Origin: Roseomonas sp. OT10
GTDB taxonomy: Bacteria; Pseudomonadota; Alphaproteobacteria; Acetobacterales; Acetobacteraceae
Direction: 5' to 3'
DNA length: 64,000 nt
Assembly (NCBI RefSeq): GCF_020991085.1
Contig: NZ_CP087719.1
Span: 3,492,001-3,556,000, forward strand
In this document: positions 1 to 64,000 of the stretch, one piece after another
Numbering within the stretch: the first letter of the stretch is position 1
How the letters are laid out: each line of letters opens with the position of its first letter
Translations under genes and position numbers: made by a program
The notes under the pieces: generated by a model
Databases searched by the model: none
What the model saw: the letters and a program-made list of their open reading frames with translations, nothing else
Told to the model about the DNA's origin: nothing

Positions 1-2
1 CG

Positions 3-425
3 GCGGAGGAGGCGGCCAAGGGCGTCGCCTATGCCAGCCTGGACACGATCCTGGCCGAGGCCGACGTGGTCTCCCTGCACTGCCCCCTGACGCCCCAGAC
101 GCGTGGCCTGATCGACGCCGCCGCGCTGCGCCGCATGAAGCCGACCGCCATCCTCGTCAACGTCGCGCGCGGCGGCGTGGTGGTGGAGAGCGACCTGGTG
201 GAGGCGCTGCGGGAGGGCGTCATCCTCGGCGCCGCCATGGATGTCTACGAGACGGAGCCGGTGCCGCCGGACCACCCGCTGCTGCGCCTGGACAACGTCG
301 TGGTCACGCCGCACATCGCCGCCCTCTCCGCCGATACCTTCGAGCCGACGGTGCGGCGCATGTTCGCCAACATCGCCCGCCACGCGGCCGGCGAGCCCAT
401 CCCGGAGACCGACCGGGTCGGCTGA
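3..425 (+). CDS. D-isomer-specific 2-hydroxyacid dehydrogenase, 3' part only
   Basis: The window opens inside this gene; the frame is open from base 3 and stops with TGA at 423-425. About 140 residues of the NAD-binding/catalytic part are visible. They hold the family's catalytic signatures in order: NVARGGVVV (Arg), DVYETEPVP (Glu) and TPHIAALS (His), so the remaining part looks intact. The family reduces 2-oxoacids or oxidises D-2-hydroxyacids such as phosphoglycerate, glyoxylate or hydroxypyruvate with NAD(P)H. Which substrate is used cannot be told without the N-terminus. It runs co-directionally toward the LacI regulator 113 bp downstream, but a palindromic operator-like site lies between, so it probably belongs to a separate transcript. 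Missing 5' end is due to the window edge. Confidence 0.9.
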   Translation, partial: AEEAAKGVAYASLDTILAEADVVSLHCPLTPQTRGLIDAAALRRMKPTAILVNVARGGVVVESDLVEALREGVILGAAMDVYETEPVPPDHPLLRLDNVVVTPHIAALSADTFEPTVRRMFANIARHAAGEPIPETDRVG

Positions 426-484
426 CCCGGGCCCGGCCGCCGCGACGGAGGGGAAACCCGCCGGCCCTTCCCGATCCTTGACCC

Positions 485-498
485 CCAAAACGTTTCGG
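485..498. promoter_or_regulatory. LacI-family operator-like palindrome
   Basis: CCAAAACGTTTCGG is a near-perfect inverted repeat around a central CG (12 of 14 positions symmetric), the typical form of LacI/GalR-family operators. It lies 40 bp upstream of the GTG start of the regulator gene, in the only AT-richer patch of this 113-bp gap. The natural reading is an operator through which the adjacent LacI-type protein controls itself and the importer operon. The match to the family style is seen; binding is inferred. Confidence 0.5.
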
Positions 499-538
499 AT
501 CACCCTGCCGCCAACCCGCAGGAAGCGCGTCCAGGACC

Positions 539-1624
539 GTGTCGCTCGCCCGCATCGCCGCCGCGCTCGGCCTCTCCGTGACCACCGTGTCGCGGGCGCT
601 GGGGGGCTATGCCGACGTGTCGGCGGCCACGCGCCAGCGCGTGCGGGAGGAAGCGGAGCGGCTGGGCTACCGCGCCAACGCCTCGGCCCGGCGCCTGCGG
701 GCGGGGGTCAGCGACGCGATCGGCGTGATCCTGCCGACCGGCCCCGGACAGCTCGAGGACGCCTTCTTCCTGCGCCTGCTGGGCAGCATCGGCCCGCGCC
801 TCGCCGCGGCCGGGCTGGACCTGATGGTCGGCGCCGCACGCCCGGGGGCGGAGGAGATGGCGCTGTACCGCCACCTCGTCGACAACCATCGGGTGGATGG
901 CTTCCTGGTGGCACGCGCGCGGCGGCAGGACCCGCGCGTCGGCTTCCTGCTCGACCGCGGCGTGCCCTTCGTGCTGCATGGTCGCACCGAGGAGGCGCGG
1001 CCCTACGCCTATGTGGACGTGGACGGCGCCGCCGCCTTCCGCCAGGCGACGGAGCGCCTGCTGGGCTTCGGCCATCGCTGCATCGGGCTGATCAACGCCC
1101 CGGGCACCTACAGCTTCGCCCAGGCGCGCGAGGCCGGCTGGCGCGGCGCGCTGGAGGCCGCCGGCCTGCCGCCCGGCCCGCGCGCCGAGGCGGTGGCGAC
1201 GGAGGAGAACGGCTTCCGCCTGGCGCAGGCGATGCTGCGGGGGCGGACGGCGCCCACCGCGCTGCTCTGCGCCACCGACCGGCTGGCGGTCGGGGTGCTG
1301 CACGCCCTCGCCGCGGCGGAGCTGCGCGCGGCGCGCGACGTCTCCGTCCTCGGCTACGACAACCTCTCCTTCGGCACCTTCACCGATCCGCCGCTGACCA
1401 CCTTCGAGCCCCGGGTGGACGACGCGGCCGAGCGGATGGTGGGGATGCTGGTCGCCCTGCTGCGCGGCGCGCCGCCCGCCGGCATGGCGGAGATCCTGGC
1501 CGCGCAGCTGGTGGCGCGTTCCTCGGACGGGCCGGCGCCCGCGGCCGGAATGCGCCGCACGCAGCGCCGGAAGCAGGCGCCAAGCAAGGGAGAAGCGATC
1601 CATGGGAACGATACCGAAGGCTGA
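539..1624 (+). CDS. LacI-family transcriptional regulator
   Basis: A 361-residue protein. The N-terminus carries the LacI helix-turn-helix (LARIAAALGLSVTTVSRAL, residues 3-21), followed by the hinge (RLGYRANASARRL) and a periplasmic-binding-protein-like sensor domain to about residue 330, with the family's late motif SVLGYDNLSFGTF and the region TDPPLTTFEP. The start is GTG at 539; no better ATG exists before the HTH. The 3' end overlaps the next gene by 23 bases, so the two are translationally linked. By context it should sense a sugar or sugar derivative imported by the following ABC system and repress the operon through the palindrome at 485-498. The charged C-terminal tail past residue 335 is coding only because of the overlap and is probably not functional. 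Confidence 0.93.
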   Translation: MSLARIAAALGLSVTTVSRALGGYADVSAATRQRVREEAERLGYRANASARRLRAGVSDAIGVILPTGPGQLEDAFFLRLLGSIGPRLAAAGLDLMVGAARPGAEEMALYRHLVDNHRVDGFLVARARRQDPRVGFLLDRGVPFVLHGRTEEARPYAYVDVDGAAAFRQATERLLGFGHRCIGLINAPGTYSFAQAREAGWRGALEAAGLPPGPRAEAVATEENGFRLAQAMLRGRTAPTALLCATDRLAVGVLHALAAAELRAARDVSVLGYDNLSFGTFTDPPLTTFEPRVDDAAERMVGMLVALLRGAPPAGMAEILAAQLVARSSDGPAPAAGMRRTQRRKQAPSKGEAIHGNDTEG

Positions 1625-2930
1625 CTCCACCACCCTGTCCCGCCGCGACGCGGGGCGGCTGGGGCTGGGCGCGCTGCTCGCCGCGGCGCTGCCGGCCGCC
1701 GGCGCGCGCGCGCAAGGACAGGAGCTGGTCTTCCTCTCCACCCAGCTGCGTCCGATCGAATCCGCGCAGGCGATGCGGCAGAAGATCCTCGCGGGCTTCG
1801 GCCGCCCGGTGAACTTCGTCACCGAGCAGCCACCGCAGCTCGGCGTGCGGGTGCGCGCGGAGCAGCAGGCGGGGGCACGCACCACCAGCCTGATCGGCGG
1901 GCTGCACGGCGAGATCCTGCCGCTGCTCTCGACCAACGCGCTGGCGCCGGTGGACGAGGTGCTGTCCGGCCTGTCCAACCGCACCTTCAACGCCGCGATG
2001 CTGGAATCCGGCAAGCTGGGCGGGACGCAGCAGCGCTACATTCCCTGGATGCAGGCGACCTACCTGATGGTCGCGCACAAGCAGGCCCTGCCCTTCCTGC
2101 CGGCCGGCGCCGACCTCAACGCGCTGACCTATGCCCAGCTCGGCCAGTGGGCGGCGGCGATCCAGGAGAAGACCGGCCAGCGCCGCCTGGGCTTCCCCGC
2201 CGGCCCGACCGGGCTGATGCCGCGCTTCTTCGAGGGCTACCTCTACCCCTCCTTCACGGGGGGCGTGGTGACGACCTTCCGCTCCGAGGCGGCGGAGGCG
2301 ATGTGGACGCAGTTCCGCGACCTGTGGAAGAGCGTCCACCCGAACTCGACCAAGTACGGCTTCATGCAGGAGCCGCTGCTGAGCGGCGAGGTCTGGATCG
2401 CCTTCGACCACGTCGCGCGCGTGATCGACGCGCTGAACCAGAAGCCGGACGAGTTCGTCGCCTTCCCCGCCCCCGCCGGGCCGAAGGGGCGCGGCTTCAT
2501 GCCCGTGGTGGCGGGCCTCGCCATCCCGGCGAATGCGCCCGACGCCGCCGGCGCCGCCGCGCTGATCGAGTACCTGACGCGGCCCGAGGTGCAGATCGCG
2601 ACCCTGCGCGCCACCGCCTTCTTCCCCGTGGTGCAGACGGAGTTGCCGGCCGACCTGGAGCCGGGGCTGAAGCTGGCCGCGGATGCCATCGCGCGGATGG
2701 CGGCGGCGCCGGACGCGCTGGTCAGCCTGCTGCCCGTGGGGCTCGACCAGAAGGGCGGCGAGTTCGACAAGGTCTTCATCGACACCTTCCAGCGCATCGT
2801 GCTGCGCGGCGAGGCGCCGCGCGCCGCGCTGGACCGCCAGGCGGAGGCGATGCGCCGCATCATGGCCGAGACGGGCGCGCCGTGCTGGCGGCCGGACCCG
2901 GCCTCCACCGGGGCGTGCCAGGTGATCTGA
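1602..2930 (+). CDS. ABC transporter substrate-binding protein (carbohydrate type, family 1)
   Basis: A 442-residue exported receptor. The N-terminus has a Tat-like leader: SRRDAGRLGLG at residues 13-23, a hydrophobic stretch and an AxA cleavage site near residue 37 (GARAQG). The body resembles MalE/UgpB-type extracellular solute-binding proteins. ATG at 1602 follows AGGGAG at good distance. It is followed after 6 bases by the first permease. The role is to capture a solute in the periplasm and deliver it to the permease pair. The substrate is unknown; the glycosidase downstream points to a glycoside or glycosylated compound. Unlike the classic layout, its ATPase is separated from the permeases by a 350-bp repeat-bearing gap. 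Confidence 0.9.
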   Translation: MGTIPKADSTTLSRRDAGRLGLGALLAAALPAAGARAQGQELVFLSTQLRPIESAQAMRQKILAGFGRPVNFVTEQPPQLGVRVRAEQQAGARTTSLIGGLHGEILPLLSTNALAPVDEVLSGLSNRTFNAAMLESGKLGGTQQRYIPWMQATYLMVAHKQALPFLPAGADLNALTYAQLGQWAAAIQEKTGQRRLGFPAGPTGLMPRFFEGYLYPSFTGGVVTTFRSEAAEAMWTQFRDLWKSVHPNSTKYGFMQEPLLSGEVWIAFDHVARVIDALNQKPDEFVAFPAPAGPKGRGFMPVVAGLAIPANAPDAAGAAALIEYLTRPEVQIATLRATAFFPVVQTELPADLEPGLKLAADAIARMAAAPDALVSLLPVGLDQKGGEFDKVFIDTFQRIVLRGEAPRAALDRQAEAMRRIMAETGAPCWRPDPASTGACQVI

Positions 2931-2936
2931 CGCCCG

Positions 2937-3809
2937 GTGAGCCGATCCATGCCCGCCCGGCGCGGCGCCGCGCTGCCCTACCTGCTGGTCGCGCCCTCGG
3001 TCATCTTCCTGGGGGTGCTGTTCCTGCTGCCGCTGTTCCAGACGGCGGTGCTGGCCTTCCAGACAGGAGGGGGCGGGGGGTGGTCGCTGGACAACCTCCG
3101 CCGCATGACGGACGACATCAACTTCGAGGAGGCGGTGCGCAACACCTTCTCGGTCGTCCTGCTGGTGGTGCCGCTCCAGCTCGCCGCGGCGCTGGGCATG
3201 ACCATGCTGCTGCGCCAGGTGCAGCGCGGGCGGGACCTGATCCTGTGGGTCTGGTCCATCCCGCTGGGCATCTCCGACCTCGCCGCCGGGCTGGTCTGGC
3301 TGGCGCTGCTGACCGACCTGGGCTGGGTGAACTCCGCCCTGTTCCGCCTGGGGCTGACCTCCGGGCCGCAGAGCTGGCTGACCTACGAGACGCCGCTGGC
3401 GCTGCTCGCCGCCATCGTGGTGGCGGAGCTGTGGCGCGCCACCGCCATCGTCTTCGTCGTGATCCTGGCCGGCGCGCAGCTCCTGCCGAAGGAGTACGAG
3501 GAGGCGGCGGAGGTCTTCGGCGCCTCGCCCTGGCAGCGCTTCCTAAAGGTGACACTGCCGCTGCTCAAGCCCTCCATCCAGACGGCGCTGATCCTGCGCA
3601 CCGTGCTGGCCTTCGAGATGTTCGCCATGGCGCTGGCGCTGGGCGGGCGGAACTTCCCCGTCCTGGTCAGCGAGGCCTTCAACTGGCAGTACGCCAGCCA
3701 GGATTACGGCGTCGCCGCCGCCTATGCGGTGCTGGTGATGCTGATCTCGCTCGCCGCCACCGTCGTCTACCTCGTGGCGCTGCGCTCGCCGCCGGAGCAG
3801 CGGGCGTGA
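2937..3809 (+). CDS. Sugar ABC transporter permease (MalF/UgpA-like)
   Basis: A 290-residue inner-membrane protein with about six hydrophobic segments, the first around residues 12-40 (PYLLVAPSVIFLGVLFLL). The cytoplasmic EAA loop that contacts the ATPase is visible near residue 187 (EEAAEVFGASPWQRFLKV), ending in the typical LPLLKPSIQTAL. GTG at 2937 begins the longest frame; ATG at 2949 is a possible alternative. The stop overlaps the start of the next permease in a GTGA arrangement, indicating coupled translation. With the following gene it should form the membrane channel of the importer. Confidence 0.93.
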   Translation: MSRSMPARRGAALPYLLVAPSVIFLGVLFLLPLFQTAVLAFQTGGGGGWSLDNLRRMTDDINFEEAVRNTFSVVLLVVPLQLAAALGMTMLLRQVQRGRDLILWVWSIPLGISDLAAGLVWLALLTDLGWVNSALFRLGLTSGPQSWLTYETPLALLAAIVVAELWRATAIVFVVILAGAQLLPKEYEEAAEVFGASPWQRFLKVTLPLLKPSIQTALILRTVLAFEMFAMALALGGRNFPVLVSEAFNWQYASQDYGVAAAYAVLVMLISLAATVVYLVALRSPPEQRA

Positions 3810-4621
3810 GCGCGGCGCGGCCGCTGCGCCGCTTCCTGGTGCTGGGCGGCGTCACCGCGCTCTGCGCCTGGACGCTGATCCCCATCGCCCTGCTGGCGCT
3901 GGGCGCGCTGGGCGGGCAGCCCTTCGCCACGCGCTGGCCGAAATCGCTGGTGGCCGGGGATTTCTCGCTGGACACGCTGCGCGCCTTCCTGGCCATCGAT
4001 GGCGTCTGGGCCGCCACCTGGGTCAGCGTGCAGGCGGCGGCGCTGTGCATGGCCATGGCCCTGCTGCTGGGCGTGCCGGCGGGCTATGCGCTGGCGCGCT
4101 TCCGCTTCCGCGGCGCCGGGGCCTATCGCGTGCTGATCCTGATGACCCGCGCCTTCCCGGTGGCGATCCTCGCCCTGCCGCTGACGGTGGGCTTCATCCG
4201 GCTGGGCGTCTACGACACGCCTTTCGGCGTGGCGCTGCTGCACGCGGTGCTGGCCACGCCCTTCGCCACCCTGGTCTGCGCCAGCCTGTTCCAGGGCATC
4301 CCGGCGGAGCTGGAGGAGGCCGCCTGGGTCTTCGGCTGCTCCCGCCTGACGGGCTTCGTGAAGGTCGTGCTGCCGCTGGCCCTGCCGGGTATCGCGGCGG
4401 CCTCGATCTTCGCCTTCGTGCTGAGCTGGAACGAGGTCTTCGCCGCCTCCGTCCTGACGGTGCGGCACCGCACGCTGACCGCCTACCTGCTCTCCGTGCT
4501 GTCGGAATCGCCGCTGCACGTGCAGTTCGCCGGCGGGCTGATCCTGATCGTCCCGTCCGTCCTGTTCATCTTCCTGGTCCGCCGGCGGCTGTTCGCGATG
4601 TGGGGGATCGGGAACCGATGA
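3806..4621 (+). CDS. Sugar ABC transporter permease (MalG/UgpE-like)
   Basis: The frame is open far upstream, but the real start is the GTG at 3806 that overlaps the stop of the first permease by four bases; this gives a 271-residue protein of normal family length. Hydrophobic segments include the N-terminal one (FLVLGGVTALCAWTLIPIAL) and an EAA loop around residue 168 (ELEEAAWVFGCSRLTGF), followed by VLPLALPGIAA. It forms the channel together with the preceding permease. The TGA stop at 4619-4621 is followed directly by a copy of the dispersed intergenic element, after which the ATPase gene begins. Confidence 0.92.
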   Translation: MSAARPLRRFLVLGGVTALCAWTLIPIALLALGALGGQPFATRWPKSLVAGDFSLDTLRAFLAIDGVWAATWVSVQAAALCMAMALLLGVPAGYALARFRFRGAGAYRVLILMTRAFPVAILALPLTVGFIRLGVYDTPFGVALLHAVLATPFATLVCASLFQGIPAELEEAAWVFGCSRLTGFVKVVLPLALPGIAAASIFAFVLSWNEVFAASVLTVRHRTLTAYLLSVLSESPLHVQFAGGLILIVPSVLFIFLVRRRLFAMWGIGNR

Positions 4622-4950
4622 CACGGGTCGCTGTCCCCCGGGGGAAAGGCGCTGCCTTCCCCCCGTACCCCCCATCAGCCAGGAGCAGAGCCCCTGGACC
4701 CCCGTTCACCGATCCGTCGCGCGCCGGAGGCTATCGGCCTCCGGCGACTGCGGCCTCACCGCGCGCAGCCTTCGATTCCTTCCCTGCGCCCCGCCTGTCC
4801 ACACGCTCCCTGGGTTCAGCCCGCCGGCTGACGCCCGCCACGCAGAGCCAGACCGCCAGCGGGGTCCGGGGCCAGCTTGTGGCCCCGGCGGAGGGGGGCC
4901 CGGCGGGGAGGCGGCGCCTCCCCCCGGTCCGACGGTGTCACCTGCGACGC
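4622..4950 (-). repeat. Intergenic element, subfamily 2 (copy A)
   Basis: The 350-bp gap between permease and ATPase genes is largely filled by a reversed copy of the dispersed element. Read on the minus strand it has a GGGGCCACAAG-type block, a 23-nt hairpin (arms GCCGGAGGC/GCCTCCGGC at 4723-4745) and the block GGGTCCAGGGGCTCTGC followed by a G-rich run. It starts right after the permease stop. The outer edges TGACACGG and CGGTGTCA are inverted relative to each other. No gene was found in it. It lies antisense to the operon, as do the other three subfamily-2 copies. Confidence 0.75.
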
Positions 4951-4971
4951 ACGACCACACGAAGGACCTGA

Positions 4972-6033
4972 ATGGCCACGATCGAGATCGACGGCATCCG
5001 CAAGAGCTTCGGCGCCGTGCAGGCGTTGCAGGCGGTGGAGCTGCGCGTGGAGGATGGCGAGTTCCTGGCGCTGCTCGGCCCCTCCGGCTGCGGCAAGACG
5101 ACGCTGCTGCGGATCATCGCGGGGCTGGAGACGCAGACGGCGGGGCGGGTGCGGATCGGCGGGCGCGACGTGACGGACCTGCCACCGCGTCGGCGCGGGC
5201 TGGCCATGGTGTTCCAGAACTACGCCGTCTTCCCGCATCTGACGGTGTTCGAGAATGTCGCCTTCGGCCTGCGCATGGCGAAGGCGCCGAAGGAGAAGGT
5301 GCAGCGCCAGGTGGAGCGCGCCGCCGCGCTGCTGCACATCGAGCCCTACCTCGCCCGCCACCCGGGCCAGCTCTCCGGCGGGCAGCGCCAGCGGGTCGCC
5401 GTGGCGCGCGCCCTGGCGGTGGAGCCGGAGGTGCTGCTGATGGACGAGCCGCTGTCCAACCTCGACGCGCTGCTGCGGCTGGAGATGCGGGCGGAGCTGA
5501 AGGCGGTGCTGGCCGAGGCGGGCACCACCACGATCTACGTGACCCACGACCAGACGGAGGCGATGGGCCTCGCCGACCGGATCGCGGTGATGCAGTCCGG
5601 GCGGATCGAGCAGATCGGCCCGCCGGCCGCGATCTACCACCATCCGCGCTCGCGCTTCGTCGGCGGCTTCGTCGGCAGCCCGCCGATGAACTTCCTGCGC
5701 CTGGCGGTGCAGGACGGCGCTGTCGATCTCGGCGGCCTCTCCCTGCCCGCCCCGCCCGGTGCGGCGGGCGAGGTCCTGCTGGGCCTGCGGGCCGAGGATC
5801 TCACCCCCACCACCCCGGGCGACGGCTTCGCCTTCACGCTGCGCGTGGCGGAGCCGCTCGGCTCGCACGTGCTGATGACCGGACGGACGGCGGGCCAGGT
5901 CTTCCGGGTGGTGGTGCCCTATGCGCCGGCCGAGGACCTCTCGCCCGGCCGTGTCCTGCATCTGCGGCCGCACCCGGACCGGCTGAACTGGATGGCGGCG
6001 GAAAGCGGCCGGGTGCTGGAGGAGGCGCGATGA
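4972..6033 (+). CDS. ABC transporter ATP-binding protein (MalK/UgpC-like)
   Basis: A 353-residue ATPase. Walker A GPSGCGKTT is at residues 36-44, the signature LSGGQRQR begins at 134, Walker B LLMDEP is at 155-160, and the switch-histidine motif YVTHDQTEAM follows. After residue 235 there is a C-terminal TOBE/MOP-type extension (VGGFVGSPPMNFLRL and onward) typical of the CUT1 carbohydrate importers, where it serves regulation. ATG at 4972 follows GAAGGA. It should energise the permease pair upstream despite the 350-bp spacer. The stop overlaps the next ATG by four bases (ATGA), so it is translationally coupled to the glycosidase. Confidence 0.93.
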   Translation: MATIEIDGIRKSFGAVQALQAVELRVEDGEFLALLGPSGCGKTTLLRIIAGLETQTAGRVRIGGRDVTDLPPRRRGLAMVFQNYAVFPHLTVFENVAFGLRMAKAPKEKVQRQVERAAALLHIEPYLARHPGQLSGGQRQRVAVARALAVEPEVLLMDEPLSNLDALLRLEMRAELKAVLAEAGTTTIYVTHDQTEAMGLADRIAVMQSGRIEQIGPPAAIYHHPRSRFVGGFVGSPPMNFLRLAVQDGAVDLGGLSLPAPPGAAGEVLLGLRAEDLTPTTPGDGFAFTLRVAEPLGSHVLMTGRTAGQVFRVVVPYAPAEDLSPGRVLHLRPHPDRLNWMAAESGRVLEEAR

Positions 6034-7286
6034 GCCGGCGGGAGGAAGCGCGGCAGGTCCTGCGTGCGAATGACCGGGGCGGCTACACCGTGCCGACCGA
6101 CCGGCTCTACCCCTTCCAGTGGAACTGGGATTCCGCCTTCGTCGCGATGGGCTTCGCCACCTTCGACCCGGCCCGCGCCTGGTCGGAGATCGAGTGGCTG
6201 CTGCGCGGCCAGTGGGAGGACGGGCTGATTCCGCAGATCGTCTTCCACGCGCCCTCCGACGACTACTTCCCCGGCCCCGAGGTCTGGGGAGTCGGGCGCA
6301 GCCCGCCGACCTCCGGCATCACCCAGCCGCCCGTGCTGGCCACCGCCGCGCGCCGGGTGCTGGCCGCTGCCGCCCACGAGGAGGGCGAGGCGCGGATGGC
6401 GGCCATCTACCCCCGGCTGCGCGACAACCACCGCTGGTGGGCCGCCGCGCGCGATCCCCACGGGACGGGGCTGGTGGCGACCCTGCATCCCTGGGAGACG
6501 GGGATGGACAACAGCCCCGCCTGGGACCGCGCGCTGGACCGGGTGCCGACCGCCACGCGCACGGACATCCGGCGCCGCGACACCGGTCATGTCGACCCCG
6601 CCTTCCGCCCGCGCGCCATCGACTACCAGCGCTTCATCCATCTGGTGGAGGTGTTCTGCGACACCGGCTGGGACCCGGCGCGGATGCTGGCGGCCTCCCC
6701 CTTCCGGGTGGCGGATGTGGGCACCAACGCCATCCTGCTGCGGGCCGAGCAGGACCTGCTGGACCTTGCCATCCGCTTCGGCACGCCCGAGGAGGCGGCG
6801 GAGATCGCCGGCCGGATCGCCCGGATGGAGGCGGCGCTGGAGCGCCTCTGGGACGGGCGGCTGAGCCACTACCTCGCGCGTGACCTGATCGCGGGGGAGC
6901 CGATCCCCCTCCGCGGCTCCGCCGGCTTCCTGCCGCTCTTCGCGGGCCAGGCGCGGCATGCGGCGGAGCTGGCGGAGCGGCTGGAGGAGTGGGGCCGGTC
7001 GGTGCGCGCCCTGGTGCCCTCGACCGACCCCGGCCACCCGCTCTTCGAGCCGCTGCGCTACTGGCGCGGGCCGGTCTGGGCGGTGGTGAACTGGATGATC
7101 GCCGAGGGCCTCCGCCGCTGCGGGCAGGAGGCGATGGCCGACCGGGTGGCGGGCGACACGCGTGGCCTGATCGCGGCGGAGGGGTTCAGCGAGTATTTCG
7201 ACCCGCTGACCGGCCAGGGCATCGGCGGCGGCACCTTCTCCTGGACCGCGGCCATCTGGCTGCTGCTGGAGGGAGAGGAGGCATGA
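6030..7286 (+). CDS. MGH1-like / GH63-type glycoside hydrolase
   Basis: A 418-residue protein without signal peptide, therefore probably cytoplasmic. Its sequence fits the (alpha/alpha)6-barrel hydrolases related to mannosylglycerate hydrolase and GH63 glucosidases: WNWDSAFVAMGF near the start, HPWETGMDNSPAWD in the middle (Asp as likely general acid) and YWRGPVWAVVNWM toward the end are the family's hallmark segments. The start is the ATG at 6030 overlapping the ATPase stop; the frame is open further upstream but this start gives the right length. Position directly behind an importer ATPase suggests it cleaves the imported glycoside. Its actual substrate (mannosylglycerate, glucosylglycerate or another glycoside) cannot be told from sequence. 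Confidence 0.85.
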   Translation: MSRREEARQVLRANDRGGYTVPTDRLYPFQWNWDSAFVAMGFATFDPARAWSEIEWLLRGQWEDGLIPQIVFHAPSDDYFPGPEVWGVGRSPPTSGITQPPVLATAARRVLAAAAHEEGEARMAAIYPRLRDNHRWWAAARDPHGTGLVATLHPWETGMDNSPAWDRALDRVPTATRTDIRRRDTGHVDPAFRPRAIDYQRFIHLVEVFCDTGWDPARMLAASPFRVADVGTNAILLRAEQDLLDLAIRFGTPEEAAEIAGRIARMEAALERLWDGRLSHYLARDLIAGEPIPLRGSAGFLPLFAGQARHAAELAERLEEWGRSVRALVPSTDPGHPLFEPLRYWRGPVWAVVNWMIAEGLRRCGQEAMADRVAGDTRGLIAAEGFSEYFDPLTGQGIGGGTFSWTAAIWLLLEGEEA

Positions 7287-8353
7287 TCCCGCTCCCCCAC
7301 GGGGCCGTCGACTGCGACATCCACCCGGCGGTGCCGTCGCTGAAGGCGCTGCTGCCGCATCTCGACCCGCTCTGGCGCGACATGGTGGCGGAGCGCGGGG
7401 TGCACGAGCTGGACACCATCGCCTATCCGCTGAAGAGCCCGCTGACCGCGCGGCCGGACTGGCGGCCGGCCTCGGGCAAGCCGGGTTCCGACCTCGCGCA
7501 GGTGCGGGCCCAGGCGCTGGACGGCTTCGGCACCAGCCTCGCCATCTGCAACGTGCTCTACGGCGTCACCGTGCTGTTCAGCGAGGACATGGCCGCCGCC
7601 TTCGCCCGTGCGGTGAACGACTGGCTGGCGCGGGAATGGCTGGACCGCGACTCACGCCTGCGCGCCTCGATCGTCGTGCCGGTGCAGAACCCAGAGCTGG
7701 CGGTGGCGGAGATCGAGCGCTGCGCCGCCGACCGCCGCTTCGTCCAGGTGCTGCTGCCGGCGATGCACGACGCGCCCTGGGGGAAGCGGCAGCACTGGCC
7801 GATCTACGCCGCTGCCGAGAAGCACGGGCTGCCCATCGGCATCCATGCCGGCTCCGCCTATCGCCACCCCGTCACGCCGGTCGGCTGGCCCTCCTACCAC
7901 ACGGAGGACTACGTGAACCAGGCGCAGGGGATGCAGACGCAGCTCACCTCGCTGGTCTGCGAGGGCGTCTTCGGCCGCTTCCCCCGCCTGCGCGTGGTGA
8001 TGATCGAGAGCGGCTTCACCTGGCTGCCCGGCTATCTCTGGCGGCTGCACAAGTACTGGCGGGGCCTGCGGATGGAGATCCCGTGGGTGGACCGCCCGCC
8101 GCCGGAGATCATCCGCGAGCAGGTGCGCTTCACCCTCCAGCCGGTGGACGGGCCGCCCGTGGCCGCCGACCTGCTGCGGGTGATCGAGCAGATGGGGTCG
8201 GAGGACCTCCTGCTCTTCTCCACCGACTATCCCCACTGGCAGTTCGACGGCGACGACGCCCTGCCGGCGGCGCTGCCGGAATCCCTCGCGCGGAAGATTG
8301 CGGTGGAGAACCCGCGCGCCACCTATCCCCGGCTGGAGGAGGCTTCCGCATGA
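7283..8353 (+). CDS. Amidohydrolase family protein (Amidohydro_2-like), first of two
   Basis: A 356-residue TIM-barrel metal-dependent hydrolase or decarboxylase of the ACMSD/amidohydrolase-2 group. Visible metal-site motifs are VDCDIHP at the N-terminus, PIGIHAGSAYR in the middle and LLFSTDYPHWQFDGDD near the C-terminus. The first strand carries only D-x-H, not the H-x-H of classic members. ATG at 7283 overlaps the glycosidase stop by four bases. The next gene is a clear paralogue with the same motif order. Members hydrolyse C-N or C-O bonds or decarboxylate aromatic acids; the substrate here is unknown. Strict translational coupling to the transporter and glycosidase suggests action on the aglycone or a ring-cleavage product. 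Confidence 0.85.
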   Translation: MIPLPHGAVDCDIHPAVPSLKALLPHLDPLWRDMVAERGVHELDTIAYPLKSPLTARPDWRPASGKPGSDLAQVRAQALDGFGTSLAICNVLYGVTVLFSEDMAAAFARAVNDWLAREWLDRDSRLRASIVVPVQNPELAVAEIERCAADRRFVQVLLPAMHDAPWGKRQHWPIYAAAEKHGLPIGIHAGSAYRHPVTPVGWPSYHTEDYVNQAQGMQTQLTSLVCEGVFGRFPRLRVVMIESGFTWLPGYLWRLHKYWRGLRMEIPWVDRPPPEIIREQVRFTLQPVDGPPVAADLLRVIEQMGSEDLLLFSTDYPHWQFDGDDALPAALPESLARKIAVENPRATYPRLEEASA

Positions 8354-9456
8354 ACGTCGAGCTCCGCGACCCGGTGGCGGCGGCCGTCCCGGCCAGCAAG
8401 CCGGCCATCGCCGATTGCGACATCCACCCCTGCCTGGCCCGGGCGAGCGATATCCACCCCTACCTCTCCGAACGCTGGCGGCGGCACATGGACACCTTCG
8501 GGATGCTGCCGCGCCACGGCTACCAGTCGGGCCCGGCCTATCCCAAGGGGCAGCCGGACGCCGCGCGTCGGGATTCCTGGCCGCCCGGCGGCCGCCCCGG
8601 CAGCGACCTGGGCTTCATGCAGGCGCAACACCTCGACCCGAACAACGTGGCGCTGGGCGTGCTGAACGTGATCGCCCCGGCCGCCGCGGCGGCGCAGAAC
8701 CTGGATTTCAGCGCGGCGCTCTCCCGCGCGCTGAACGAGTGGCAGGTGGCGGAATGGACCGCGAAGGACCGCCGGCTGAAGGCCTCCGTCGTCGTCCCCT
8801 ACGAGGACCCGCAGGCGGCGGCGGCGGAGATCGCGCACTGGGCGGGGCATCCGGACTTCGTGCAGGTCCTCCTGCTCAGCCGCACCGCCGAGCCGCTGGG
8901 GCAGCGCCGCTACTGGCCCGTCTACGCCGCGGCGCAGGAGGCGGGGCTGCCGGTCGGCGTGCATGCCTTCGGCTATGGCGGCTATCCCGTGACCGGCGGC
9001 GGCTGGCCCTCCTTCTACATCGAGGAGATGGTCGGCCATGCCCAGTGCTGCCAGGCGCTGCTGACCAGCATGGTGATCGAGGGCGTCTTCGAGCGTTTCC
9101 CCCGCCTGCGCCTGGTGCTGATCGAGGCGGGCTTCGCCTGGCTCCCCGCCCTCGCCTGGCGGCTGGACAAGCACTGGTCGCGCCTGCGCGAGGAGGTGCC
9201 GCACCTCGTCCGCGCCCCCTCGGAGGTGATCCGGGAGCATGTCTGGCTGACCACCCAGCCGATGGAGGAGCCGGAGAAGCGCCGCCACCTGAACGAGGTG
9301 ATCGACTGGATCGGCATCGACCGGCTGCTCTTCGCGACCGACTACCCGCACTGGGATTTCGACGACCCGGAATGGTCCGTGCCGGTACGCCTGCCCGATG
9401 CCGCGCGGCGCGGGCTGTTCCTGGACAATGCCCGGGCGCTCTACGGGGTGGGCTGA
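8350..9456 (+). CDS. Amidohydrolase family protein (Amidohydro_2-like), second of two
   Basis: A 368-residue paralogue of the preceding protein. The same elements occur in order: ADCDIHPCLAR, then a family-specific DIHPYLSERWRRHM segment, LPVGVHAFGYGGYPV, PRLRLVLIEAGFAWLP and LLFATDYPHWDFDDPEW. ATG at 8350 overlaps the previous stop by four bases. Two such enzymes side by side imply either a heteromeric enzyme or successive reactions on related substrates. The N-terminal extension before DCDIHP is about 20 residues longer than in the first copy. Confidence 0.85.
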   Translation: MNVELRDPVAAAVPASKPAIADCDIHPCLARASDIHPYLSERWRRHMDTFGMLPRHGYQSGPAYPKGQPDAARRDSWPPGGRPGSDLGFMQAQHLDPNNVALGVLNVIAPAAAAAQNLDFSAALSRALNEWQVAEWTAKDRRLKASVVVPYEDPQAAAAEIAHWAGHPDFVQVLLLSRTAEPLGQRRYWPVYAAAQEAGLPVGVHAFGYGGYPVTGGGWPSFYIEEMVGHAQCCQALLTSMVIEGVFERFPRLRLVLIEAGFAWLPALAWRLDKHWSRLREEVPHLVRAPSEVIREHVWLTTQPMEEPEKRRHLNEVIDWIGIDRLLFATDYPHWDFDDPEWSVPVRLPDAARRGLFLDNARALYGVG

Positions 9457-9457
9457 G

Positions 9458-9877
9458 GTGGCGCGCCATCCCGTCGCCCCCGCCTCCGCCCTGCCGCCGG
9501 GCGGGCGGCTGCTGGTCGAGGCGGCGGGGAAGAAGATCGTGCTCTTCAACCTGCGCGGGGAGCTGTTCGGCCTGCTGAACCGCTGCCCGCACCAGGGGGG
9601 CGAGCTGTGCCAGGGAACCGCCATCGGGCTGGTGGAGGCCGATCCCGCCCGCCCCGGCGCGATGCGCTACACGCGGGAGGGGGAGATCCTGCGCTGCCCC
9701 TGGCATGGCTGGGAGTTCGACATCCGCACCGGCCTGTCACGCGCCGAGCCCGGGAAGCTCCGCACCCGCACCTACCCGGTCGGGGTGGAGGAGGCGCGCC
9801 CCGACGTGGCCAGCCTGGGCGCGACCACCGTGCCGGTGGAGGAACGCGAGGGGCAGATCTACGTCGACATGCCATAA
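9458..9877 (+). CDS. Rieske [2Fe-2S] ferredoxin-like protein
   Basis: A 139-residue protein starting at GTG 9458, one base after the amidohydrolase stop. The cluster ligands are Cys43/His45 (RCPHQGG) and Cys80/His83 (RCPWHGWEFD). The 34 residues between the ligand pairs are clearly more than the roughly 16-18 of common Rieske ferredoxins; the extra part includes EADPARPGAMRYTREG. No mononuclear-iron domain is present, so it is an electron carrier or a regulatory subunit rather than a complete oxygenase. No oxygenase gene lies in the cluster, so its electron acceptor is unknown. Position as the last gene of the operon suggests a redox step in the same pathway. Confidence 0.88.
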   Translation: MARHPVAPASALPPGGRLLVEAAGKKIVLFNLRGELFGLLNRCPHQGGELCQGTAIGLVEADPARPGAMRYTREGEILRCPWHGWEFDIRTGLSRAEPGKLRTRTYPVGVEEARPDVASLGATTVPVEEREGQIYVDMP

Positions 9878-10055
9878 GGCCGCCGCGCGCCACGGCCAGG
9901 CGGCGCGGCGGAACCGGGCGGCGCCGGCTCCCCCCAACCGGGCCCCTCCGCGCCCACCCGTCTGGTGGGTGTCCCCGCTCGGTCCGCGATGGTAACAAGT
10001 CCTGGCAGCCGGCGCCCCAGGGCCTCGACCGGCGGGGGAATGCCGGGAGATGGCG

Positions 10056-11255
10056 ATGTACGAGAACGGTCCGGGGCTGGAAGGTCAGGACATCATCTGC
10101 CTCGGCACCGTCGAGTGGCTGGTCGTCCACAGCGTCGCCGAATACACGATGCAGGGCTTTGCGCGCAGCAACCGCGTGCTGTTCGTCGAGCCCTTCGGCT
10201 CCTGGATCACGCTGCGCCGCATGGCGCGGTGGCAGAAGCGCAAGCGGGAGAAGAAGCCGCGGCTGGAACAGGTGGACGAGAACCTCTGGATCTATCGCCC
10301 GCCGCCGATCGGCCTGCCCGGGATCTCGCGCTGGCGCTGGGCGTCGCGCGTGAACGACCGCATCCTCGACCGGCTGCTGCGCGGCGTGGTGAAGGAGCTG
10401 GGCTTCCGCCGGCCGCTGCTGTGGTCCTACCTCTACAACACGGCGACCGTGCTGAGGCACTTCCCCTCGCGGCTCAGCATCTACGAATGCGGCGACCACG
10501 ACGCCGCCCTGGCGCGGGACGAGGCGCAGCGGCGCATGGTCCGCGCCCATGAGGCGGACACCTGCCGCGCCGCCGACCTGGTCTTCGCGGTCACCGACGA
10601 GCTGGCCGAGCCGCGCCGCGCCCACAACCCGAAGACCCACGCGGTGTACTGCGGCGCCGCCATGGAGTTCTTCGGCCGCGCGCTGCTGCCCGAGACGGTG
10701 GTGCCGGACGACATCGCCCGCCTGCCGAAGCCCGTGCTCGGCTACCTCGGCGGCGTCGATCCGTGGAAGATGAACGTCGACCTGCTCAAGCAGATCGCGC
10801 GACGCTTCCCCGAGCGCAGCATCGCCCTGGTCGGCTACGTCTGGTTCGGCTTCGACGCCGCCACCTTCGCCGACACGCCCAACATCCACGTGCTCGGCCC
10901 GAAGGACTACGAGGACTTCCCCGGCTACCTGAAGGGGATGGACGCCTGCATCATGCCCTTCCCGCTGAACGACATCACCCGCAACGGCGACGCGCTGAAG
11001 CTCTACGAATACCTGGCTGGCGGCCGCGCCGTGGTCAGCGCCGACGTCCCCGCCGCGCGCCGCTTCCCCGGCATCGTGCGAATCGCCGAGACCGCCGACG
11101 ACTTCGCCGTGGCGGTGGACGAGGCCCTGGCCGAGCCTCTAAGCCGCGCGGCCGAACGCGTCGAGGCAGTGCGCCCGCACTCCTGGGACGAACGCAACCG
11201 CCAGAAGGCGGCGCTGATCCGCGAGGCCCTGGCACAGAAGGAAGGCACCGGCTGA
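10056..11255 (+). CDS. Glycosyltransferase (GT4/GT-B type)
   Basis: About 400 residues. The C-terminal half shows the GT-B pattern: LGYLGGVDPWKMNVDLL, IALVGYVWFGFD, NIHVLGPKDYEDFPGYL, and the sugar-nucleotide-binding NGDALKLYEYLAGGRAVVS with an acidic residue in the usual place. Two in-frame ATGs occur (10050 and 10056); GGGAG at 10045-10049 is best spaced for 10056. No signal peptide or membrane segment is seen, so a cytosolic or peripheral enzyme for polysaccharide or glycolipid synthesis is likely. The sugar and acceptor are unknown. The stop codon TGA (11253-11255) is also the left 3-bp flank of mobile-element copy B. Confidence 0.88.
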   Translation: MYENGPGLEGQDIICLGTVEWLVVHSVAEYTMQGFARSNRVLFVEPFGSWITLRRMARWQKRKREKKPRLEQVDENLWIYRPPPIGLPGISRWRWASRVNDRILDRLLRGVVKELGFRRPLLWSYLYNTATVLRHFPSRLSIYECGDHDAALARDEAQRRMVRAHEADTCRAADLVFAVTDELAEPRRAHNPKTHAVYCGAAMEFFGRALLPETVVPDDIARLPKPVLGYLGGVDPWKMNVDLLKQIARRFPERSIALVGYVWFGFDAATFADTPNIHVLGPKDYEDFPGYLKGMDACIMPFPLNDITRNGDALKLYEYLAGGRAVVSADVPAARRFPGIVRIAETADDFAVAVDEALAEPLSRAAERVEAVRPHSWDERNRQKAALIREALAQKEGTG

Positions 11256-11905
11256 TAACGGAGGGCCAGACGTCCTGGCCCATCGTGCTGTCGTGTTCAG
11301 GCGGGAGACGGGGGGGGGGACGCAGTCCCCTCTCAGACCCTCCCCCGCCGGGGCCACAAGCGGGGCCCGGATCCCGCCGGGAGTTTGATACGGTGAACGG
11401 CCTCTGAGCGGCATCGATGTGCCAGGCTCGCGGCTGTTGAGGTCAGCGAACGAAGGGTCCGTCCACCGTATCAAGCGCCTTGTGCGCGTGAGTTTGATTG
11501 AGAGCCGGGCCGCGGACTGCATCAGGGCCAGCGGCCAACAGGCCGGACACATGACCGCACCCGACCGCGGCCTCTCAACGTCCCATCCCACTTGCACCAA
11601 GGGGGCCGTCCACACATGGCTCTCCGGAGCTGCCGTCAGCCTGCGGGCTGAACCCTGACGAAACACGGACAGGCGGAACTCTGAAAAAGCTCAGAAGGTG
11701 TCAGCGAGGGCGGACGCCGTGCTCGCCGAGGAGCGTGGCTCCTCGGCGCCGTGATCCCGTCGCAGGCTGTCCCGCGGCAGCGCCAAATGGGTCCAGGGCC
11801 CGCAGGGTCCTGGCGGAGTGGGGGTACGGGGGCGAGGCAGCGCCTTGCCCCCGGGCCACGGGCGCACCCCGCGCCGGCACGGATCAACGCATCGCACCGA
11901 CCGGA
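11256..11905 (+). mobile_element. MITE-like element, subfamily 1, copy B (enlarged)
   Basis: The gap between the convergent glycosyltransferase and GST genes is almost wholly this element. Its left end is diverged, its right end reads CATCGCACCGACCGGA, and both sides are flanked by TGA (11253-11255, which is the glycosyltransferase stop, and 11906-11908). The shared blocks are present: a G-rich block with GGGGCCACAAGCGGG, the 23-nt hairpin at 11725-11747 (arms GCCGAGGAG/CTCCTCGGC), and GGGTCCAGGGCCCGC followed by a G-rich run. It is about 235 bp longer than its relatives because of extra sequence starting near 11385. No transposase or convincing gene is inside. Confidence 0.75.
11385..11474. 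repeat. Inverted repeat within the extra segment of copy B
   Basis: TTGATACGGTG (11385-11395) and CACCGTATCAA (11464-11474) form a perfect 11-bp inverted repeat around 68 bases of otherwise AT-richer sequence. It begins exactly where copy B departs from the other element copies, so it may mark the end of a second, nested insertion. A related TTTGATTGAG lies near 11491. No gene was recognised here. Confidence 0.55.
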
Positions 11906-11922
11906 TGAGGCGGCCTGCCGAC

Positions 11923-12543
11923 CTAACCCAACCCTTCCGCCGCCAGCACCTTCCGCACCGCCGCGTCCGCCGCGATGCGGTCGTGCAGCGCCTGCACCTG
12001 CGGGAAGGGTTCCAGCTTCTCCGGCAGCTTGCCGATGGCCCAGCGGAGCATCGGGAAGGCATAGGCGTCCACGATCGTCCGCGCCTCGCCCAGCAGGTAG
12101 GGGCGGTCCGCCAGATGCGCGTCCATCAGCGCGAGCCGCTTGCGCACCAGCCCCATCCCGGCCTCGCGCACGGCGGCGAGCGCGGCCTCGTCGGTCGCGG
12201 TGGTGTAGCGGTTGGGCATGAAGAGCGGGAAGAAGGCGGGGTGCAGATCGCCGGTCATGAAGGAGGACCAGCGGTCCAGTTCCGCCTGCGCCTTCGGGTC
12301 GGCGGGGGCGTCCAGCCCGGCCTCGGGGAAGCGGCGGGCCAGGTAGTGCAGGATCGCCCCGGCCTGGGTCAGCACCCAGCCAGTTTCGTCGCGCAGCACC
12401 GGGACGGCGCCGGCCGGGTTGACCGCCTTCAGCTCCTCCGAGCCGGTCTTCACCCGCTTCGCCTCGTACGGCTGGCCGATCCATTCCAGCACGACATGCG
12501 GCGCGAGGGAGCAGGCACCGGGCGAGTAGAACAGCGTGAGCAT
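11923..12543 (-). CDS. Glutathione S-transferase family protein
   Basis: A 206-residue cytosolic protein with an N-terminal thioredoxin-like domain (LTLFYSPGACSLAPHVVL with the catalytic-region Ser/Cys, then NPAGAVPVLRDE with the cis-Pro and TQAGAILHYLARRF) and an all-helical C-terminal domain. The segment LADRPYLLGEARTIVDAYAF matches the conserved N-capping/hydrophobic-staple region with its Asp. It resembles the bacterial beta-class-like GSTs. ATG at 12543 is preceded on the minus strand by GGGAGG. Likely role: glutathione conjugation or peroxide/thiol handling; the substrate is unknown. It is transcribed toward the element-bearing convergent gap. Confidence 0.9.
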   Translation of the reverse strand: MLTLFYSPGACSLAPHVVLEWIGQPYEAKRVKTGSEELKAVNPAGAVPVLRDETGWVLTQAGAILHYLARRFPEAGLDAPADPKAQAELDRWSSFMTGDLHPAFFPLFMPNRYTTATDEAALAAVREAGMGLVRKRLALMDAHLADRPYLLGEARTIVDAYAFPMLRWAIGKLPEKLEPFPQVQALHDRIAADAAVRKVLAAEGLG

Positions 12544-12651
12544 GGGACCTCCCGTTTCCGCCGCGGCGCGCGGCGCGGACCTCTCCTTCTGCCACCGCCC
12601 GGCGCGGGCCCGGAAGGGCGGGGCGGCATCAGGATGGCGCGAGGCCGGGGC

Positions 12652-13050
12652 TCAGCCCGGCAGGTGGTCCGGCCCGAAGGAATGCGGCAGCAGCTCCTCC
12701 AGCGTCGCGCTCAGCAGCACGCGCCCCGTGCCGTCCACCATCCGCACCCGCATCCCCGGAACGGCGAATTCGCGCAGCCGCTGCCGGCAGCCGCCACAGG
12801 GCGTGCAGGGCGCCGCGCTGTCGCCGACGACCACCGCCTCGGCGATGCGGGTGCCGCCGGCGAGCACCATGGCGCTGATCGCCCCCGCCTCGGCGCAGGC
12901 GCCCTGGGGGTAGGCGGCGTTCTCCACGTTGCAGCCGGCGATCACCATCCCCTCCACGGTCCGCAACGCGGCGCCGACGCGGAAGCGGGAATAGGGGACG
13001 TAAGCACGCTGCTGCGCCGCCAGCGCGGCCTCGATCAGCGGGTCGGACAT
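12652..13050 (-). CDS. cdd: Cytidine deaminase
   Basis: A 132-residue small-type cytidine deaminase converting cytidine/deoxycytidine to uridine/deoxyuridine. The zinc site is complete: Cys52-Ala-Glu54 (GACAEAG, Glu as proton shuttle) and Cys85/Cys88 in PCTPCGGCRQ. The substrate segment NVENAAYP is present. ATG at 13050 sits directly against the TAG stop of the upstream nucleoside permease (13051-13053), so it is the last gene of the salvage operon. It provides the first intracellular step for imported cytidine. Confidence 0.95.
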   Translation of the reverse strand: MSDPLIEAALAAQQRAYVPYSRFRVGAALRTVEGMVIAGCNVENAAYPQGACAEAGAISAMVLAGGTRIAEAVVVGDSAAPCTPCGGCRQRLREFAVPGMRVRMVDGTGRVLLSATLEELLPHSFGPDHLPG

Positions 13051-14013
13051 CTAGCGTTCCTTGACGTAGGGCAGGCCGCTGGCCTTCGGCGGAATGGCGC
13101 GGCCGACGAAGCCCGCCAGCAGGATCACGGTCAGCAGGTAGGGCAGGGCCTGCACCGCCTGCACCGGGAAGGCGCCGATCCCCGGCACGGCCACGCCCTG
13201 CAACCGGATCGCCAGCATGTCCAGCAGCCCGAAGCCCAGGCAGGCCAGCAGCACCGGCCAGGGCCGCCACATCCCCAGGATCATCGCCGCCAGGGCGATG
13301 AAGCCGCGCCCGGCCACCATGTCGCGCACGAAGCCGGCACCCTGGGCCGTCGCGATCGCCGCCCCGGCCACGCCGCAGAGCAGCGCCGCGATCACCACCC
13401 CCGCATAGCGCAGCCGCGCCACGGAGACCCCGGCCGTGTCCAGCGCCGCCGGGTTCTCGCCCGCCGCGCGCAGCCGCAGCCCGAAGCGGGTGCGTGCCAG
13501 CACGAAGCCTGCGACCGGCACCGCCAGGAAGGCGAACCACACCGGCAGGGTCTGCCCCCCCACCACCCGCGCCAGCACCGGGCCAAGCAGCGGGATCGCC
13601 CCTACCGCCTCAGGCAGCGGCAGGGCCAGGAAGCGGCCCGAGGCCGGCAGGGTCGGCGTCTGCCCGCCCTGGCGGAACCAGGCCAGCGCCAGCATCGCCG
13701 TCAGCCCCGAGGCCAGGATGTTGATCGCCATCCCCGAGACCACCTGATTCCCCCGCAGCGTGATGCAGGCCACCCCGTGCAGCAGCCCCAGCGCCAGCGA
13801 GGCCGCCAGCGCCGCCCCCAGCCCGGCCCAGACGCTGCCCGTCACGGCGGCGGTGGCGGCCGCGGCGAAGGCGCCGGCGAGCATCTTGCCCTCCAGCCCC
13901 ACATCCACGATCCCCGCCCGCTCGGAGAACAGCCCCGCCAGCGCCGCCAGGATCAGCGGCGTGGACACCCGCAGCGTGCCTGCGAGGAGGGGGAGGATAT
14001 CGGCGGCCTCCAT
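13051..14013 (-). CDS. Nucleoside-type ABC transporter permease (NupQ/YufQ-like)
   Basis: A 320-residue polytopic membrane protein of the BPD_transp_2 type that pairs with BMP-family receptors. Typical segments are LFSERAGIVDVGLEGKMLAG near residues 27-46, GNQVVSGMAINILASGLTAM, and RTRFGLRLRAAGENPAALD, the cytoplasmic loop that contacts the ATPase. Length and motifs match the second permease in nucleoside importers. It abuts cytidine deaminase with no gap. A 350-bp element-bearing spacer separates it from the first permease, but shared function and direction argue for one operon. Confidence 0.92.
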   Translation of the reverse strand: MEAADILPLLAGTLRVSTPLILAALAGLFSERAGIVDVGLEGKMLAGAFAAAATAAVTGSVWAGLGAALAASLALGLLHGVACITLRGNQVVSGMAINILASGLTAMLALAWFRQGGQTPTLPASGRFLALPLPEAVGAIPLLGPVLARVVGGQTLPVWFAFLAVPVAGFVLARTRFGLRLRAAGENPAALDTAGVSVARLRYAGVVIAALLCGVAGAAIATAQGAGFVRDMVAGRGFIALAAMILGMWRPWPVLLACLGFGLLDMLAIRLQGVAVPGIGAFPVQAVQALPYLLTVILLAGFVGRAIPPKASGLPYVKER

Positions 14014-14363
14014 GGGCGCCTATCGCCCCCCGCGTCGTGTTGCGTGGCGCCCCCGGAGGAGGCTCCGCCTCCCCCGGCCCCCCTCCGCCGGGGGCGAGCC
14101 GGCCCCCGGACCCCGGCGGGAGTCTGGCGCCGGATGGTGCGGGTCCGGGCCGAACCGGACGGGCGCGCCGCCGGGCGAGGCGCCAGGACAATCCTCGACG
14201 GCGCCGATGCGGTACCCTCGGGCGCCAGAGGTCCTGGACCTCCGGCGAGGCGACCCCGTCGCAACCTTCCCGTGAATGGGGATCCAGGGGCTCTGCTCCT
14301 GGCGGAAGGGGGGCACGGGGGCGAAGGCGGAGCCTTCCCCCCGGGGGCCGGCGCGGCGCCGGA
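14014..14363 (+). repeat. Intergenic element, subfamily 2 (copy C)
   Basis: The 350-bp spacer between the two permease genes. It holds GGAGGCTCCGCCTCC near the left, CCCCTCCGCCGGGGGCGAG, the 23-nt hairpin at 14224-14246 (arms GCCAGAGGT/ACCTCCGGC, one mismatch) and GGATCCAGGGGCTCTGC followed by a G-rich run and CTTCCCCCCGGGGGCC. It ends exactly at the stop codon of the upstream permease (14364-14366, reading CCGGATCA, as at copy F). Orientation is antisense to the operon. No gene was found inside. Confidence 0.7.
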
Positions 14364-15524
14364 TCATCCCGCCACCCGGCGGAACAGCAGCCGCCCCAGC
14401 GCCGGCCGGAACAGGTTGCCGAAGGCGCCGGTGAACAGGATCACCAGCCCCTGGATCACCATCACCAGCTCGGTGGGGACGGAGGGCATCTCGAAGGCCA
14501 GCTCCGCCCCGCCCTGGGTCAGCGCGCCAAACAGCAGCGCCGCGAGCAGCACGCCGAACGGGTGGTTGCGGCCCATCAGCGCCACCGCGATGCCGGTGAA
14601 GCCGTGCCCGCCGGTGAAGCCGATGACCAGCTTGTGCTGCACGCCCAACAGCTCGTTCACCGCGACCCCCGCCGCCAGCGCGCCGGACAGCGCCATGACC
14701 AGCACCACCGTCCGCTTCGCGTTCACCCCCGCATAGCCCGCCACCGCCGCGCTGCGCCCGACGACGCGCAGCCCGTAGCCCCAGGGGGTACGCCAGACCA
14801 GCAGCCACACCCCCAGCGCCGAGAGCAGCGCCAGCGGCAGGGCGAGGTTGACCGGCGTGCCGGGCGGGAAGCCGAGCCAGCCCAGCCCGGGCAGGTCCGC
14901 ATCGGTCGTCAAGCGCCGCGTTTCCGGCGCCATGGAGCCGGGGGCGATCAGCACGTTGACGAGCAGGTAGACCAGCAGCGCGGCCGCCAGGAAGTTCGCC
15001 ATGATGGTGGTGATGACCACGTGGCTGCCGCGATAGGCCTGCAGCCAGCCTGGGATCGCCGCCCAGGCCGCGCCGAACGCAGCACCTGCCAGGATGGCGA
15101 GCGGGATCAGCACGGGCGCCGGCAGCCCCTCCAGCCCCAGCGCCGCCAGCGTCACGCCCAGCCCGGCCAGGCCGGCCTGGCCCTCCACCCCGATGTTGAA
15201 CAGCCCGCCCTGGAAGGCCACCGCCACCGCCAGCCCGGCGAAGGCCAGGTCGGTCGCGTAGTGCAGCGTGTAGCCGATGGCATAGGCCGAGCCGAGGCTG
15301 CCCGCCGCCAGCGCCCGCAGCGCCGCGACGGGGGATTCGCCGATCAGCAGGATCACCAGCGCCGCCAGCGCGAGCGCCACGGCGAGGTTGATGAGGGGGA
15401 GGAGGGCGAGCTCGGCCCATTTGGGAAGGTCGTTCAGGCGCGGTCCTTCCGGGGGAGTGACCTCCCCCGGACCCCCTCCCTTTTCCCGGAGTCCGCAGGG
15501 GGCCGTGGGCCGCGCCCGCCCCAC
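14364..15524 (-). CDS. Nucleoside-type ABC transporter permease (NupP/YufP-like)
   Basis: The longest frame gives 386 residues from a GTG at 15524; the conserved protein begins only at about DLPKWAELALLPLIN. Conserved segments include GGLFNIGVEGQAGLAG, VVITTIMANFLAAALL, RVVGRSAAVAGYAGVN (ATPase-contact loop) and GFTGIAVALMGRNHPFGVL. The first ~29 residues are encoded by the repeat element and look non-native. A CTG codon at 15437 has a near-ideal GGAAGGA six bases upstream and would give 357 residues, so the true start may be CTG. It forms the nucleoside channel with the second permease. Confidence 0.88.
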   Translation of the reverse strand: MGRARPTAPCGLREKGGGPGEVTPPEGPRLNDLPKWAELALLPLINLAVALALAALVILLIGESPVAALRALAAGSLGSAYAIGYTLHYATDLAFAGLAVAVAFQGGLFNIGVEGQAGLAGLGVTLAALGLEGLPAPVLIPLAILAGAAFGAAWAAIPGWLQAYRGSHVVITTIMANFLAAALLVYLLVNVLIAPGSMAPETRRLTTDADLPGLGWLGFPPGTPVNLALPLALLSALGVWLLVWRTPWGYGLRVVGRSAAVAGYAGVNAKRTVVLVMALSGALAAGVAVNELLGVQHKLVIGFTGGHGFTGIAVALMGRNHPFGVLLAALLFGALTQGGAELAFEMPSVPTELVMVIQGLVILFTGAFGNLFRPALGRLLFRRVAG

Positions 15525-15777
15525 GTGGGCTCCGCCCGCAGGCCGAGCCAGAGGAACAAGGTATCAGGCGACGCACGCAGCCAGCCTGATCCGGCCATCA
15601 GCATGGGCTGCGGCCGATCCCGCTGGAGGTCCTGGACCTCCTGCGCGGCGACCCCGTCGAAACGCGCTGCGCGGCAGCGCCCACCGGGTCCAGGGCCCGC
15701 AGGGTCCTGGCGGAAAGGGGGTATCGGGGGAAAGGGGGAGCCTTTCCGCCGGGGAACGGATTGTACCCGTCTCCCGC
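15445..15777 (+). repeat. Intergenic element, subfamily 2/mosaic (copy D)
   Basis: The spacer between the nucleoside ATPase stop (15778) and the permease. It has a hairpin-forming GGGGGAGTGACCTCCCCC block, the 23-nt hairpin at 15622-15644 (arms GCTGGAGGT/ACCTCCTGC, one mismatch) and then GGGTCCAGGGCCCGCAGG, which is the subfamily-1 version of the third block. Copy D is thus a mosaic of the two subfamilies. It is antisense to the operon. It overlaps the 5' end of the longest permease frame, which is one reason to doubt that start. Confidence 0.65.
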
Positions 15778-17295
15778 TCACGCGCCACCCGCCATCAGCA
15801 GGCCAAGGCGGTGCTCGTCCGCCTCGGCGGCGGGCAGTTCGCCGGTGATCCGGCCGCCGCACATGGCCAGGATGCGGTCCGACAGCGCCAGGATCTCGTC
15901 CAGCTCCACCGAGACCAGCAGCACCGCCTTGCCCGCCGCCCGGCAGGCGAGGAGGCGGCGGTGGATCGCCTCGATGCCGCCGATATCCACCCCGCGCGTC
16001 GGCTGGCCCACCAGCAGCACCTCCGGATCGCGCTCCATCTCGCGGGCCAGGATCAGCTTCTGCTGGTTGCCGCCGGAGAAGTTGGCCGAGCGCAGCCGCG
16101 GCGCCGGCGGCCGCACGTCGTAGTCGCGCATCAGCCGCTCCGCATGCGCCCCGATGCGCCCCGGGTCGAGCAGCCCGAGGCGCCGCCAGGCCGGGTCGTC
16201 CTGATAGCCGAGGATGGCGGAATCCTGCGCCGGGAAGTCCCGCACCAGCCCCAGCCGCAGCCGGTCCTCCGGCACATGCGCCAGGCGGCGGCGGCGGGCC
16301 AGGGCGGGGTCGTGGCGGCCGGGGAAGACCGTCTCGCCGCGCAGCCGGATGCTGCCCGCGGACGGGGCGCGCATGCCCGCCAGGGCTTCCAGCAGCTCGC
16401 TCTGCCCGTTGCCGGCGACGCCCGCGATGCCCAGCACCTCGCCCGCCCGCACCGAGAGCGACACGTCATGCACCCGTTCCACCCCGCCGGCATCGCGGAC
16501 GCACAGCCCCGCCACCTCCAGCAGGGCAGGGCCGGGGGCGGCGGCGGCGCGCGGCGCCGGCTCGGCGAGGCGGCGGCCGATCATCAGCGCACCCAGCTCG
16601 GCCGCCGAGGTCTCCGCCGTCTCGCGATGCGCCACCATCGCCCCGGCCCGCATCACCGAGACCCGGTCGGTCACCGCCATGATCTCGCGCAGCTTGTGGG
16701 TGATGAGCAGCACGGTCCGCCCCTGCTCCCGCAGGGCGCGCAGGACCCGGAACAGGTCGTCCGCCTCCTGCGGCGTCAGCACGCCCGTCGGCTCGTCCAG
16801 GATCAGCACCTCGGCGCCGCGCACCAGCGCCTTGAGGATCTCCACCCGCTGCTGCGCGCCCACCGGCAGCTCGCCCACCACCGCGTCGGGATCGACGGCC
16901 AGCCCGTAGTCGCGCGCCAGCCCCGCCAGGGCGGCCCGCATCCGGGCGGCGCCGCGGGCCAGCAGCGGCCCGCCCTCGGCCCCCAGCATCACGTTCTCCA
17001 GCACGGTGAAGGGCTCCACCAGCATGAAGTGCTGGTGCACCATGCCGATCCCCAGCCGGATGGCATCCCGGCTGTCGGCGATCCGCGCCGGCCGGCCGTC
17101 CAGCAGGATCTCCCCCGCATCGGCCTGGTAGAAGCCGTTCAGGATCGCCATCAGCGTGGACTTGCCGGCGCCGTTCTCGCCGATGATCCCGTGGATGCTG
17201 CCGCGCCGGACGGTAAGGTGGATGTCGCGGTTGGCGTGGACGGCGCCGAAGCGCTTGTCGATGCCGCGCAGCTCGATCGCGGGGGCGCCGGTCAT
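15778..17295 (-). CDS. Nucleoside-type ABC transporter ATP-binding protein, two ABC domains
   Basis: A 505-residue fused ATPase of the NupO/YufO (RbsA-like) type. Domain 1 has GENGAGKSTLM (Walker A), LPVGAQQRVEI in place of the usual signature and LILDEPTGVLTPQE (Walker B). Domain 2 has GVAGNGQSELLEAL as degenerate Walker A, NFSGGNQQKLIL as signature and LLVGQPTRGVDIGG as Walker B. Such asymmetric halves are normal in this family. ATG at 17295 starts MTGAPAIELRGIDKRF; the frame extends into repeat sequence upstream but that part is not conserved. It powers nucleoside uptake with the two permeases and the BMP receptor. Confidence 0.93.
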   Translation of the reverse strand: MTGAPAIELRGIDKRFGAVHANRDIHLTVRRGSIHGIIGENGAGKSTLMAILNGFYQADAGEILLDGRPARIADSRDAIRLGIGMVHQHFMLVEPFTVLENVMLGAEGGPLLARGAARMRAALAGLARDYGLAVDPDAVVGELPVGAQQRVEILKALVRGAEVLILDEPTGVLTPQEADDLFRVLRALREQGRTVLLITHKLREIMAVTDRVSVMRAGAMVAHRETAETSAAELGALMIGRRLAEPAPRAAAAPGPALLEVAGLCVRDAGGVERVHDVSLSVRAGEVLGIAGVAGNGQSELLEALAGMRAPSAGSIRLRGETVFPGRHDPALARRRRLAHVPEDRLRLGLVRDFPAQDSAILGYQDDPAWRRLGLLDPGRIGAHAERLMRDYDVRPPAPRLRSANFSGGNQQKLILAREMERDPEVLLVGQPTRGVDIGGIEAIHRRLLACRAAGKAVLLVSVELDEILALSDRILAMCGGRITGELPAAEADEHRLGLLMAGGA

Positions 17296-17653
17296 GCGCG
17301 GCACCGTCGGACGAGGGGAGGCTCTGCCTCCCCCTCGACCCCCTCCGCCGGGGGCGAGCCGGCCCCCGGACCGCGGCAGGAGTTTGGCGCTGTATGGCAT
17401 GGGTCAGCCCACGGGCCGAACCGGGCGGGCGAGCGGACAGGCAGCGCATAAAAATCCATGCCGGCATCGGGCCGGCGGCACCTATGGGCGCCGGAGGTCG
17501 ATGACCTCCGGCGAAGCGACCCCGTTGCAACCGCCCCGTGAAAGGGGGTCCCGGAGCTCTGCTCCTGGCGGATGGGGGGTACGGGGGGATCGACGCACGG
17601 CGTCGATGCCGAAGGCCGGCGGAGCCTCTCCCCCCGGGCCACCGGCGCCACCG
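17296..17653 (+). repeat. Intergenic element, subfamily 2 (copy E)
   Basis: The 358-bp spacer between the BMP receptor and its ATPase gene. It contains CCCCTCCGCCGGGGGCGAG, the 23-nt hairpin at 17490-17512 (perfect arms GCCGGAGGT/ACCTCCGGC) and GGTCCCGGAGCTCTGCTCC followed by a G-rich run. A small extra palindromic insert (GATCGACG...CGTCGATGC near 17588-17611) interrupts the third block. Orientation is antisense to the operon. No gene was found inside. Confidence 0.68.
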
Positions 17654-18652
17654 TCAGCCCGGGCAGCGGTTGTCCGACATGTAGTCGTGCACGCTGACGC
17701 GGCCGGCGATGATGTCCTGCCGCGCCTGATCCACCTTCGCCCGCATCTCGGCGGTGACGGCGGGCGCGTTGTTGTCGTCGAAGGCCAGGGCCACGCCGTC
17801 CTCGGGCAGGCCGAGGATGTTCACGCCGGGCTTCCAGGAGCCGGCGCGGGCGGCCTCCAGCGTGGTGCGGGTGGCGACGTCCAGGCGCTTGACCATGCTG
17901 GTCAGGACGCGGCCGGGGTGCAGGTGGTTCTGGTTGGAATCCACCCCGATGCCGTACTTGCTGGCATCCGCCGCCGCCTGGAGCACGCCGATGCCGGTGG
18001 CGCCGGCGGCATGGAACACCACGTCGGCGCCGCGCTCGATCTGCGAGCGGGCCAGCTCGCCGCCGCGCACCGGATCGTTCCAGGCGGTGGGCGTGGAGCC
18101 GGTCATGTTCTGCAGCACCTCGATCCGCGGGTTGGCGGCACGCGCCCCCTGGATGTAGCCGCAGGCGAACTTGCGGATCAGCGGGATGTCCATGCCGCCG
18201 ACGAAGCCGATCTTGCCGGTGGCGCTGCGCAGGGCGGCGAGCATGCCGGCGAGGTAGGAGCCCTGCTCCTCGCGGAACAGGATGGACTGGACGTTGGGGG
18301 CCTCGACCACCGCGTCGATGATGACGAAGCGCAGGGCGGGGAACTCCGCGGCGACGGTCTTCACCGCGCTGGCCTGGTTGAAGCCGACCGCGATGATCGG
18401 GCTGGCGCCGCGCCGGGCGAAGTTGCGCAGCGCCTGCTCGCGCTGGGTGTCGTTCTGCGGCTCGAACTCGCGGACCTCGATGCCGGTGGCGCGCTGGAAC
18501 TCCTGGCCGCCGGTATGGACGCCCTCGTTGAAGGACTTGTCGAACTTGCCGCCCATGTCGAAGACGATGGCGGGGGAAATGGTCCCTTGGGCCTTCGCGG
18601 TGGTGCCGAGGGCGAGCAGGGCGCAGAGCGCGAGGGCGAGCAGCCTGGGCAT
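17654..18652 (-). CDS. BMP-family nucleoside ABC transporter substrate-binding protein
   Basis: A 332-residue exported receptor starting at ATG 18652; upstream in-frame sequence is not protein-like. The leader MPRLLALALCALLALGTTA is cleaved near AKA-QG. The mature part has the Bmp/PnrA hallmarks: IVFDMGGKFDKSFNEGVHTG at its start, PIIAVGFNQA, KIGFVGGMDIPLIRKFACGY and VFHAAGATGIGVLQAA, then GVDSNQNHL. BMP receptors paired with this type of ATPase and permease bind purine or pyrimidine nucleosides. Genes downstream on the same strand encode the ATPase, both permeases and cytidine deaminase, so this is the first gene of the uptake operon. The leader is Sec-like or a short lipobox-less signal. 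Confidence 0.93.
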   Translation of the reverse strand: MPRLLALALCALLALGTTAKAQGTISPAIVFDMGGKFDKSFNEGVHTGGQEFQRATGIEVREFEPQNDTQREQALRNFARRGASPIIAVGFNQASAVKTVAAEFPALRFVIIDAVVEAPNVQSILFREEQGSYLAGMLAALRSATGKIGFVGGMDIPLIRKFACGYIQGARAANPRIEVLQNMTGSTPTAWNDPVRGGELARSQIERGADVVFHAAGATGIGVLQAAADASKYGIGVDSNQNHLHPGRVLTSMVKRLDVATRTTLEAARAGSWKPGVNILGLPEDGVALAFDDNNAPAVTAEMRAKVDQARQDIIAGRVSVHDYMSDNRCPG

Positions 18653-18786
18653 GCGGGGCCTTCCGGGAGGGTTCCGTCCGGCGCAAGGCTGGGGGCGGGG
18701 CCGGGCGCAAGTCAATGGCGGGACGACGCCGCACCCCGGGCTGGGGGCGGGGGCGACGCCGTCACCTTCCCGTGGGCCGGGCGCGT

Positions 18787-18810
18787 GGGTTGGGCCGTGC
18801 GGCCCGACCC
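18787..18810 (-). terminator. Hairpin downstream of the nucleotidase gene
   Basis: GGGTTGGGCC and GGCCCGACCC form a 10-bp stem (one G-U pair) with a four-base loop, 17 bases past the nucleotidase stop on the minus strand. There is no T-run, so it is terminator-like or mRNA-stabilising rather than a classical Rho-independent terminator. Confidence 0.4.
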
Positions 18811-18827
18811 AAGCTCCTGCTCGGGGT

Positions 18828-20783
18828 TCAGGGGAAGACCAGCCGGTATCGGGCGAAGCCGCCCTCCGCCGTGCCCATCGGCTCGGCGCGCAGCCCGCCC
18901 GGGGGCTGGCCGGTGGCACCGGGGCCGGTGACGAAGGTGGCGACCACCGAGGGCGGCAGCGGCACCAGCGACCAGTTGTTGTCGGCCGCCGGGCCGATGA
19001 CCTTCTCCTCGACGATGTAGCGCACCAGCACGTCGCGGTTCAGGTCGGGCGCGTCGATCACGATGGTCTTGCCGTCCGCGCCGGGGAAGCCGCCGCCGCC
19101 ACCCGCGCGGTAGTTGTTGGTGGCGACCAGGAACTCCTGCTTCGGGTCGATCGGCTGGCCCTGGAAGCGCAGGTCCACGATGCGATGGGAGTCGGGCGCC
19201 ACCAGCCTGCCGTCCAGGTCGTAGCGGGAGGGCTGCGTCACGTCGATGCGGTAGGTGACGCCGTCGATCACATCGAAATTGTAGGAGGGGAAGCGCGGAT
19301 CGATCAGCGGCTGCTCGGCGGTGGAGGCGGGGTCGATGCGGTTGAAGATTCCGGCCGAGCGCTCCAGCCATTCGCGCACCTGCGCCCCGGTGATCCGCAC
19401 GGCACGGACGGTGTTCGGATAGAGGTAGAGGTCCGCCACGTCCTTGATCGCCACGGGCCCGGGCTTCACGTCCGTGTAGTAGTCGGGCCCCGAACGCCCG
19501 CCCGCCTTGAAGGGTGCGGCGGCGGAGAGGATGGGCAGGCCGGCCAGCCCGGCGGCCTCAGCGATGGATTTGATGTACCAGATCTGCGCGTCGCTCACGA
19601 CCTGCACCGACGGGTCGTCGGCGATCAGCGCCCAGTAGCTGTTGATGGGCACCCGCGTCTCGCCCACCGGCTGGCGGACATAGGCCAGCGTCGCCGTGTG
19701 CTCCGCCTTCGCGGCCTCCAGCACGCCCTCCGTGGCGCCCACCTTCGCCACGATGCTGCGGTCCGGCTTGCGCTCGTAGATCGGGCGCGCCTCCACGGCG
19801 AAGTCGGCGACCTTCCAGGCCTCGCCCTGCCGCTCCAGCGTCAGGTCGATCACGCCGAGATGGCTGCCCCAGAAGCCCGCCATCACCGCCGGCACGCCGT
19901 GCAGCGTGCCTTTCTGCGCATCCACGCCGGGGATGTTGGCGAAGTCGCGGCCGGGGAAGACCAGGTGCTGGTGGCCGGTCATGATCGCGTCGATCCCCGG
20001 CACCTTCGCCAGGTAGAGCGCCGCGTTCTCCGCCCCCTTCTCCCCCTCGCCGCCGGCGATGCCGGAATGGCACAGCGCCACCACCAGGTCCGACTGCGCG
20101 CGCAGCGCCGGCAGGTGTTGCCGCGCCGCCTCGACGATGTCGATCGTGGTGACCTTGCCCTCCAGGTTCGCCTTGTCCCACAGCAGGATCTGCGGCGGGA
20201 CGAAGCCGATCACGCCGATCCGCAGGTTGTGCTTCGCGCCCGCCTCGTCCGTCACCTCGCGGGTGAAGACCCGGGTCGGATCGATCAGCGGCGTGCCGTC
20301 GGGCCTGAGGACATTCGCGCAGACGGAGGGGAAGTTCTGCCCGGCCAGGGAGGTGGCGAGGTAGTCCAGCCCGTAGTTGAACTCGTGGTTGCCCAGCGTG
20401 CCGCAGACATAGCCCAGCGTGTTCATCGCCGCGATCACCGGGTGCACCTGCCCGGGCTTCAGCCCGTGCGAATAGGCCATGTAGTCGCCCATCGGGCTGC
20501 CCTGGATCACGTCGCCATTGTCGAAGAGCAGGGTGTTGGGCACCTCCGCCCGGGCGGCGGCGATCAGGGTGGCGGTCTTGGCCAGCCCCACCGTGTCGTC
20601 GGCCCGGTCGCGGTAGTAGTCGTAGGGGAAGACGTTGACGTGCAGGTCCGTCGTCTCCAGCAGCCGCAGCCTCAGCCGCGGCGCCGCCTGGGCGCGGGGC
20701 CCCTGCCCCGTCGGCAGGCCGGCCGCGGGGACCGCCACGCCGGCCAGGAGGAGGGAGCGGCGGGAGAGCAGGATGCGCGTCAT
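18828..20783 (-). CDS. cpdB: 2',3'-cyclic-nucleotide 2'-phosphodiesterase/3'-nucleotidase
   Basis: A 651-residue exported bifunctional enzyme. The calcineurin-type metallophosphatase domain shows ETTDLHVNVFPYDYYRD, NGDVIQGSPMGDYMA, GNHEFNYGLDYL and GHQHLVFPG; the C-terminal 5'-nucleotidase domain includes NSYWALIADDPSVQVVSDAQ, NNYRAGGGGGFPG and a final segment typical of CpdB. The start is ATG 20783, giving a Tat-like leader (LLSRRSLLLAG) cleaved near AQAA; ATG 20801 is an alternative. It converts 2',3'-cyclic nucleotides to 3'-nucleotides and then to nucleosides in the periplasm. The BMP nucleoside importer operon follows on the same strand, which fits a scavenging pathway. Confidence 0.93.
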   Translation of the reverse strand: MTRILLSRRSLLLAGVAVPAAGLPTGQGPRAQAAPRLRLRLLETTDLHVNVFPYDYYRDRADDTVGLAKTATLIAAARAEVPNTLLFDNGDVIQGSPMGDYMAYSHGLKPGQVHPVIAAMNTLGYVCGTLGNHEFNYGLDYLATSLAGQNFPSVCANVLRPDGTPLIDPTRVFTREVTDEAGAKHNLRIGVIGFVPPQILLWDKANLEGKVTTIDIVEAARQHLPALRAQSDLVVALCHSGIAGGEGEKGAENAALYLAKVPGIDAIMTGHQHLVFPGRDFANIPGVDAQKGTLHGVPAVMAGFWGSHLGVIDLTLERQGEAWKVADFAVEARPIYERKPDRSIVAKVGATEGVLEAAKAEHTATLAYVRQPVGETRVPINSYWALIADDPSVQVVSDAQIWYIKSIAEAAGLAGLPILSAAAPFKAGGRSGPDYYTDVKPGPVAIKDVADLYLYPNTVRAVRITGAQVREWLERSAGIFNRIDPASTAEQPLIDPRFPSYNFDVIDGVTYRIDVTQPSRYDLDGRLVAPDSHRIVDLRFQGQPIDPKQEFLVATNNYRAGGGGGFPGADGKTIVIDAPDLNRDVLVRYIVEEKVIGPAADNNWSLVPLPPSVVATFVTGPGATGQPPGGLRAEPMGTAEGGFARYRLVFP

Positions 20784-20953
20784 CGTGGCCTGCGGTTCCA
20801 TGGGATGGACCGCATCCTCGGGCGGCCCGGGTGGCGGAAGCAATCCCGCCCGGGAGGTTGCCGGAAGAAATCCTGCATCCCGGGCAGCCCCGAGACACGA
20901 TGGTGAAACCCGGCCTGTGGACCAGCCCGTTCGTGCCGCCTAGAAAAGGAGAC

Positions 20954-22138
20954 ATGACTCGCCGCCCCCAGGCCCCGGACCCGGACCCTATCCTGATCAC
21001 CGAGACGGAGGTTCTGGCCGAGCTTTGTGCCCGGCTGCGGCAGGAAGCCTTCGTCACCGTCGATACCGAGTTCATGCGGGAGCGGACCTACTGGCCCGAG
21101 CTCTGCGTCGTGCAGCTGGGCGGGGAGAACGACGTCGCCGTGGTGGATGCCATGGCGCCCGGGCTGGACCTGGCCCCGCTCGGCGAGCTGCTGGCGGACA
21201 CGGCGGTGATGAAGGTGCTGCACGCCGCCCGGCAGGACGTGGAGATCTTCCTCCTCCGCTTCGGCGATACGCCGAGGCCGATGTTCGACACCCAGATCGC
21301 CGCGATGGTGGCCGGGTTCGGCGACCAGGCCTCCTATGACAGCCTCGTCCGCGCCCTGGCCGGGGCGCAGATCGACAAGGCCCACCGCTTCAGCGACTGG
21401 GCCGCGCGCCCCCTCTCCCCGGCCCAGATCGCCTACGCCGCCGCCGACGTGACGCATCTGCGCCGCGTCTATCTCGGCCTGAAGCGCCGGCTGGAGCAGG
21501 AGGGGCGGATGGACTGGGTGGCCGAGGAGATGTCCGCCCTGACCGACCCCTCCGCCTACCGTGTCGATCCGGACACGGTCTGGGAGAGGCTGCGCCCGCG
21601 CACCAGCAACCGCCGCTTCCTCGCCGCCCTGCGCGCCGCCGCCGCCTGGCGGGAGCGGGAGGCGCAGCGCGTCAACGTCCCGCGCCAGCGCCTGGTGCGC
21701 GACGAATCCCTGCTGGAGATCGCCGCCACCATGCCGCAGGACGCCGCCGCCCTGGCCCGCGCCCGCGGCGTCAGCGAAGGCTTCGCGCGCGGCAAGTCCG
21801 GCACCGGGCTCATCGCCGCCCTGGCCGAGGCGCGGAACCTGCCGGACGGCGCGCTGCCGGAGCTGCCGCGCGAGCGGGCCGGGCCGCAGGCCTCGCCCGC
21901 CCTGGTCGCGCTGCTCAAGGTGCTGCTGGCGGCAAAGGCAGAGGAACATGGCGTCGCCCCGAAGCTGCTGGCCAACAGCGAGGACCTCGACCGGCTGGCG
22001 GCCGAGGCCACGCCCGACCTGCCCGTGCTGCACGGCTGGCGTCGCCGCGTCTTCGGCGAGGACGCCCTGGCCCTGCGCTCCGGCCGGCTCGCCCTCGGGG
22101 TGGACGGCAAGCGCGTGCGCCTGATCCCGGCGGGCTGA
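20954..22138 (+). CDS. rnd: Ribonuclease D
   Basis: A 394-residue 3'-5' exoribonuclease. The DEDD-y nuclease domain is visible: VTVDTEFMRERTYWPELCV (Asp and Glu), KVLHAARQDVEIFLL (Asp) and AYAAADVTHLRRVY (Tyr and Asp). HRDC-like helical repeats follow, e.g. NVPRQRLVRDESLLEIA and SPALVALLKVLLAAKAEEH. The ATG at 20954 has an excellent AAAGGAG seven bases before it, so longer frames starting upstream are rejected. RNase D trims tRNA and other stable RNA 3' ends. It is divergent from cpdB and convergent with ppx. Confidence 0.95.
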   Translation: MTRRPQAPDPDPILITETEVLAELCARLRQEAFVTVDTEFMRERTYWPELCVVQLGGENDVAVVDAMAPGLDLAPLGELLADTAVMKVLHAARQDVEIFLLRFGDTPRPMFDTQIAAMVAGFGDQASYDSLVRALAGAQIDKAHRFSDWAARPLSPAQIAYAAADVTHLRRVYLGLKRRLEQEGRMDWVAEEMSALTDPSAYRVDPDTVWERLRPRTSNRRFLAALRAAAAWREREAQRVNVPRQRLVRDESLLEIAATMPQDAAALARARGVSEGFARGKSGTGLIAALAEARNLPDGALPELPRERAGPQASPALVALLKVLLAAKAEEHGVAPKLLANSEDLDRLAAEATPDLPVLHGWRRRVFGEDALALRSGRLALGVDGKRVRLIPAG

Positions 22139-22206
22139 CACCCCATCCCGCCGACCGTCGCGGGTGGCCTGGCACCGCGTGCCGCACCCCTGCCGGACAA
22201 GGACCC

Positions 22207-22250
22207 AAAAACCGGCCCACCACGCCGATGGCGGGGCCCTCCCGGCCGGT
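22207..22250 (-). terminator. Terminator-like hairpin (minus strand)
   Basis: ACCGGCC (22211-22217) and GGCCGGT (22244-22250) form a stem; read on the minus strand it is followed by a TTTTT run (22207-22211). It could end leftward transcripts arriving from the ppx side, and it lies between rnd and element copy F. The loop is long (26 nt) and GC-rich, so confidence is moderate. Confidence 0.4.
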
Positions 22251-22275
22251 CATCGGGACACACCTGCCCGGATCA

Positions 22276-22677
22276 TACGCGCGGCGTGATGCGTTGACGT
22301 CTGCCGGACTGGTGCCCGTGGCCCGGGGGCAAGGCTCCGCCTCGCCCCCGATACCCCCACTCCGCCAGGACCCTGCGGGCCCTGGACCCGATCGGCGCTG
22401 CCGCGGGACAGCCTGCGACGGGGTCGCGGCGCCGAGGAGCCATGCTCCTCGGCGGGTACGGCCGCAGCACTCCCTGACGCCTACGAAGTTCTTATGGAGT
22501 CCCGCCTGTCCGCGCCCTCCCTGGGATCAGCCCGGAGGCTGACGGCAGCCGCGTAGAGCCAGACTCTCAGCGGGGTCCGGGGCCCGCTTGTGGCCCCGGC
22601 AGGGAGGGTCTGGGAGGGGACGGCGGCCCCTCCCGGTCCACCGCCGGGCCACCGGGCGCGACATCCCGCCGCCCGGA
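22276..22677 (-). mobile_element. MITE-like element, subfamily 1, copy F
   Basis: A 402-bp element between the convergent rnd and ppx genes. The ends are TACGCGCGGCGTGATG and, inverted, TCCGGGCGGCGGGATG. It is flanked on both sides by TCA (22273-22275 and 22678-22680); the right one is the complement of the ppx stop codon. The 23-nt hairpin is at 22431-22453 (perfect arms GCCGAGGAG/CTCCTCGGC). The blocks run in reverse relative to copies B, G, I and J. No transposase gene is present. Confidence 0.8.
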
Positions 22678-24216
22678 TCAGCCCGGGACTGGTGCGCCTT
22701 CCAGCACGGCCTTGAAGCCCAGAGCCAAGGCCAGTCCTTCCAGCCGGCGCTGTGCGCCCTCGCCGGCGAAGAGGCCCGAGCCAGGGGCCATATGCAGCCT
22801 CAGCACGCCGTCTCCGACCGCCAGGGAGGCGGCGGACAGCAGTGCCGGCGTACCGCCCGACAGGGTATAGGCCAAGCGCAGCGCCGCCCCCAGGATCTCC
22901 GCCCGGCGCAGTTCCGCCGCCCCCAGCAGGGGGCGGATCGTCGCGACCGTCGCCTCGTCCGGCGCGGATTCGTAGCGCAGCGCGACGGTCAGGGCGAGGA
23001 AGGCGCGGGCATGGTGGTCGAGGCCCACGCCGGGCTGCCGGAGCACGCGCAGGAAGGCCTGCTCGGCCCGGTAGTCGGGGTGGTCGTGGCTGCCGACGTC
23101 GGACAGCCAGCATGCCGCCTCGCGCAGCCCCCGCTCCTCCTCCGTCTCGTCGGGAAAGAGCGGCGCCGTCCAGCCGGCCAGCATCCGCGGCATCCCCAGG
23201 TCGCGGGAGAAGCGGGTGGCCAGGTCGCAGCTGGCGGTCAGCAGGGGGTCCGCCGCGCGCATCTGCGGCGACAGGCGGCGGCTGTACCAGCCCTCGCGCA
23301 GGCCGTTGGCGCTGAACACCACCCGCGCCGCGCCGGTCGCCCGCAGCAGCCGGCGCAGCGCGACGGCGGCGAAGGGCAGGTCGGCCACGCGCTTGGCTGG
23401 CGCGCCCGGCAGCTTCTCCAGCGCCGCGCGCTTGGCGTTGATCAGCACGGCGCAGAGGTCCCGCGCCTCCTCCCGGCGCAGCACGTAGTGATGCACGATG
23501 GAGAGCGGGTAGCGCGTCTGCGCCATGTGGATCCTGGCCATGGAGCGCCAGGCGCCGCCGACGAGGTAGAGGTCGCGATCCTTGCCACGCGCCAGCCAGG
23601 GCAGGGTGGCCAGGTCGGCCTCGGCGATGGCGCGGGCCCGCACCGGGTCGCCGCCGGCCCGCTCGCCCAGCCGGATCACGCCGAGGGACAGGCTCGCCGC
23701 CTCCCCCGCCCTGCCGGCGGAGAGGTCGACCACCTCCAGCGAGCCGCCGCCCAGATCGCCCAGGATGCCGTCCGCGCGGGGAAAGCCGAGGAGCACGCCA
23801 TCCGCCGAGAGGCGTGCCTCCGCCTCGCCGCTGAGGATGGTCAGCGGCACGCCGGGCATGCGCGCGCGCACCGCCTCGGCGAAGGCGGGGCCGTTGGAGG
23901 CGTCGCGCATGGCGGCGGTGGCCATGATCTCCAGCGGCGCGGCGTGCATCGCCTCCGCCACCGCGCGGTAGCGGTCGAGGATGGTCAGCGCCTGGGCCAC
24001 CGCCTCCTCGTTCAGCCGGCCGGTCGTCTCCAGCCCGCGCCCGAGGCCCAGCACCGCCTTCTCGTTGAAGATGGCCTGGGGGTTGCGCCCGCGCCCCTCG
24101 AAGACGACGAGGCGCACGGAGTTGGAGCCCAGGTCCACCACGCCGCAGCGCGGCGGCGGCACGGCCCCGGCCCCGCCCTCCGGGGGCAGGCCGGAGGTCA
24201 GGGTATCCGGCGCCAC
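22678..24216 (-). CDS. ppx: Ppx/GppA-type exopolyphosphatase
   Basis: About 512 residues. The ASKHA phosphatase fold is shown by CGVVDLGSNSVRLVVFEG (first phosphate loop), SGEAEARLS and LGDLGGGSLEVVDLSAG (second loop), then a C-terminal HD-like helical region with SDVGSHDHPDYRAEQAF. It removes terminal phosphate from polyphosphate and may act on pppGpp. The start lies at the ppk stop: GTG 24216 has AGGA six bases before it, and TTG 24222 would overlap the ppk TGA. Translation is therefore coupled to ppk1, whose product it degrades. The stop codon forms one flank of element F. Confidence 0.93.
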   Translation of the reverse strand: MAPDTLTSGLPPEGGAGAVPPPRCGVVDLGSNSVRLVVFEGRGRNPQAIFNEKAVLGLGRGLETTGRLNEEAVAQALTILDRYRAVAEAMHAAPLEIMATAAMRDASNGPAFAEAVRARMPGVPLTILSGEAEARLSADGVLLGFPRADGILGDLGGGSLEVVDLSAGRAGEAASLSLGVIRLGERAGGDPVRARAIAEADLATLPWLARGKDRDLYLVGGAWRSMARIHMAQTRYPLSIVHHYVLRREEARDLCAVLINAKRAALEKLPGAPAKRVADLPFAAVALRRLLRATGAARVVFSANGLREGWYSRRLSPQMRAADPLLTASCDLATRFSRDLGMPRMLAGWTAPLFPDETEEERGLREAACWLSDVGSHDHPDYRAEQAFLRVLRQPGVGLDHHARAFLALTVALRYESAPDEATVATIRPLLGAAELRRAEILGAALRLAYTLSGGTPALLSAASLAVGDGVLRLHMAPGSGLFAGEGAQRRLEGLALALGFKAVLEGAPVPG

Positions 24217-24218
24217 GC

Positions 24219-26417
24219 TCAATCCTGCATCCGGTCGCGGCGCCGCCGGTTGCCCGTGCCCACCACGCGTGCGGCCTTCAGCGCGCTGCCGCGGCCGGAC
24301 AGCGAGGGGTTGGTCATGAACCAGGCATGGGCGGAGACGGGCTTGTCGCCGGGATCGACGCGGCGCCACACGGTGTCGGGGCCGAGCTGCCAGGAGGAGG
24401 CGCTGTCCTTCAGGTTCACCACCATGATCTGGTCGAGGATCTGGGCATGCACGGTCGCGTTCTCCACGGGGACCATCGTCTCCACCCGCATGTCCATGTT
24501 GCGCGCCATCCAGTCGGCCGAGGAGATGTACACCTTCGCCCGGCGCGAGGGCAGGCGATGGCCGTTGCCGAAGACATAGACCCGGCTGTGCTCCAGGAAA
24601 CGCCCGACGATCGACTTCACGCGGATGTTGGCGGACAGGCCCGGCACGCCGGGGCGCAGGCAGCAGATGCCGCGCACCACGCAATCCACCCGCACCCCGG
24701 CGGCGGAGGCCCGGTAGAGCAGGTCGATCAGGCGCTCGTCCACCAGCGAGTTCATCTTCAGCCAGATCGCGGCGGGCCGCCCTTCCTGGGCGAAGGCGAT
24801 CTCCTGCTCGATCAGCGCGGTCAGCGTCGGCCGGATCGTCAGCGGCGAGAAGGCGAGGAGCTGCATCGTCTCCGGCCGCGCATAGCCCGTCAGGTAGTTG
24901 AACAGCCGCGCCGCGTCGCTGGTCAGCACGGGATCGGCGGTGAAGAAGGACAGGTCCGTGTAGATGCGCGCCGTGACGGGGTGGTAGTTGCCCGTGCCGA
25001 AATGCGCGTAGGAGCGCAGCGCGCTCCCCTCCCGCCGCACCACCAGCGAGACCTTGGCGTGGATCTTCAGGTCCACGAAGCCGTAGACGACCTGCACGCC
25101 GGCCGCCTCCAGCTCGCGCGCGATGGCGATGTTGCGCTCCTCGTCGAAGCGCGCCTTCAGCTCCACCATGGCGGTGACGGACTTGCCCTGCTCCGCCGCC
25201 TCGATCAGCGCGCGGGCGATCGAGCTGTCGCGCGAGGTGCGGTAGAGCGTCTGCTTGATCGCCACCACGTTCGGGTCGCGCGCCGCCTGGCGCAGGAACT
25301 GCACCACCACGTCGAAGGATTCGTAGGGGTGGTGGACGACGATGTCCTTGGCCCGGATCGCCGCGAAGGCGTCGCCGCCGAAGTCCAGGATGCGTTCGGG
25401 GAAGCGCGGCGTGTAGGGCGTGAACAGCAGGTCGGGCCGGTCGTCCACGATCATCTGCGTCAGGTCGGACAGGCCCAGCAGCCCGCGCACCTTGAACACC
25501 CCGCCCGGATCGGCGCGCGTCGCCTCGACCACGAACTGCACCATGTCGGGCGGCGTGTCCTGGGTGAGCGTCAGGCGGATGGCGCGGCCGCGCCGCCGGC
25601 GCTTGAGCGCCGTCTCGTAGGAGCGGACGAGGTCCTCCGCCTCCTCCTCGAACTCCACATCCGTGTCGCGGATCAGCCGGAACAGCCCGCGCTCGGCCGG
25701 GATGAAGCCGGGGAAGAGGTGCTTGAGGTTCAGCGCGATGAGGTCTTCCAGCGCCACGAAGCGGATGCTGCCGTTGCGCGGCAGGCGGACGAAGCGCTCC
25801 AGCCGCGGCGGCAGCGGCACCAGGGCGCGCATGGTGCCGCCATCGGCCTCCCGCACCAGGGTCAGCACCAGGCAGAGCGCGAGGTTGCCGATGAAGGGGA
25901 AGGGGTGCGCGGGATCGACGGCGAGCGGCGTCAGGACGGGGAAGACCCGCTCCATGAACCAGCCCTCCAGCCAGGCGCGGTCCGCCTCCTCCAGATCCTC
26001 GGGCCGGGCGAGGGAGAGCCCCTCCTTCTCCAGCAGGATGCGCACCTCCTCCCAGGCGGCGCGCTGGCCCTCGATCAGCGCCCCGGCGCGCTCGTTCACC
26101 GCGGCGAGCTGCTGGCTGGGCGTCAGCCCGTCGGGGGAGATCCGGGCCACCCCCGCCCGTTCCTGCCCGACCAGCCCGGCGACGCGGACGGAGTAGAACT
26201 CGTCGAGGTTGGAGGCGGAGATGGCGATGAAGCGCAGCCGCTCCAGCAGCGGGTGGTCCGGATGCGCCGCCTGCTCCAGCACCCGCTCGTTGAAGGCGAG
26301 CCAGGAGAGCTCCCGGTTGATGAAGCGCCAGCTCGCCGCGGTCAGGTCCCCCGCCGGGGCGTCGGCCGGCATGTCGAAGGGAATGGCGGGCAGGTCGGGC
26401 GCGTTGAGCGTGTCCAT
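24219..26417 (-). CDS. ppk1: Polyphosphate kinase 1
   Basis: A 732-residue enzyme of normal length that reversibly polymerises ATP gamma-phosphate into polyphosphate. Family segments in order: [19 protein letters not shown] at the N-terminus, [75 protein letters not shown] (containing the phosphorylated-His region), [20 protein letters not shown] and [18 protein letters not shown] near the end. Its stop overlaps or abuts the ppx start. Together ppk1 and ppx set cellular polyphosphate level. Confidence 0.96.
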
Positions 26418-26429
26418 GGCCCCTCCAGG

Positions 26430-27179
26430 CTACAGCAGCCGCGGCGGGTCGTTCGAGGCACCCCCCGGGCCTGCCACGGAAACGTCATGCCGGCCGGCGC
26501 GGGCCTCCTCGCCCCCCTCCTCCGGTCCGAAGCCCGGCATGCCGGACAGGACCTGCCGCGCGAGCGCCTTGGTCACCGCTCCCCCGGCCGCCAGGGCCGC
26601 GCGATCGAGCTTCGCCGCGGCCAGCGACACGGCCGCGGCCTCGCGCGGCAGGCGCAGCAGCAGCCAGTCCTGGGTGGCGGGATCCACCCGCACCTGGCGC
26701 TCGGCGAAGTGGTGGGCGAGCAGGGCGCGCAGCAGCGCCTCCGACGGCTCCTCCACCTCCACCGCATGGGTGGCGCGCAGGCGGGAGGCGAGGTCGGGCA
26801 GCCCCACCCGCCAGCGCGCCGGCGGCTCCCGCCCGGCCAGCAGCAGCAGGGCGCCGGCGCTGTGGCAGGCGTTGACGAGGTGGAACAGCGCCTCCTCCTC
26901 GGCCGGGCAGTCGGCATCGTCCACGGCGGAGGGCAGCCCGTCCGGCACGCCACGCAGCGAGGGACCCTCCAGCACGCGCAGTCCCAGGCGCGCCGCCGCC
27001 TGGCGGAGCAGGAGGGACTTGCCCACGCCCTCCGGCCCGAACAGGGCGAGCCGGTGGTTCGGCCAGTCGTCCGGCGCGGCCAGCCAGGTGCGGGCCACCG
27101 CGTTGGACGGGTCGGGCAGGACCGGCGCGCCGCGCTCGGGCGGCAGGGCCAGCGGCAGGGGAAGCTGGCGCGCGCTCAC
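26430..27179 (-). CDS. hda: DnaA-related Hda-like protein
   Basis: A 249-residue AAA+ protein. Near the N-terminus is QLPLPLAL (residues 5-12), matching the sliding-clamp binding motif of Hda. Walker A is GPEGVGKSLLLRQAA and a Walker B-like AVDDADCP follows; LASRLRATHAVEVEEP and the sensor-like LLLRLPREAAAVSLAAAKLD are also typical. Hda stimulates hydrolysis of DnaA-bound ATP at the clamp, preventing over-initiation. The C-terminal 40 residues (after VLSGMPGFG) are low-complexity and variable. Position between ppk1 and an AI-2E-family permease, opposite purMN, is a recurrent alphaproteobacterial arrangement as far as I recall. Confidence 0.88.
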   Translation of the reverse strand: MSARQLPLPLALPPERGAPVLPDPSNAVARTWLAAPDDWPNHRLALFGPEGVGKSLLLRQAAARLGLRVLEGPSLRGVPDGLPSAVDDADCPAEEEALFHLVNACHSAGALLLLAGREPPARWRVGLPDLASRLRATHAVEVEEPSEALLRALLAHHFAERQVRVDPATQDWLLLRLPREAAAVSLAAAKLDRAALAAGGAVTKALARQVLSGMPGFGPEEGGEEARAGRHDVSVAGPGGASNDPPRLL

Positions 27180-27189
27180 GACCGCCTCC

Positions 27190-28479
27190 TTACATCCCGG
27201 TCCGGGGCGGGTCGAGGTAGAGCGGGCTGGCGAGGTAGCGGCGCAGCCAGTACCGCGCCAGCACCCCGATCACGGCGGCCATCGGCACCGCCAGCAGCAC
27301 GCCCAGGAAGCCGAAGGCGATGCCGCCGGCGAAGAGGGCGAAGATCACCCAGACCGCGTGCAGCTCCACCCGGTCGCCCAGCAGGCGTGGATAGATCATG
27401 TAGCCCTCGACCGTCTGGCCGAACAGGAAGACGCCCAGCACGAGCCCCAGCCCGCCCCAGCTTCCCCACTGCCCCGCCGCCAGCAGCAGTGCCGTGACCA
27501 TGCCGGTGAAGGAGCCGACATAGGGGATGAAGGACAGGAACCCCGCGAGCAGCCCGACCAGCAGCCCCAGCTCCAGCCCCACGGCGGACAGCGCCATGGC
27601 GTAGTAGACGGCGAGGATGGCGCAGCAGATCAGCTGCCCGCGCAGCCAGGCGGAGAGCACCCGGTCCGTGTCCTTCGCCAGGGTGCGGATGGTGGCGGCG
27701 TAGCGGCGCGGCAGCCAGGATTCGATCCGCATCGTGATGCGCGGCCAGTCGCGCAGCAGGTAGAAGCCCACCACCGGCGTCACCACCAGGTAGGTGAAGA
27801 CGTTGAGCACGGCATAGCCGAAGCCGAGCAGCCCGTTGCCGCCGCCGAAGACCTGCGTCACCGCCCCGGCGAGGTAGGCCAGGATCGTCCCCGCCTGGCG
27901 CACGGCGAGATCCTGGATGCGGCCGTCCAGCACCGCCGGGCCGAAGCGTTCCGCCGCCATCGCCAGCAGCTCCCGCATGCCCGCGCCGATTCGGGCGATG
28001 TAGTCGGGCAGCCGCTGCAGCAGCACCCCCACCTGGGCGATCAGCAGCGGGTAGAGCAGCAGCAACGCCAGCAGCAGCAGCGCGAAGAGCGCCAGGATGA
28101 GCAGCGAGGCGCCGAGCCCGCGGGGCAGGCCCAGCCGGGCCAGGCGCGTCACCGGCGGGTCGAGGAAGTAGGCGATGCACCCGGCCAGGACGAAGGGCGT
28201 CAGGATCGGCGCGAAGAGCCAGAGCGAGACGATCAGCGCCGCCAGCAGGCCCAGGATCAGGCCGATCCGTTGCCCCCGCGTCGCCGTGCGGGCGCCGAGC
28301 GGACCCTCCGGCAGGGCACCCCCGGCCGGCAGCGGCACGGCCGGGCTGCGTGGCGGCAGCGTGCCGCCCGCCGGGGCGGCGGAGGGGGGCGCGCCCCCCG
28401 GGCCGGCCGGGCGTGCCGGCGGCGCGACGAGCCCGGCCCTGGGCAGGGTCGCCGGCGGTCCGGGCGGCAGGCGGCTCAC
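27190..28479 (-). CDS. AI-2E/PerM-family membrane transporter
   Basis: A 429-residue inner-membrane protein. After a 70-residue Pro/Ala-rich cytoplasmic leader it has the family pattern of hydrophobic segments: IGLILGLLAALIVSLWLFAP, APILTPFVLAGCIAYFLDP, LLILALFALLLLALLLLY, later FTYLVVTPVVGFYLLRDW and LLVGLLAGFLSFIPYVGSF, and near the end FALFAGGIAFGFLGVLLAVP. The start is GTG 28479, overlapping the stop of the upstream phosphatidyltransferase by four bases. Family members export small molecules or act as Na+/H+ antiporters; the substrate here is unknown. Confidence 0.9.
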   Translation of the reverse strand: MSRLPPGPPATLPRAGLVAPPARPAGPGGAPPSAAPAGGTLPPRSPAVPLPAGGALPEGPLGARTATRGQRIGLILGLLAALIVSLWLFAPILTPFVLAGCIAYFLDPPVTRLARLGLPRGLGASLLILALFALLLLALLLLYPLLIAQVGVLLQRLPDYIARIGAGMRELLAMAAERFGPAVLDGRIQDLAVRQAGTILAYLAGAVTQVFGGGNGLLGFGYAVLNVFTYLVVTPVVGFYLLRDWPRITMRIESWLPRRYAATIRTLAKDTDRVLSAWLRGQLICCAILAVYYAMALSAVGLELGLLVGLLAGFLSFIPYVGSFTGMVTALLLAAGQWGSWGGLGLVLGVFLFGQTVEGYMIYPRLLGDRVELHAVWVIFALFAGGIAFGFLGVLLAVPMAAVIGVLARYWLRRYLASPLYLDPPRTGM

Positions 28480-29129
28480 CCGGCGCGGGCCCGGCGGGCC
28501 AGCGCCCAGACATAGGCGGCCCCGGAGAGGACGGTGGTCAGCGCGGTCAGCGCCGTCAGCACGTCCAGCACCCCGGGCAGGCGCAGGCCGAAGCCCGCGA
28601 TCCCCAGGGCGGCGGCGGCCAGCACGATCTGCAACAGGGTATTGGCCTTGGAGATCGGCAGCGGCCGGATTCGCGGCGGTGCCCCGGCCAGGGAGAGGAG
28701 CAGCACCCCGCCCACGATCAGCACGTCCCGGAACACGACGAGGATCGCCAGCCAGTCCGGCAGCACGTCGATGACGGCGAGGGTGACGTAGACGCTGACC
28801 AGCAGCGCCTTGTCCGCGACCGGGTCGAGCAGCGCGCCGAGGGTGGAGCGGACCTGGAAGGTGCGTGCCCACCAGCCATCCACCGCATCCGAGATCCCCG
28901 CCGCCACGAAGAGCAGGAAGGCGAGGTCCAGGCGGTGCTGGAGGATGCACCACACCACCGCCGGCACGGCGCAGAGGCGGAGGAAGGTGATGGCGTTGGG
29001 AATGGTGAGCAGGCCCGAATCCGCGGCGCCCGCGGCGGGCGGTGGCGGGGGCTGGCCGGTGCCGGCCGGCCCGGTGTCCGGGTCGGCCGGATCAGGCGCC
29101 CCCGGCAAGGCCGAGGCGCCAACTGCCAT
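28476..29129 (-). CDS. CDP-alcohol phosphatidyltransferase family protein (PgsA-like)
   Basis: A 217-residue membrane enzyme. The CDP-alcohol signature is complete: SDAVDGWWARTFQVRS followed by TLGALLDPVADK, i.e. D-x2-D-G-x2-A-R-x8-G-x3-D-x3-D. Hydrophobic segments flank it (FLRLCAVPAVVWCIL, VLIVGGVLLLSLAG). Members transfer phosphate-alcohols from CDP-diacylglycerol, e.g. making phosphatidylglycerol phosphate. The first 38 residues are Pro/Ala-rich and may not be native. ATG 29129 lies inside the end of the upstream gene (38-base overlap in another frame), while the stop overlaps the next gene by four bases. Confidence 0.88.
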   Translation of the reverse strand: MAVGASALPGAPDPADPDTGPAGTGQPPPPPAAGAADSGLLTIPNAITFLRLCAVPAVVWCILQHRLDLAFLLFVAAGISDAVDGWWARTFQVRSTLGALLDPVADKALLVSVYVTLAVIDVLPDWLAILVVFRDVLIVGGVLLLSLAGAPPRIRPLPISKANTLLQIVLAAAALGIAGFGLRLPGVLDVLTALTALTTVLSGAAYVWALARRARAG

Positions 29130-29910
29130 CCGGCGCGAGCTGCATCGTCAGCCCCGCCGCCGCCAGCTCCGGCGCCATCGCGTCGGCCGGGGCGCGCAGC
29201 CCGATCCGGATGCGGGCCCGGTCCACCGCCAGCGCGCGCACGTCCACGCTCGCGACCTGCGGGCTGCCCAGCAGCCGACGGTGAAGCTGCAGCCATTCCG
29301 GCAGCGAGCGGTAGCCCGCCGCCGCCTCCACCCAGAAGGATGCCGGGCCGCGCGGCACCGGGGCGGCGGCGGGGGCCGTGGCACCGCCGCCATCGGTCGG
29401 GCCGCCGCCGGAGCCGCCCCCCGACGGCGCGCGGCCGCCCAGGGAGGCGACGCGGCCGGGGTTGAAATTCACCGTCACCCGGCCGGTGAAGCCGGTGCGG
29501 CTGGCGCGCTCCTGCTCCACCACGATGGAGGAGACCAGCCGGTCGATCTGGGAGGCGGAGAGGCCCGTGGGCAGGCCCAGCTCCGACGCCATGCGCTCGT
29601 AGGCGATGCGCTGGGCGGAGGCATAGGCCTGCTCGCGTGCCTTCACCGCATCCTCGGCGGTGGCCTCGGCGGGGACGTTGCGCTGGGTGTAGCCGCCCCC
29701 GGTGGAGGGCGCGGCCGCCGCCGCCGCCGGCTCGGCCGGCTGCGAGCGGGCGGGGCCCGCCATGGCCAGCAGCAACGCGGCCGCTAGCAGCGCCGCGGAC
29801 GCCGCGGCCATGAGCGGCGCGGGCGGCTGGCCCCGCAGCGTCGTGGTTGCGCCCGCGCGCGAGACGTGTTGCCTTCCGGCCGCCCTGCGGCAGCGCACCT
29901 GGCCCGGCAT
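29092..29910 (-). CDS. Exported protein of unknown function (DUF2066-like)
   Basis: About 272 residues from ATG 29910, which has GGAAGG seven bases upstream; ATG 29811 would give 239 residues but has no ribosome site. The N-terminus has a long basic stretch and then a hydrophobic core [18 protein letters not shown] and a cleavage site near RSQPA, so export is expected. The mature part has [20 protein letters not shown] and [12 protein letters not shown], a Gly/Ala-rich linker and a C-terminal domain [19 protein letters not shown]. This fits my recollection of an uncharacterised family found beside purM in alphaproteobacteria; the family name is tentative. Function is unknown. It heads the operon toward the phosphatidyltransferase. 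Confidence 0.7.
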
Positions 29911-29970
29911 CGTCCGTCCTTCCCGTGCTGCCCGATTCAGACCTGTGGGCATAGCCGATCGGGAGCGATG

Positions 29971-31038
29971 ATGACCAGCCTGACCTACCGCGACGCCGGC
30001 GTGGACATCGAGGCCGGTGACGCGCTGGTGGATCACATCAAGCCGCTCGCCCGCGCCACCGACCGGCCCGGGACCATGGGGGGCCTCGGCGGCTTCGGCG
30101 CTCTGTTCGACCTGAAGGCGGCGGGCTTCACCGATCCGGTGCTGGTCTCCTCCACCGACGGGGTGGGGACCAAGCTGCGGCTGGCCATCGATTCCGGCCA
30201 TCACGATGCGGTGGGCATCGACCTCGTGGCCATGTGCGTGAACGACCTCGTCGTGCAGGGCGCCGAGCCGCTGTTCTTCCTGGACTACTTCGCCACCGGC
30301 AGGCTGGAGCTGGAACAGGCGCGCGCCGTCATCGCCGGCATCGCCGAGGGCTGCCGCCAGGCCGGCTGCGCCCTGGTCGGCGGCGAGACGGCCGAGATGC
30401 CGGGCATGTACCATGGCGGCGACTACGACCTCGCCGGCTTCTCGGTCGGTGCGGCCGAGCGCGACGCGCTGCTGCCGAAGCCCGACGTGGGCGCGGGCGA
30501 CGTGGTGCTGGGGCTGCTCTCCTCCGGGGTGCATTCCAACGGCTTCTCCCTGGTCCGGCGCATCGTCGCGGGCGGCAATGCCGGGCTGGGCGACCCCGCC
30601 CCCTTCGGCGGCGGCACCCTGGCCCAGGCGCTGCTGGAGCCGACGCGGATCTACGTGAAGCCCGTGCTCGCCCTGCACCGCGCCGGGCTGCTGAAGGCGG
30701 CCGCGCACATCACCGGCGGCGGGCTGCCGGGCAACCTGCCGCGCGTGCTGCCCCAGGGCATGGCCGCCGTCATCGACGCCGCCGCCTGGACGCCGCCGCC
30801 GGTCTTCGCCTGGCTGGCGAAGCTGGGCGGCGTGGCGGCGGAGGAGATGCTGCGGGTCTTCAACTGCGGCATCGGCATGGCGCTGGTCGTGGCCGAATCC
30901 GACGTTCCGGCGGCGACCGAGCTGCTGACCGGGGCAGGCGAGACGGTCGTCCGCATCGGCCGCATCGAGGCCGCGGCGGAAGGAGAGACGGCCGCCGTGC
31001 GCTTCGACAACCTCGCCCCCGGCTGGCCGGCGGCCTGA
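29971..31038 (+). CDS. purM: Phosphoribosylformylglycinamidine cyclo-ligase (AIR synthetase)
   Basis: A 355-residue cytosolic purine-biosynthesis enzyme that converts FGAM to AIR with ATP. Typical segments: [20 protein letters not shown] at the N-terminus, [92 protein letters not shown] and [11 protein letters not shown]. Two ATGs lie side by side; GGAG at 29962-29965 is spaced correctly for 29971 rather than 29968. The stop TGA shares a base with the purN start (TGATG), so the two are coupled. Confidence 0.96.
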
Positions 31039-31718
31039 TGGCCCGGCCCCGCGTCGCGGTCCTCATCTCCGGCCGCGGCAGCAACATGGCGGCGCTGCTG
31101 GAGGCGGCCGCCGACCCCGCCTATCCGGCGGAGATCGCGCTGGTGCTGTCCAACCGCGCCGAGGCCGCCGGCCTCGCGCGCGCGGCGGCGGCCGGGGTAC
31201 CGACCGCCGTGGTGGAGAGCCGGGCCTTCCGTGGCGACCGTCCGGGCTTCGAGGCGGCGGTGCAGGCGGTGCTGGAGGAACGGCGCATCGCCCTGGTCGC
31301 CCTCGCCGGCTTCATGCGGGTGCTGACGGAGGGCTTCGTGCGCCGGTGGGAGGGGCGGATGCTGAACGTCCATCCCAGCCTGCTGCCCGCCTTTCCCGGG
31401 CTGGACACCCACGAGCGCGCCCTGGCCGCCGGGGTACGGCTGCATGGCTGCACCGTCCACCTCGTCTCGCCCGGGGTGGATGAGGGGCCGATCCTGGCCC
31501 AGGCCGCGGTGCCGGTGCTGCCGGGCGACGACGCCGCCGCCCTGGCCGCCCGGGTGCTGGCGCAGGAGCACCGGCTCTACCCCGCGGCCCTGGCCTGGCT
31601 GGCGGAAGGACGGGTCGCGCCGGATGGCCGGCTGGAGGGGGTGACGGCCGCGACGGGCAGCCTCGCGAACCCCTTGCCTGGGCGGTCCAGGCTGCATACA
31701 CCCGGAAGCGAGGCTTGA
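31038..31718 (+). CDS. purN: Phosphoribosylglycinamide formyltransferase
   Basis: A 226-residue folate-dependent enzyme transferring a formyl group to GAR. The frame is open far upstream inside purM, but ATG 31038 is the coupled start. Family segments: VAVLISGRGSNMAALLEAA (phosphate loop), ALAGFMRVLTEGFV, LNVHPSLLPAFPGLDTHERA with the catalytic His and the Asn before it, GCTVHLVSPGVDEGPILAQA with catalytic Asp, and ALAARVLAQEHRLYP. A roughly 20-residue tail after RLEGVTAATG is variable. Confidence 0.96.
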   Translation: MARPRVAVLISGRGSNMAALLEAAADPAYPAEIALVLSNRAEAAGLARAAAAGVPTAVVESRAFRGDRPGFEAAVQAVLEERRIALVALAGFMRVLTEGFVRRWEGRMLNVHPSLLPAFPGLDTHERALAAGVRLHGCTVHLVSPGVDEGPILAQAAVPVLPGDDAAALAARVLAQEHRLYPAALAWLAEGRVAPDGRLEGVTAATGSLANPLPGRSRLHTPGSEA

Positions 31719-31738
31719 GGGGAGCAGGATACGGCGCC

Positions 31739-31897
31739 ATGGCCGAGGTTCAGACGAGTTACGAGATGGTGCCCGTGGCGGCGAAGGACATCCTCGCCGA
31801 TCGCCAGCATGGCTGGGACACCTTCATGCGCGCCACCCAGTGGGGCATCGGCGCCGTGGTGGTCCTGCTGGTGCTGATCTACCTGTTCTTCGGCTGA
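31739..31897 (+). CDS. aa3-type cytochrome c oxidase subunit IV-like peptide
   Basis: A 52-residue single-span membrane protein. After a short soluble head (AEVQTSYEMVPVAAKDILA) comes DTFMRATQWGIGAV and a membrane segment VVVLLVLIYLFF at the very C-terminus. This matches the small bacterial aa3 subunit IV family, which ends in F-x-F-x-[KR]-x(2)-x-W-like followed by one helix. ATG 31739 follows AGCAGGA at good spacing; an upstream in-frame ATG at 31715 lacks one. No other oxidase genes are nearby, so the link to aa3 oxidase rests on the family resemblance. The TGA stop (31895-31897) is also the left flank of element G. Confidence 0.72.
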   Translation: MAEVQTSYEMVPVAAKDILADRQHGWDTFMRATQWGIGAVVVLLVLIYLFFG

Positions 31898-32313
31898 TAC
31901 CGACGACGGGATGACCTGACCCGGCGTCCTGTCATGATCCGGCGTCGGACCGGGAGGGGACGCCGTCCCCTCCCAGACCCTCCCCTGCCGGGGCCACAAG
32001 CGGGCCCCTGTCCCCACTGGGAGGCTGGCTCTACGCGGTGGGCGTCATCCTCCGGACTGAAACGGAACGCGGACAGGCGGGACGCCAGAATAGCTCTGAA
32101 GGCGTCAGCGAGGGCGACGGCCGTACCCGCCGAGGAGCATGGCTCCTCGGCGCTGTGACCCCGTGTCCGGCTGTCCCGCGGCAGCGCTGATCGGGTCCAG
32201 GGCCCGCAGGGTCCTGGCGGAGTGGGGGTACGGGGGCGAGGCAGAGCCTTGCCCCCGGGCCACGGGCGCACCCCGCGCCGGCACGGATCAAGACATTTCG
32301 CCGTCCGTCCGTA
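31898..32313 (+). mobile_element. MITE-like element, subfamily 1, copy G
   Basis: A 416-bp element with left end TACCGACGACGGGATG and right end CATTTCGCCGTCCGTCCGTA (a CGTC duplication). TGA flanks both sides: 31895-31897, which is the stop of the subunit IV peptide, and 32314-32316. The 23-nt hairpin is at 32129-32151 (perfect arms GCCGAGGAG/CTCCTCGGC). It separates the purMN operon from its apparent terminator at 32366-32390. No transposase gene is present. Confidence 0.82.
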
Positions 32314-32365
32314 TGAGGCCGGAGGCACGGGCACCGGGTGGCGAAGGCCCAGGCGGACACGGCGA

Positions 32366-32390
32366 GGGGCAGCCCAGGCTGCCCCTTTTT
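32366..32390 (+). terminator. Rho-independent terminator
   Basis: GGGGCAGCC and GGCTGCCCC form a perfect 9-bp stem with a two-base loop, directly followed by TTTTT (32386-32390). This is the cleanest intrinsic terminator in the window. It points rightward and should end transcripts from purM-purN-subunit IV. It now lies 468 bp past the last stop because element G is in between. Confidence 0.85.
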
Positions 32391-32431
32391 CGCGGGGACA
32401 GGGGGATGCGCCGCCGCCCCCTCCCCCGAGC

Positions 32432-33454
32432 CTATTCGGCCGCCATTTCGATGGCGTCGGCAGCCTGGGTCTTCTTCTGCTCCGCGCCCCAGAGCTTGCG
32501 GGTGGCCTTGAACCGGGACAGCAGGAAGTCGCCCGACATCACCGGCTCGTACTTCGCCTCCGCCTCGGACATGCCGAGTTGGCGCGGATCGACCACCGTG
32601 CGGAAGTCCGGGTTGCAGAAGAGCGGCATGGAGATCCGGTCGGTGTCCTTGGTGTGGATCACCCGATGGACGGTCGCGCGGAAGCGGCCATTGGTCCAGC
32701 GCTTCATCAGCTCGCCGACATTGATGACGTAGCTGCCGCGGATCGGCGGGGCGTCGATCCAGCTGTCGCCCTTGTCCAGCACCTGCAGCCCGCCGGACTC
32801 GTCCTGCCACAGGATGGTGACGATGCCGTGGTCGGTATGCGCGCCGGAGGCGGTCTCGCCCGCGCCCAGGCTCACCGCGCGGCCATAGCCGTAGTAGTGG
32901 TTGATCACCATGTCGGCGACGGGGTGGCTGAACTGGCGGCTGAAGAAGTCGGCCTCCTTGCCCAGGTAGAGCGCGAAGCCCTCCAGGATCTTCATCCCCA
33001 CCTCGAAGGTGCCCGTGTAGTAGCGGGTCAGCGCCGCCTCGAAGCCCGGCAGGTCGGGCCACTGGTTCGGGGCGTAGAGGGGCGTCCCCGCCAGGACCTC
33101 GGGATCGTCCTCCGCCACCGGGAAGCCCAGGTCGAAGCTGTCGCGGGCGAAGATCTTGCCGCTCTTGTGGACGGTGTCGCCCATCTCGCGATAGCCGCGG
33201 TTGTTGCGGTCGCTCTTCACCTTCAGCCGCTCCTCCAGCGGCAGGGCGAAGAAGGCGGCGGCGTGGTCGCGCGCGGCTTCGATCACCTCGACCGGGACAT
33301 GGTGGCCCACCGCGTAGAAGAAGCCGATCTCGTCGCAGGCCCGGCCGATCTGCGCGGCGACGGCGGCCTTTGCCGCCGGGTCGTCGGAATAGAGACCGCC
33401 GATGTCCACCAGCGGGATGGTGGCCCGCGTCGTCTCCTGCAGCACTGCGCTCAT
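32432..33454 (-). CDS. 2OG-Fe(II) oxygenase of the isopenicillin N synthase-like family
   Basis: A 340-residue soluble protein. The iron triad is His206-x-Asp208 (GAHTDHGIVTIL) and His263 (TVHRVIH), and the 2-oxoglutarate-binding Arg-x-Ser is Arg273/Ser275 (DRISMPLF). The N-terminal domain has IPLVDIGG and EIGFFYAVGHHVP, typical of this superfamily. ATG 33454 has GGAGG nine bases before it. The gene follows a three-gene importer on the same strand with a 43-base gap, so it probably oxidises the imported compound. Members hydroxylate, desaturate or cyclise many small molecules; the substrate is unknown. Confidence 0.9.
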   Translation of the reverse strand: MSAVLQETTRATIPLVDIGGLYSDDPAAKAAVAAQIGRACDEIGFFYAVGHHVPVEVIEAARDHAAAFFALPLEERLKVKSDRNNRGYREMGDTVHKSGKIFARDSFDLGFPVAEDDPEVLAGTPLYAPNQWPDLPGFEAALTRYYTGTFEVGMKILEGFALYLGKEADFFSRQFSHPVADMVINHYYGYGRAVSLGAGETASGAHTDHGIVTILWQDESGGLQVLDKGDSWIDAPPIRGSYVINVGELMKRWTNGRFRATVHRVIHTKDTDRISMPLFCNPDFRTVVDPRQLGMSEAEAKYEPVMSGDFLLSRFKATRKLWGAEQKKTQAADAIEMAAE

Positions 33455-33497
33455 CGCCTTCCTCCTTGTGCCCCACAGGGCGGCCCGGTCGCTCCGC

Positions 33498-34346
33498 CTA
33501 CCTCCGGCCACGCCAGTCCAGACGCTGGCCGATCCAGCGCACCAGCGAGTAGATCGAGAAGGACAGCAGCGTCGCGAGCAAGGCGACGGCGTAGACCTGG
33601 TCGCCGCGATAGGTCTGCATGCCCCGGTTGATGACGTAGCCGAGCCCGGTGGTGGAGATCATCCACTCCGCCGTGATGGCCACGATGATGGAGCCGGTCG
33701 CCGCGATCTCCTGCGCCGCAATGATCGCGGGCAGCGCATAGGGCAGGCGCACGCGGCGGAAGGTCTCGAACCAGCCGGCGTTGAGGATGCGCATGCGGTC
33801 CAGCACCACCTCGTCCGCGTCGCGCAGCCCCTGCATCGTGTTCACCAGCACGGGGAAGAAGCCCGCCAGCGCCACCACCGCGACCTTGGAGCCGGCGGTG
33901 TCGCCGAAGGCCAGCATCAGCACGGTGACCAGCGCGACATAGGGCATGTTGCGCAGGGTGATCGCCGCCGGCATCAGCAGCGCGCGGGTGAAGGGCAGCG
34001 TGTCGAAGAGGATGGCGAGGCCGATCCCGACGAGGTTGGCGAGGATCAGCCCCAGCGCCGCGACGCCCAGGGTGGAGACGAGATGGCCGGCGATGAACGC
34101 CCGGTCCTCGACCAGCGCCTCCAGCACCCGCTCGGGGCGCGGGATGACGAAGGCGGGCAAGCCGGAGAACAGGATCGCCAGGTACCACAGCGCCAGGATG
34201 GAGAGGACCGGCAGCAGCAGCCGCAGCGCCGGGCGCGCCAGCATCGCCGGCCAGCGCGGCGGCGTGCCGGCCCTCGCCCGGGCGGCTTGCGCCTCCTCCA
34301 TCCCCCCGGCGGCCAGCCCGGCGGGCGGGGTCATGCCGGCGCTCAT
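33498..34346 (-). CDS. ABC transporter permease (SsuC/TauC-like)
   Basis: A 282-residue membrane protein of the BPD_transp_1 type. After a 30-residue cytoplasmic head it has hydrophobic segments such as LLLPVLSILALWYLAIL, LGVAALGLILANLVGIGLAI and YAVALLATLLSFSIYSLV. The ATPase-contact loop is LVNTMQGLRDADEVVLDRMR followed by LNAGWFETFRRVRLPYALP. The start overlaps the ATPase stop by four bases. It is the channel of the NMT1-type importer. Confidence 0.92.
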   Translation of the reverse strand: MSAGMTPPAGLAAGGMEEAQAARARAGTPPRWPAMLARPALRLLLPVLSILALWYLAILFSGLPAFVIPRPERVLEALVEDRAFIAGHLVSTLGVAALGLILANLVGIGLAILFDTLPFTRALLMPAAITLRNMPYVALVTVLMLAFGDTAGSKVAVVALAGFFPVLVNTMQGLRDADEVVLDRMRILNAGWFETFRRVRLPYALPAIIAAQEIAATGSIIVAITAEWMISTTGLGYVINRGMQTYRGDQVYAVALLATLLSFSIYSLVRWIGQRLDWRGRR

Positions 34347-35095
34347 GCCGTCCCCGCCTGGCCGAAGAGCAGGCGGCGGACATGCGCCGCCGTCGCGACG
34401 AAGCGCGGGTCGTGGCGGAATTCCACCCCGCGCGGCCGGGGGGCGGGCACCTCCACCACCTCCAGCACCCGTCCCGGCGCCGGGGAGAAGACCACCAGCC
34501 GGTCGGCGAGCAGCACCGCCTCGTCGATGTGGTGGGTGACGAAGAGCACGGTCTTGGGCCGCTCCGCCAGCTCGCGGTCGAACCAGGCGCCCAGCTCCTC
34601 GCGCTTCATCTCGTCCAGCGCGGAGAAGGGCTCGTCCATCAGCAGCACGGCGGGGTCGTGGGCGATGGCGCTGGCGATGTTCACCCGCTGCAGCATGCCG
34701 CCGGAGAGCTGGCGCGGCCGCTTGCCCTCATGGCCCGCGAGGCCGAAGGTCCGCAGCAGCGCCCCGGCCGGGAAGCCCGCCCGGCGCGCCACGGACTGGG
34801 TGAAGCGGATGTCGTCCACCGCCGACTTCCAGGGCAGCACCGCCGGGCGCTGCGACACCAGCCCCAGCAGCCGCTTGCGCCGGGCGGCGGCGGCGCTGTC
34901 CTCGCTGATCCGCACCTCGCCGCCGCTGGGCTCCAGCAGGTCGGCCACGATGCGCAGCAACGTCGTCTTGCCGCAGCCGGAGGGACCCACCAGGGCGATG
35001 AACTCCCCCGCCGCCACCTCCAGCGTGACGGGGCGGAGCGCGACGTGATCCCCGAACCGCCGCGAGACGCCGCGGATGGAGATCGGCGCCGCCAT
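34343..35095 (-). CDS. ABC transporter ATP-binding protein (SsuB/TauB-like)
   Basis: A 250-residue ATPase. Walker A GPSGCGKTTLLRI, Q-loop LVSQRPAVLPW, signature RQLSGGMLQRVNIA, Walker B VLLMDEPFSALDEM and switch FVTHHIDEAVLLADR are all present. The start is ATG 35095, overlapping the receptor stop (TGATG). The frame is open far upstream but only this start gives a normal ATPase. Q-loop region carries PWKSAVDDIRF, as in nitrate/sulfonate/taurine-type importers. Confidence 0.93.
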   Translation of the reverse strand: MAAPISIRGVSRRFGDHVALRPVTLEVAAGEFIALVGPSGCGKTTLLRIVADLLEPSGGEVRISEDSAAAARRKRLLGLVSQRPAVLPWKSAVDDIRFTQSVARRAGFPAGALLRTFGLAGHEGKRPRQLSGGMLQRVNIASAIAHDPAVLLMDEPFSALDEMKREELGAWFDRELAERPKTVLFVTHHIDEAVLLADRLVVFSPAPGRVLEVVEVPAPRPRGVEFRHDPRFVATAAHVRRLLFGQAGTA

Positions 35096-36141
35096 CACGC
35101 GGCCCCGGTGCCGGGGAAGAAGCGTCCGTCCATCATCTCGGACGCGGCGACGAGGCGGGGAACCTCCTTGGCCTCGTGCAGGAAGCCCGCCATCTGGTCC
35201 CAGGTCTGCGGGCTCATCCACAGCAGCCCGTTGCGCTCGGTGTCCGGGCTGACGAAGAGCGGGTTCTGCACCCGCCAGCGCCAGGCGAGCTTGCCCGCAT
35301 CCTCGATCTGGCCGGGGAAGCGCGCGACGATCTCCACCGCCTCCTGCGGATGGTCGAGGATGAAGCGCATTCCCTTCGACACGGCGCGCAGATAGGCGCG
35401 GACCAGCTCCGGGTTCTCCTCCGTCACCTTGCGCGTGGTGAAGACCACGTCGGAATAGGCGGGCAGCCCCCAGTCGGCGAAGCGCAGCGCCTTCCATGTC
35501 TTGCCCTTCAGCGCCGGGGGCGCGTCGGGCTTCGCCGCCTCCACCTCGATCTGATAGGCTTGGTTGGTGATCCAGCCGCTGAAGAAGTCGACGCGGCCGA
35601 CCATCAGCGGCTCGGCATTGGCCTGCACCGTGACGATGCGGATCTTCGCCTCGTCGGCGCCGTTCTTCCGGGCGATGGCGCGGATGAAGTACTCCGACCC
35701 CGCCTGCACGCCCACGGTCTTCCCCTCCATGTCCTTCGGCACCGGGTCGGGGTCGGAGGGCGCGCGCAGGGTCAGGTAGGCGGAAGGGGCGGTCTGGTAG
35801 AGCGCGCCGACGGCGACGACGTCCACCGGGTCGCGCGCCGTGCGGGCGGCGATCAGGTGCAGGCCGGAGGTGGCGAGGCCGAACTGCGCCTGCCCCACCG
35901 CCACGGTCGGAACCGGGTTCTTGCCGGGCCCGCCATCGACGATGCGGTGGTCGATGCCCGCCTCGGCGAAATAGCCCTTGGCCTCGGCCACCATCAGCGG
36001 CGCGAACTCGCCGTTGCGCAGCCAGCCGAGCTGCGTCGCCGCCTGCATGCGCCCGCCCTGGGCACGGACAGGCCCGACATGGCCCGCGAGCGCGAGGCCC
36101 GGCAGCGCAAGGAGCGTGGTTCTGCGTCGGAGAAGCGCCAT
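35095..36141 (-). CDS. ABC transporter substrate-binding protein (NMT1/TauA-like)
   Basis: A 348-residue receptor with a cleavable leader (RRRTTLLALPGLALAGHVG, cut near VRAQG). The mature part has LGWLRNGEFAPLMVAEAKGY, EAGIDHRIVDGGPGKNPVPT and VAVGQAQFGLATSG, the usual pattern of NMT1-type receptors for sulfonates, thiamine pyrimidine or aromatic acids. The middle region YPVGVQAGSEYF-like motif is present as GKTVGVQAGSEYFIRA. First gene of the importer operon; the ATPase, permease and a 2OG oxygenase follow. The ligand cannot be assigned. Confidence 0.9.
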   Translation of the reverse strand: MALLRRRTTLLALPGLALAGHVGPVRAQGGRMQAATQLGWLRNGEFAPLMVAEAKGYFAEAGIDHRIVDGGPGKNPVPTVAVGQAQFGLATSGLHLIAARTARDPVDVVAVGALYQTAPSAYLTLRAPSDPDPVPKDMEGKTVGVQAGSEYFIRAIARKNGADEAKIRIVTVQANAEPLMVGRVDFFSGWITNQAYQIEVEAAKPDAPPALKGKTWKALRFADWGLPAYSDVVFTTRKVTEENPELVRAYLRAVSKGMRFILDHPQEAVEIVARFPGQIEDAGKLAWRWRVQNPLFVSPDTERNGLLWMSPQTWDQMAGFLHEAKEVPRLVAASEMMDGRFFPGTGAA

Positions 36142-36395
36142 GCGGGGGTCCCTTCCCGCCGGCAGCCATCCCCAACCTGGTCCTGGGGATGCGCGCCGGC
36201 CGGCGCGGGACTAGGCAAACACCATGCCAAGCCACCCGTCCCGTGGGGAGCGGGGCCGATCCGCCACCGGCCGCGGGGATCGCGCCACTGGCCGCCCAGG
36301 GGTCGCCGGGGCGGCCGGACGCGGTAGGCTGCCCTGCGTCGGGGCAGATGCCGTCGCCACGGTGGGCGCGCCGCCCAGCCCCGTGGCAGGCGTCA

Positions 36396-36426
36396 GGCCC
36401 GGCCCCCGGGTCGCGGGGGCCGGGCC
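36396..36426 (-). terminator. Strong hairpin after ndk
   Basis: GGCCCGGCCCCC and GGGGGCCGGGCC form a perfect 12-bp stem with a seven-base loop, seven bases beyond the ndk stop on the minus strand. No T-run follows. It is likely a terminator or a 3'-end stabiliser of the ndk transcript. Confidence 0.6.
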
Positions 36427-36433
36427 GCGCGGA

Positions 36434-36856
36434 TCAGCCGACGATCTCGGAGCCGGCGAAGAAGTAGGCGATCTCGGTCGCCGCGTTCTCCGGGCTGTCG
36501 GAGCCGTGCACGCTGTTCGCCTCGATGCTCTCGGCGAAGAGCTTGCGGATGGTGCCCTCGGCGGCGTTGGCCGGGTTGGTGGCGCCCATGATCTCGCGGT
36601 TGGCGGCCACGGCGTTCTCGCCCTCCAGAACCTGCACGACCACCGGGCCGGAGGTCATGAAGGAGACGAGGTCCTTGAAGAAGGGCCGCTCCTTGTGGAC
36701 GCCGTAGAAGGTCTCGGCCATCGCCTGGGACATCAGGATGCGCTTCTGGGCGACGATGCGCAGGCCCTTCTCCTCGAACACGGCGTTGATCTTGCCGGTC
36801 AGGTTGCGGCGCGTCGCGTCGGGCTTGAGGATGCTGAAGGTGCGCTCGATGGCCAT
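36434..36856 (-). CDS. ndk: Nucleoside diphosphate kinase
   Basis: A 140-residue enzyme equilibrating nucleoside tri- and diphosphates. The phosphorylated histidine is His117 in [27 protein letters not shown] at the N-terminus and [19 protein letters not shown] are also diagnostic. ATG 36856 gives the standard length; the open frame upstream is not conserved. A strong hairpin lies just downstream. It fits the housekeeping side of nucleotide metabolism and stands alone as a transcription unit here. Confidence 0.97.
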
Positions 36857-36930
36857 GGTGAGGGTTCTCCGTGAAAGGCGCGCCCCCGTAGGCTGGCGCG
36901 CGCGGGAGCGCAACCCCGCCCCCGTGACGA

Positions 36931-37545
36931 TCAGGCCCCGGGCCAGGGCAGCACCGTGACCTCCGGCCAGAACGCCTTCGCCCGGGCGGCCTTGGCGGCG
37001 TGGCTGGCGGCGTTGTCCAGCGCCGGGTTGGGCCGCAGCACCATGGCGAACAGGTCCTCCAGCCCGAAGGGCGCCACCACCCGCCAGGCGCCGTCCGCCT
37101 CCCAACGCACCCCCACCGCATGGGCGGTCGCGGCGTAGCGGGTCAGCGCCTGCGCCGTGTCGCGCAGCGGCGAGCCGTAGCAATGGCCGAAATGCCCCTC
37201 GAACCACAGGTGGATGCGGGCCTGGTTGCGCGCCTCCACCGGGGCCGGCAGGCCGAGCCCGGCGGTGGCCGCAGCCACCCGGCGGATCACCCGGTCCTCC
37301 GCCTCCCACGACGTGTCGGGGTCGAAATAGGCCAGGTCGTAGTCGCGCAGCCCGTAGTCCGCAGGGCGCCCGGTCAGCGCGTTCCAGGCGGACTGGTAGA
37401 GGCAGCCGGACACCAGCAGCCAGTCCGGCAGGTCCAGCCCGCGCAGCACGCCCAGCAGCCGCAGCAGCGCCGCGTCCCGGCGCAGCAGCGACAGCAGCCG
37501 CTCCGCCTGGGCGGGGCCGGGGGCCGCCGGCACCGCGCCGTTCAT
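36931..37545 (-). CDS. Nucleotidyltransferase family protein (DUF925-like)
   Basis: A 204-residue protein. [19 protein letters not shown] and [20 protein letters not shown] carry the nucleotidyltransferase-like pattern of the DUF925 family, with Asp residues in DYDLAYFD as the probable metal site. [38 protein letters not shown] and [15 protein letters not shown] are further family segments. ATG 37545 overlaps the mtgA stop by four bases. No enzymatic activity is established for this family as far as I know; function is unknown. Confidence 0.82.
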
Positions 37546-38249
37546 TCCAGGCAGTCCAGCAGCGGGCCGAGCTGCCCGACGCGCTGGCGGATGACCCGCG
37601 CCCGGTGCAGCAGGGCGGCATCGGGGCGGGAGGCGGACCAGCCCAGCGGATTGGGCAGCACGACCGCAAGCTGCGCCGCCTCCTGGTTCGACAGGGCGGA
37701 GGCCGGCTTGCCGAAATGGGCCCGGGCGGCGGCCTCGGCGCCGTAGATGCCGGGACCGAACTCCACGATGTTGAGGTAGACCTCCAGGACGCGCTGGCGC
37801 GGCCAGAGCAGGGCGATCTGTGGCGTCAGCCAGGCCTCCAGCACCTTGCGCACGGGGTCGCGTCCCGGCCAGAGCAGGAGGTTCTTGGCCGTCTGCATGG
37901 TGATGGTGCTGGCGCCGCGGGGACGCTGCCCCTCCCACCAAGTCCCGACCTCCTCGCGCAGCGCGGCCAGGTCGAAGCCGAAGCTTTGCAGGCAGAAGAA
38001 GTTGTCCTCGGCCGCCACCACCGCGCGCGCCAGGGCCGGCGAGATCCGCTCATAGGGCACCCAGTCCTGGTGGATCGGATAGCCCTGCGCGGCGCGCAGC
38101 AGCATCAGCGGCGTGCCCGGCACCGGCAGCAGCCGTGCCGCCAGGATCGGCACCAGCGGCCCCAGCAGCAGCACCAGCCCCGCCACGAGGGCGAGCCGGC
38201 GCAGCCGCGGGAAGCGCCCGGGGCGGGCGGCAGCAGGGTGGGGCGGCAT
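37542..38249 (-). CDS. mtgA: Monofunctional biosynthetic peptidoglycan transglycosylase
   Basis: A 235-residue membrane-anchored GT51 enzyme that polymerises lipid II. One N-terminal membrane segment ([20 protein letters not shown]) precedes the catalytic domain with Glu81 ([16 protein letters not shown]), [37 protein letters not shown] and [15 protein letters not shown]. These are the standard GT51 motifs. The start is ATG 38249; the open frame continues upstream but is not conserved. The stop overlaps the next gene's ATG. Confidence 0.94.
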
Positions 38250-38257
38250 GGCCCCGA

Positions 38258-39196
38258 TCAGTCGAGCGGCTTCAGCCCCGCCTCGATCGCCGCGCGCCGG
38301 GGTTCGAGGAAGGGCGGCAGGGACAGGCTCTCGCCCAGGCGCTCCAGCGGCTCGTCGGTGGCGAAGCCGGGGCCGTCGGTCGCCAGCTCGAACAGGATGC
38401 CGTTCGGCTCGCGGAAATAGAGCGAGCGGAACCAGAAGCGGTCCACCCGCCCGGAATTCGGCACGCGGGCGGCGTGCAGCCGGTTGGCCCAGTCGTCGTA
38501 CTCCGCATCGGGGACGCGGAAGGCCACGTGGTGGACGGCGCCGGCGCCCTGCGTCGCCGTGGGCAGGGAGGGCTCCACCGCCACGTGCAGCTCGGCCGCC
38601 GGCCCCCCCTCCCCCATGGCGAAGACGTGCACCTCGCCCTGGGCACCGGGGTAGCGCCGCTCCTCGCGCATGCCGAGCAGCCGGTCGAGGACGAGGGCGG
38701 TCGGCTCCAGCCGCGGCACGCTGATGGTGATCGGGCCCAGGCCGCGGATCTGGTGCGCGGGCGGGACGGGCGAGCGGTCCCAGGGATGGGGCGCGGCGGA
38801 CCCGCCATCGTCGATCAGGGTCAGGCGCTGCCCCTCGGGATCCTCGAAGTCGATGACCGCGCGGCCGTCGCGCTCGGTCACCCCCGGGTGCTCCACCCCG
38901 GCGGCGTAGAGGTGAGAGGACCACCAGCCCAGCGCATCCCGCCCGCCCACCCGCAGGCCGGTCCGGGTGATCGCATGGGTGCCGCGGCTCTCCGCACCGA
39001 CCGGCCAGTCGAAGAAGGTCAGGTCGCTGCCGGGGCTGCCGACGCCATCGGCGTAGAACAGGTGGTAGGCGGAGGTGTCGTCCTGGTTGACCGTCTTCTT
39101 CACCAGACGCATCCCCAGCACCCGCGTGTAGAAGCGGTGGTTGCCGGGGGCATCGGCGGTGATGGCCGTCAGGTGGTGGATGCCGGTGAGCTGCAT
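38258..39196 (-). CDS. Ring-cleaving dioxygenase, VOC superfamily
   Basis: A 312-residue protein with two tandem VOC modules. [20 protein letters not shown] starts the first (His metal ligand), followed by [20 protein letters not shown] and [10 protein letters not shown]; the second has [19 protein letters not shown] and [20 protein letters not shown] with the metal Glu. It matches the MhqO/MhqA-type hydroquinone dioxygenases. ATG 39196 has GGAGG upstream. The substrate may be a catechol or hydroquinone; this is a family-level call. It is adjacent to mtgA with an eight-base gap. Confidence 0.88.
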
Positions 39197-39438
39197 GGTC
39201 CGTCCTCCGGGGCACCCTGCTGCCCGGCCAGGGGTGGCGCAAGGGATTGGGACGACCCGCCTGGCCCTCGACCGGCCGTGATGTCGCACCGGGTGGGCGC
39301 GGGGCAGTCCTGGACGCCCTTATGATCGGAATCGGGTTTCCGGGGGAAGGCCCTGGCGCGGCGCCGGATCATGCCGCGCCCGGGCGGAGCGGCCCGCGTG
39401 TCGCCCGCAGCGTCGCACTCCGCTAGAAGGGCGCCGCC

Positions 39439-41301
39439 ATGACCGTCCTGACCATCCGTGACCTGACCGTCCGCCTCGCCGGCCGCACCCTGCTGGACGC
39501 GGCCTCGCTGCAACTGGACCCCGGGCGCAAGATCGGGCTGGTGGGCCGCAACGGCGCGGGCAAGTCCACCCTGTTCCGCGTGCTGACCGGGCAGTTGCAG
39601 CCCGATGGCGGCGAGGTCCGCTTCGCCGCCCGCGCCCGCATGGCCTATCTGGCGCAGGAGGCGCCGGGCGGCGACGCCTCTCTGCTGGAGACGGTGCTGG
39701 AGGCGGATACCGAGCGCGCCGCCCTGCTGGCCGAGCTGGAGGCGGGGATCGTCCCGGAGCGGGAGGCAGAGGTGCACGAGCGCCTGCGCGCCATCGCCGC
39801 CGATGCCGCGCCCGCGCGGGCGGCCACGGTGCTCTCCGGCCTGGGCTTCGACGCGGCGGCGCAGGCGCGGCCGGTGGGCGAGTATTCCGGCGGCTGGCGC
39901 ATGCGCGTGGCGCTGGCCCGGGCGCTGTTCCTGGAGCCCGACCTGCTGCTGCTGGACGAGCCGACCAACCACCTCGACCTGGAAGCCACGATCTGGCTGG
40001 AGAGCTGGCTGAAGCGTTTCCCGGGTGCGGCCATCATCATCAGCCACGACCGCGACCTGCTGGACCGCTGCGTGGACGGGATCGCGCATCTGGAGCGCGG
40101 CACCATCACCAGCTACCCGGGCGGCTACGGCGAGTTCCTGCGCATCCGCAACGAGCGCCGGGCGCAGCAGGTGGCGCAGAACGCCAAGGTCGCGGCCGAG
40201 CGGGCGCACATGCAGGCCTTCGTGGACCGCTTCCGCTACAAGGCGTCCAAGGCGCGGCAGGCGCAGTCGCGGCTGAAGGCGCTGGAGAAGCTGCCGCCGA
40301 TCGAGGCGGTGACGGAGGACCGCGTCACCCCCTTCGCCTTCCCCGAGCCGGCGGAGGTGGCGCCGCCGATCCTGACCATGGAGCACGCCGCCACCGGCTA
40401 TGACGGCCGGCCGATCCTGCGCAACCTCGACCTGCGGCTGGACCAGGACGACCGCGTGGCGCTGCTGGGCTCCAACGGCAACGGCAAGTCCACGCTGGCC
40501 AAGCTGATCGCCGGCCGCCTCGCGCCCATCGAGGGCGAGGTGCGCCGCACGCCGCGGCTGAAGGTCGGCTTCTTCGCGCAGCACCAGGCGGAGGAGCTGG
40601 ACCTCGACGGCACGCCGCTCACCCACATGCAGGCGGCGCTGCCCAAGGCGACGGAGACGCAGTGCCGTGCCCAGCTCGCGCGCTTCGGCCTCGACGTGGA
40701 CCGCGCGACGACGCGCATCGCCGACTGCTCGGGCGGCGAGAAGGCGCGGCTGCTGCTGGCGCTCTGCACGCGCGAGGCGCCGCAGCTCCTCATCCTCGAC
40801 GAGCCGACCAACCACCTCGACATGGATGCGCGGGAGGCGCTGATCCGCGCGCTGGCCGATTACGGCGGCGCCGTGCTGCTCATCACCCACGACCCGCGCC
40901 TGGTCGAGCTGGTGGCCGACCGGCTGTGGCTGGTGGCGGACGGCACGGTGCGCAGCTTCGACGGCGACATGGACGACTATCGCGGCTTCCTCGCCGACCG
41001 CGCCCGCCCGGCGGCACGCGATGCGGGCCCCGCGAAGCGCGACGACCGGCGCGGCCGCGCCGAGGCCCGCGCGGCGCTGGCCCCCCTGCGCGAGCGGGTG
41101 AAGGAGATCGAGGCGCGGATCGAGAAGCTGAAGCTGGAGGACGGGCTGATCGAGCGCAAGCTCGCCGACCCCGACTTCTATGCCAAACGCAAGGCGTCCG
41201 ACATCACCTGGGCCAACACCCGCCGCGCCGCCATCGCCCACCAGATCGGCCTGCTAGAAGAGGAATGGCTGGAACTGTCGGAGCGGCTGGAGGCGGCGTG
41301 A
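39439..41301 (+). CDS. ABC-F family ATPase (YheS/Uup-like)
   Basis: A 620-residue soluble tandem ATPase without membrane part. Domain 1: Walker A GRNGAGKSTLFRV, signature YSGGWRMRVALARAL, Walker B LLLLDEPTNHLDLEA. Domain 2: GSNGNGKSTLAKL, CSGGEKARLLLAL, LLILDEPTNHLDMDA. Between them is the basic linker ARMAYLAQE through KASKARQAQSRLKALEKL, the ABC-F arm/linker. The C-terminus is a coiled-coil (LAPLRERVKEIEARIEKLKL). ABC-F proteins act on the ribosome in translation or antibiotic protection. The TGA stop at 41299-41301 lies within the degenerate left end of element H. Confidence 0.95.
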   Translation: MTVLTIRDLTVRLAGRTLLDAASLQLDPGRKIGLVGRNGAGKSTLFRVLTGQLQPDGGEVRFAARARMAYLAQEAPGGDASLLETVLEADTERAALLAELEAGIVPEREAEVHERLRAIAADAAPARAATVLSGLGFDAAAQARPVGEYSGGWRMRVALARALFLEPDLLLLDEPTNHLDLEATIWLESWLKRFPGAAIIISHDRDLLDRCVDGIAHLERGTITSYPGGYGEFLRIRNERRAQQVAQNAKVAAERAHMQAFVDRFRYKASKARQAQSRLKALEKLPPIEAVTEDRVTPFAFPEPAEVAPPILTMEHAATGYDGRPILRNLDLRLDQDDRVALLGSNGNGKSTLAKLIAGRLAPIEGEVRRTPRLKVGFFAQHQAEELDLDGTPLTHMQAALPKATETQCRAQLARFGLDVDRATTRIADCSGGEKARLLLALCTREAPQLLILDEPTNHLDMDAREALIRALADYGGAVLLITHDPRLVELVADRLWLVADGTVRSFDGDMDDYRGFLADRARPAARDAGPAKRDDRRGRAEARAALAPLRERVKEIEARIEKLKLEDGLIERKLADPDFYAKRKASDITWANTRRAAIAHQIGLLEEEWLELSERLEAA

Positions 41302-41705
41302 TGCGTTGATCCGTGCCGGCGTGGGGTGCGCCCGTGGCCCGGGGGCAAGGCTCCGCCTCGCCCCCGATACCCCCACTCCGCCAGGACCCTGCGGGCCCTG
41401 GACCCGAAGGGCGCTGCCGCGCGGATGAGTGCGACGGGCTCGATGCGCCGAGGAGCCATGCTCCTCGGCGGGTACGGTCACCGCTCGCTGACGCCCTCTA
41501 AAAGCTTTCTTCAGAGTCCCGCCTGTCCGAGCTCTGTCAGGGTTCAGCCCGGAGGCTGACACCCCCCGAAAGCGCCAGACTCCCAGCGGGGACCGGGGCC
41601 CGCTTGTGGCCCCGGCAGGGGAGGGTCTGGGAGGGGACGGCGTCCCCTCCCGGTCCTCTGCCGGAACACCACAGCACAACGGGTCAGGTCATCCCGCCGT
41701 CCGCA
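41292..41705 (-). mobile_element. MITE-like element, subfamily 1, copy H
   Basis: A roughly 414-bp reversed copy between the convergent ABC-F and Bug-receptor genes. The right end is perfect (CATCCCGCCGTCCGCA) and is followed by TGA (41706-41708). The left end (GGCGGCGTGATG at 41292-41303) matches 10 of 12 and overlaps the last codons and stop of the ABC-F gene; no matching target duplication is seen on this side. The 23-nt hairpin is at 41447-41469 (perfect arms GCCGAGGAG/CTCCTCGGC). No gene inside. Confidence 0.78.
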
Positions 41706-41802
41706 TGAGGCAGCGGCCCCCTGCGCTGGGACGCGAGGGTCGCCGCAGACCCGTAACCAGCCGGCAGGCCGGGGAATGCCGCCAACCGCGCCGGTATTCG
41801 CC

Positions 41803-42789
41803 CTACTCCGCCCGGATCGCCGCGGCGCGGATCACGGGCTCCAGCGTGGTCCGTTCCTGCTCCACCACCGCGGCGAACTGCGCCGGGGTGCCGCCGCCCA
41901 GGATCGCGCCCTGCTCCGCCAGCCGGCCGCCGATCTCCGGATCCCGCAGCGCGGCGGTCACCACCTCCGCCACGCGCGTGACGATCTCCGTCGGCGTGCC
42001 GGCGGGGGCGGCCAGGCCGAAGGCGGTGCCGAACAGGAAATCCACTCCCTGCTCCCGCATGGTCGGCACCTCCGGCAGTTGCGGCACGCGCCGCTCGGTC
42101 GCCACCGCCAGGGCGCGCACGCCGTCGCCGCGGATCTGGCCGAGGATGTTGGGGATGTTGTCGAAGAGCATGTCGATCTGCCCGGCGGCGAGATCCGTCA
42201 CCGCCGGCGCCGCGCCGCGGTACGACACGTGCTGGATCTCCGTCCCCGTGATCCGCTTGAACAGCTCCAGCGCCAGATGCAGGCTGCTGCCGCTCCCGGC
42301 GGAGCCGGCGGTCAGCTGGCCGGGCCGCGCCTTCGCCTCCGCCACCACGGCGGCGACGTCCCGCCAGGGCCGGGCCTTCGCCACGCACATCACCTTCGGC
42401 GTCTGCGCCAGCAGCACGACCGGCGCGAAGGCGGTCCGCGTGTCGTAGGGCATGCTGGGATAGATGAACTGGTTGACGGCCAGCGGCCCCAGGGAACTGG
42501 CCAGCAGCGTGTAGCCGTCCGGCGCGCTCTTCGCCACGACATCGGCACCGATGTTGCCGCCGGCACCCGCGCGGTTCTCCACCACCATGGGCTGGCCGAG
42601 CTGCGCGGTCAGCCGTTGCGAGACGGCGCGCGCCAGCGTGTCCACCAGCCCGCCCGGCGGGAAGGGCACGACGATGCGCACCGGCCTCGCCGGCCAGGCC
42701 TGCGCGCGCAGCGGCGCGGCGGGGAGCAGCGCGGCGGCGCCGGATGCGGCCAGCAGCGCCCGGCGCCGCGGCATGGTCGGGATGGTCAT
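41803..42789 (-). CDS. Bug-family tripartite tricarboxylate transporter receptor
   Basis: A 328-residue periplasmic receptor. The leader is Tat-like (MPRRRALLAASGAAALLPA, cleaved near LRAQA). Bug hallmarks follow: WPARPVRIVVPFPPGGLVDT, QPMVVENRAGAGGNIGADVV, DGYTLLASSLGPLAVNQF and GQIDMLFDNIPNILGQI. ATG 42789 follows GGAGG. No TctA/TctB membrane genes are nearby, so it either uses permeases elsewhere or serves as a sensor, as common for Bug proteins. It lies 59 bases downstream of a benzoylformate decarboxylase gene on the same strand, so the ligand may be an aromatic 2-oxo or 2-hydroxy acid. Confidence 0.93.
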   Translation of the reverse strand: MTIPTMPRRRALLAASGAAALLPAAPLRAQAWPARPVRIVVPFPPGGLVDTLARAVSQRLTAQLGQPMVVENRAGAGGNIGADVVAKSAPDGYTLLASSLGPLAVNQFIYPSMPYDTRTAFAPVVLLAQTPKVMCVAKARPWRDVAAVVAEAKARPGQLTAGSAGSGSSLHLALELFKRITGTEIQHVSYRGAAPAVTDLAAGQIDMLFDNIPNILGQIRGDGVRALAVATERRVPQLPEVPTMREQGVDFLFGTAFGLAAPAGTPTEIVTRVAEVVTAALRDPEIGGRLAEQGAILGGGTPAQFAAVVEQERTTLEPVIRAAAIRAE

Positions 42790-42848
42790 GAGCGTGTCCT
42801 CCGTCTCGGCGCCGCCTTCTGCGGGCGGCCGCGCTCCGGGGCCGGTCG

Positions 42849-44462
42849 TCAGCCCCGGTGGTAGAGGGTGGGGATGGCCGCATCGACGACCACCTCCACC
42901 AGCGCCGGCCCCTCGGAGCGGCAGGCGGCGTGCAGCGCCCCGTCCAGCTCCTCCGGCCGCGTCACCCGCTGGCCGGGGCAGCCCATGCTCCGCGCCAGGG
43001 CGACGAAATCCAGCCCGGGCAGGTCGATCCCCGGCACGTCGCGCACCTGCAGCACCTGGCTGAAGGAGCGCATGGCGCCATAGCCGCCGTTGTTCACCAC
43101 CACCACGGTCAGCGGCAGCCCATGCTGCACGGCCGTCCACAGCGCCTGGGGCGAGTACATCATCGAGCCGTCGCCGATCAGTGCCACCACGCGCTCGCCG
43201 GGCCGCGCCAGGGCGATTCCGACGGCGGCCGGCAGGGAATAGCCCAGCCCGCCGCTGGCCATGGTGAAGAAGCTGCCCCAGCGCGTCCGTGGCAACTGCT
43301 CCTGCATCGCCGGCCGGTGGGAGGGCGCCTCCTCCACCAGGATCGCCTCGCCCGGCAGGGCGGCGTGCAGCCGGTGCAGCAGCCAGGCGGCCGGGATCGG
43401 CTCGGCCGGGGGCGGCGGCGCGGCACGCCGGCGCGGCGCGGGGGGCGGGCGGTCGGCGGGCGGCAGGGCGGCGTGCAGCGCCGGCAGGGCAAGCCGCAGG
43501 CTGCCCACGATGCCCGTGCCGGCCGGCGCGGCCGCGGCGGCCTCGGCATCCGCCGTCAACTGTAGGATGGGCGGGCCGTCGCGGAAGATCGCCGCCTCGC
43601 CGCCAACATGGAAGGTGAAGACGGGGGCGCCGATCACCAGGACGAGGTCGTAGGCCGAGAGCACCTGCGACACCGCCTGCGGCGCGGCGGCCAGGAAGCC
43701 GGCGAAGAGCGCATGGTCCTCGGGAAAGGAAAGCCGGGAGGAGAAGGGGCTGGCCAGCACCGGCGCGCCGATGCGCTCGGCCAGGGCGACCATCGCCGCG
43801 CCCGCCCCCTCCTGGTCCACCTCCGGCCCGACCACCAGGACCGGGCGGCGCGCGGCGACGAGCAGCCGCACCGCCTCGGCGATCAGCGCCGGATCGGGCG
43901 CGACGTCGGCCGAGACGATGCGCGGCACCACCGCACGGCAGGGCGCGGCCCAGTCGTCCACCGGGATGGAGACGAAGGTCGGGCCGCAGGGCTTCTGCAT
44001 CGCGACGTGATGGGCATGGGCGATGGCGGCGGGCACGTCCTCGGCCCGCGCCGGCTCGATGCTGAACTTGACGTAGGGCTTCGGGAACTGCGCCGCGTCC
44101 TGCGCGCCGAGGAAGGGGTGGTTCGGCAGCAGCGCCCGCACCTGCTGCCCGGCGGAGATGACCAGCGGCGCCTGGTTGCGCCAGGCGGTGAAGACATTCC
44201 CCAGCGCGTGCCCGACGCCCGCCGCCGAGTGCAGGTTGACGAAGGCCGCCCGGCCGGTGGCCCGGGCGTAGCCATCCGCCATGCCGACCACCGAGGCTTC
44301 CTGCAGCCCGAGGATATAGCGGAAATCCTCCGGCCAGCGATCCAGCAGCGGCAGCTCGGTGGAGCCGGGATTGCCGAAGACCGTGGTCATGCCGAGTTGG
44401 CGCAGCAGGTCCAGCACCGCCTGGCGCACCGTGGTCATGCCACCCGAAGGCGATTGCGCCAT
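42849..44462 (-). CDS. mdlC: Benzoylformate decarboxylase-like ThDP enzyme
   Basis: A 537-residue thiamine-diphosphate enzyme. The active-site set of benzoylformate decarboxylase is present: Ser34 (FGNPGSTELP), Glu55 (LGLQEASV), His78 (NLHSAAG) and His285 (GAPVFTFH). Spacing Ser34-Glu55-His78 equals that of the Pseudomonas enzyme. The ThDP/Mg motif is GDGSMMYSPQALWTAV ending in VVVNNGGYG. It decarboxylates aryl-2-oxoacids to aldehydes. The start is ATG 44462; ATG 44438 is possible. A generic acetolactate-synthase-like label is less likely because the catalytic His pair is characteristic. Operon partner: Bug receptor downstream. Confidence 0.85.
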   Translation of the reverse strand: MAQSPSGGMTTVRQAVLDLLRQLGMTTVFGNPGSTELPLLDRWPEDFRYILGLQEASVVGMADGYARATGRAAFVNLHSAAGVGHALGNVFTAWRNQAPLVISAGQQVRALLPNHPFLGAQDAAQFPKPYVKFSIEPARAEDVPAAIAHAHHVAMQKPCGPTFVSIPVDDWAAPCRAVVPRIVSADVAPDPALIAEAVRLLVAARRPVLVVGPEVDQEGAGAAMVALAERIGAPVLASPFSSRLSFPEDHALFAGFLAAAPQAVSQVLSAYDLVLVIGAPVFTFHVGGEAAIFRDGPPILQLTADAEAAAAAPAGTGIVGSLRLALPALHAALPPADRPPPAPRRRAAPPPPAEPIPAAWLLHRLHAALPGEAILVEEAPSHRPAMQEQLPRTRWGSFFTMASGGLGYSLPAAVGIALARPGERVVALIGDGSMMYSPQALWTAVQHGLPLTVVVVNNGGYGAMRSFSQVLQVRDVPGIDLPGLDFVALARSMGCPGQRVTRPEELDGALHAACRSEGPALVEVVVDAAIPTLYHRG

Positions 44463-44630
44463 CCCGGCCGTTCCTTCCCGCGCCTGCTGTTTCTGGACCG
44501 GCGCCGGGGAGCCCCGGGGCAGGCGGCGCCGAGGCTTGGCCATCCCGGGACCGGCCGCAAGCCCATTCCTGCGCACGGGCATGCCGGGGCGCGGGCGGCC
44601 CCGTGGCGGGACAGCCCACGACCGGCGGGG

Positions 44631-44670
44631 GCCTGAGCCGCGGGGCCGCCGGCGGCCCCGCGGCTCAGGC
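44631..44670. terminator. Perfect 40-bp palindrome at a gene end
   Basis: Bases 44631-44650 and 44651-44670 are exact reverse complements (arm starts GCCTGAGCCGCGGGGCCGCC), with no spacer. The palindrome includes the stop codon of the RNase-like gene (44665-44667). It would form a very stable RNA hairpin and probably terminates that transcript; DNA cruciform extrusion is also conceivable. No T-run follows. Confidence 0.65.
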
Positions 44671-45258
44671 GATGCCCACGATCCGGAAGAAAGGGTTGTT
44701 GATGGTCGCCGTCTTCACGGCGGGCGAGCCGTCCGCGTTGATCTTGCCGTTCACCCAGCGGTCGTAGTGGACCATGGTGATGTAGATGGCGCCCGTCGTC
44801 GTGTCGTGGACGATGCGCCGGTCGCCGTTCTTCCCCTTCTTCAGGTCGTTGCCGTTGTCGAAGTAGTATTCCTGGAACCGGCACTGGTCGGGCCGGACGA
44901 CGGTGTGCGTCGTGCCGTCCCAGGCGGCGAGCGTCCCGTCCTCCAGCTCCTCATAGGAGGTGCCGGGCAGGTAGCCCCATTCGTTGCGGTGGATCCCCTT
45001 GGCCTGCGGCGGCAGTTGCCTGTTGTGCAGCGCCTTGATCACGTCCTGCATCGCGCCGCTGCTGAAGCTGCCTAGCTTCTCGAGGGGCAGGTCGTGCAGC
45101 ACCAGCCCCGAGGGCGTCGCCGTGCCCTTGCCGGTGACGCTGCCCAGCAGGGAGGCCATCAGCAGGCGGTTGTCCGTGTAGTTCTGCTTGTCGAACTTGC
45201 CCTGCCCGCCGCGCTTGTAGGGCGGCTGGGTCGGCGTCGCGGTGCTGGCGTGGCTCAT
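44665..45258 (-). CDS. Unrecognised protein with microbial-RNase (barnase/T1)-like C-terminus
   Basis: A 197-residue protein with no signal peptide and no membrane segment. I do not recognise the first 80 residues (with KRGGQGKFDKQNYTDNRLL). The C-terminal part resembles microbial guanyl-preferring RNases: RQLPPQAKGIHRNEW, DGTLAAW, then FQEYYFDNG (Glu130), GDRRIVHD (Arg147/148) and IYITMVHYDRW (His164), in the order Glu-Arg-His seen in barnase and RNase T1-type enzymes. This is motif reading, not a search result. ATG 45258 gives this length. Base composition is less GC-rich than the neighbours, hinting at transfer. No barstar-like inhibitor gene is adjacent. The stop lies in a 40-bp palindrome. 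Confidence 0.6.
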   Translation of the reverse strand: MSHASTATPTQPPYKRGGQGKFDKQNYTDNRLLMASLLGSVTGKGTATPSGLVLHDLPLEKLGSFSSGAMQDVIKALHNRQLPPQAKGIHRNEWGYLPGTSYEELEDGTLAAWDGTTHTVVRPDQCRFQEYYFDNGNDLKKGKNGDRRIVHDTTTGAIYITMVHYDRWVNGKINADGSPAVKTATINNPFFRIVGIA

Positions 45259-45448
45259 GCGGGCGCGTCCTCGCCGGGGCATCTCCGGCCGGGAACCGCC
45301 CCGGCCGCCGCCTCCGGCCCTCGTGGCGGGGCGAGGCCGTACCGCGGAGTTGTGCCGCGCCCGGGTGATTCGCTCCACCTGCGCAGCAAAGCCGATTCCG
45401 CCGGCCCTGGCGACAGGATGTCGGCCGGGTCCACATGCAGGCCCGGCG

Positions 45449-47581
45449 TCAGCTCCCCGTCGCCACCCGCCCGCCGGCCCAGGCCGCCTCCAGGGCGCGA
45501 AGAACGATGCCTTCCGTCAGGATCTGCGGCAGTTGCGCCGGCTCCCCGCCCCCCGGCGGATAGAGCAGGTAGAGCGGCACCCCGTCCCGCCCCTGGGCGC
45601 GCAGCAGCGCGGTGATCGCCGGGTCGCCACGGGTCCAGTCGCCTGTCAGCATGGCGACGCCGCGCCGGGCGAAGGCCTCGCGAACCGCCGGGCGGTCCAG
45701 GGCCACGCGCTCGTTCACCTTGCAGGTGATGCACCAGGCGGCGGTGAGGTTCACGAAGACCGGCCGCCCCTCCGCCCGCAGCCCGGCGAGGCGGGCGGCG
45801 GACCACGTCTCCCCCTCCTCTCCGGCCAGGGCGGACGGGGCTTCGGGAGCCGCGCCCAGGCGTGGCAGCAGCGCCAGCGCCGCCAGCAGCGCCGCGCCGG
45901 CCAGCGCGCCGCCGACCCGCCGCCCGCGCGGCCCGGCGGGCTGCGCCTGCCCCCAGGCCCAGGCGGCGAAGCCCACCAGCAACCCGCCCGCCAGCACCAG
46001 CAGCACGCCATCCGGCCCGGCCTGCTGCGCCAGCACCCAGGCCAGCCAGGCCGCGGCGCCGTACATCGGGAAGGCCAGGGCCTGGCGCAGCCGCTCCATC
46101 CAGGCCCCCGGGCGCGGCAGGAAGGCGGCGAGCCCCGGGAACAGCGCCAGCAACGCATAGGGAGCCGCCATGCCCAGGCCCAGCGCGGCGAAGACCGCCA
46201 GCGCCCCGACCGGCGGCAGGACCAGGGTGGCGCCCAGCGCCGCCGCCATGAAGGGCGCGGTGCAGGGCGTGGCGACCAGCACCGCCAGCACCCCCGTCAG
46301 CACCGAGCCCGCGACGCCCCCGCGCGGGGCGCCGCCGGCCAGCACGGGCCCGCGCAACGTAAAGGCGCCCGACAGGTTCAGCCCGACCGCCAGCATCAGC
46401 CAGGCCATGGCGGCGACGAAGGCGGGCTGGGTGAACTGGAAGCCCCAGCCGGCGGCGACCCCCGCCGCGCGCAGCCCGGCGAGCGCCGCGCCGAGCGCCA
46501 GGAAGCTCAGCACCACCCCCGCGGTGGTCCCCGCCGCCTGGGCGCGGATCGTGCCGCGCGCGGCGCCGGACAGCTTCGCCAGCGCCATGGCCTTCATCGC
46601 CAGGATGGGGAAGACGCAGGGCATGAGGTTCAGCAGCAGGCCGCCCAGCGCCGCCCAGAGCGTGGCCTGCCCGAGCGTGGCCTGCCAGGGCGTATCCTGC
46701 CAGGGCGCGGCCCGCCCCGGGGGCGGCGCCCCGGCCGGGCGCGCCGGCACCGCGCCGAGCGGGGCGGCGACGGCGTAGGCGGCGCGCAGCCCGGCCGCAT
46801 CGGTGATCGCCACGACGCCGGCGAGCGGCCCGTCCGCGGCGGCGGCTCCGGCCGGGCGGGTCAGGCCCAGGGTCAGCGCCCCGTCCCGCACGGAGAGCGG
46901 CTGCGGCGCGGCGTGGTCGAGCAGCCCGGGAGCGGCGGGAAAGAAGAAGGCGTTCCGCACCTGCCCCGCCGAGAGCTCCGGCCCGGTCAGCTCCAGCGCC
47001 CCCGCGGCGCCGTCGAAGCCCGCGCGCGCCGCCCAGGGCGAGGGGCGAGGCAGGGACGCCTCGGCCGCCGCGAAGGCCGCCGCCTCGGCCGGGTCGGGGC
47101 GCGGGGCGGCCTCGACCGGCAGGTCCAGGCGGAAGCTCCCTTCCTCCGGGATGCAGACATCGGCGCAGGTCAGCCAGGTGCCGCTGGCCTCGACGGTCAG
47201 CACCCCGCCGGCCGGCAGATCGGCGGGAGGGGTCAGCGTCAGCGGGAAGGCGACCTCGCCCTCGTAGCCGAAGTTCACCAGCGGGCCGAAGGGGATGCGC
47301 TGCGGCGCCGGGAAGGCGAGCGGCGTGACGGAGGCGCCCGGCGGCAGGGTCAGCGCCAGTTCCGGCGGCGCGCCGGCATCGCCCGGATTGGACCAGTAGG
47401 TGTGCCAGCCTGGCGCCAGCACCTGCCGCAGCAGCAGGCGCACGGGCTGTCCGGGCGCCACCGCCGCCGCCTCGCTGACCAGCGTGACACGGGCCCGCGG
47501 GGATTCGACCGGCAGGCTCTCCAGCGCCAGGGCCGGCGCCGCCCCGATCAGCCCCGCCCATAGAAGGATCAACCGCAGCAT
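45449..47581 (-). CDS. DsbD/ScsB-like thiol:disulfide interchange protein
   Basis: A 710-residue inner-membrane protein. The signal-bearing N-terminal domain has GTWLTCADVCIPEEG (a Cys pair). The central membrane domain shows LMPCVFPILAMKA and VATPCTAPFMAAA, the two redox-active transmembrane Cys sites of DsbD. The C-terminal thioredoxin domain carries the Cys-x-x-Cys AAWCITCKVNE. It passes electrons from cytoplasmic thioredoxin to periplasmic thiol proteins. ATG 47581 yields a leader LILLWAGLIGAAPALALE. The frame is open 5' of this start but the extra sequence is low-complexity. Lies 85 bases downstream of the three-gene unknown operon and may be co-transcribed with it. Confidence 0.93.
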   Translation of the reverse strand: MLRLILLWAGLIGAAPALALESLPVESPRARVTLVSEAAAVAPGQPVRLLLRQVLAPGWHTYWSNPGDAGAPPELALTLPPGASVTPLAFPAPQRIPFGPLVNFGYEGEVAFPLTLTPPADLPAGGVLTVEASGTWLTCADVCIPEEGSFRLDLPVEAAPRPDPAEAAAFAAAEASLPRPSPWAARAGFDGAAGALELTGPELSAGQVRNAFFFPAAPGLLDHAAPQPLSVRDGALTLGLTRPAGAAAADGPLAGVVAITDAAGLRAAYAVAAPLGAVPARPAGAPPPGRAAPWQDTPWQATLGQATLWAALGGLLLNLMPCVFPILAMKAMALAKLSGAARGTIRAQAAGTTAGVVLSFLALGAALAGLRAAGVAAGWGFQFTQPAFVAAMAWLMLAVGLNLSGAFTLRGPVLAGGAPRGGVAGSVLTGVLAVLVATPCTAPFMAAALGATLVLPPVGALAVFAALGLGMAAPYALLALFPGLAAFLPRPGAWMERLRQALAFPMYGAAAWLAWVLAQQAGPDGVLLVLAGGLLVGFAAWAWGQAQPAGPRGRRVGGALAGAALLAALALLPRLGAAPEAPSALAGEEGETWSAARLAGLRAEGRPVFVNLTAAWCITCKVNERVALDRPAVREAFARRGVAMLTGDWTRGDPAITALLRAQGRDGVPLYLLYPPGGGEPAQLPQILTEGIVLRALEAAWAGGRVATGS

Positions 47582-47666
47582 CGGCACATCAACCGCAACT
47601 CCCGGGCCGGATGCAATGGCCAGGCCCGCAGGTCGGAGGCGCGTCCCCCGGGGGAACCCCCCCCGG

Positions 47667-48917
47667 TCACGCCACCGTGCCGGGGCGCGCCGGCGGCAGC
47701 GGGGATGGCGGGACGCGCGCCGGCTCGGGGCGCTCGGGGCCGCCAAGCTGCCGGGCGACGGCGTTCACCATGGTCTCCAGCACGCGGAAGACGACCTCCA
47801 CGCTGAAGCCCACGAGGAAGGCGATGCCGGAGAAGGTCAGCGTCACCTGCGCCGGCAGCCCGCCCAGCCCCTGGACGGGCGTGTCCTCCGGCCGCAGGAA
47901 CAGGCCGATGCAGGCGCCCATCAGCAGGCCCAGCATGACGCGGAGCCAGGCCTGCCGGGTGGCGCCGGGCAGCAGGCGGTTCTCGGCCATCTGCTGCTCC
48001 ATGTGCCGCAGGGCATAGACCAGCGCGCCCAGCGTGCCGAAGAGCAGGGGCAGCAGGAGGTTGCCGATCGCCTCCAGCAGCGAGGCGCCGGACTGCTCGC
48101 TGGTCAGCAGCACCCCCGGCTGCTCCGTCATCAGGCCCAGGGCGCCGGTGACCCGGGTCCAGGGCAGGCTGACGAGGCGGACGGGGGTCAGCCAGGCGGC
48201 GAGATCGGCATAGGCGATGTCGGACTTGCGGCTCAGGTCGCGCAGCCGGTCGCAGAGGTGGTACTGGCCCGCGGATTCGAAGGCCTCCGGCCCGCCCTCG
48301 ATCCGGAAGGGCGGGCGGTACCAGTTGCCGACCCGGTCGCAGAGGCGCAGCACCGGCGTCTCGGCCCGTGGCGTGCCGCGATGCGCCGCCACCTCCGCCG
48401 CCTCGTACTGCTGGATCGCCAGGTCCAGCTCCACCGTCTGCCGGGCGATCTCCTGCACCCGGCGCAGCGTCGTCTTGCCGAAGACCACGTAGGTCGAGAC
48501 CAGCACCGCGGCGACCAGGATCGCCATGGCGGCGATGGCGAGGGAGAAGCGGGTGCGCCGCGCCCGCCGGGCGGCCGCCGCGAAGCCGGCCCAGGCCCGG
48601 TCCCAGCGGTCGATGCCGACCACCTCCTCCTCCCCCAGCACCAGCGCGCTGAAGGCGGCCGAGGAGGCGGAAACCGGCGCCGCCCGGGCGGAGAGCGTAT
48701 CCCGGGCGGCGAGCAGGAAGGCCAGGTCGTCGGGCGAGGCCACCAGCATCGCCGGCTCCCGCCCCAGCAGGGCGACCAGCCGCGTGAAGGTGGCCGCGTC
48801 CTCGGCCGGATCATCCGAGAAGGTGCCGCGCAGCCGCCGGCTGGGCAGCCGCCCGAGATGGCCGAGCAGCACGGTCGCATCGCGCAGGGCCATGCCGGCC
48901 TGCTGTTCGAGGGACAT
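47667..48917 (-). CDS. Membrane protein of unknown function (third gene of unknown operon)
   Basis: A 416-residue protein I do not recognise. Visible structure: a soluble N-terminal ~120 residues with a basic end (RRARRTRF), a first membrane segment at about 124-146 (SLAIAAMAILVAAVLVSTYV), a probable extracytoplasmic region 147-280 with two cysteines (Cys193 and Cys222), then three more hydrophobic segments near 281-303, 323-341 and 357-378. The C-terminus is Pro-rich. ATG 48917 fits. It follows the second unknown gene after 75 bases on the same strand. The topology would allow it to anchor or export the products of the two upstream genes, but this is only inference. Confidence 0.75.
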   Translation of the reverse strand: MSLEQQAGMALRDATVLLGHLGRLPSRRLRGTFSDDPAEDAATFTRLVALLGREPAMLVASPDDLAFLLAARDTLSARAAPVSASSAAFSALVLGEEEVVGIDRWDRAWAGFAAAARRARRTRFSLAIAAMAILVAAVLVSTYVVFGKTTLRRVQEIARQTVELDLAIQQYEAAEVAAHRGTPRAETPVLRLCDRVGNWYRPPFRIEGGPEAFESAGQYHLCDRLRDLSRKSDIAYADLAAWLTPVRLVSLPWTRVTGALGLMTEQPGVLLTSEQSGASLLEAIGNLLLPLLFGTLGALVYALRHMEQQMAENRLLPGATRQAWLRVMLGLLMGACIGLFLRPEDTPVQGLGGLPAQVTLTFSGIAFLVGFSVEVVFRVLETMVNAVARQLGGPERPEPARVPPSPLPPARPGTVA

Positions 48918-48992
48918 GCGCGTCCCCTTCCGGGCTTCGTTTCGTACCCGGACGATAGGCGTGCGGCCCCGCCACCGGCAATCGCCAAGCCG

Positions 48993-50237
48993 TTACTCCG
49001 GGGCGGCGCCCTCCAGCAGCTCCAGCCCGGCCTCCGGCCCGCCCAGCAGTTCCGCCAGCCGCGCGAGCTCCACCCGGCCGGCCGGATTCGCCGTGGCGGC
49101 CAGCTGCCGCAGCCGGCGCAGCGCCTCGCGCCGCGGAGTGTCGCAGCCCCCGCCATGGCCGAGCGGCCGCGCCGCCAGGTCGAGCTGCCGCAGCGCCAGC
49201 GCGCCCTCCTCCAGCGCCGCCGCCTCCGCATCCGTGGCGCCCCCGGCGGCCAGCCGTTCCGCCGGCAGCAGGACCCGGTGCCGACCCGCCTCGGCATAGT
49301 GGCTGCGGCACATCCCCTCCGCCGCCTGGCGCCAGGCCTCCACCTGCCGCCGCCAGGCCGGGCCGCGCCCGGCGAGCCCCGTGGCATCGTCGAGCAGGTC
49401 CCGCAACGCCTCCACCCGCGCCGCCAGGGCCTCGGCCGACGCGTCCTGCAGCGCGTCCAGCCGGCTCCCGATGGCGGCGCCCAGCCCGGCCTCGATCCGC
49501 CCGGCCACGGCGGGGGCGATCCCCGCCGCCAGGGCGCTGACGGCGCCGGGCCGCGCGGCATCGGCCAGCAGGGTCGCGAGCCCGGCGGCGAGGGGCCGGC
49601 GCCCGGCGGGCAGCAGGGCCTGCAGCACCGTGCGCGCCAGCGGGCCGGGCGGACCGGCGGCGACCTCCCGCGCCGCGGCATAGAGCGCAGCGCCATGGGC
49701 CAGCACGTCGGCGCAGAGGCGGGCCAGGGGCGGGAAATCCTCCGCCCGGAGCCCGGCCGCGAACCAGCCGGGCGGCAGCGCCTCGGCGGGGTCGGCCGCG
49801 GCGGCCAGGATGCCCGCGGCCTCCCGCCAGAGGGGCGCGCCCAGCCGTGCCACCGCCTCGTGGTTGGAGCGCTGCAGCCCGGCCAGCCGCGGGCCGATGG
49901 CGACCGCCTCGCCTTGCAGCCGGGGCAGGACCAGGGCGGCGAGGGGGACGAGGGCGCTGCGCGGCACCGTCGGCTCCTCCACCCGCCATTCGGCCGGCGG
50001 CACGATGGCGCCGTCCAGCGGCACGAAGAGCAGCCGGGTCAGCGGCAGCGGCCGGGCGGGGCGCAGCCCGCGCAGCCGCGCCCGCGCCGCGTCCAGGACC
50101 CGGTCCGCCTCGCCCCGTTCCGGCAGGGCGTCCAGGATGGCCACGATCCGCTCCAGCTGCGCCGGCGTGCCGCTGGCGACGGCGGCAGAGAGGTTGGCCA
50201 GCTCGGCCCGGGACAGGGCCGCGGGGGCGGCATTCAT
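48993..50237 (-). CDS. Protein of unknown function (second gene of unknown operon)
   Basis: A 414-residue, Ala/Leu/Arg-rich protein without signal or membrane segments. It looks entirely helical, with recurring leucine-rich stretches (LSRAELANLSAAVA, ALQDASAEALAARVEALRDLL, LARLAELLGGPEAGLELL). I do not recognise the family and see no catalytic motif. ATG 50237 overlaps the stop of the first gene (ATGA), so the pair is translationally coupled and the products may interact. Confidence 0.75.
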   Translation of the reverse strand: MNAAPAALSRAELANLSAAVASGTPAQLERIVAILDALPERGEADRVLDAARARLRGLRPARPLPLTRLLFVPLDGAIVPPAEWRVEEPTVPRSALVPLAALVLPRLQGEAVAIGPRLAGLQRSNHEAVARLGAPLWREAAGILAAAADPAEALPPGWFAAGLRAEDFPPLARLCADVLAHGAALYAAAREVAAGPPGPLARTVLQALLPAGRRPLAAGLATLLADAARPGAVSALAAGIAPAVAGRIEAGLGAAIGSRLDALQDASAEALAARVEALRDLLDDATGLAGRGPAWRRQVEAWRQAAEGMCRSHYAEAGRHRVLLPAERLAAGGATDAEAAALEEGALALRQLDLAARPLGHGGGCDTPRREALRRLRQLAATANPAGRVELARLAELLGGPEAGLELLEGAAPE

Positions 50238-51370
50238 GCGGCCAGCGCCTTCACGCGCTCGTTGCGGCGTTGCAGCTCCAGCATGCGGCCGGTGCGCCAG
50301 TCGCGGTTGGCCTGCACGTTGCGGCGCGGCCCGCTGGTCAGCCCCGCCGTCTCCCAGTCGGGCGGGCAGCCGGCCCAGCCCTCCGCCTCGCGCGGGACGA
50401 CGGGGCAGAGCCCGGCCATGTCGGGCAGCGCCGCGGCGCCGGAATCGCGCCAGAGGCCGAGGATCAGGTCCCAGCCGTCGAGCAGCCAGTCCGGCCGCCC
50501 GGTGGTGGTGCGCACGGCCTGCGGATTGCCCGCCCAGCGGCGCAGCAGCAGGGTCATGTCGTCCGCCATCGTCTGCGCCTCGGCCAGGGTGGCCCGGGCC
50601 ATGGACAGGGTCGGCCGGATGGATTGCTGCAGGATGCCGGCGCAGAGGCTCTGCACCTCGTCGGGGGATTCGGCGAGTTCGGACAGCCGGGCGTCCAGCT
50701 CGTCCAGGTCGCGCACCAGCTGCGGCAGCGGCGCCCGCGTCGGGTCGCCGGGCAGGCCGACCGGCTCCAGCAGCTCGGCCACCTCCTCCACCGTGCGATA
50801 GGCCGCCTCCGGGCCGCCGACCGCCGCGGCCAGCCGCTCGGCCAGGACCTTGCGGGCGCGGTCGACCAGCCGTTCCGGGGATTCGCGCTCGGGCGGCGTG
50901 CCGTCCACCGCCGCCGTCTCGGCCTGCTTGATGAGGCGGAGGAGGAGGAAGTAGTGCGTGGCGAGGCGGGACTGCCGCGCGGTCTCCAACGCCTGCGCGG
51001 CGGCGCGGGCCGCGTCGCGCCCGGCGAAGCCCTCCACGGCGATGGCGCGCGCCACGTCGCGCATGCGGCGCGGCGTGGGGAACTTCAGGTCGGCCACCCG
51101 GCTCCAGAACTGGCGGTCATGCACCGAGGGGGAGCAGAGGTCGGGCATGGCCGCCCAGGGCAGGACATAGACCCCCTCCGCGCCGGACGGGTTGGGCACG
51201 ATCAGCTCCAGCGTGCTGGCGCCGGAGGGCCGCTCCAGCGGGCGGGCGCGGGCGCCCATCAGCAACGGCGTGGTGAAGGCCATGCTGATGCCACGCTCCA
51301 GGAAGGTCACCGGCTGCCAGCGGGCCGCGCCGTAGCGCTCGAGCTTGGAGAGGAAGACGCTGTCGTCCAT
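50234..51370 (-). CDS. Protein of unknown function (first gene of unknown operon)
   Basis: A 378-residue soluble protein. The N-terminal ~105 residues (FLSKLERYGAARWQPVTFLE, MAFTTPLLMGARARPLERPS, ELIVPNPSGAEGVYVLPWAA) look like a beta-rich domain; the rest is helical with coiled-coil potential (DLDELDARLSELAESPDEVQ). The C-terminus has GWDLILGLWRDS and NVQANRDWRTGRMLELQRRN. Not recognised. ATG 51370 starts the operon, 107 bases downstream of an enoyl-CoA hydratase gene on the same strand. No export signal. Confidence 0.75.
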   Translation of the reverse strand: MDDSVFLSKLERYGAARWQPVTFLERGISMAFTTPLLMGARARPLERPSGASTLELIVPNPSGAEGVYVLPWAAMPDLCSPSVHDRQFWSRVADLKFPTPRRMRDVARAIAVEGFAGRDAARAAAQALETARQSRLATHYFLLLRLIKQAETAAVDGTPPERESPERLVDRARKVLAERLAAAVGGPEAAYRTVEEVAELLEPVGLPGDPTRAPLPQLVRDLDELDARLSELAESPDEVQSLCAGILQQSIRPTLSMARATLAEAQTMADDMTLLLRRWAGNPQAVRTTTGRPDWLLDGWDLILGLWRDSGAAALPDMAGLCPVVPREAEGWAGCPPDWETAGLTSGPRRNVQANRDWRTGRMLELQRRNERVKALAA

Positions 51371-51477
51371 GCCGCGGATTCATGCGACCGAGGCTGTAAA
51401 CCTGCGGTGAATGCCGGCCTTCCCGCCTGTGGCGCCCTGCCCCGGCGGCGATGGTGCCGGCCGCCGCGGCCGGGCCG

Positions 51478-52263
51478 CTAGAGCCCCCGGAAGACGGGCC
51501 TGCGCCGCTCGGCGAAGGCCGCCACCGCCTCCTGGAAATCCGCCGTGCCGGGGAAGGCATCGGCCGCGGCGCGGTCGGCGGCGCCGATCGGCAGGGGACC
51601 GCGCAGCGCGCGCAGCGCCGCCTTGTGGAAGCGGTTGGCCAGCGGCGCGCCCTCGGCGATTCGCCTGGCCAGCGCCTCCGCCTCCGCCGGGACCTCCGCG
51701 TCCTCTCCCGCCAGGCGGTTCAGCAGCCGTCGCTCCAGCGCCTCGGCCCCGTCATAGACCCGGCCTTCCAGCAGCATTTCGCTCGCCACCGCATGCCCGG
51801 CGATGCGCAGCAACGCGTCGAGACCGGCATGCGGGTAGTAGAGGTTCAGCATCCGTGCCGGGATGCCCAGCCGCGTCCCCGGCCCGCCGACGCGGAAATC
51901 GGCCATCAGCGCGATGCCGCAGCCGCCGCCCATGGCCCAGCCGCGCACCGCCGCCACCACCGGATGCACGCAGCGCTCGATGGACAGGAAGGCGTTCTCC
52001 AGCGCCTCCGCATAGGCGGCCTCGCGCTCCGGCGTGCCGCGCTCGTGGCGGAAGGCCGCGATGTCGGCGCCGGCGGAGAAGGAGGCCTCGCCCGCACCGC
52101 GCAGGATCACGCAGCGCAAGGCGGTGTCGGCGGAGAGCCCGTCCATGGCCTCGGCCAGCGCCACCCACATCGGCAGGGTCAGGGCGTTGCGCTTCTCCGG
52201 CCGGTCGATCAGCACCGTCGCGATGCCGTCGCGCTGCGAGACGACGAGTTCCGGATGCGGCAT
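51478..52263 (-). CDS. Enoyl-CoA hydratase/isomerase family protein
   Basis: A 261-residue crotonase-fold protein. The oxyanion-hole motifs are present: VLIDRPEKRNALTLPMW early, then EASFSAGADIAAFRHERG, and AVRGWAMGGGCGIALMADFR with the GGG turn. A Glu at the usual catalytic place is not obvious in PARMLNLYYPHAGLDALLR, so hydratase activity is not certain; isomerase or hydrolase roles are possible. ATG 52263 has AGGGAGGG upstream; longer open frames upstream are not protein-like. Confidence 0.9.
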   Translation of the reverse strand: MPHPELVVSQRDGIATVLIDRPEKRNALTLPMWVALAEAMDGLSADTALRCVILRGAGEASFSAGADIAAFRHERGTPEREAAYAEALENAFLSIERCVHPVVAAVRGWAMGGGCGIALMADFRVGGPGTRLGIPARMLNLYYPHAGLDALLRIAGHAVASEMLLEGRVYDGAEALERRLLNRLAGEDAEVPAEAEALARRIAEGAPLANRFHKAALRALRGPLPIGAADRAAADAFPGTADFQEAVAAFAERRRPVFRGL

Positions 52264-52470
52264 GGTCCCTCCCTGGATGTCCCTGCCGTGTAGAGCAGAT
52301 GGCAACGCGGCGGCCACGTCCGAAAACGCGAATCCCGTGGCGCCCGCGCCCGCCGTGCCCGCCCTGTCGCTTCCGTGTCCGGCATCGGCCCGGCGCCGGG
52401 CGGCCGGGATCCAACCGGAACCGGATGGGGACGTTAACGGCCCGACCTCATTGCCAGGGAAGGCCAGCCC

Positions 52471-52974
52471 ATGCCGGAGACGCGCACCGACCGCGACGCC
52501 CAGAACAAGGTCTGGGAGCTGATCAAGGACATCAGCATCACGACCATGGTCACGCTCGACGCCGAGGGGCGGATGCGCGGCCGGCCCATGCAGGCGCAGC
52601 AGAAGAGCTTCGACACGACCCTCTGGTTCTTCACCACGCGCGGCACGGCGGTGACGCAGGAGATCGAGGCGGACAGCCGCGTGCTGCTCGCCTATGCCGC
52701 CCCGTCGAGCCAGAACTACGTCAGCCTCTTCGGCCGCGCCAAGGTGTTCCAGGATGTGGCGAAGCAGAAGGAGCTGTGGAGCGAGAGCCTGCGCGTCTGG
52801 TTCCCCGGCGGGGCCGAGGACCCGGCCATCGCGCTGATCGCCGTAGAGGTCGAGGGCGCGGAGTACTGGGACGCCCCGTCCTCCACGCTGCTGCACGCCT
52901 ATGGCTACGTGAAGGCGGTGACCACCGGCGAGCCGCCGAAGGGTGGGGAGAACGCGAAGGTCGCCTTCACCTAG
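52471..52974 (+). CDS. Pyridoxamine 5'-phosphate oxidase-like FMN-binding protein
   Basis: A 167-residue cytosolic split-barrel protein of the general-stress-protein 26 type. VWELIKDISITTMVTLDAEG, MRGRPMQAQQKSFDTTLWFF and VSLFGRAKVFQDVAKQKELW are the usual family segments for flavin binding, and WFPGGAEDPAIALIAVEVE follows. ATG 52471 has AGGGAAGG upstream. A role in oxidative or general stress is inferred from the family. Divergent from the crotonase gene. Confidence 0.9.
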   Translation: MPETRTDRDAQNKVWELIKDISITTMVTLDAEGRMRGRPMQAQQKSFDTTLWFFTTRGTAVTQEIEADSRVLLAYAAPSSQNYVSLFGRAKVFQDVAKQKELWSESLRVWFPGGAEDPAIALIAVEVEGAEYWDAPSSTLLHAYGYVKAVTTGEPPKGGENAKVAFT

Positions 52975-53117
52975 GCCGGATCGCGACGACCCGCTCCGCC
53001 CGGAGCGATCCCCGCCTCCCAGGCCGGATGGCGCAGCGCCCGGGGGACAGGCCCGTGCATCAAGCATGGCGGAAGGGGCGGTGCCCCGCCGGAACGTCGG
53101 CCCTGGTCAGCGCGCGT

Positions 53118-54371
53118 TCAGGCTGGCCGGAAGCTCTCCACCGGGATCGGCGGCTCCCGGCCGGAGAGCTGGTCGGCGACGACCCTCGCCGAGCCCATCG
53201 CCAGGGTGAAGCCGAGGGCACCCTGGCCGAGATCGAGGAACAGGTTCGGCCAGCGCGGCACCGGCCCCAGCAGCGGCATCCCCGTGGGCGTGGCGGGGCG
53301 CAGGCCGGTCCAGGGGTTCAGCTCACGGAAGTCGCTGGCCTCCGGGAAGGCTGCCCTGGCCTGGCGGATCAGGAGCGACAGCCGCGCCGGGTCGAAGCCC
53401 GGATCGTACCCCGTGAGGTCGGCCATCCCCGCGACCCGCAGGCGGTCGCCGAGGCGTGCATAGACGATCTTGTTGGCATAGTCGGTGACGGAGACACGCG
53501 GCGCCGCGGCCGCGTCGCGTACGGGCAGCGACAGGCTGTAGCCCTTCAACGGATAGACCGGCAGGTCCACGCCCAGCGGCGACGCCAGGGACCTGGCCCC
53601 CGCGCCGGCGGCCAGCACCACCGCATCCGCCTCCACCACGCCGCGATCCGTCGCGACGCCCAGGATGCGGCCCTCGGCGGCGACCAGCTCGCGCGCGGTC
53701 ACGCCAAGCAGGAACTCCACCGCCATGTTGTCCCGCCGCAGCAGGGATTCCAGCGCCAGGCAGAAGCGCCGGCAGTCGCCAGCATCCTCGCTGTGCGTCA
53801 TGATCCCGCCGACCAGCCGGTGCCGGAGGTGGCGCAGCGCCGGCTCCACCGCGAGGCAGCCCTCCGCATCCAGCGCCTCCTTCTCGCAGCCGAGCGAGCG
53901 CTGGTAGTCCAACAGGCGCCGCGCGGCCTCGAAGGCGGCCGGATCGGAATGCACCACCAGCTTGCCGGCGCGGGCATAGTCGAAGTCCAGCTCCTCCTCC
54001 TCCACCAGCGCATGCAGAAGGTCGCGGCTGAGGAAGGAGAGGTCGAGCAGCCGGCGTGTCGTCTCCGCGGCACGCCCCGCCGTGCAGGCCGCCAGGAACT
54101 TCAGCCCCCAGCGCCACTGGTGCGGATCGAGCCGCGGCCGGAATCGCGTCGGCCCGTCCGCCCGCAGCAGCCAGGAGGGCAGGTAGGGCAGCACCCCCGG
54201 CCCGGCCAACGGCGCGACGTAGCTGTAGCTGAGCTGCCCGCCATTGGCGTAGCTCGCCTCCAGCGCCACGCCCTGCCGCCGGTCCAGCACGGTCACCGCA
54301 TGCCCGTCCCGCGCCAGCGCATGGGCGGCGCAGAGGCCGACCACCCCGGCTCCGAGCACGAGGACCCTCAC
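53118..54371 (-). CDS. dadA: D-amino acid dehydrogenase small subunit
   Basis: A 417-residue flavoprotein. The FAD dinucleotide fold is at the very N-terminus (VLVLGAGVVGLCAAHALARD). Family segments: EASYANGGQLSYSYVAPLAG, PRLDPHQWRWGLKFLAACT, GGIMTHSEDAGDCRRF, VVLAAGAGARSLASPLGV, YPLKGYSLSLPV, and PLLGPVPRWPNLFLDLGQGA with the late Gly. The start is GTG 54371. It oxidises D-amino acids, passing electrons to the respiratory chain. It is convergent with the PNPOx-like gene, the only convergent pair in the window without an element copy between. Confidence 0.93.
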   Translation of the reverse strand: MRVLVLGAGVVGLCAAHALARDGHAVTVLDRRQGVALEASYANGGQLSYSYVAPLAGPGVLPYLPSWLLRADGPTRFRPRLDPHQWRWGLKFLAACTAGRAAETTRRLLDLSFLSRDLLHALVEEEELDFDYARAGKLVVHSDPAAFEAARRLLDYQRSLGCEKEALDAEGCLAVEPALRHLRHRLVGGIMTHSEDAGDCRRFCLALESLLRRDNMAVEFLLGVTARELVAAEGRILGVATDRGVVEADAVVLAAGAGARSLASPLGVDLPVYPLKGYSLSLPVRDAAAAPRVSVTDYANKIVYARLGDRLRVAGMADLTGYDPGFDPARLSLLIRQARAAFPEASDFRELNPWTGLRPATPTGMPLLGPVPRWPNLFLDLGQGALGFTLAMGSARVVADQLSGREPPIPVESFRPA

Positions 54372-54560
54372 GCGCCAAGGCCCGGGCGGCGGCGGAGGTT
54401 CGGGCAGCGAGACTCGTCTGGCATGGGCACAGCTTCGCCGCCCTGCGGCGGGGCTGTCGACCCGGGCCGGGCCTGGGGCGGCCCCCGGGGGAAGGCCGTG
54501 GGGGTCTTGGCGGACGGGATCGCGCGGTCCCTGCTGTTTACAGGGCGCCCGCCGCCCGGT

Positions 54561-54662
54561 ATGGCCACTGCCGTGACCCGTTTCGCCCCCAAGCGCAAGA
54601 CGACGAAGATTACCCCCTGCCGGGGTGGTCTGGGTCTGCGCGCGGCGATGCCGAAGCGCTGA
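54561..54662 (+). CDS. Small basic ORF upstream of asd, possible leader peptide
   Basis: A 33-residue frame from ATG 54561 to TGA 54660-54662 within the 378-bp dadA-asd gap. Its middle has KRKTTKIT, rich in Lys, Thr and Ile, products of the aspartate pathway fed by asd. A small hairpin (ACCCC/GGGGT at 54612-54626) lies inside its end, and a strong hairpin follows nine bases after the stop. This layout recalls an amino-acid attenuator leader. No clear ribosome site precedes ATG; it could also be a chance frame or an unknown small protein. The remaining ~190 bp upstream hold GC-rich sequence, including a GGCCCCCGGGGGAAGGCC fragment, with no gene seen. Confidence 0.4.
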   Translation: MATAVTRFAPKRKTTKITPCRGGLGLRAAMPKR

Positions 54663-54670
54663 ACGAACCC

Positions 54671-54699
54671 AAGGCCCCGCCGGCGAGCGGCGGGGTCTT
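54671..54699 (+). terminator. Strong hairpin between small ORF and asd
   Basis: AAGGCCCCGCCG and CGGCGGGGTCTT form a 12-bp stem (one G-U pair) with a five-base loop. It ends 50 bases before the asd start. It may be an attenuator terminator or a leftover terminator of the small ORF. No long T-run follows (TCTTG only). Confidence 0.5.
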
Positions 54700-54749
54700 G
54701 CCAAGCCAGACCCCCGCTGCCCGCCCGGCCCACTCCGGAGCACGCGACG

Positions 54750-55823
54750 ATGAGTCTGGTCGAACCCGCCCAATCCCTCTCCCCCGAAGCCGCGGTGACG
54801 CAGAGCCTCGACGCCCCGCTGGTCGCCATCGTCGGCGCCACCGGCGCGGTCGGCGTCGAACTGCTGCGCTGCCTGGAGGAGCGGGACTTCCCCCTCTCCG
54901 GCCTGCGCCTGCTCGCCTCGCCGCGCTCCGCCGGGCAGACCTTCCGCTTCCGCGGCCAGGAACTGACCGTCGAGGCGCTGGGGCCGGACAGCTTCGAGGG
55001 CGTGGGCCTCGCCCTCTTCTCGGCCGGCAGCGGCGTGTCGAAGCAGTACGCCTCGCTCGCCGTCGCGGCCGGCGCGGTGGTGGTGGACAACTCCTCCGCC
55101 TTCCGCATGGACGCCGCCGTGCCGCTGGTGGTGCCGGAGGTGAACGGCGACGCGATCGCCCGGCACAAGGGCATCGTCGCCAACCCGAACTGCGTGGCCG
55201 CCATCGCCACCGTACCGCTCTGGCCGCTGCACCAGCGCCACCGCATCCGCAAGGTGATCGCCGCCACCTACCAGGCCGCCTCGGGCGCCGGCGCCGCGGC
55301 GATGGAGGAGCTGCGCCAGTCTACCGCCGCCTACCTGGCCGGCGAGGCCTTCGAGCCGCGCGTGCTGCGCCACCCCTATGCCTTCAACCTGTTCAGCCAC
55401 GATTCCGCGATGGACCCGGAGACCGGGACCAATGGCGAGGAGTCGAAGGTGATGGCCGAGACGAAGCGCATCCTGAACCTGCCCGACCTCGCCATGGGCA
55501 TCACCTGCGTCCGCGTCCCCGTCCTGCGCGCCCACTGCATCGCCCTGACCGTGGAGTTCGCCGAGCCGGTGACGCCGCAGGCGGTGCGCGACCTGCTCGC
55601 CGCCGCCCCGGGGGTGCGCGTGGTGGATGACGCGGCGAGCAACCACTACCCGATGCCGGTCGAGGCCTCGGGCCAGGGCGACGTGCTGGCCGGCCGCATC
55701 CGCCAGGACAGCAGCGACCCCTCGGGCCGCACCGTCTCGCTCTTCGTGGCAGGCGACCAACTGCTGAAGGGCGCAGCGCTGAACGCGGTGCAGATCGCGG
55801 AGCGGCTGGTCGGGCGGAGCTGA
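54750..55823 (+). CDS. asd: Aspartate-semialdehyde dehydrogenase
   Basis: A 357-residue NADP-dependent enzyme making aspartate semialdehyde, precursor of lysine/diaminopimelate, threonine and methionine. VAIVGATGAVGVELLRCLEE is the nucleotide fold, VVVDNSSAFRMD and VPEVNGDAI follow, Cys148 in NPNCVAAI is the catalytic thiol, and VIAATYQAASGAGAAAMEEL with RVPVLRAHCIALTVEF complete the family pattern. ATG 54750 has CCGGAG nine bases upstream. The ~20-residue N-terminal extension before the fold is longer than in many homologues. Confidence 0.96.
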   Translation: MSLVEPAQSLSPEAAVTQSLDAPLVAIVGATGAVGVELLRCLEERDFPLSGLRLLASPRSAGQTFRFRGQELTVEALGPDSFEGVGLALFSAGSGVSKQYASLAVAAGAVVVDNSSAFRMDAAVPLVVPEVNGDAIARHKGIVANPNCVAAIATVPLWPLHQRHRIRKVIAATYQAASGAGAAAMEELRQSTAAYLAGEAFEPRVLRHPYAFNLFSHDSAMDPETGTNGEESKVMAETKRILNLPDLAMGITCVRVPVLRAHCIALTVEFAEPVTPQAVRDLLAAAPGVRVVDDAASNHYPMPVEASGQGDVLAGRIRQDSSDPSGRTVSLFVAGDQLLKGAALNAVQIAERLVGRS

Positions 55824-55926
55824 GGCGCCGCTCCCCGAGCGAAGCCTCGCCTCCCCCGGACCCCGCCGCGGGCCAGCTCGCGCCGGGGGCCGCGCCGTAG
55901 AGCAGGCGAGGCTGAAGCGGGCGTCA

Positions 55927-56343
55927 TACCGACGGCGGGATGACCTGGCCCGTCGTGCTGTGGTGTTCCGGCGGCGGACCGGGAGGGGACGCCGTCCCCT
56001 CCCAGACCCTCCCCTGCCGGGGCCACAAGCGGGCCCCGGTCCCCGCTGGGAGTCTGACGCTTCCGGTGGGCGTCAGCCTCCGGGCTGAACCCTGACGGCG
56101 CGCGGACAGGCGGGACTCTGAAAAAGCTTTGAAGGCGTCGGCAATTGCTGCGGCCGTACCCGCCGAGGAGCATGGCTCCTCGGCGCCGTGACCCCGTGTC
56201 AGGCTGTCCCGCGGCAGCGCTGATCGGGTCCAGGGCCCGCAGGGTCCTGGCGGAGTGGGGGTACGGGGGCGAGGCAGAGCCTTGCCCCCGGGCCACGGGC
56301 GCAGCGCTGCACCGGCGCGGATCAAGGCATCCCGCCGTCCGTC
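55927..56343 (+). mobile_element. MITE-like element, subfamily 1, copy I
   Basis: A 417-bp element, the best-preserved ends: left TACCGACGGCGGGATG, right CATCCCGCCGTCCGTC, containing a perfect 12-bp inverted core. Both sides are flanked by TCA (55924-55926 and 56344-56346). The 23-nt hairpin is at 56162-56184 (perfect arms GCCGAGGAG/CTCCTCGGC). It lies between convergent asd and yncE-like genes but about 100 bp away from either stop. The 100 bp to its right hold a short piece of a subfamily-2 block (GGCGGAGGCTTCCCCC). No gene inside. Confidence 0.85.
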
Positions 56344-56444
56344 TCACACGGCCGCGCGTGCCGCGGCGTTCGTGGAGGGGGGGCCGGGGGCGAGGCGGAG
56401 GCTTCCCCCGGCGGGCTGTCGCAGGGCGGCGGGCGTGCCCTGGA

Positions 56445-57536
56445 TCAGATCCGGATCAGGCTGACCGTATCGCCGTTCGGATCGTCCGGCGGCGGGGCGC
56501 CGCGTTCGCCGGTCTTCGCCTTGTTCGAGACGTAGGCGGCGCCGTTGCGGTGATCCACCGCGACGGTGTTGGGGTGCGTCCCGGTGGGCAGGCTGGCGAG
56601 GATCGACAGGCCCTTGCCGTCGACCACGCTGGTCGTCCCGGCGCGGCGGTTGGTGACGAAGACAAGGCCGTTGGAGGGGGAGAAGGTCACGCCCAGGGCG
56701 CCGTCGCCGGTCGGCAGGCTGCCGACCACCGCCCCGCTGCCGGCGTCCAGCACCGTCAGCGTGCCGCTCTTCTGGTTGGTGACGAAGAGCCGGTTCTGCG
56801 CCGGGTCCAGCGCGACGTTCACCGCGCCCTCGCCGCCCGAGGCGAAGCGGCGCAGCACGCGGCGGCCGGCGACGTCGATCTCCACGACCTCGTTGCTGCC
56901 CAGCGCCGTGGCGAAGAGGCGGCCGCGCCCGGCATCCAGGGCCAGGCCGGTGATGCCGCCCTGCTCCAGCCCCGCCTCCAGCACGTGGTCGATGCGGTTC
57001 GCCGCCCCGTCGATCACCCAGATCGCACTGGGCTTGTCGCGCGCCCCGAAGGCGGTGACGTAGATGCGGTTCGCCGCCTCATCCACCACCGCCTGGCGCA
57101 GATGGGCGCCTTCGCCATGGGCGATCCGCGCCACGACGGTGCCGGCCTTCAGGTCGATGGCGGACACGCTGCCGCTGCGCGTGTTGGTGGCGTAGGCCAT
57201 CTGGGTGCGGTCATTCAGGCCCAGGCCGAAGCCCGGCTCGGCCAGCGCGATGCGCCCCTTCTCCTCCAGCGTGCGCGGGTCCAGCGCGACAAGGGCGGCG
57301 TCGTTGCCGCCGCGGGTGCCGACGCTGGCGACATAGACCGTGTCGCGGGCGGCGCTGACGGCGATCTCGTAGAGGGAGGGCGCGATCTTGCGGCTGCGCT
57401 CGACCGTGGGCGTGGCGGCGCGGGCGGGGCGGAGCGCGGGCAGCAGGACCAGGCCCGAGGCGGCGGCCAGCAACCCCCGGCGCGCGAGGCGCGGCACGGC
57501 GGACCGGACGGCGGTCGGGGGGGTGCGGAGGGTCAT
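56445..57536 (-). CDS. YncE-like seven-bladed beta-propeller, exported
   Basis: A 363-residue protein with a signal peptide (RRGLLAAASGLVLLPALRP, cleaved near ARAAT). The mature part is a chain of YVTN-type repeats: NDAALVALDPRTLEEKGRIA, GSVSAIDLKAGTVVARIAHG, NEVVEIDVAGRRVLRRFASG, GTLTVLDAGSGAVVGSLPTG and GTTSVVDGKGLSILASLPTG. ATG 57536 follows GGAG; the gene runs leftward from a Fur-box-like site. In E. coli, yncE is part of the Fur regulon, so iron control here fits. A role in iron acquisition or as a periplasmic scaffold is inference. Confidence 0.88.
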   Translation of the reverse strand: MTLRTPPTAVRSAVPRLARRGLLAAASGLVLLPALRPARAATPTVERSRKIAPSLYEIAVSAARDTVYVASVGTRGGNDAALVALDPRTLEEKGRIALAEPGFGLGLNDRTQMAYATNTRSGSVSAIDLKAGTVVARIAHGEGAHLRQAVVDEAANRIYVTAFGARDKPSAIWVIDGAANRIDHVLEAGLEQGGITGLALDAGRGRLFATALGSNEVVEIDVAGRRVLRRFASGGEGAVNVALDPAQNRLFVTNQKSGTLTVLDAGSGAVVGSLPTGDGALGVTFSPSNGLVFVTNRRAGTTSVVDGKGLSILASLPTGTHPNTVAVDHRNGAAYVSNKAKTGERGAPPPDDPNGDTVSLIRI

Positions 57537-57593
57537 GACCCTGTCTCCTCTGGCCTGGCGGATGGGGCGGCTCCCGGCGCCACCCGGATCATC

Positions 57594-57612
57594 GATAATG
57601 AAAGTCGTTATC
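57594..57612. promoter_or_regulatory. Fur box-like 19-mer
   Basis: GATAATGAAAGTCGTTATC matches the classical 19-bp Fur consensus at 16 of 19 positions and is strongly AT-rich in this GC-rich genome. It lies 58 bp upstream of the yncE-like start and 138 bp upstream of the S9 peptidase gene, in a divergent promoter region. The site probably makes at least the leftward gene iron-repressible. In many alphaproteobacteria Fur acts on manganese and Irr or RirA on iron, so the acting regulator is not certain. Confidence 0.7.
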
Positions 57613-57749
57613 AATATCCAGGGGAGGAGTCCTCACCCTTCCGCGGACGGCCCCCCCCTGGCGGGGCGGCCATCCGACCGGGGCGGGGCACGTGCGATTC
57701 CGGCGCGGCGAGACTTGACCGGGCGGGGCGACAGGTCTGCCGTGGCGGG

Positions 57750-59546
57750 ATGCGAGAACCCCGCCCCCAGGATCTGGTCGACCGCTACCTCGCCGCGCGC
57801 GCGGCCAGCGCCCCCTCCTATGCCGCCGACGGCCGGCTCTACGTCCTCAACGACGCGGACGGCTCGGCGCAGGTCTGGGAGCTGCCGGCCGATGGCGGCC
57901 CGGCCCGGCCGCGCAGCGCGCATCGCGACGCGGTGGCCTTCGTCGCCGGCAGCCCGGCGGATGGCGGCGCCGTCTTCGGCCGCGACCAGGCGGGCGACGA
58001 GCGGGTGCAGCTCCATGCCCTGCCGCCGGAAGGCGAGGCGCGGGCGCTGACCGCGGCGCCGGGGGTGATCCATGGCTGGGGCGCCTTCTCGCCGGACGGG
58101 CGGCAGGTCGCCTGCACCGCCAACAGCCGCGACCCGGCGCATACCGATCCCTGCGTGATCGACCTCGCCACCGGCACGCTGCGCCGGCTGCACGAGGTCG
58201 AGGGGCCGCACGAGCTGCCCGGCTGGACGCCGGACGGGCGCGCGGTGGTGCTCTCCACCGCACCGCGCACCTTCGAGGGCGACCTGGTGCGGGTGCCGCT
58301 GGATGGCGGCGCGGCGACGCCCCTCACCCCGCATGACGGCGATGCCCGGCACATGGAGCCGCGCTGGCGGCAGGACGGGACGGGCTTCTGGCTGCTGACC
58401 GATCGCGGCCGCGACTTCCTCGGCCTGGCCTTCCAGGAGCCCGGCGGGGAGCCGCGCTTCCTCTTCGCCCCGGAGGCGGATGTGGAGCGGCTGGAGGTCT
58501 CGCCCGACCAGCGCCGGCTCGCGGTGGCGGTGAACGAGGGGGGCTATTCCCGCCTGCGCCTGCTGGACGCGGCGACGGGCGCGGTGCTGGAGGAGCCGTC
58601 GCATCCGCGCGGCGTCATCACCAAGCTGAGCTGGCATCCGGACGGCGGGGCGCTGGCCTTCGACCTCGCCCGGCCGATCCGTCCCGGCACGATCTGGCGC
58701 CACCGGCCCGGTGCCGCGGCGGCCGAGGAGATCTTCGCCGCGAGCGCGGCGCCCGAGGCGGTGCGCGACTGGTCGACGGTGGAGTTTCCGACCTTCGATG
58801 GCCGCCGCATTCCCGCCTTCCTGGCGCTGCCGGAGGGCGACCCGCCCGAGGGCGGCTGGCCGGTGCTCCTCTGGGTGCATGGCGGCCCGGCGATGCAGGC
58901 ACTGCCGAACTGGCGGCCGGACCTCCAGGCCGCGCTGGCACTGGGCCTCGCCGTGATGGTGCCCAACGTCCGCGGCTCGACCGGCTATGGCCGCGCCTAT
59001 GCGGCGCTGGACGACCGGGAAAAGCGGATGGACAGCGTGCGCGACCTCGCCGCCGCGCATGCCTGGCTGGGGACGCAGCCAGGGCTGGACGGGTCGCGCA
59101 TCGCCATCATGGGGCAGAGCTACGGCGGCTGGATGGTGCTCGCCGCCGTGACGGAATACCCGGAGCTGTGGGCCTGCGGCATCGACTACTACGGCATCGC
59201 GCGGTGGAAGACCTTCTTCGAGCGCACCGGACCCTGGCGCGTCGGCCATCGCGCGGCGGAGTACGGCGACCCGGTCGCGGATGCGGCGCTGCTGGAATCC
59301 CTCTCGCCGCTGCACAAGGCGGACCGCATCCGCTGCCCGATGTTCGTCGCGCAAGGGCTGACCGACCCGCGCGTGCCGCCCTGGGAGAGCGAGCAGATCG
59401 TCGAGGCCCTGCGCCGCCATGGCATCCCGGTGGAGTACGTGACCATCCCCGACGAGGGTCACGGCTTCCTGAAGCGGCAGAACCGCCGCACCGTCTACGC
59501 TGGCGTCCTCGGCTTCCTGGCACGCCACATGCTGGACCGGGGGTGA
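57750..59546 (+). CDS. S9 family peptidase (prolyl oligopeptidase/acylaminoacyl-peptidase-like)
   Basis: A 598-residue enzyme. The N-terminal half is a WD40/TolB-like beta-propeller (SPDGRQVACTANSRDPAHTD, LPGWTPDGRAVVLSTAP); the C-terminal half is an alpha/beta hydrolase with the triad Ser457 (IMGQSYGGWMVL), Asp539 (GLTDPRVPP) and His571 (PDEGHGFLKR) and the WVHGGP oxyanion segment. No signal peptide is seen, so it should be cytoplasmic. ATG 57750 has only a weak ribosome site. The peptide-type receptor gene follows 53 bases later, suggesting uptake and degradation of peptides. Confidence 0.92.
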   Translation: MREPRPQDLVDRYLAARAASAPSYAADGRLYVLNDADGSAQVWELPADGGPARPRSAHRDAVAFVAGSPADGGAVFGRDQAGDERVQLHALPPEGEARALTAAPGVIHGWGAFSPDGRQVACTANSRDPAHTDPCVIDLATGTLRRLHEVEGPHELPGWTPDGRAVVLSTAPRTFEGDLVRVPLDGGAATPLTPHDGDARHMEPRWRQDGTGFWLLTDRGRDFLGLAFQEPGGEPRFLFAPEADVERLEVSPDQRRLAVAVNEGGYSRLRLLDAATGAVLEEPSHPRGVITKLSWHPDGGALAFDLARPIRPGTIWRHRPGAAAAEEIFAASAAPEAVRDWSTVEFPTFDGRRIPAFLALPEGDPPEGGWPVLLWVHGGPAMQALPNWRPDLQAALALGLAVMVPNVRGSTGYGRAYAALDDREKRMDSVRDLAAAHAWLGTQPGLDGSRIAIMGQSYGGWMVLAAVTEYPELWACGIDYYGIARWKTFFERTGPWRVGHRAAEYGDPVADAALLESLSPLHKADRIRCPMFVAQGLTDPRVPPWESEQIVEALRRHGIPVEYVTIPDEGHGFLKRQNRRTVYAGVLGFLARHMLDRG

Positions 59547-59599
59547 CCGCGCCGGCGACGGGTCGGGAACCGCACCACCACCGCATCGGGAGAAACGGG

Positions 59600-61177
59600 A
59601 TGAGGCGTAGGGACTTCCTGGCATCCGCCGCGGCGACCACTGCCCTCGCGGCGCTGTCGCGCCCCGCCCTGGCGCAGGGCAACGCGCGGCTGCTGCGCTT
59701 CGTGCCGGAGGGCAACCTCGCCAACCCGGACCCGGTCTGGACCACCACCACCGTCGCGCGCAACCACGGCGCGATGATCTGGGACATGCTCTATGCCCGC
59801 GACGACCGCTTCGATCCGCAGCCGCAGATGGTGGCGGGGCACGAGCTGTCGGACGACAGGCTGACCTGGCGCTTCGCCCTGCGCGAGGGGCTGGTCTTCC
59901 ACGACGGCGAGCCGGTGCGGGCGGTGGACTGCCTTGCCAGCATCCAGCGCTGGGCACGGCGCCGACCGCTGGGGCAGACGCTGCTGGAGCGCACGGCGGA
60001 GATGAAGGCGCTGGACGACCGGCGCTTCGAGATCCGGCTGAACAAGCCCTATGCGCTGATCCTGCAGGCCTTCGCCGACAGCTGCTTCATGATGCCGGAG
60101 CGGATCGCGAAGACGGATTCCTTCACCCAGATCACGGAATACGTCGGCAGCGGCCCCTACCGCTTCCTGCGCGACGAATGGGTCTCCGGCTCCCAGGCCG
60201 CCTATGCGCGCTTCGACCGGTACGTGCCCCGCCCGGAGAAGCCGAGCTTCCTCGCGGGCGGCAAGGTCGCGAACTTCGACCGCGTGCTGTGGCAGGTGAT
60301 GCCCGACCCGGCGACGGCGATGGCGGCCCTGCAGAACGGCGAGGTCGACTGGGTGCAGCAGCCTTCCTACGACCTGGTCGGCAGCCTGCGCCGCGTGCGC
60401 GGCGTGAAGGTCGCGGTGAACGACAAGGTCGGCGTGATGGGGATGGTCGCGCTGAACCACCTCCACCCGCCCTTCGACAACCCGAAGCTGCTGCGCGCCA
60501 TCCTGGGTGCGGTGAACCAGGACGACTTCATGCAGGCCGCGGTGGGCGCCGAGCCGGAGCTGTTCCGCGTGCCCTGTGGTGTCTTCACCCCCGGCCTGCC
60601 CATGGCGACCGATGCGGGGATGGAGGTCCTGACCGGCCCGCGCGACATCGAGCGCAGCAAGCGCGAGGTGGCAGCGAGCGGCTACAAGGGCGAGCGGGTG
60701 ATCGTCATGTCGCCCTCGGACTACCCGCATACCCAGGCCATGGCACAGGTCACGGCGGACCTGATGAAGCGGCTCGGCCTGAACGTCGAGTACGCCAGCA
60801 TGGACTGGGGCACGCTCGTCTCCCGCCGCACCAGCAAGGAGCCGCCGGAGAAGGGCGGCTGGAACGCCTTCTGCACCACCTACGAGGGGCTGACCGTCGC
60901 CGACCCCGCGACCCACATCCCCCTGCGCGGCAACGGCCCCAACGCCTGGTTCGGCTGGCCCACCAGCCCGCGGCTGGAGGATCTGCGCAACCAGTGGCTC
61001 GACGCGCCCGACACCGCCGCGCAGAAGCGCATCGCCGACCAGATGCAGGTGATCGCCTTCGAGGAGGTGCCTTTCCTCCCGCTCGGCCAGCTCTTCAACC
61101 CCACCGCCTTCCGGGAGAACGTGGTGGACATCGTGCCTGCCTCCTTCCCGATCTTCTGGGGCGCACGGAAGGTGTAG
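59600..61177 (+). CDS. ABC transporter substrate-binding protein, family 5 (peptide type)
   Basis: A 525-residue receptor with a Tat-like leader (MRRRDFLASAAATTALAAL, cleaved near ALAQG). Family-5 segments: WDMLYARDDRFDPQPQMVAG, LTWRFALREGLVFHDGEPVR, YALILQAFADSCFMMPERI, GSGPYRFLRDEW and RRVRGVKVAVNDK. ATG 59600 follows GGGAGAAACGGG. No permease genes follow; the element J intervenes, so the partner transporter is encoded elsewhere. Ligands of the family include peptides, glutathione, nickel and opines; with an S9 peptidase just upstream a peptide is the best guess. Confidence 0.9.
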   Translation: MRRRDFLASAAATTALAALSRPALAQGNARLLRFVPEGNLANPDPVWTTTTVARNHGAMIWDMLYARDDRFDPQPQMVAGHELSDDRLTWRFALREGLVFHDGEPVRAVDCLASIQRWARRRPLGQTLLERTAEMKALDDRRFEIRLNKPYALILQAFADSCFMMPERIAKTDSFTQITEYVGSGPYRFLRDEWVSGSQAAYARFDRYVPRPEKPSFLAGGKVANFDRVLWQVMPDPATAMAALQNGEVDWVQQPSYDLVGSLRRVRGVKVAVNDKVGVMGMVALNHLHPPFDNPKLLRAILGAVNQDDFMQAAVGAEPELFRVPCGVFTPGLPMATDAGMEVLTGPRDIERSKREVAASGYKGERVIVMSPSDYPHTQAMAQVTADLMKRLGLNVEYASMDWGTLVSRRTSKEPPEKGGWNAFCTTYEGLTVADPATHIPLRGNGPNAWFGWPTSPRLEDLRNQWLDAPDTAAQKRIADQMQVIAFEEVPFLPLGQLFNPTAFRENVVDIVPASFPIFWGARKV

Positions 61178-61193
61178 GGCGGCGCCGGGCTCA

Positions 61194-61611
61194 TACCGGT
61201 GGTGGGATGACCTGGCCCGTCATGCTGTGGTGTTCCGGCGTGGGACCGGGAGGGGACGCCGTCCCCTCCCAGACCCTCCCCTGCCGGGGCCACAAGCGGG
61301 CCCCGGTCCCCGCTGGGAGTCTGGCGCTACAGGGCTGCCGTCAGCCTCCGGATTCAGCCCTGACGGCGCGCGGACAGGCAGGACTCTGAAAAAGCTTCAG
61401 AGGGCGTCAGCGAGCGCGGCGGCCGGTCCCGCCGAGGAGCCCTGCTCCTCGGCGCCGTGACCCCGTATCCGGCTGTCCCGCGGCAGCGCTGATCGGGTCC
61501 AGGGCCCGCAGGGTCCTGGCGGAGTGGGGGTACGGGGGCGAGGCAGAGCCTTGCCCCCGGGCCACGGGCGCACCCCACGCCGGCATGGACCGGCGCATCC
61601 CGCCGTTCGTA
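61194..61611 (+). mobile_element. MITE-like element, subfamily 1, copy J
   Basis: A 418-bp element between convergent receptor and purD genes. Left end TACCGGTGGTGGGATG, right end CATCCCGCCGTTCGTA. Both sides carry TCA (61191-61193 and 61612-61614); the right one is the complement of the purD stop codon. The 23-nt hairpin is at 61431-61453 (perfect arms GCCGAGGAG/CTCCTCGGC). Block order is the same as in copies B, G and I. No transposase gene. Confidence 0.83.
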
Positions 61612-62892
61612 TCAGCCCGGCGCCGGCAGGGCCCGCCAGCCGATGTCGCGCCGGCAGAAGCCTTCCGGCCAGTCCAGCGCGTCCACCGCCGCATAGGCGG
61701 CGTCGCGCGCGGCGCGCAGCGTCGGTGCCGTCGCGGCGATGCCCAGGACGCGGCCGCCATTGGCCACGATGGCGCCGTCCTCGCGCTGCGCGGTGCCGGC
61801 GTGGAAGACCGTCACGCCCGGAATGGCGGCGGCTTCGTCCAGGCCGCCGATGACGCTGCCCTTCTCCGGCGTGCCGGGGTAGCCGCGCGCGGCCATCACC
61901 ACGACCAGGGCGGGGTCGGGCGACCAGTCCAACGCCACCTGCGCCAGCCGGCCGGCGCAGGCGGCGTCGAGCGCGGCGAGCAGGTCGCCCCGCAGGCGCA
62001 GCATCAGCACCTGGCATTCCGGGTCGCCGAAGCGGACGTTGTACTCGATCAGCCGCGGGCCGGCGGGGGTGAGCATCAGCCCGGCGAAGAGCACGCCGCG
62101 GAAGGGCGTGCCGCGCCGCGCCATCTCGGCGAGCGAGGGACGGATGATGCGCGCCATCACCTCCTCGCGCAGCGCGTCGGTGAAGGCGGGCGCGGGGGAA
62201 TAGGCGCCCATGCCGCCGGTGTTGGGGCCGGTGTCGCCGTCGCCCACGCGCTTGTGGTCCTGCGCGCCGATCAGCGGCAGCGCCTCCGCCCCGTCGCAGA
62301 GGGCGAAGAAGGAGACCTCCTCGCCCGCCATGAACTCCTCGATCACCACTGCCGCGCCGGCGTTGCCCAGGCTGCGGTCGTCCATGATCGCGGTGATGGC
62401 GTCCTGCGCCTCCTCCAGCGTGGCAGCGACGACCACGCCCTTGCCGGCGGCGAGCCCGTCCGCCTTCACCACGATCGGCGCGCCCATCACCTGGACATAG
62501 GCGCGCGCCTCGTCCGCATCCTCGAAGCGCTTCCAGGCGGCGGTGGGCACGCCGGCCGCGTCGCAGACCTCCTTGGTGAAGGTCTTCGACCCCTCCAGCC
62601 GCGCCGCCGCGGCCGAGGGGCCGAAGCAGCGCAGCCCCGCCTCGGCGCAGGCATCGGCGAGGCCGAGCGTCAGCGGCGCCTCCGGCCCGCAGATGACGAG
62701 GTCCACCGCCTCGCGCGTGGCGAAGGCGACCAGGGCCAGGATGTCCTCGGCGGGGATGTTCACGCATTCCGCCACGGCGGCAATGCCCGGGTTGCCGGGG
62801 GCGCACCACAGCTTCGCCAGCAGCGGGCTCTGCGCCAGACGCCAGGCCAGGGCGTGCTCGCGTCCACCACCGCCGACCAACAGGACCTTCAT
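61612..62892 (-). CDS. purD: Phosphoribosylamine-glycine ligase
   Basis: A 426-residue ATP-grasp enzyme making GAR from phosphoribosylamine and glycine. Segments: [77 protein letters not shown] (ATP-grasp lysine loop), [52 protein letters not shown] and [19 protein letters not shown] 62892 fits. Third purine gene of the window, away from purMN. Its stop is the right flank of element J. Confidence 0.97.
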
Positions 62893-62993
62893 CCGCCGCG
62901 CTCCCTCGCCGCCCGTACCGGCGCCTTATGGCAAGGGAGAGGCGGGAAGTCTCCGGGGGGCGACGAGGCGGGCCGGCCGCGCGGCCCCGGCGA

Positions 62994-63641
62994 TCAGCCC
63001 ACGGGGCGCCGCGCCAGCGCGAGGCCGAGGCCCAGCGCGACCATCGCCGCCCCCGCACCCTCCCGCAGGCGCCGGACCAGCGAGGGGCGGGCCGCCGCGC
63101 CGTCCCGAATGCCGCCGGCCGCGAAGGCGACCACGATATCCGCCAGGGTGTTGAGGGCGACCGAGGCGACGCCCAGCACCAGGAACTGCAGCCCTGCCCG
63201 CCCCGCCGCCGGGTCCATGAACTGCGGCACGAAGGCGAGGAAGAAGACCGCCGTCTTGGGGTTCAGCGCCTCGACCAGCATGCCTTCGCAGAACGCCCGC
63301 CGCGCCCCGACGGGCGGCGCCGCGCGGACGCCGTCCAGCGCCGAGGCGTCCCGGCGCGCCGACCGGATGGTGCGAAGGCCGATCCAGACCAGGCAGGCGG
63401 CACCGATCAGCTTCAGGACGGCGAACAGCTCCGCGCTGGCGAGCACGAGCGCGGAGACGCCCAGGCTGCCCGCGAGCACGTGGACCAGGCCGCCCAGCCC
63501 GGTGCCGAGGCTGGAGGCCACGCCCTCCGCACGGCCGCCGGCGAGCGTGCGCGCGGCGACGTAGAAGAGGCCCGGGCCGGGCGTGACGGCGAGCAGCAGG
63601 GCCGCCGCGAGGTACAGGGCGAGCTGGGCCGGATCGGGCAT
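62994..63641 (-). CDS. LysE/RhtB-family amino acid exporter
   Basis: A 215-residue inner-membrane protein with six hydrophobic stretches. The family signature is near the N-terminus: LLLAVTPGPGLFYVAARTLA, followed by GVASSLGTGLGGLVHVLAG, AACLVWIGLRTIRSARR, then GMLVEALNPKTAVFFLAFVP. It exports amino acids or derivatives. ATG 63641 has GGAGG upstream, whereas ATG 63680 has no site. About 100 bases upstream of purD on the same strand. Confidence 0.92.
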   Translation of the reverse strand: MPDPAQLALYLAAALLLAVTPGPGLFYVAARTLAGGRAEGVASSLGTGLGGLVHVLAGSLGVSALVLASAELFAVLKLIGAACLVWIGLRTIRSARRDASALDGVRAAPPVGARRAFCEGMLVEALNPKTAVFFLAFVPQFMDPAAGRAGLQFLVLGVASVALNTLADIVVAFAAGGIRDGAAARPSLVRRLREGAGAAMVALGLGLALARRPVG

Positions 63642-63768
63642 GACCGCGAACCTCCATGGAAGGGGGGGACGTTCCGCCATCCCAGGCGGATGACGGCCTG
63701 CCCTGGAGCGTGATCGCCGTAGGTGGAATCACCGGAGGCGTGAATCACGCGACAGAACAAAAGGCCGA

Positions 63769-63804
63769 ACCATGATCCCCGCTCCCGTGGGCAGGGATCA
63801 TGGT
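63769..63804 (-). terminator. Rho-independent terminator
   Basis: ACCATGATCCC (63769-63779) and GGGATCATGGT (63794-63804) are perfect 11-bp arms with a 14-base loop. On the minus strand the stem begins right at the stop of the DMT transporter and is followed within six bases by TTTT. It should end the transporter transcript. Confidence 0.75.
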
Positions 63805-64000
63805 CTAGCGGCGGATGAGGACGACGCCGCCGATCAGCAACGCGACGCCGAGCAGGCGGGGCAGGTCCACCGGGCGCTGTGCGAGGCCGAGCCAGCCGAA
63901 GTGGTCGAAGGTCACGGCGGCGAGCATCTGCCCCGTGACGAGCAGGGCGAGGAAGGTCGCCGCCCCGAGCTGCGGCACGAGCAGGATGGAGAGCCCGATG
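63805..64000 (-). CDS. DMT-superfamily transporter (YdcZ/DUF606-like), C-terminal fragment
   Basis: Reading leftward from the window edge the open frame gives about 64 residues and stops with TAG at 63805-63807. It shows two hydrophobic segments and family-like elements: VPQLGAATFLALLVTGQ, then DHFGWLGLAQRPVDLPRLLG and a final GVALLIGGVVLIRR. This matches the C-terminus of YdcZ-type drug/metabolite transporters. The 5' part is outside the window. A terminator hairpin follows directly. Confidence 0.8.
   Translation of the reverse strand, partial: IGLSILLVPQLGAATFLALLVTGQMLAAVTFDHFGWLGLAQRPVDLPRLLGVALLIGGVVLIRR

Follow-up and report, generated by a model that had tools for sequence, protein, structure and literature searches.

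A MITE family with stop-codon target duplications and a structured core in Roseomonas sp. OT10

Overview

The six intergenic repeats of the window (64,000 nucleotides of Roseomonas sp. OT10, NZ_CP087719.1, positions 3,492,001 to 3,556,000) belong to a genuine MITE family with a structured core that looks exapted. The elements are non-coding, about 415 bp long, and display inverted-repeat ends and 3-bp TGA/TCA duplications. The duplicated triplet is usually the stop codon of a neighboring gene, and the interior is occupied by a more ancient repeat, present across the genus, with hairpins that covary. These elements are probably best described as a MITE family in which TIRs became attached to, or picked up, this earlier structured repeat; insertions at stop codons were spared, and the hairpins are under selection.

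Copies and Target Duplication

All six copies listed by a sequence-only reading of this DNA were recovered at about the positions that it gave (Table 1), as were the triplets TGA/TGA at copies B and G and TCA/TCA at copies F, I, and J. Copy B reaches 650 bp because of an extra internal segment of about 235 bp, parts of which can be found again in L023 and L028, and only a weak TIR is present on its left side. Copy H, truncated at its left end, therefore keeps only the right TGA; a plus-strand gene (39439-41301) runs into it and now stops at a TGA within the element. Copy I is not at a stop codon; it is separated by about 100 bp from each of the two converging genes around it. Four diverged relatives devoid of MITE ends, absent from the earlier list, are also present in the window.

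Table 1. Elements and sub-features in the window.
Feature	Position	Strand	Remarks
Core-only relative	4636..4934	-	diverged; tandem gap
Copy B	11256..11905	+	TIR-type, extra internal segment; TSD TGA 11253-11255 and 11906-11908; left TGA = stop of + gene 10050-11255
Core-only relative	14055..14345	+	diverged; tandem gap
Core-only relative	15596..15761	+	partial; tandem gap
Core-only relative	17308..17648	+	diverged; fills tandem gap
Copy F	22276..22677	-	TSD TCA 22273-22275 and 22678-22680; right TCA = stop of - gene 22678-24216
Copy G	31898..32313	+	TSD TGA both sides; left TGA closes predicted 52-codon + ORF 31739-31897 (short; gene less certain)
Copy H	41288..41705	-	right TGA kept, left end truncated
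Copy I	55927..56343	+	TSD TCA both sides
Copy I left TIR	55927..55942	+	TACCGACGGCGGGATG
Copy I hairpin H1	55979..56003		coordinates hand-counted from sequence
Copy I hairpin H2 region	56011..56054		
Copy I hairpin H4	56161..56185		covarying helix
Copy I hairpin H5	56230..56250		covarying helix, overlaps 213-match core
Copy I hairpin H6	56264..56290		
Copy I right TIR	56328..56343	-	
Copy J	61194..61611	+	TSD TCA both sides; right TCA = stop of - gene 61612-62892

A whole-genome search revealed a dispersed family: a 29-base core was matched 213 times in the 5.69-Mb genome (112 forward and 101 reverse, with up to 3 mismatches), against 0 matches for a reversed control pattern. Both ends, each about 16 bp long with the consensus TACSGACGGCGGGATG, were recognized in 64 of the 111 chained copies (394-447 bp) and in 35 of 45 long hits forming a second set; no transposase gene is present inside the element. 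The TIR together with TNA, allowing up to 1 mismatch, has 82 matches in the home genome. Identical triplets flank 65 of the 99 copies with both ends, namely 42/64 in the first set (22.3 for shuffled partners) and 23/35 in the second (11.8 for shuffled partners). Copy B is outside the 64-copy set, and copy G is included, but a 4-bp duplication on its right side causes it to be scored as unmatched. The target is C-TSA-G with a 3-bp TSA duplication. The proposed MITE-like anatomy, TIRs plus TNA duplications, thus holds in two copy sets, with triplets of further copies matching well above shuffles.

Regarding distribution elsewhere, copy I has no match in plasmid and phage collections, and among named relatives a single scan of a collection of genome contigs returned only L154, a metagenome bin labeled Asaia bogorensis, with 67% identity. 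Neither this family nor any MITE docking on stop codons was found in a literature search mostly covering papers outside subscription.

Stop-Codon Docking and Gene Context

The sequence-only reading was right about the triplets but overlooked that most are stop codons. With genes called by a home-made codon model, zero-gap docking to a stop was observed for 75 of the 99 copies: 50/64 in the first set (27 left, 23 right) and 25/35 in the second. Either end of the element is at the stop equally often (25:25 among 50 docked copies). Convergent gaps hold 74 of the 99 copies (49/64 and 25/35) and tandem gaps 23, while 0 were found in divergent gaps or gene interiors. In evenly spaced stretches of contig C1, an element is present in 6/38 convergent gaps versus 0/188 other gaps.

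In element-free gaps, CTSAG coincides with a stop codon 171 times and does not 59 times. Since in this GC-rich genome C-TSA-G outside genes is mostly a TGA stop and the duplication restores the stop, site availability plus selection accounts for most of the docking. That the machinery is actively directed to stop codons or to the ends of convergent genes, over and above its preference for C-TSA-G, is improbable, even though the convergent bias is strong, 48/60 scored copies are at stops versus 42.4 (sd 2.4) expected with C/G weights, and 9/10 matched copies in tandem gaps are at stops versus 6.0 (sd 1.2) with weights or 2.95 without. These weights, 8 for C and 3 for G, were set after the flanks had been inspected. 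Among matched copies as a whole, 36/42 at stops versus 32.1 (sd 2.1) exceeds availability by only about 2 sd; convergent gaps display no excess (27/32 versus 26.1 expected), and guided machinery is hard to reconcile with equal docking of both ends.

Comparison of Orthologous Gene Ends

The genes to the right of copies F and J have relatives in 14/14 congeners, and their left neighbors were not found beside these relatives in the 14 genomes. Of nine orthologous gene ends compared, in several of which the gene compared differs from the gene docked to the element, two align up to the stop codon and none beyond. No base-level empty site was seen among the congener gene ends compared, the congeners being too diverged.

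That these are old intergenic repeats inherited by descent, with triplets matching by coincidence or as paired stop codons, can hardly be credited. Some orthologous gene ends in congeners do carry a core element, as at L178, and among ten matched 3' ends, from stretches picked for holding elements, 2/10 have one within 100 bp. However, the other 8/10 are at least 2 kb from any element, triplets match far above shuffles, docked copies have one triplet as a stop and the other not, and the TIR was not found in 14 congeners (TIR plus TNA, up to 1 mismatch: 0 matches).

Structured Core

The common internal blocks noticed earlier are real, but their nature as an older genus-wide hairpin repeat had been missed. 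Core-region matches can be found in 10/14 congeners (E<=0.001), some of them marginal, and the hairpins are retained by the copies of congeners as well as by local copies lacking MITE ends. In 70 copies, conservation is 95.6-99.6% for hairpin blocks, compared with 84.0 and 84.2% for the TIRs and 84.0-86.9% for linkers. Conservation of the 29-mer is inflated because the first 60 stretches were chosen for an exact core; among the five copies that lack the exact 29-mer, conservation of the right TIR is 92.5%. Downstream of H5, CGGA is nearly invariant.

An automatic consensus from RNAalifold was weak, with a covariation term of -0.88, and blurring of the helices by gaps may be the reason. In H4 and H5, two named helices counted after that weak consensus, 56 both-sided cells were obtained versus 12.8 in shuffles, with a covariation score of 0.197 versus 0.070 (0/500 as high). 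Two other measures were weak: both-sided change was seen in 6 pairs versus 4.4 in shuffles (55/500 as high), and additional pair types numbered 17 versus 14.0 (11/500). Alignment A1 retained 47/56 references, nine being dropped to keep the alignment short. Copy I has fold z-scores of -6.8 and -4.9 on its two strands.

A purely selfish MITE, with hairpins constrained solely by the needs of transposition and no role for the host, would have the TIR and TSD anatomy, the high copy number, and ends not found in congeners that are seen here. Its TIRs, however, should be conserved no less than the interior, whereas these are among the least conserved parts, and the hairpins persist in copies without MITE ends; this reading seems unlikely, though a serious contender. 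Mutational arm matching, in which template switching in quasi-palindromes rewrites one arm from the other and mimics compensatory change, is more doubtful still: it would suit the near-perfect inverted arms and the several alternative matching sequences, and would explain complementarity, but not the primary conservation of hairpin blocks within one genome or the CGGA after H5.

An unexpected observation is that the copies carry reassorted variants, on a scale down to about 20-40 bp, as in a recombining population. It can tentatively be hypothesized that the copies are a freely recombining pool, reshuffled between loci by very short-patch ectopic exchange, with an older hairpin core that selection keeps fixed at numerous gene ends, a 3'-end RNA structure spread by stop-regenerating transposition. 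The transition/transversion result weakens the mosaic argument.

Search for the Mobilizer

An IS1031-like transposase had been suggested as mobilizer, and stays a putative one. The 3-bp duplication of a TNA target fits the IS1031 group of the IS5 family, for which TGA as a target is documented (PMC12016507), but the IS5-type ends definable here, e.g., GAACCCGTTTCATA, differ from those of the MITE. Searches of the genome with PF13340 (26 places) and PF01609 (34 places) returned 56 loci, in which MITE-like ends were looked for, as were end pairs flanked by TNA at a spacing of 600-1800 bp. An end pair was obtained at 11/56 loci, several weak and none with MITE ends; no pair emerged at the other 45/56, among them the IS type with most copies (12), and the lack of likeness to the MITE ends thus applies to the ends that could be defined. 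On contig C2, the transposase count is 15/26, and an IS5-type stretch of this contig is common to 30 plasmid records, 27/30 from Roseomonas.

Regarding IS elements with the same terminal repeats, which the sequence-only reading had proposed to look for, none was found in the genome: of 82 near-perfect ends, 81 were open to inspection, every one of them at a core-bearing copy. Pairs of MITE ends 500-6000 bp apart in 1.264 Mb comprised two weak matches and two that connect one MITE with another. The partner may have diverged or may reside in another genome. REP sequences spread with Y1/RAYT transposases; PF01797 (Y1_Tnp) has 0 matches in this genome, and such mobilization was rejected.

Proposed Origin and Role

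Some transposase acting in trans would have cut C-TNA-G with a 3-bp stagger. Insertion at a stop would leave the gene whole, since the duplicated triplet re-creates the stop codon, and selection would have removed elements that landed in genes, in promoters, or in most of the gaps within operons. The TIRs would have joined onto, or captured, the older genus-wide repeat, whose hairpins are probably kept by selection, most likely for an action at the 3' ends of genes, either in the RNA or as palindromes in the DNA. Between converging transcripts they could form a barrier in both directions or protect 3' ends, a role suggested by placement and conservation. No intrinsic terminator (GC hairpin plus U tract) was predicted in 55000-62000, which spans copies I and J (0 sites, 1.1 expected by chance), and the window has 0 Rfam matches at gathering score. 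Tandem gaps, where a strong terminator would not be expected, contain all of the 10 core-only relatives with the lowest scores.

The family offers a concrete, countable case of a mobile element filling a gene-dense genome without breaking genes, by means of a palindromic target coinciding with the stop codon and a duplication restoring it. It is also a natural experiment on exaptation, with a structured core conserved while the ends decay, and on exchange between dispersed repeats, with reassorted variants common to over a hundred copies.

Comparison with Known Systems

Bacterial MITEs such as RUP and Correia/NEMIS are likewise short, non-coding, multicopy, and mainly intergenic, with TIRs and target duplication, and their ends are usually shared with an autonomous transposon, which is not always known; for RUP, the proposed partner is IS630-Spn1, with similar ends (PMC2229807). 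Unlike RUP, no partner transposon was found for the Roseomonas family. With regards to the IS1031 group, the 3-bp TNA duplication is a common trait, but the 17-bp ISLrh end GAACCTGTC... (PMC12016507) is unlike TACSGACGGCGGGATG, as are the IS5-type ends measured here, GAACCCGTT....

Hairpin-forming, intergenic, mosaic repeats are also represented by REP/BIME and RIME-type sequences, and by Caulobacter CIR (PMC2229807). Unlike REP, the Roseomonas family has TIRs and TSDs, and its genome has no Y1_Tnp match. The target of the mycobacterial MIRU is DTGA. MIRU, also a mobile intergenic repeat, overlaps a start or stop signal upon insertion while the gene survives, and is said to insert at start codons, coupling translation (PMC12548453 and PMC2734929). 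In contrast, the Roseomonas family has TIRs and sits at stop codons, most of which belong to convergent genes, and MIRU-type translational coupling is inapplicable in convergent gaps, where most copies lie. Compared with known bacterial MITEs, the Roseomonas elements are GC-rich and about 415 bp long, and what sets the family apart from them is a TSA duplication falling mostly on stop codons together with ends less conserved than the interior.

Copies and their distribution

All six copies that the sequence-only reading had described in the window (B, F, G, H, I, and J) are present in the sequence, and a whole-genome search recovered 213 matches to the 29-base conserved core, at up to three mismatches, in the 5.69 Mb, three-contig genome of Roseomonas sp. 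OT10, against none for the reversed core. The window spans C1:3492001-3556000 and has a GC content of 73.7%. Among the first 100 core matches listed, every one is exact and lies on contig C1, as do all 82 near-perfect terminal inverted repeat (TIR) sites. No family copy was found in the 100 kb sampled of contig C2 (286 kb), which is crowded with IS5-type transposases (15 of the 26 DUF4096 places).

Parts of the internal segment of copy B (see table) recur in stretches L023 and L028 at 89-91% identity. A tRNA-Thr gene (L249, 3318-3392) lies about 70 bp from the copy lacking hairpins H1 and H2. Elsewhere in the window, a 293-nt direct repeat (7863-8155 and 8981-9273, 71% identical) lies within adjacent genes, which are possibly paralogues.

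Coordinates of atypical copies and core-only relatives (diverged elements without these TIRs)
Feature	Position	Description
Core-only relative	window 4636-4934	tandem gap, almost filled
Core-only relative	window 14055-14345	tandem gap, almost filled
Core-only relative	window 15596-15761	tandem gap, almost filled
Core-only relative	window 17308-17648	tandem gap, almost filled
Extra internal segment of copy B	window 11387-11625	own inverted ends GATACGGTG/CACCGTATC
Gene 39439-41301 entering copy H	window 41288-41301	stop is a TGA within the truncated element end
Copy without hairpins H1 and H2	L249:2912-3250	internal deletion

Insertion signature and docking at stop codons

Two sets of stretches were considered. 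The first joins the window to 60 stretches, each 20 kb long and picked around an exact core match (1.264 Mb in all; 113 nhmmer matches, 111 after chaining); the second comprises 40 other C1 stretches, picked mostly via overall similarity or TIR, with 45 long matches. With an end recognized at 11 or more of 16 bases, both ends were found in 64 of the 111 first-set copies, the remaining 47 being left out of the counts, and in 35 copies of the second set. The matching flanking triplets claimed from the window alone recur in both sets, being identical in 42/64 copies (24 TGA, 18 TCA) against 22.3 with shuffled partners, and in 23/35 (13 TCA, 9 TGA, 1 TTA) against 11.8. TGA or TCA stands on each side of 44 first-set copies, and the two sides disagree in just 2; copy G, although flanked by TGA/TGA, is counted as unmatched because its right end carries a duplication of 4 bp. 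A C precedes the left triplet in 49/64 and a G follows the right one in 41/64 first-set copies; the corresponding figures are 14/35 and 23/35 in the second set, where the leading C of the target is weaker.

With genes predicted by a codon model whose training set was 148 long ORFs (1080 genes, 885 with a TGA stop), the element was found to abut a stop codon without any gap in 50/64 and 25/35 copies, respectively. In the window, F, G, J, and, by eye, B are docked in this way, and I is not; the gene docked to G is a short ORF. All 36 first-set copies that are both docked and matched have the triplet sense predicted by regeneration of the stop codon through the duplication: in 19 the stop lies to the left and the triplet is TGA, and in 17 it lies to the right and the triplet is TCA. 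Either element end can face the stop (25:25 in the 50 docked first-set copies). Regarding gene arrangement, 49 first-set copies are in convergent and 15 in tandem gaps, and the second set comprises 25 convergent, 8 tandem, and 2 unresolved cases, with no copy in divergent gaps or inside genes in either set.

In element-free gaps, the C-TSA-G target coincides with a stop codon 171 times and lies elsewhere 59 times. Expected docking was computed per copy from its own rebuilt gap: with a C/G weighting chosen post hoc, after the flanks had been seen, 32.1 (sd 2.1) of the 42 matched copies and 42.4 (sd 2.4) of all 60 scorable copies are expected at stops, where 36 and 48 are observed; without weighting, the expectations are 26.8 and 36.4. 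Given this stop-bound supply and the weighted expectations, most docking follows from the target sequence alone, and docking beyond target availability is only a small excess.

The target sequence by itself is insufficient for the convergent bias, and more is needed. Across 15 evenly spaced C1 stretches, some overlapping the first set, an element occupies 6/38 convergent gaps vs. 0/188 others; on C2, none of 86 gaps is occupied. In the window, 6/7 convergent and 4/46 other gaps are occupied, those four by core-only relatives. The simplest reason for the bias would be selection removing insertions that cut operons or promoters.

Hairpin conservation and covariation

Over 70 own-genome copies, hairpins H1, H2, H4, H5, and H6 are conserved at 95.6-99.6%, the TIRs at 84.0 and 84.2%, and the linkers at 84.0-86.9%, the value for H5 being inflated by how the stretches were chosen. 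The figures for G/C columns only are 97.9-99.7% (hairpins), 86.7 and 85.5% (TIRs), and 86.3-89.0% (linkers), and those for two smaller groups, the five window copies and the five copies without the exact 29-mer, are at least 95.6, 83.8-92.5, and 84.0-88.2%, respectively. In an alignment of 47 copies, 98.7% of the 854 cells in H4 and H5 hold standard base pairs; both-sided changes number 56 vs. 12.8 shuffled, and covariation is 0.197 vs. 0.070 shuffled (reached in 0/500 shuffles; no more than 0.047 in slid controls), bearing in mind that kinship alone can push related sequences above such shuffles. Two other measures are weaker: pairs with both-sided change number 6 vs. 4.4 (reached in 55/500 shuffles), and further pair types 17 vs. 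14.0 (11/500). A single H5 pair occurs as C-G, G-C, A-U, and U-A. Relative to its shuffles, the fold of copy I is 6.8 sd lower on the plus strand and 4.9 sd lower on the minus strand; no U-tract terminator was predicted in window 55000-62000.

Mosaic copies

The least expected result, outside the original finding, is that two-letter variants common to the copies (stretches L009-L068 and L227-L266) are reassorted, with linkage near the shuffled level beyond about 20-40 bp. Pairwise identity is 79-92% (mean 86%); 55/418 positions have a second letter shared by 14 or more of the 70 copies, and at 36/55 no more than 5% falls to the third and fourth letters. Linkage was measured at 44 two-letter sites, selected so that two letters make up 90% or more: r2 is 0.26 at 1-2 bp and 0.06 at 11-20 bp, and past 20 bp it is close to the shuffled value. 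Among site pairs at least 6 bp apart, 98-100% show every one of the four combinations, implying at least 37 exchange points provided no change recurred. In the second set (38 copies), successive r2 values are 0.46, 0.35, 0.16, 0.06, and then 0.03-0.04 (null about 0.03); the share of pairs showing four combinations is 79% at 6-10 bp and 94-98% beyond.

We read this mosaic as the probable result of very short patches passing between dispersed copies, an exchange that may have taken place before the copies spread. Recurrent mutation where constraint is weak is compatible with the spectrum, the transition/transversion mix being alike in frequent (23:30) and single (68:87) variants, but the scarce third letters and short-range linkage favor exchange.

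Newer ends and an older core

A TNA with an adjoining TIR (at most one mismatch) occurs 82 times at home vs. 0 in 14 congeners, and its reversed control 0 times at home and once, in one congener. Searching relatives with the full element, with the best 11 candidates scored per genome, gave full-length matches in the own genome only and partial ones in 10/14 congeners, 3/21 other genera of the family, and 1/24 further genomes of the class; the four from outside the genus, like several of those from congeners, are marginal. The best partial matches fall in query positions ~225-403. In stretches picked because they hold matches, congeners carry 14 copies in 140 kb (G012), 17 in 213 kb (G003), and 5 in 34 kb (G004), which share the hairpin order of the family and, by eye, lack these ends. 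In G003, the relative of the right-hand gene of copy J likewise has a core element (L178:1193-1472), some 28 bp away from where the protein match ends.

At home, both ends are lacking in 16/111 chained elements, and the 10 lowest-scoring of these resemble the congener form, all 10 in tandem gaps; the core-only relatives of the window occupy tandem gaps, whereas TIR-type copies favor convergent ones. The comparison suggests that the element ends are newer and the core older.

Candidate mobilizer

IS5-type transposases occur at 26 and 34 places in the genome. Some of these elements have TNA-flanked ends, whose sequences differ from the MITE ends, among the 11/56 loci at which an end pair could be defined; the other 45 gave no such pair. 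The IS1031-like mobilizer proposed earlier fits in its TNA target, a habit of the IS1031 group according to PMC12016507, but not in the measured IS5-type ends; none of the loci with definable ends (11/56) has the same terminal repeats. Of the 82 near-perfect TIRs, the 81 within the stretches examined are all at family copies: 80 at core-bearing copies and one (C1:3815911) at an internally deleted copy. This suggests that the partner transposon was lost, has diverged, or lies elsewhere.

Comparison with known systems

No prior description of this ~415-bp family was found in the literature searched, most subscription papers being outside its reach. Bacterial MITEs bearing TIRs and target duplications are a familiar class, and for insertions 3' of genes RNA roles have been proposed (PMC2229807). 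The nearest analogues in "gene-sparing" insertion, as described in PMC12548453 and PMC2734929, are the MIRUs, whose site is at start codons.
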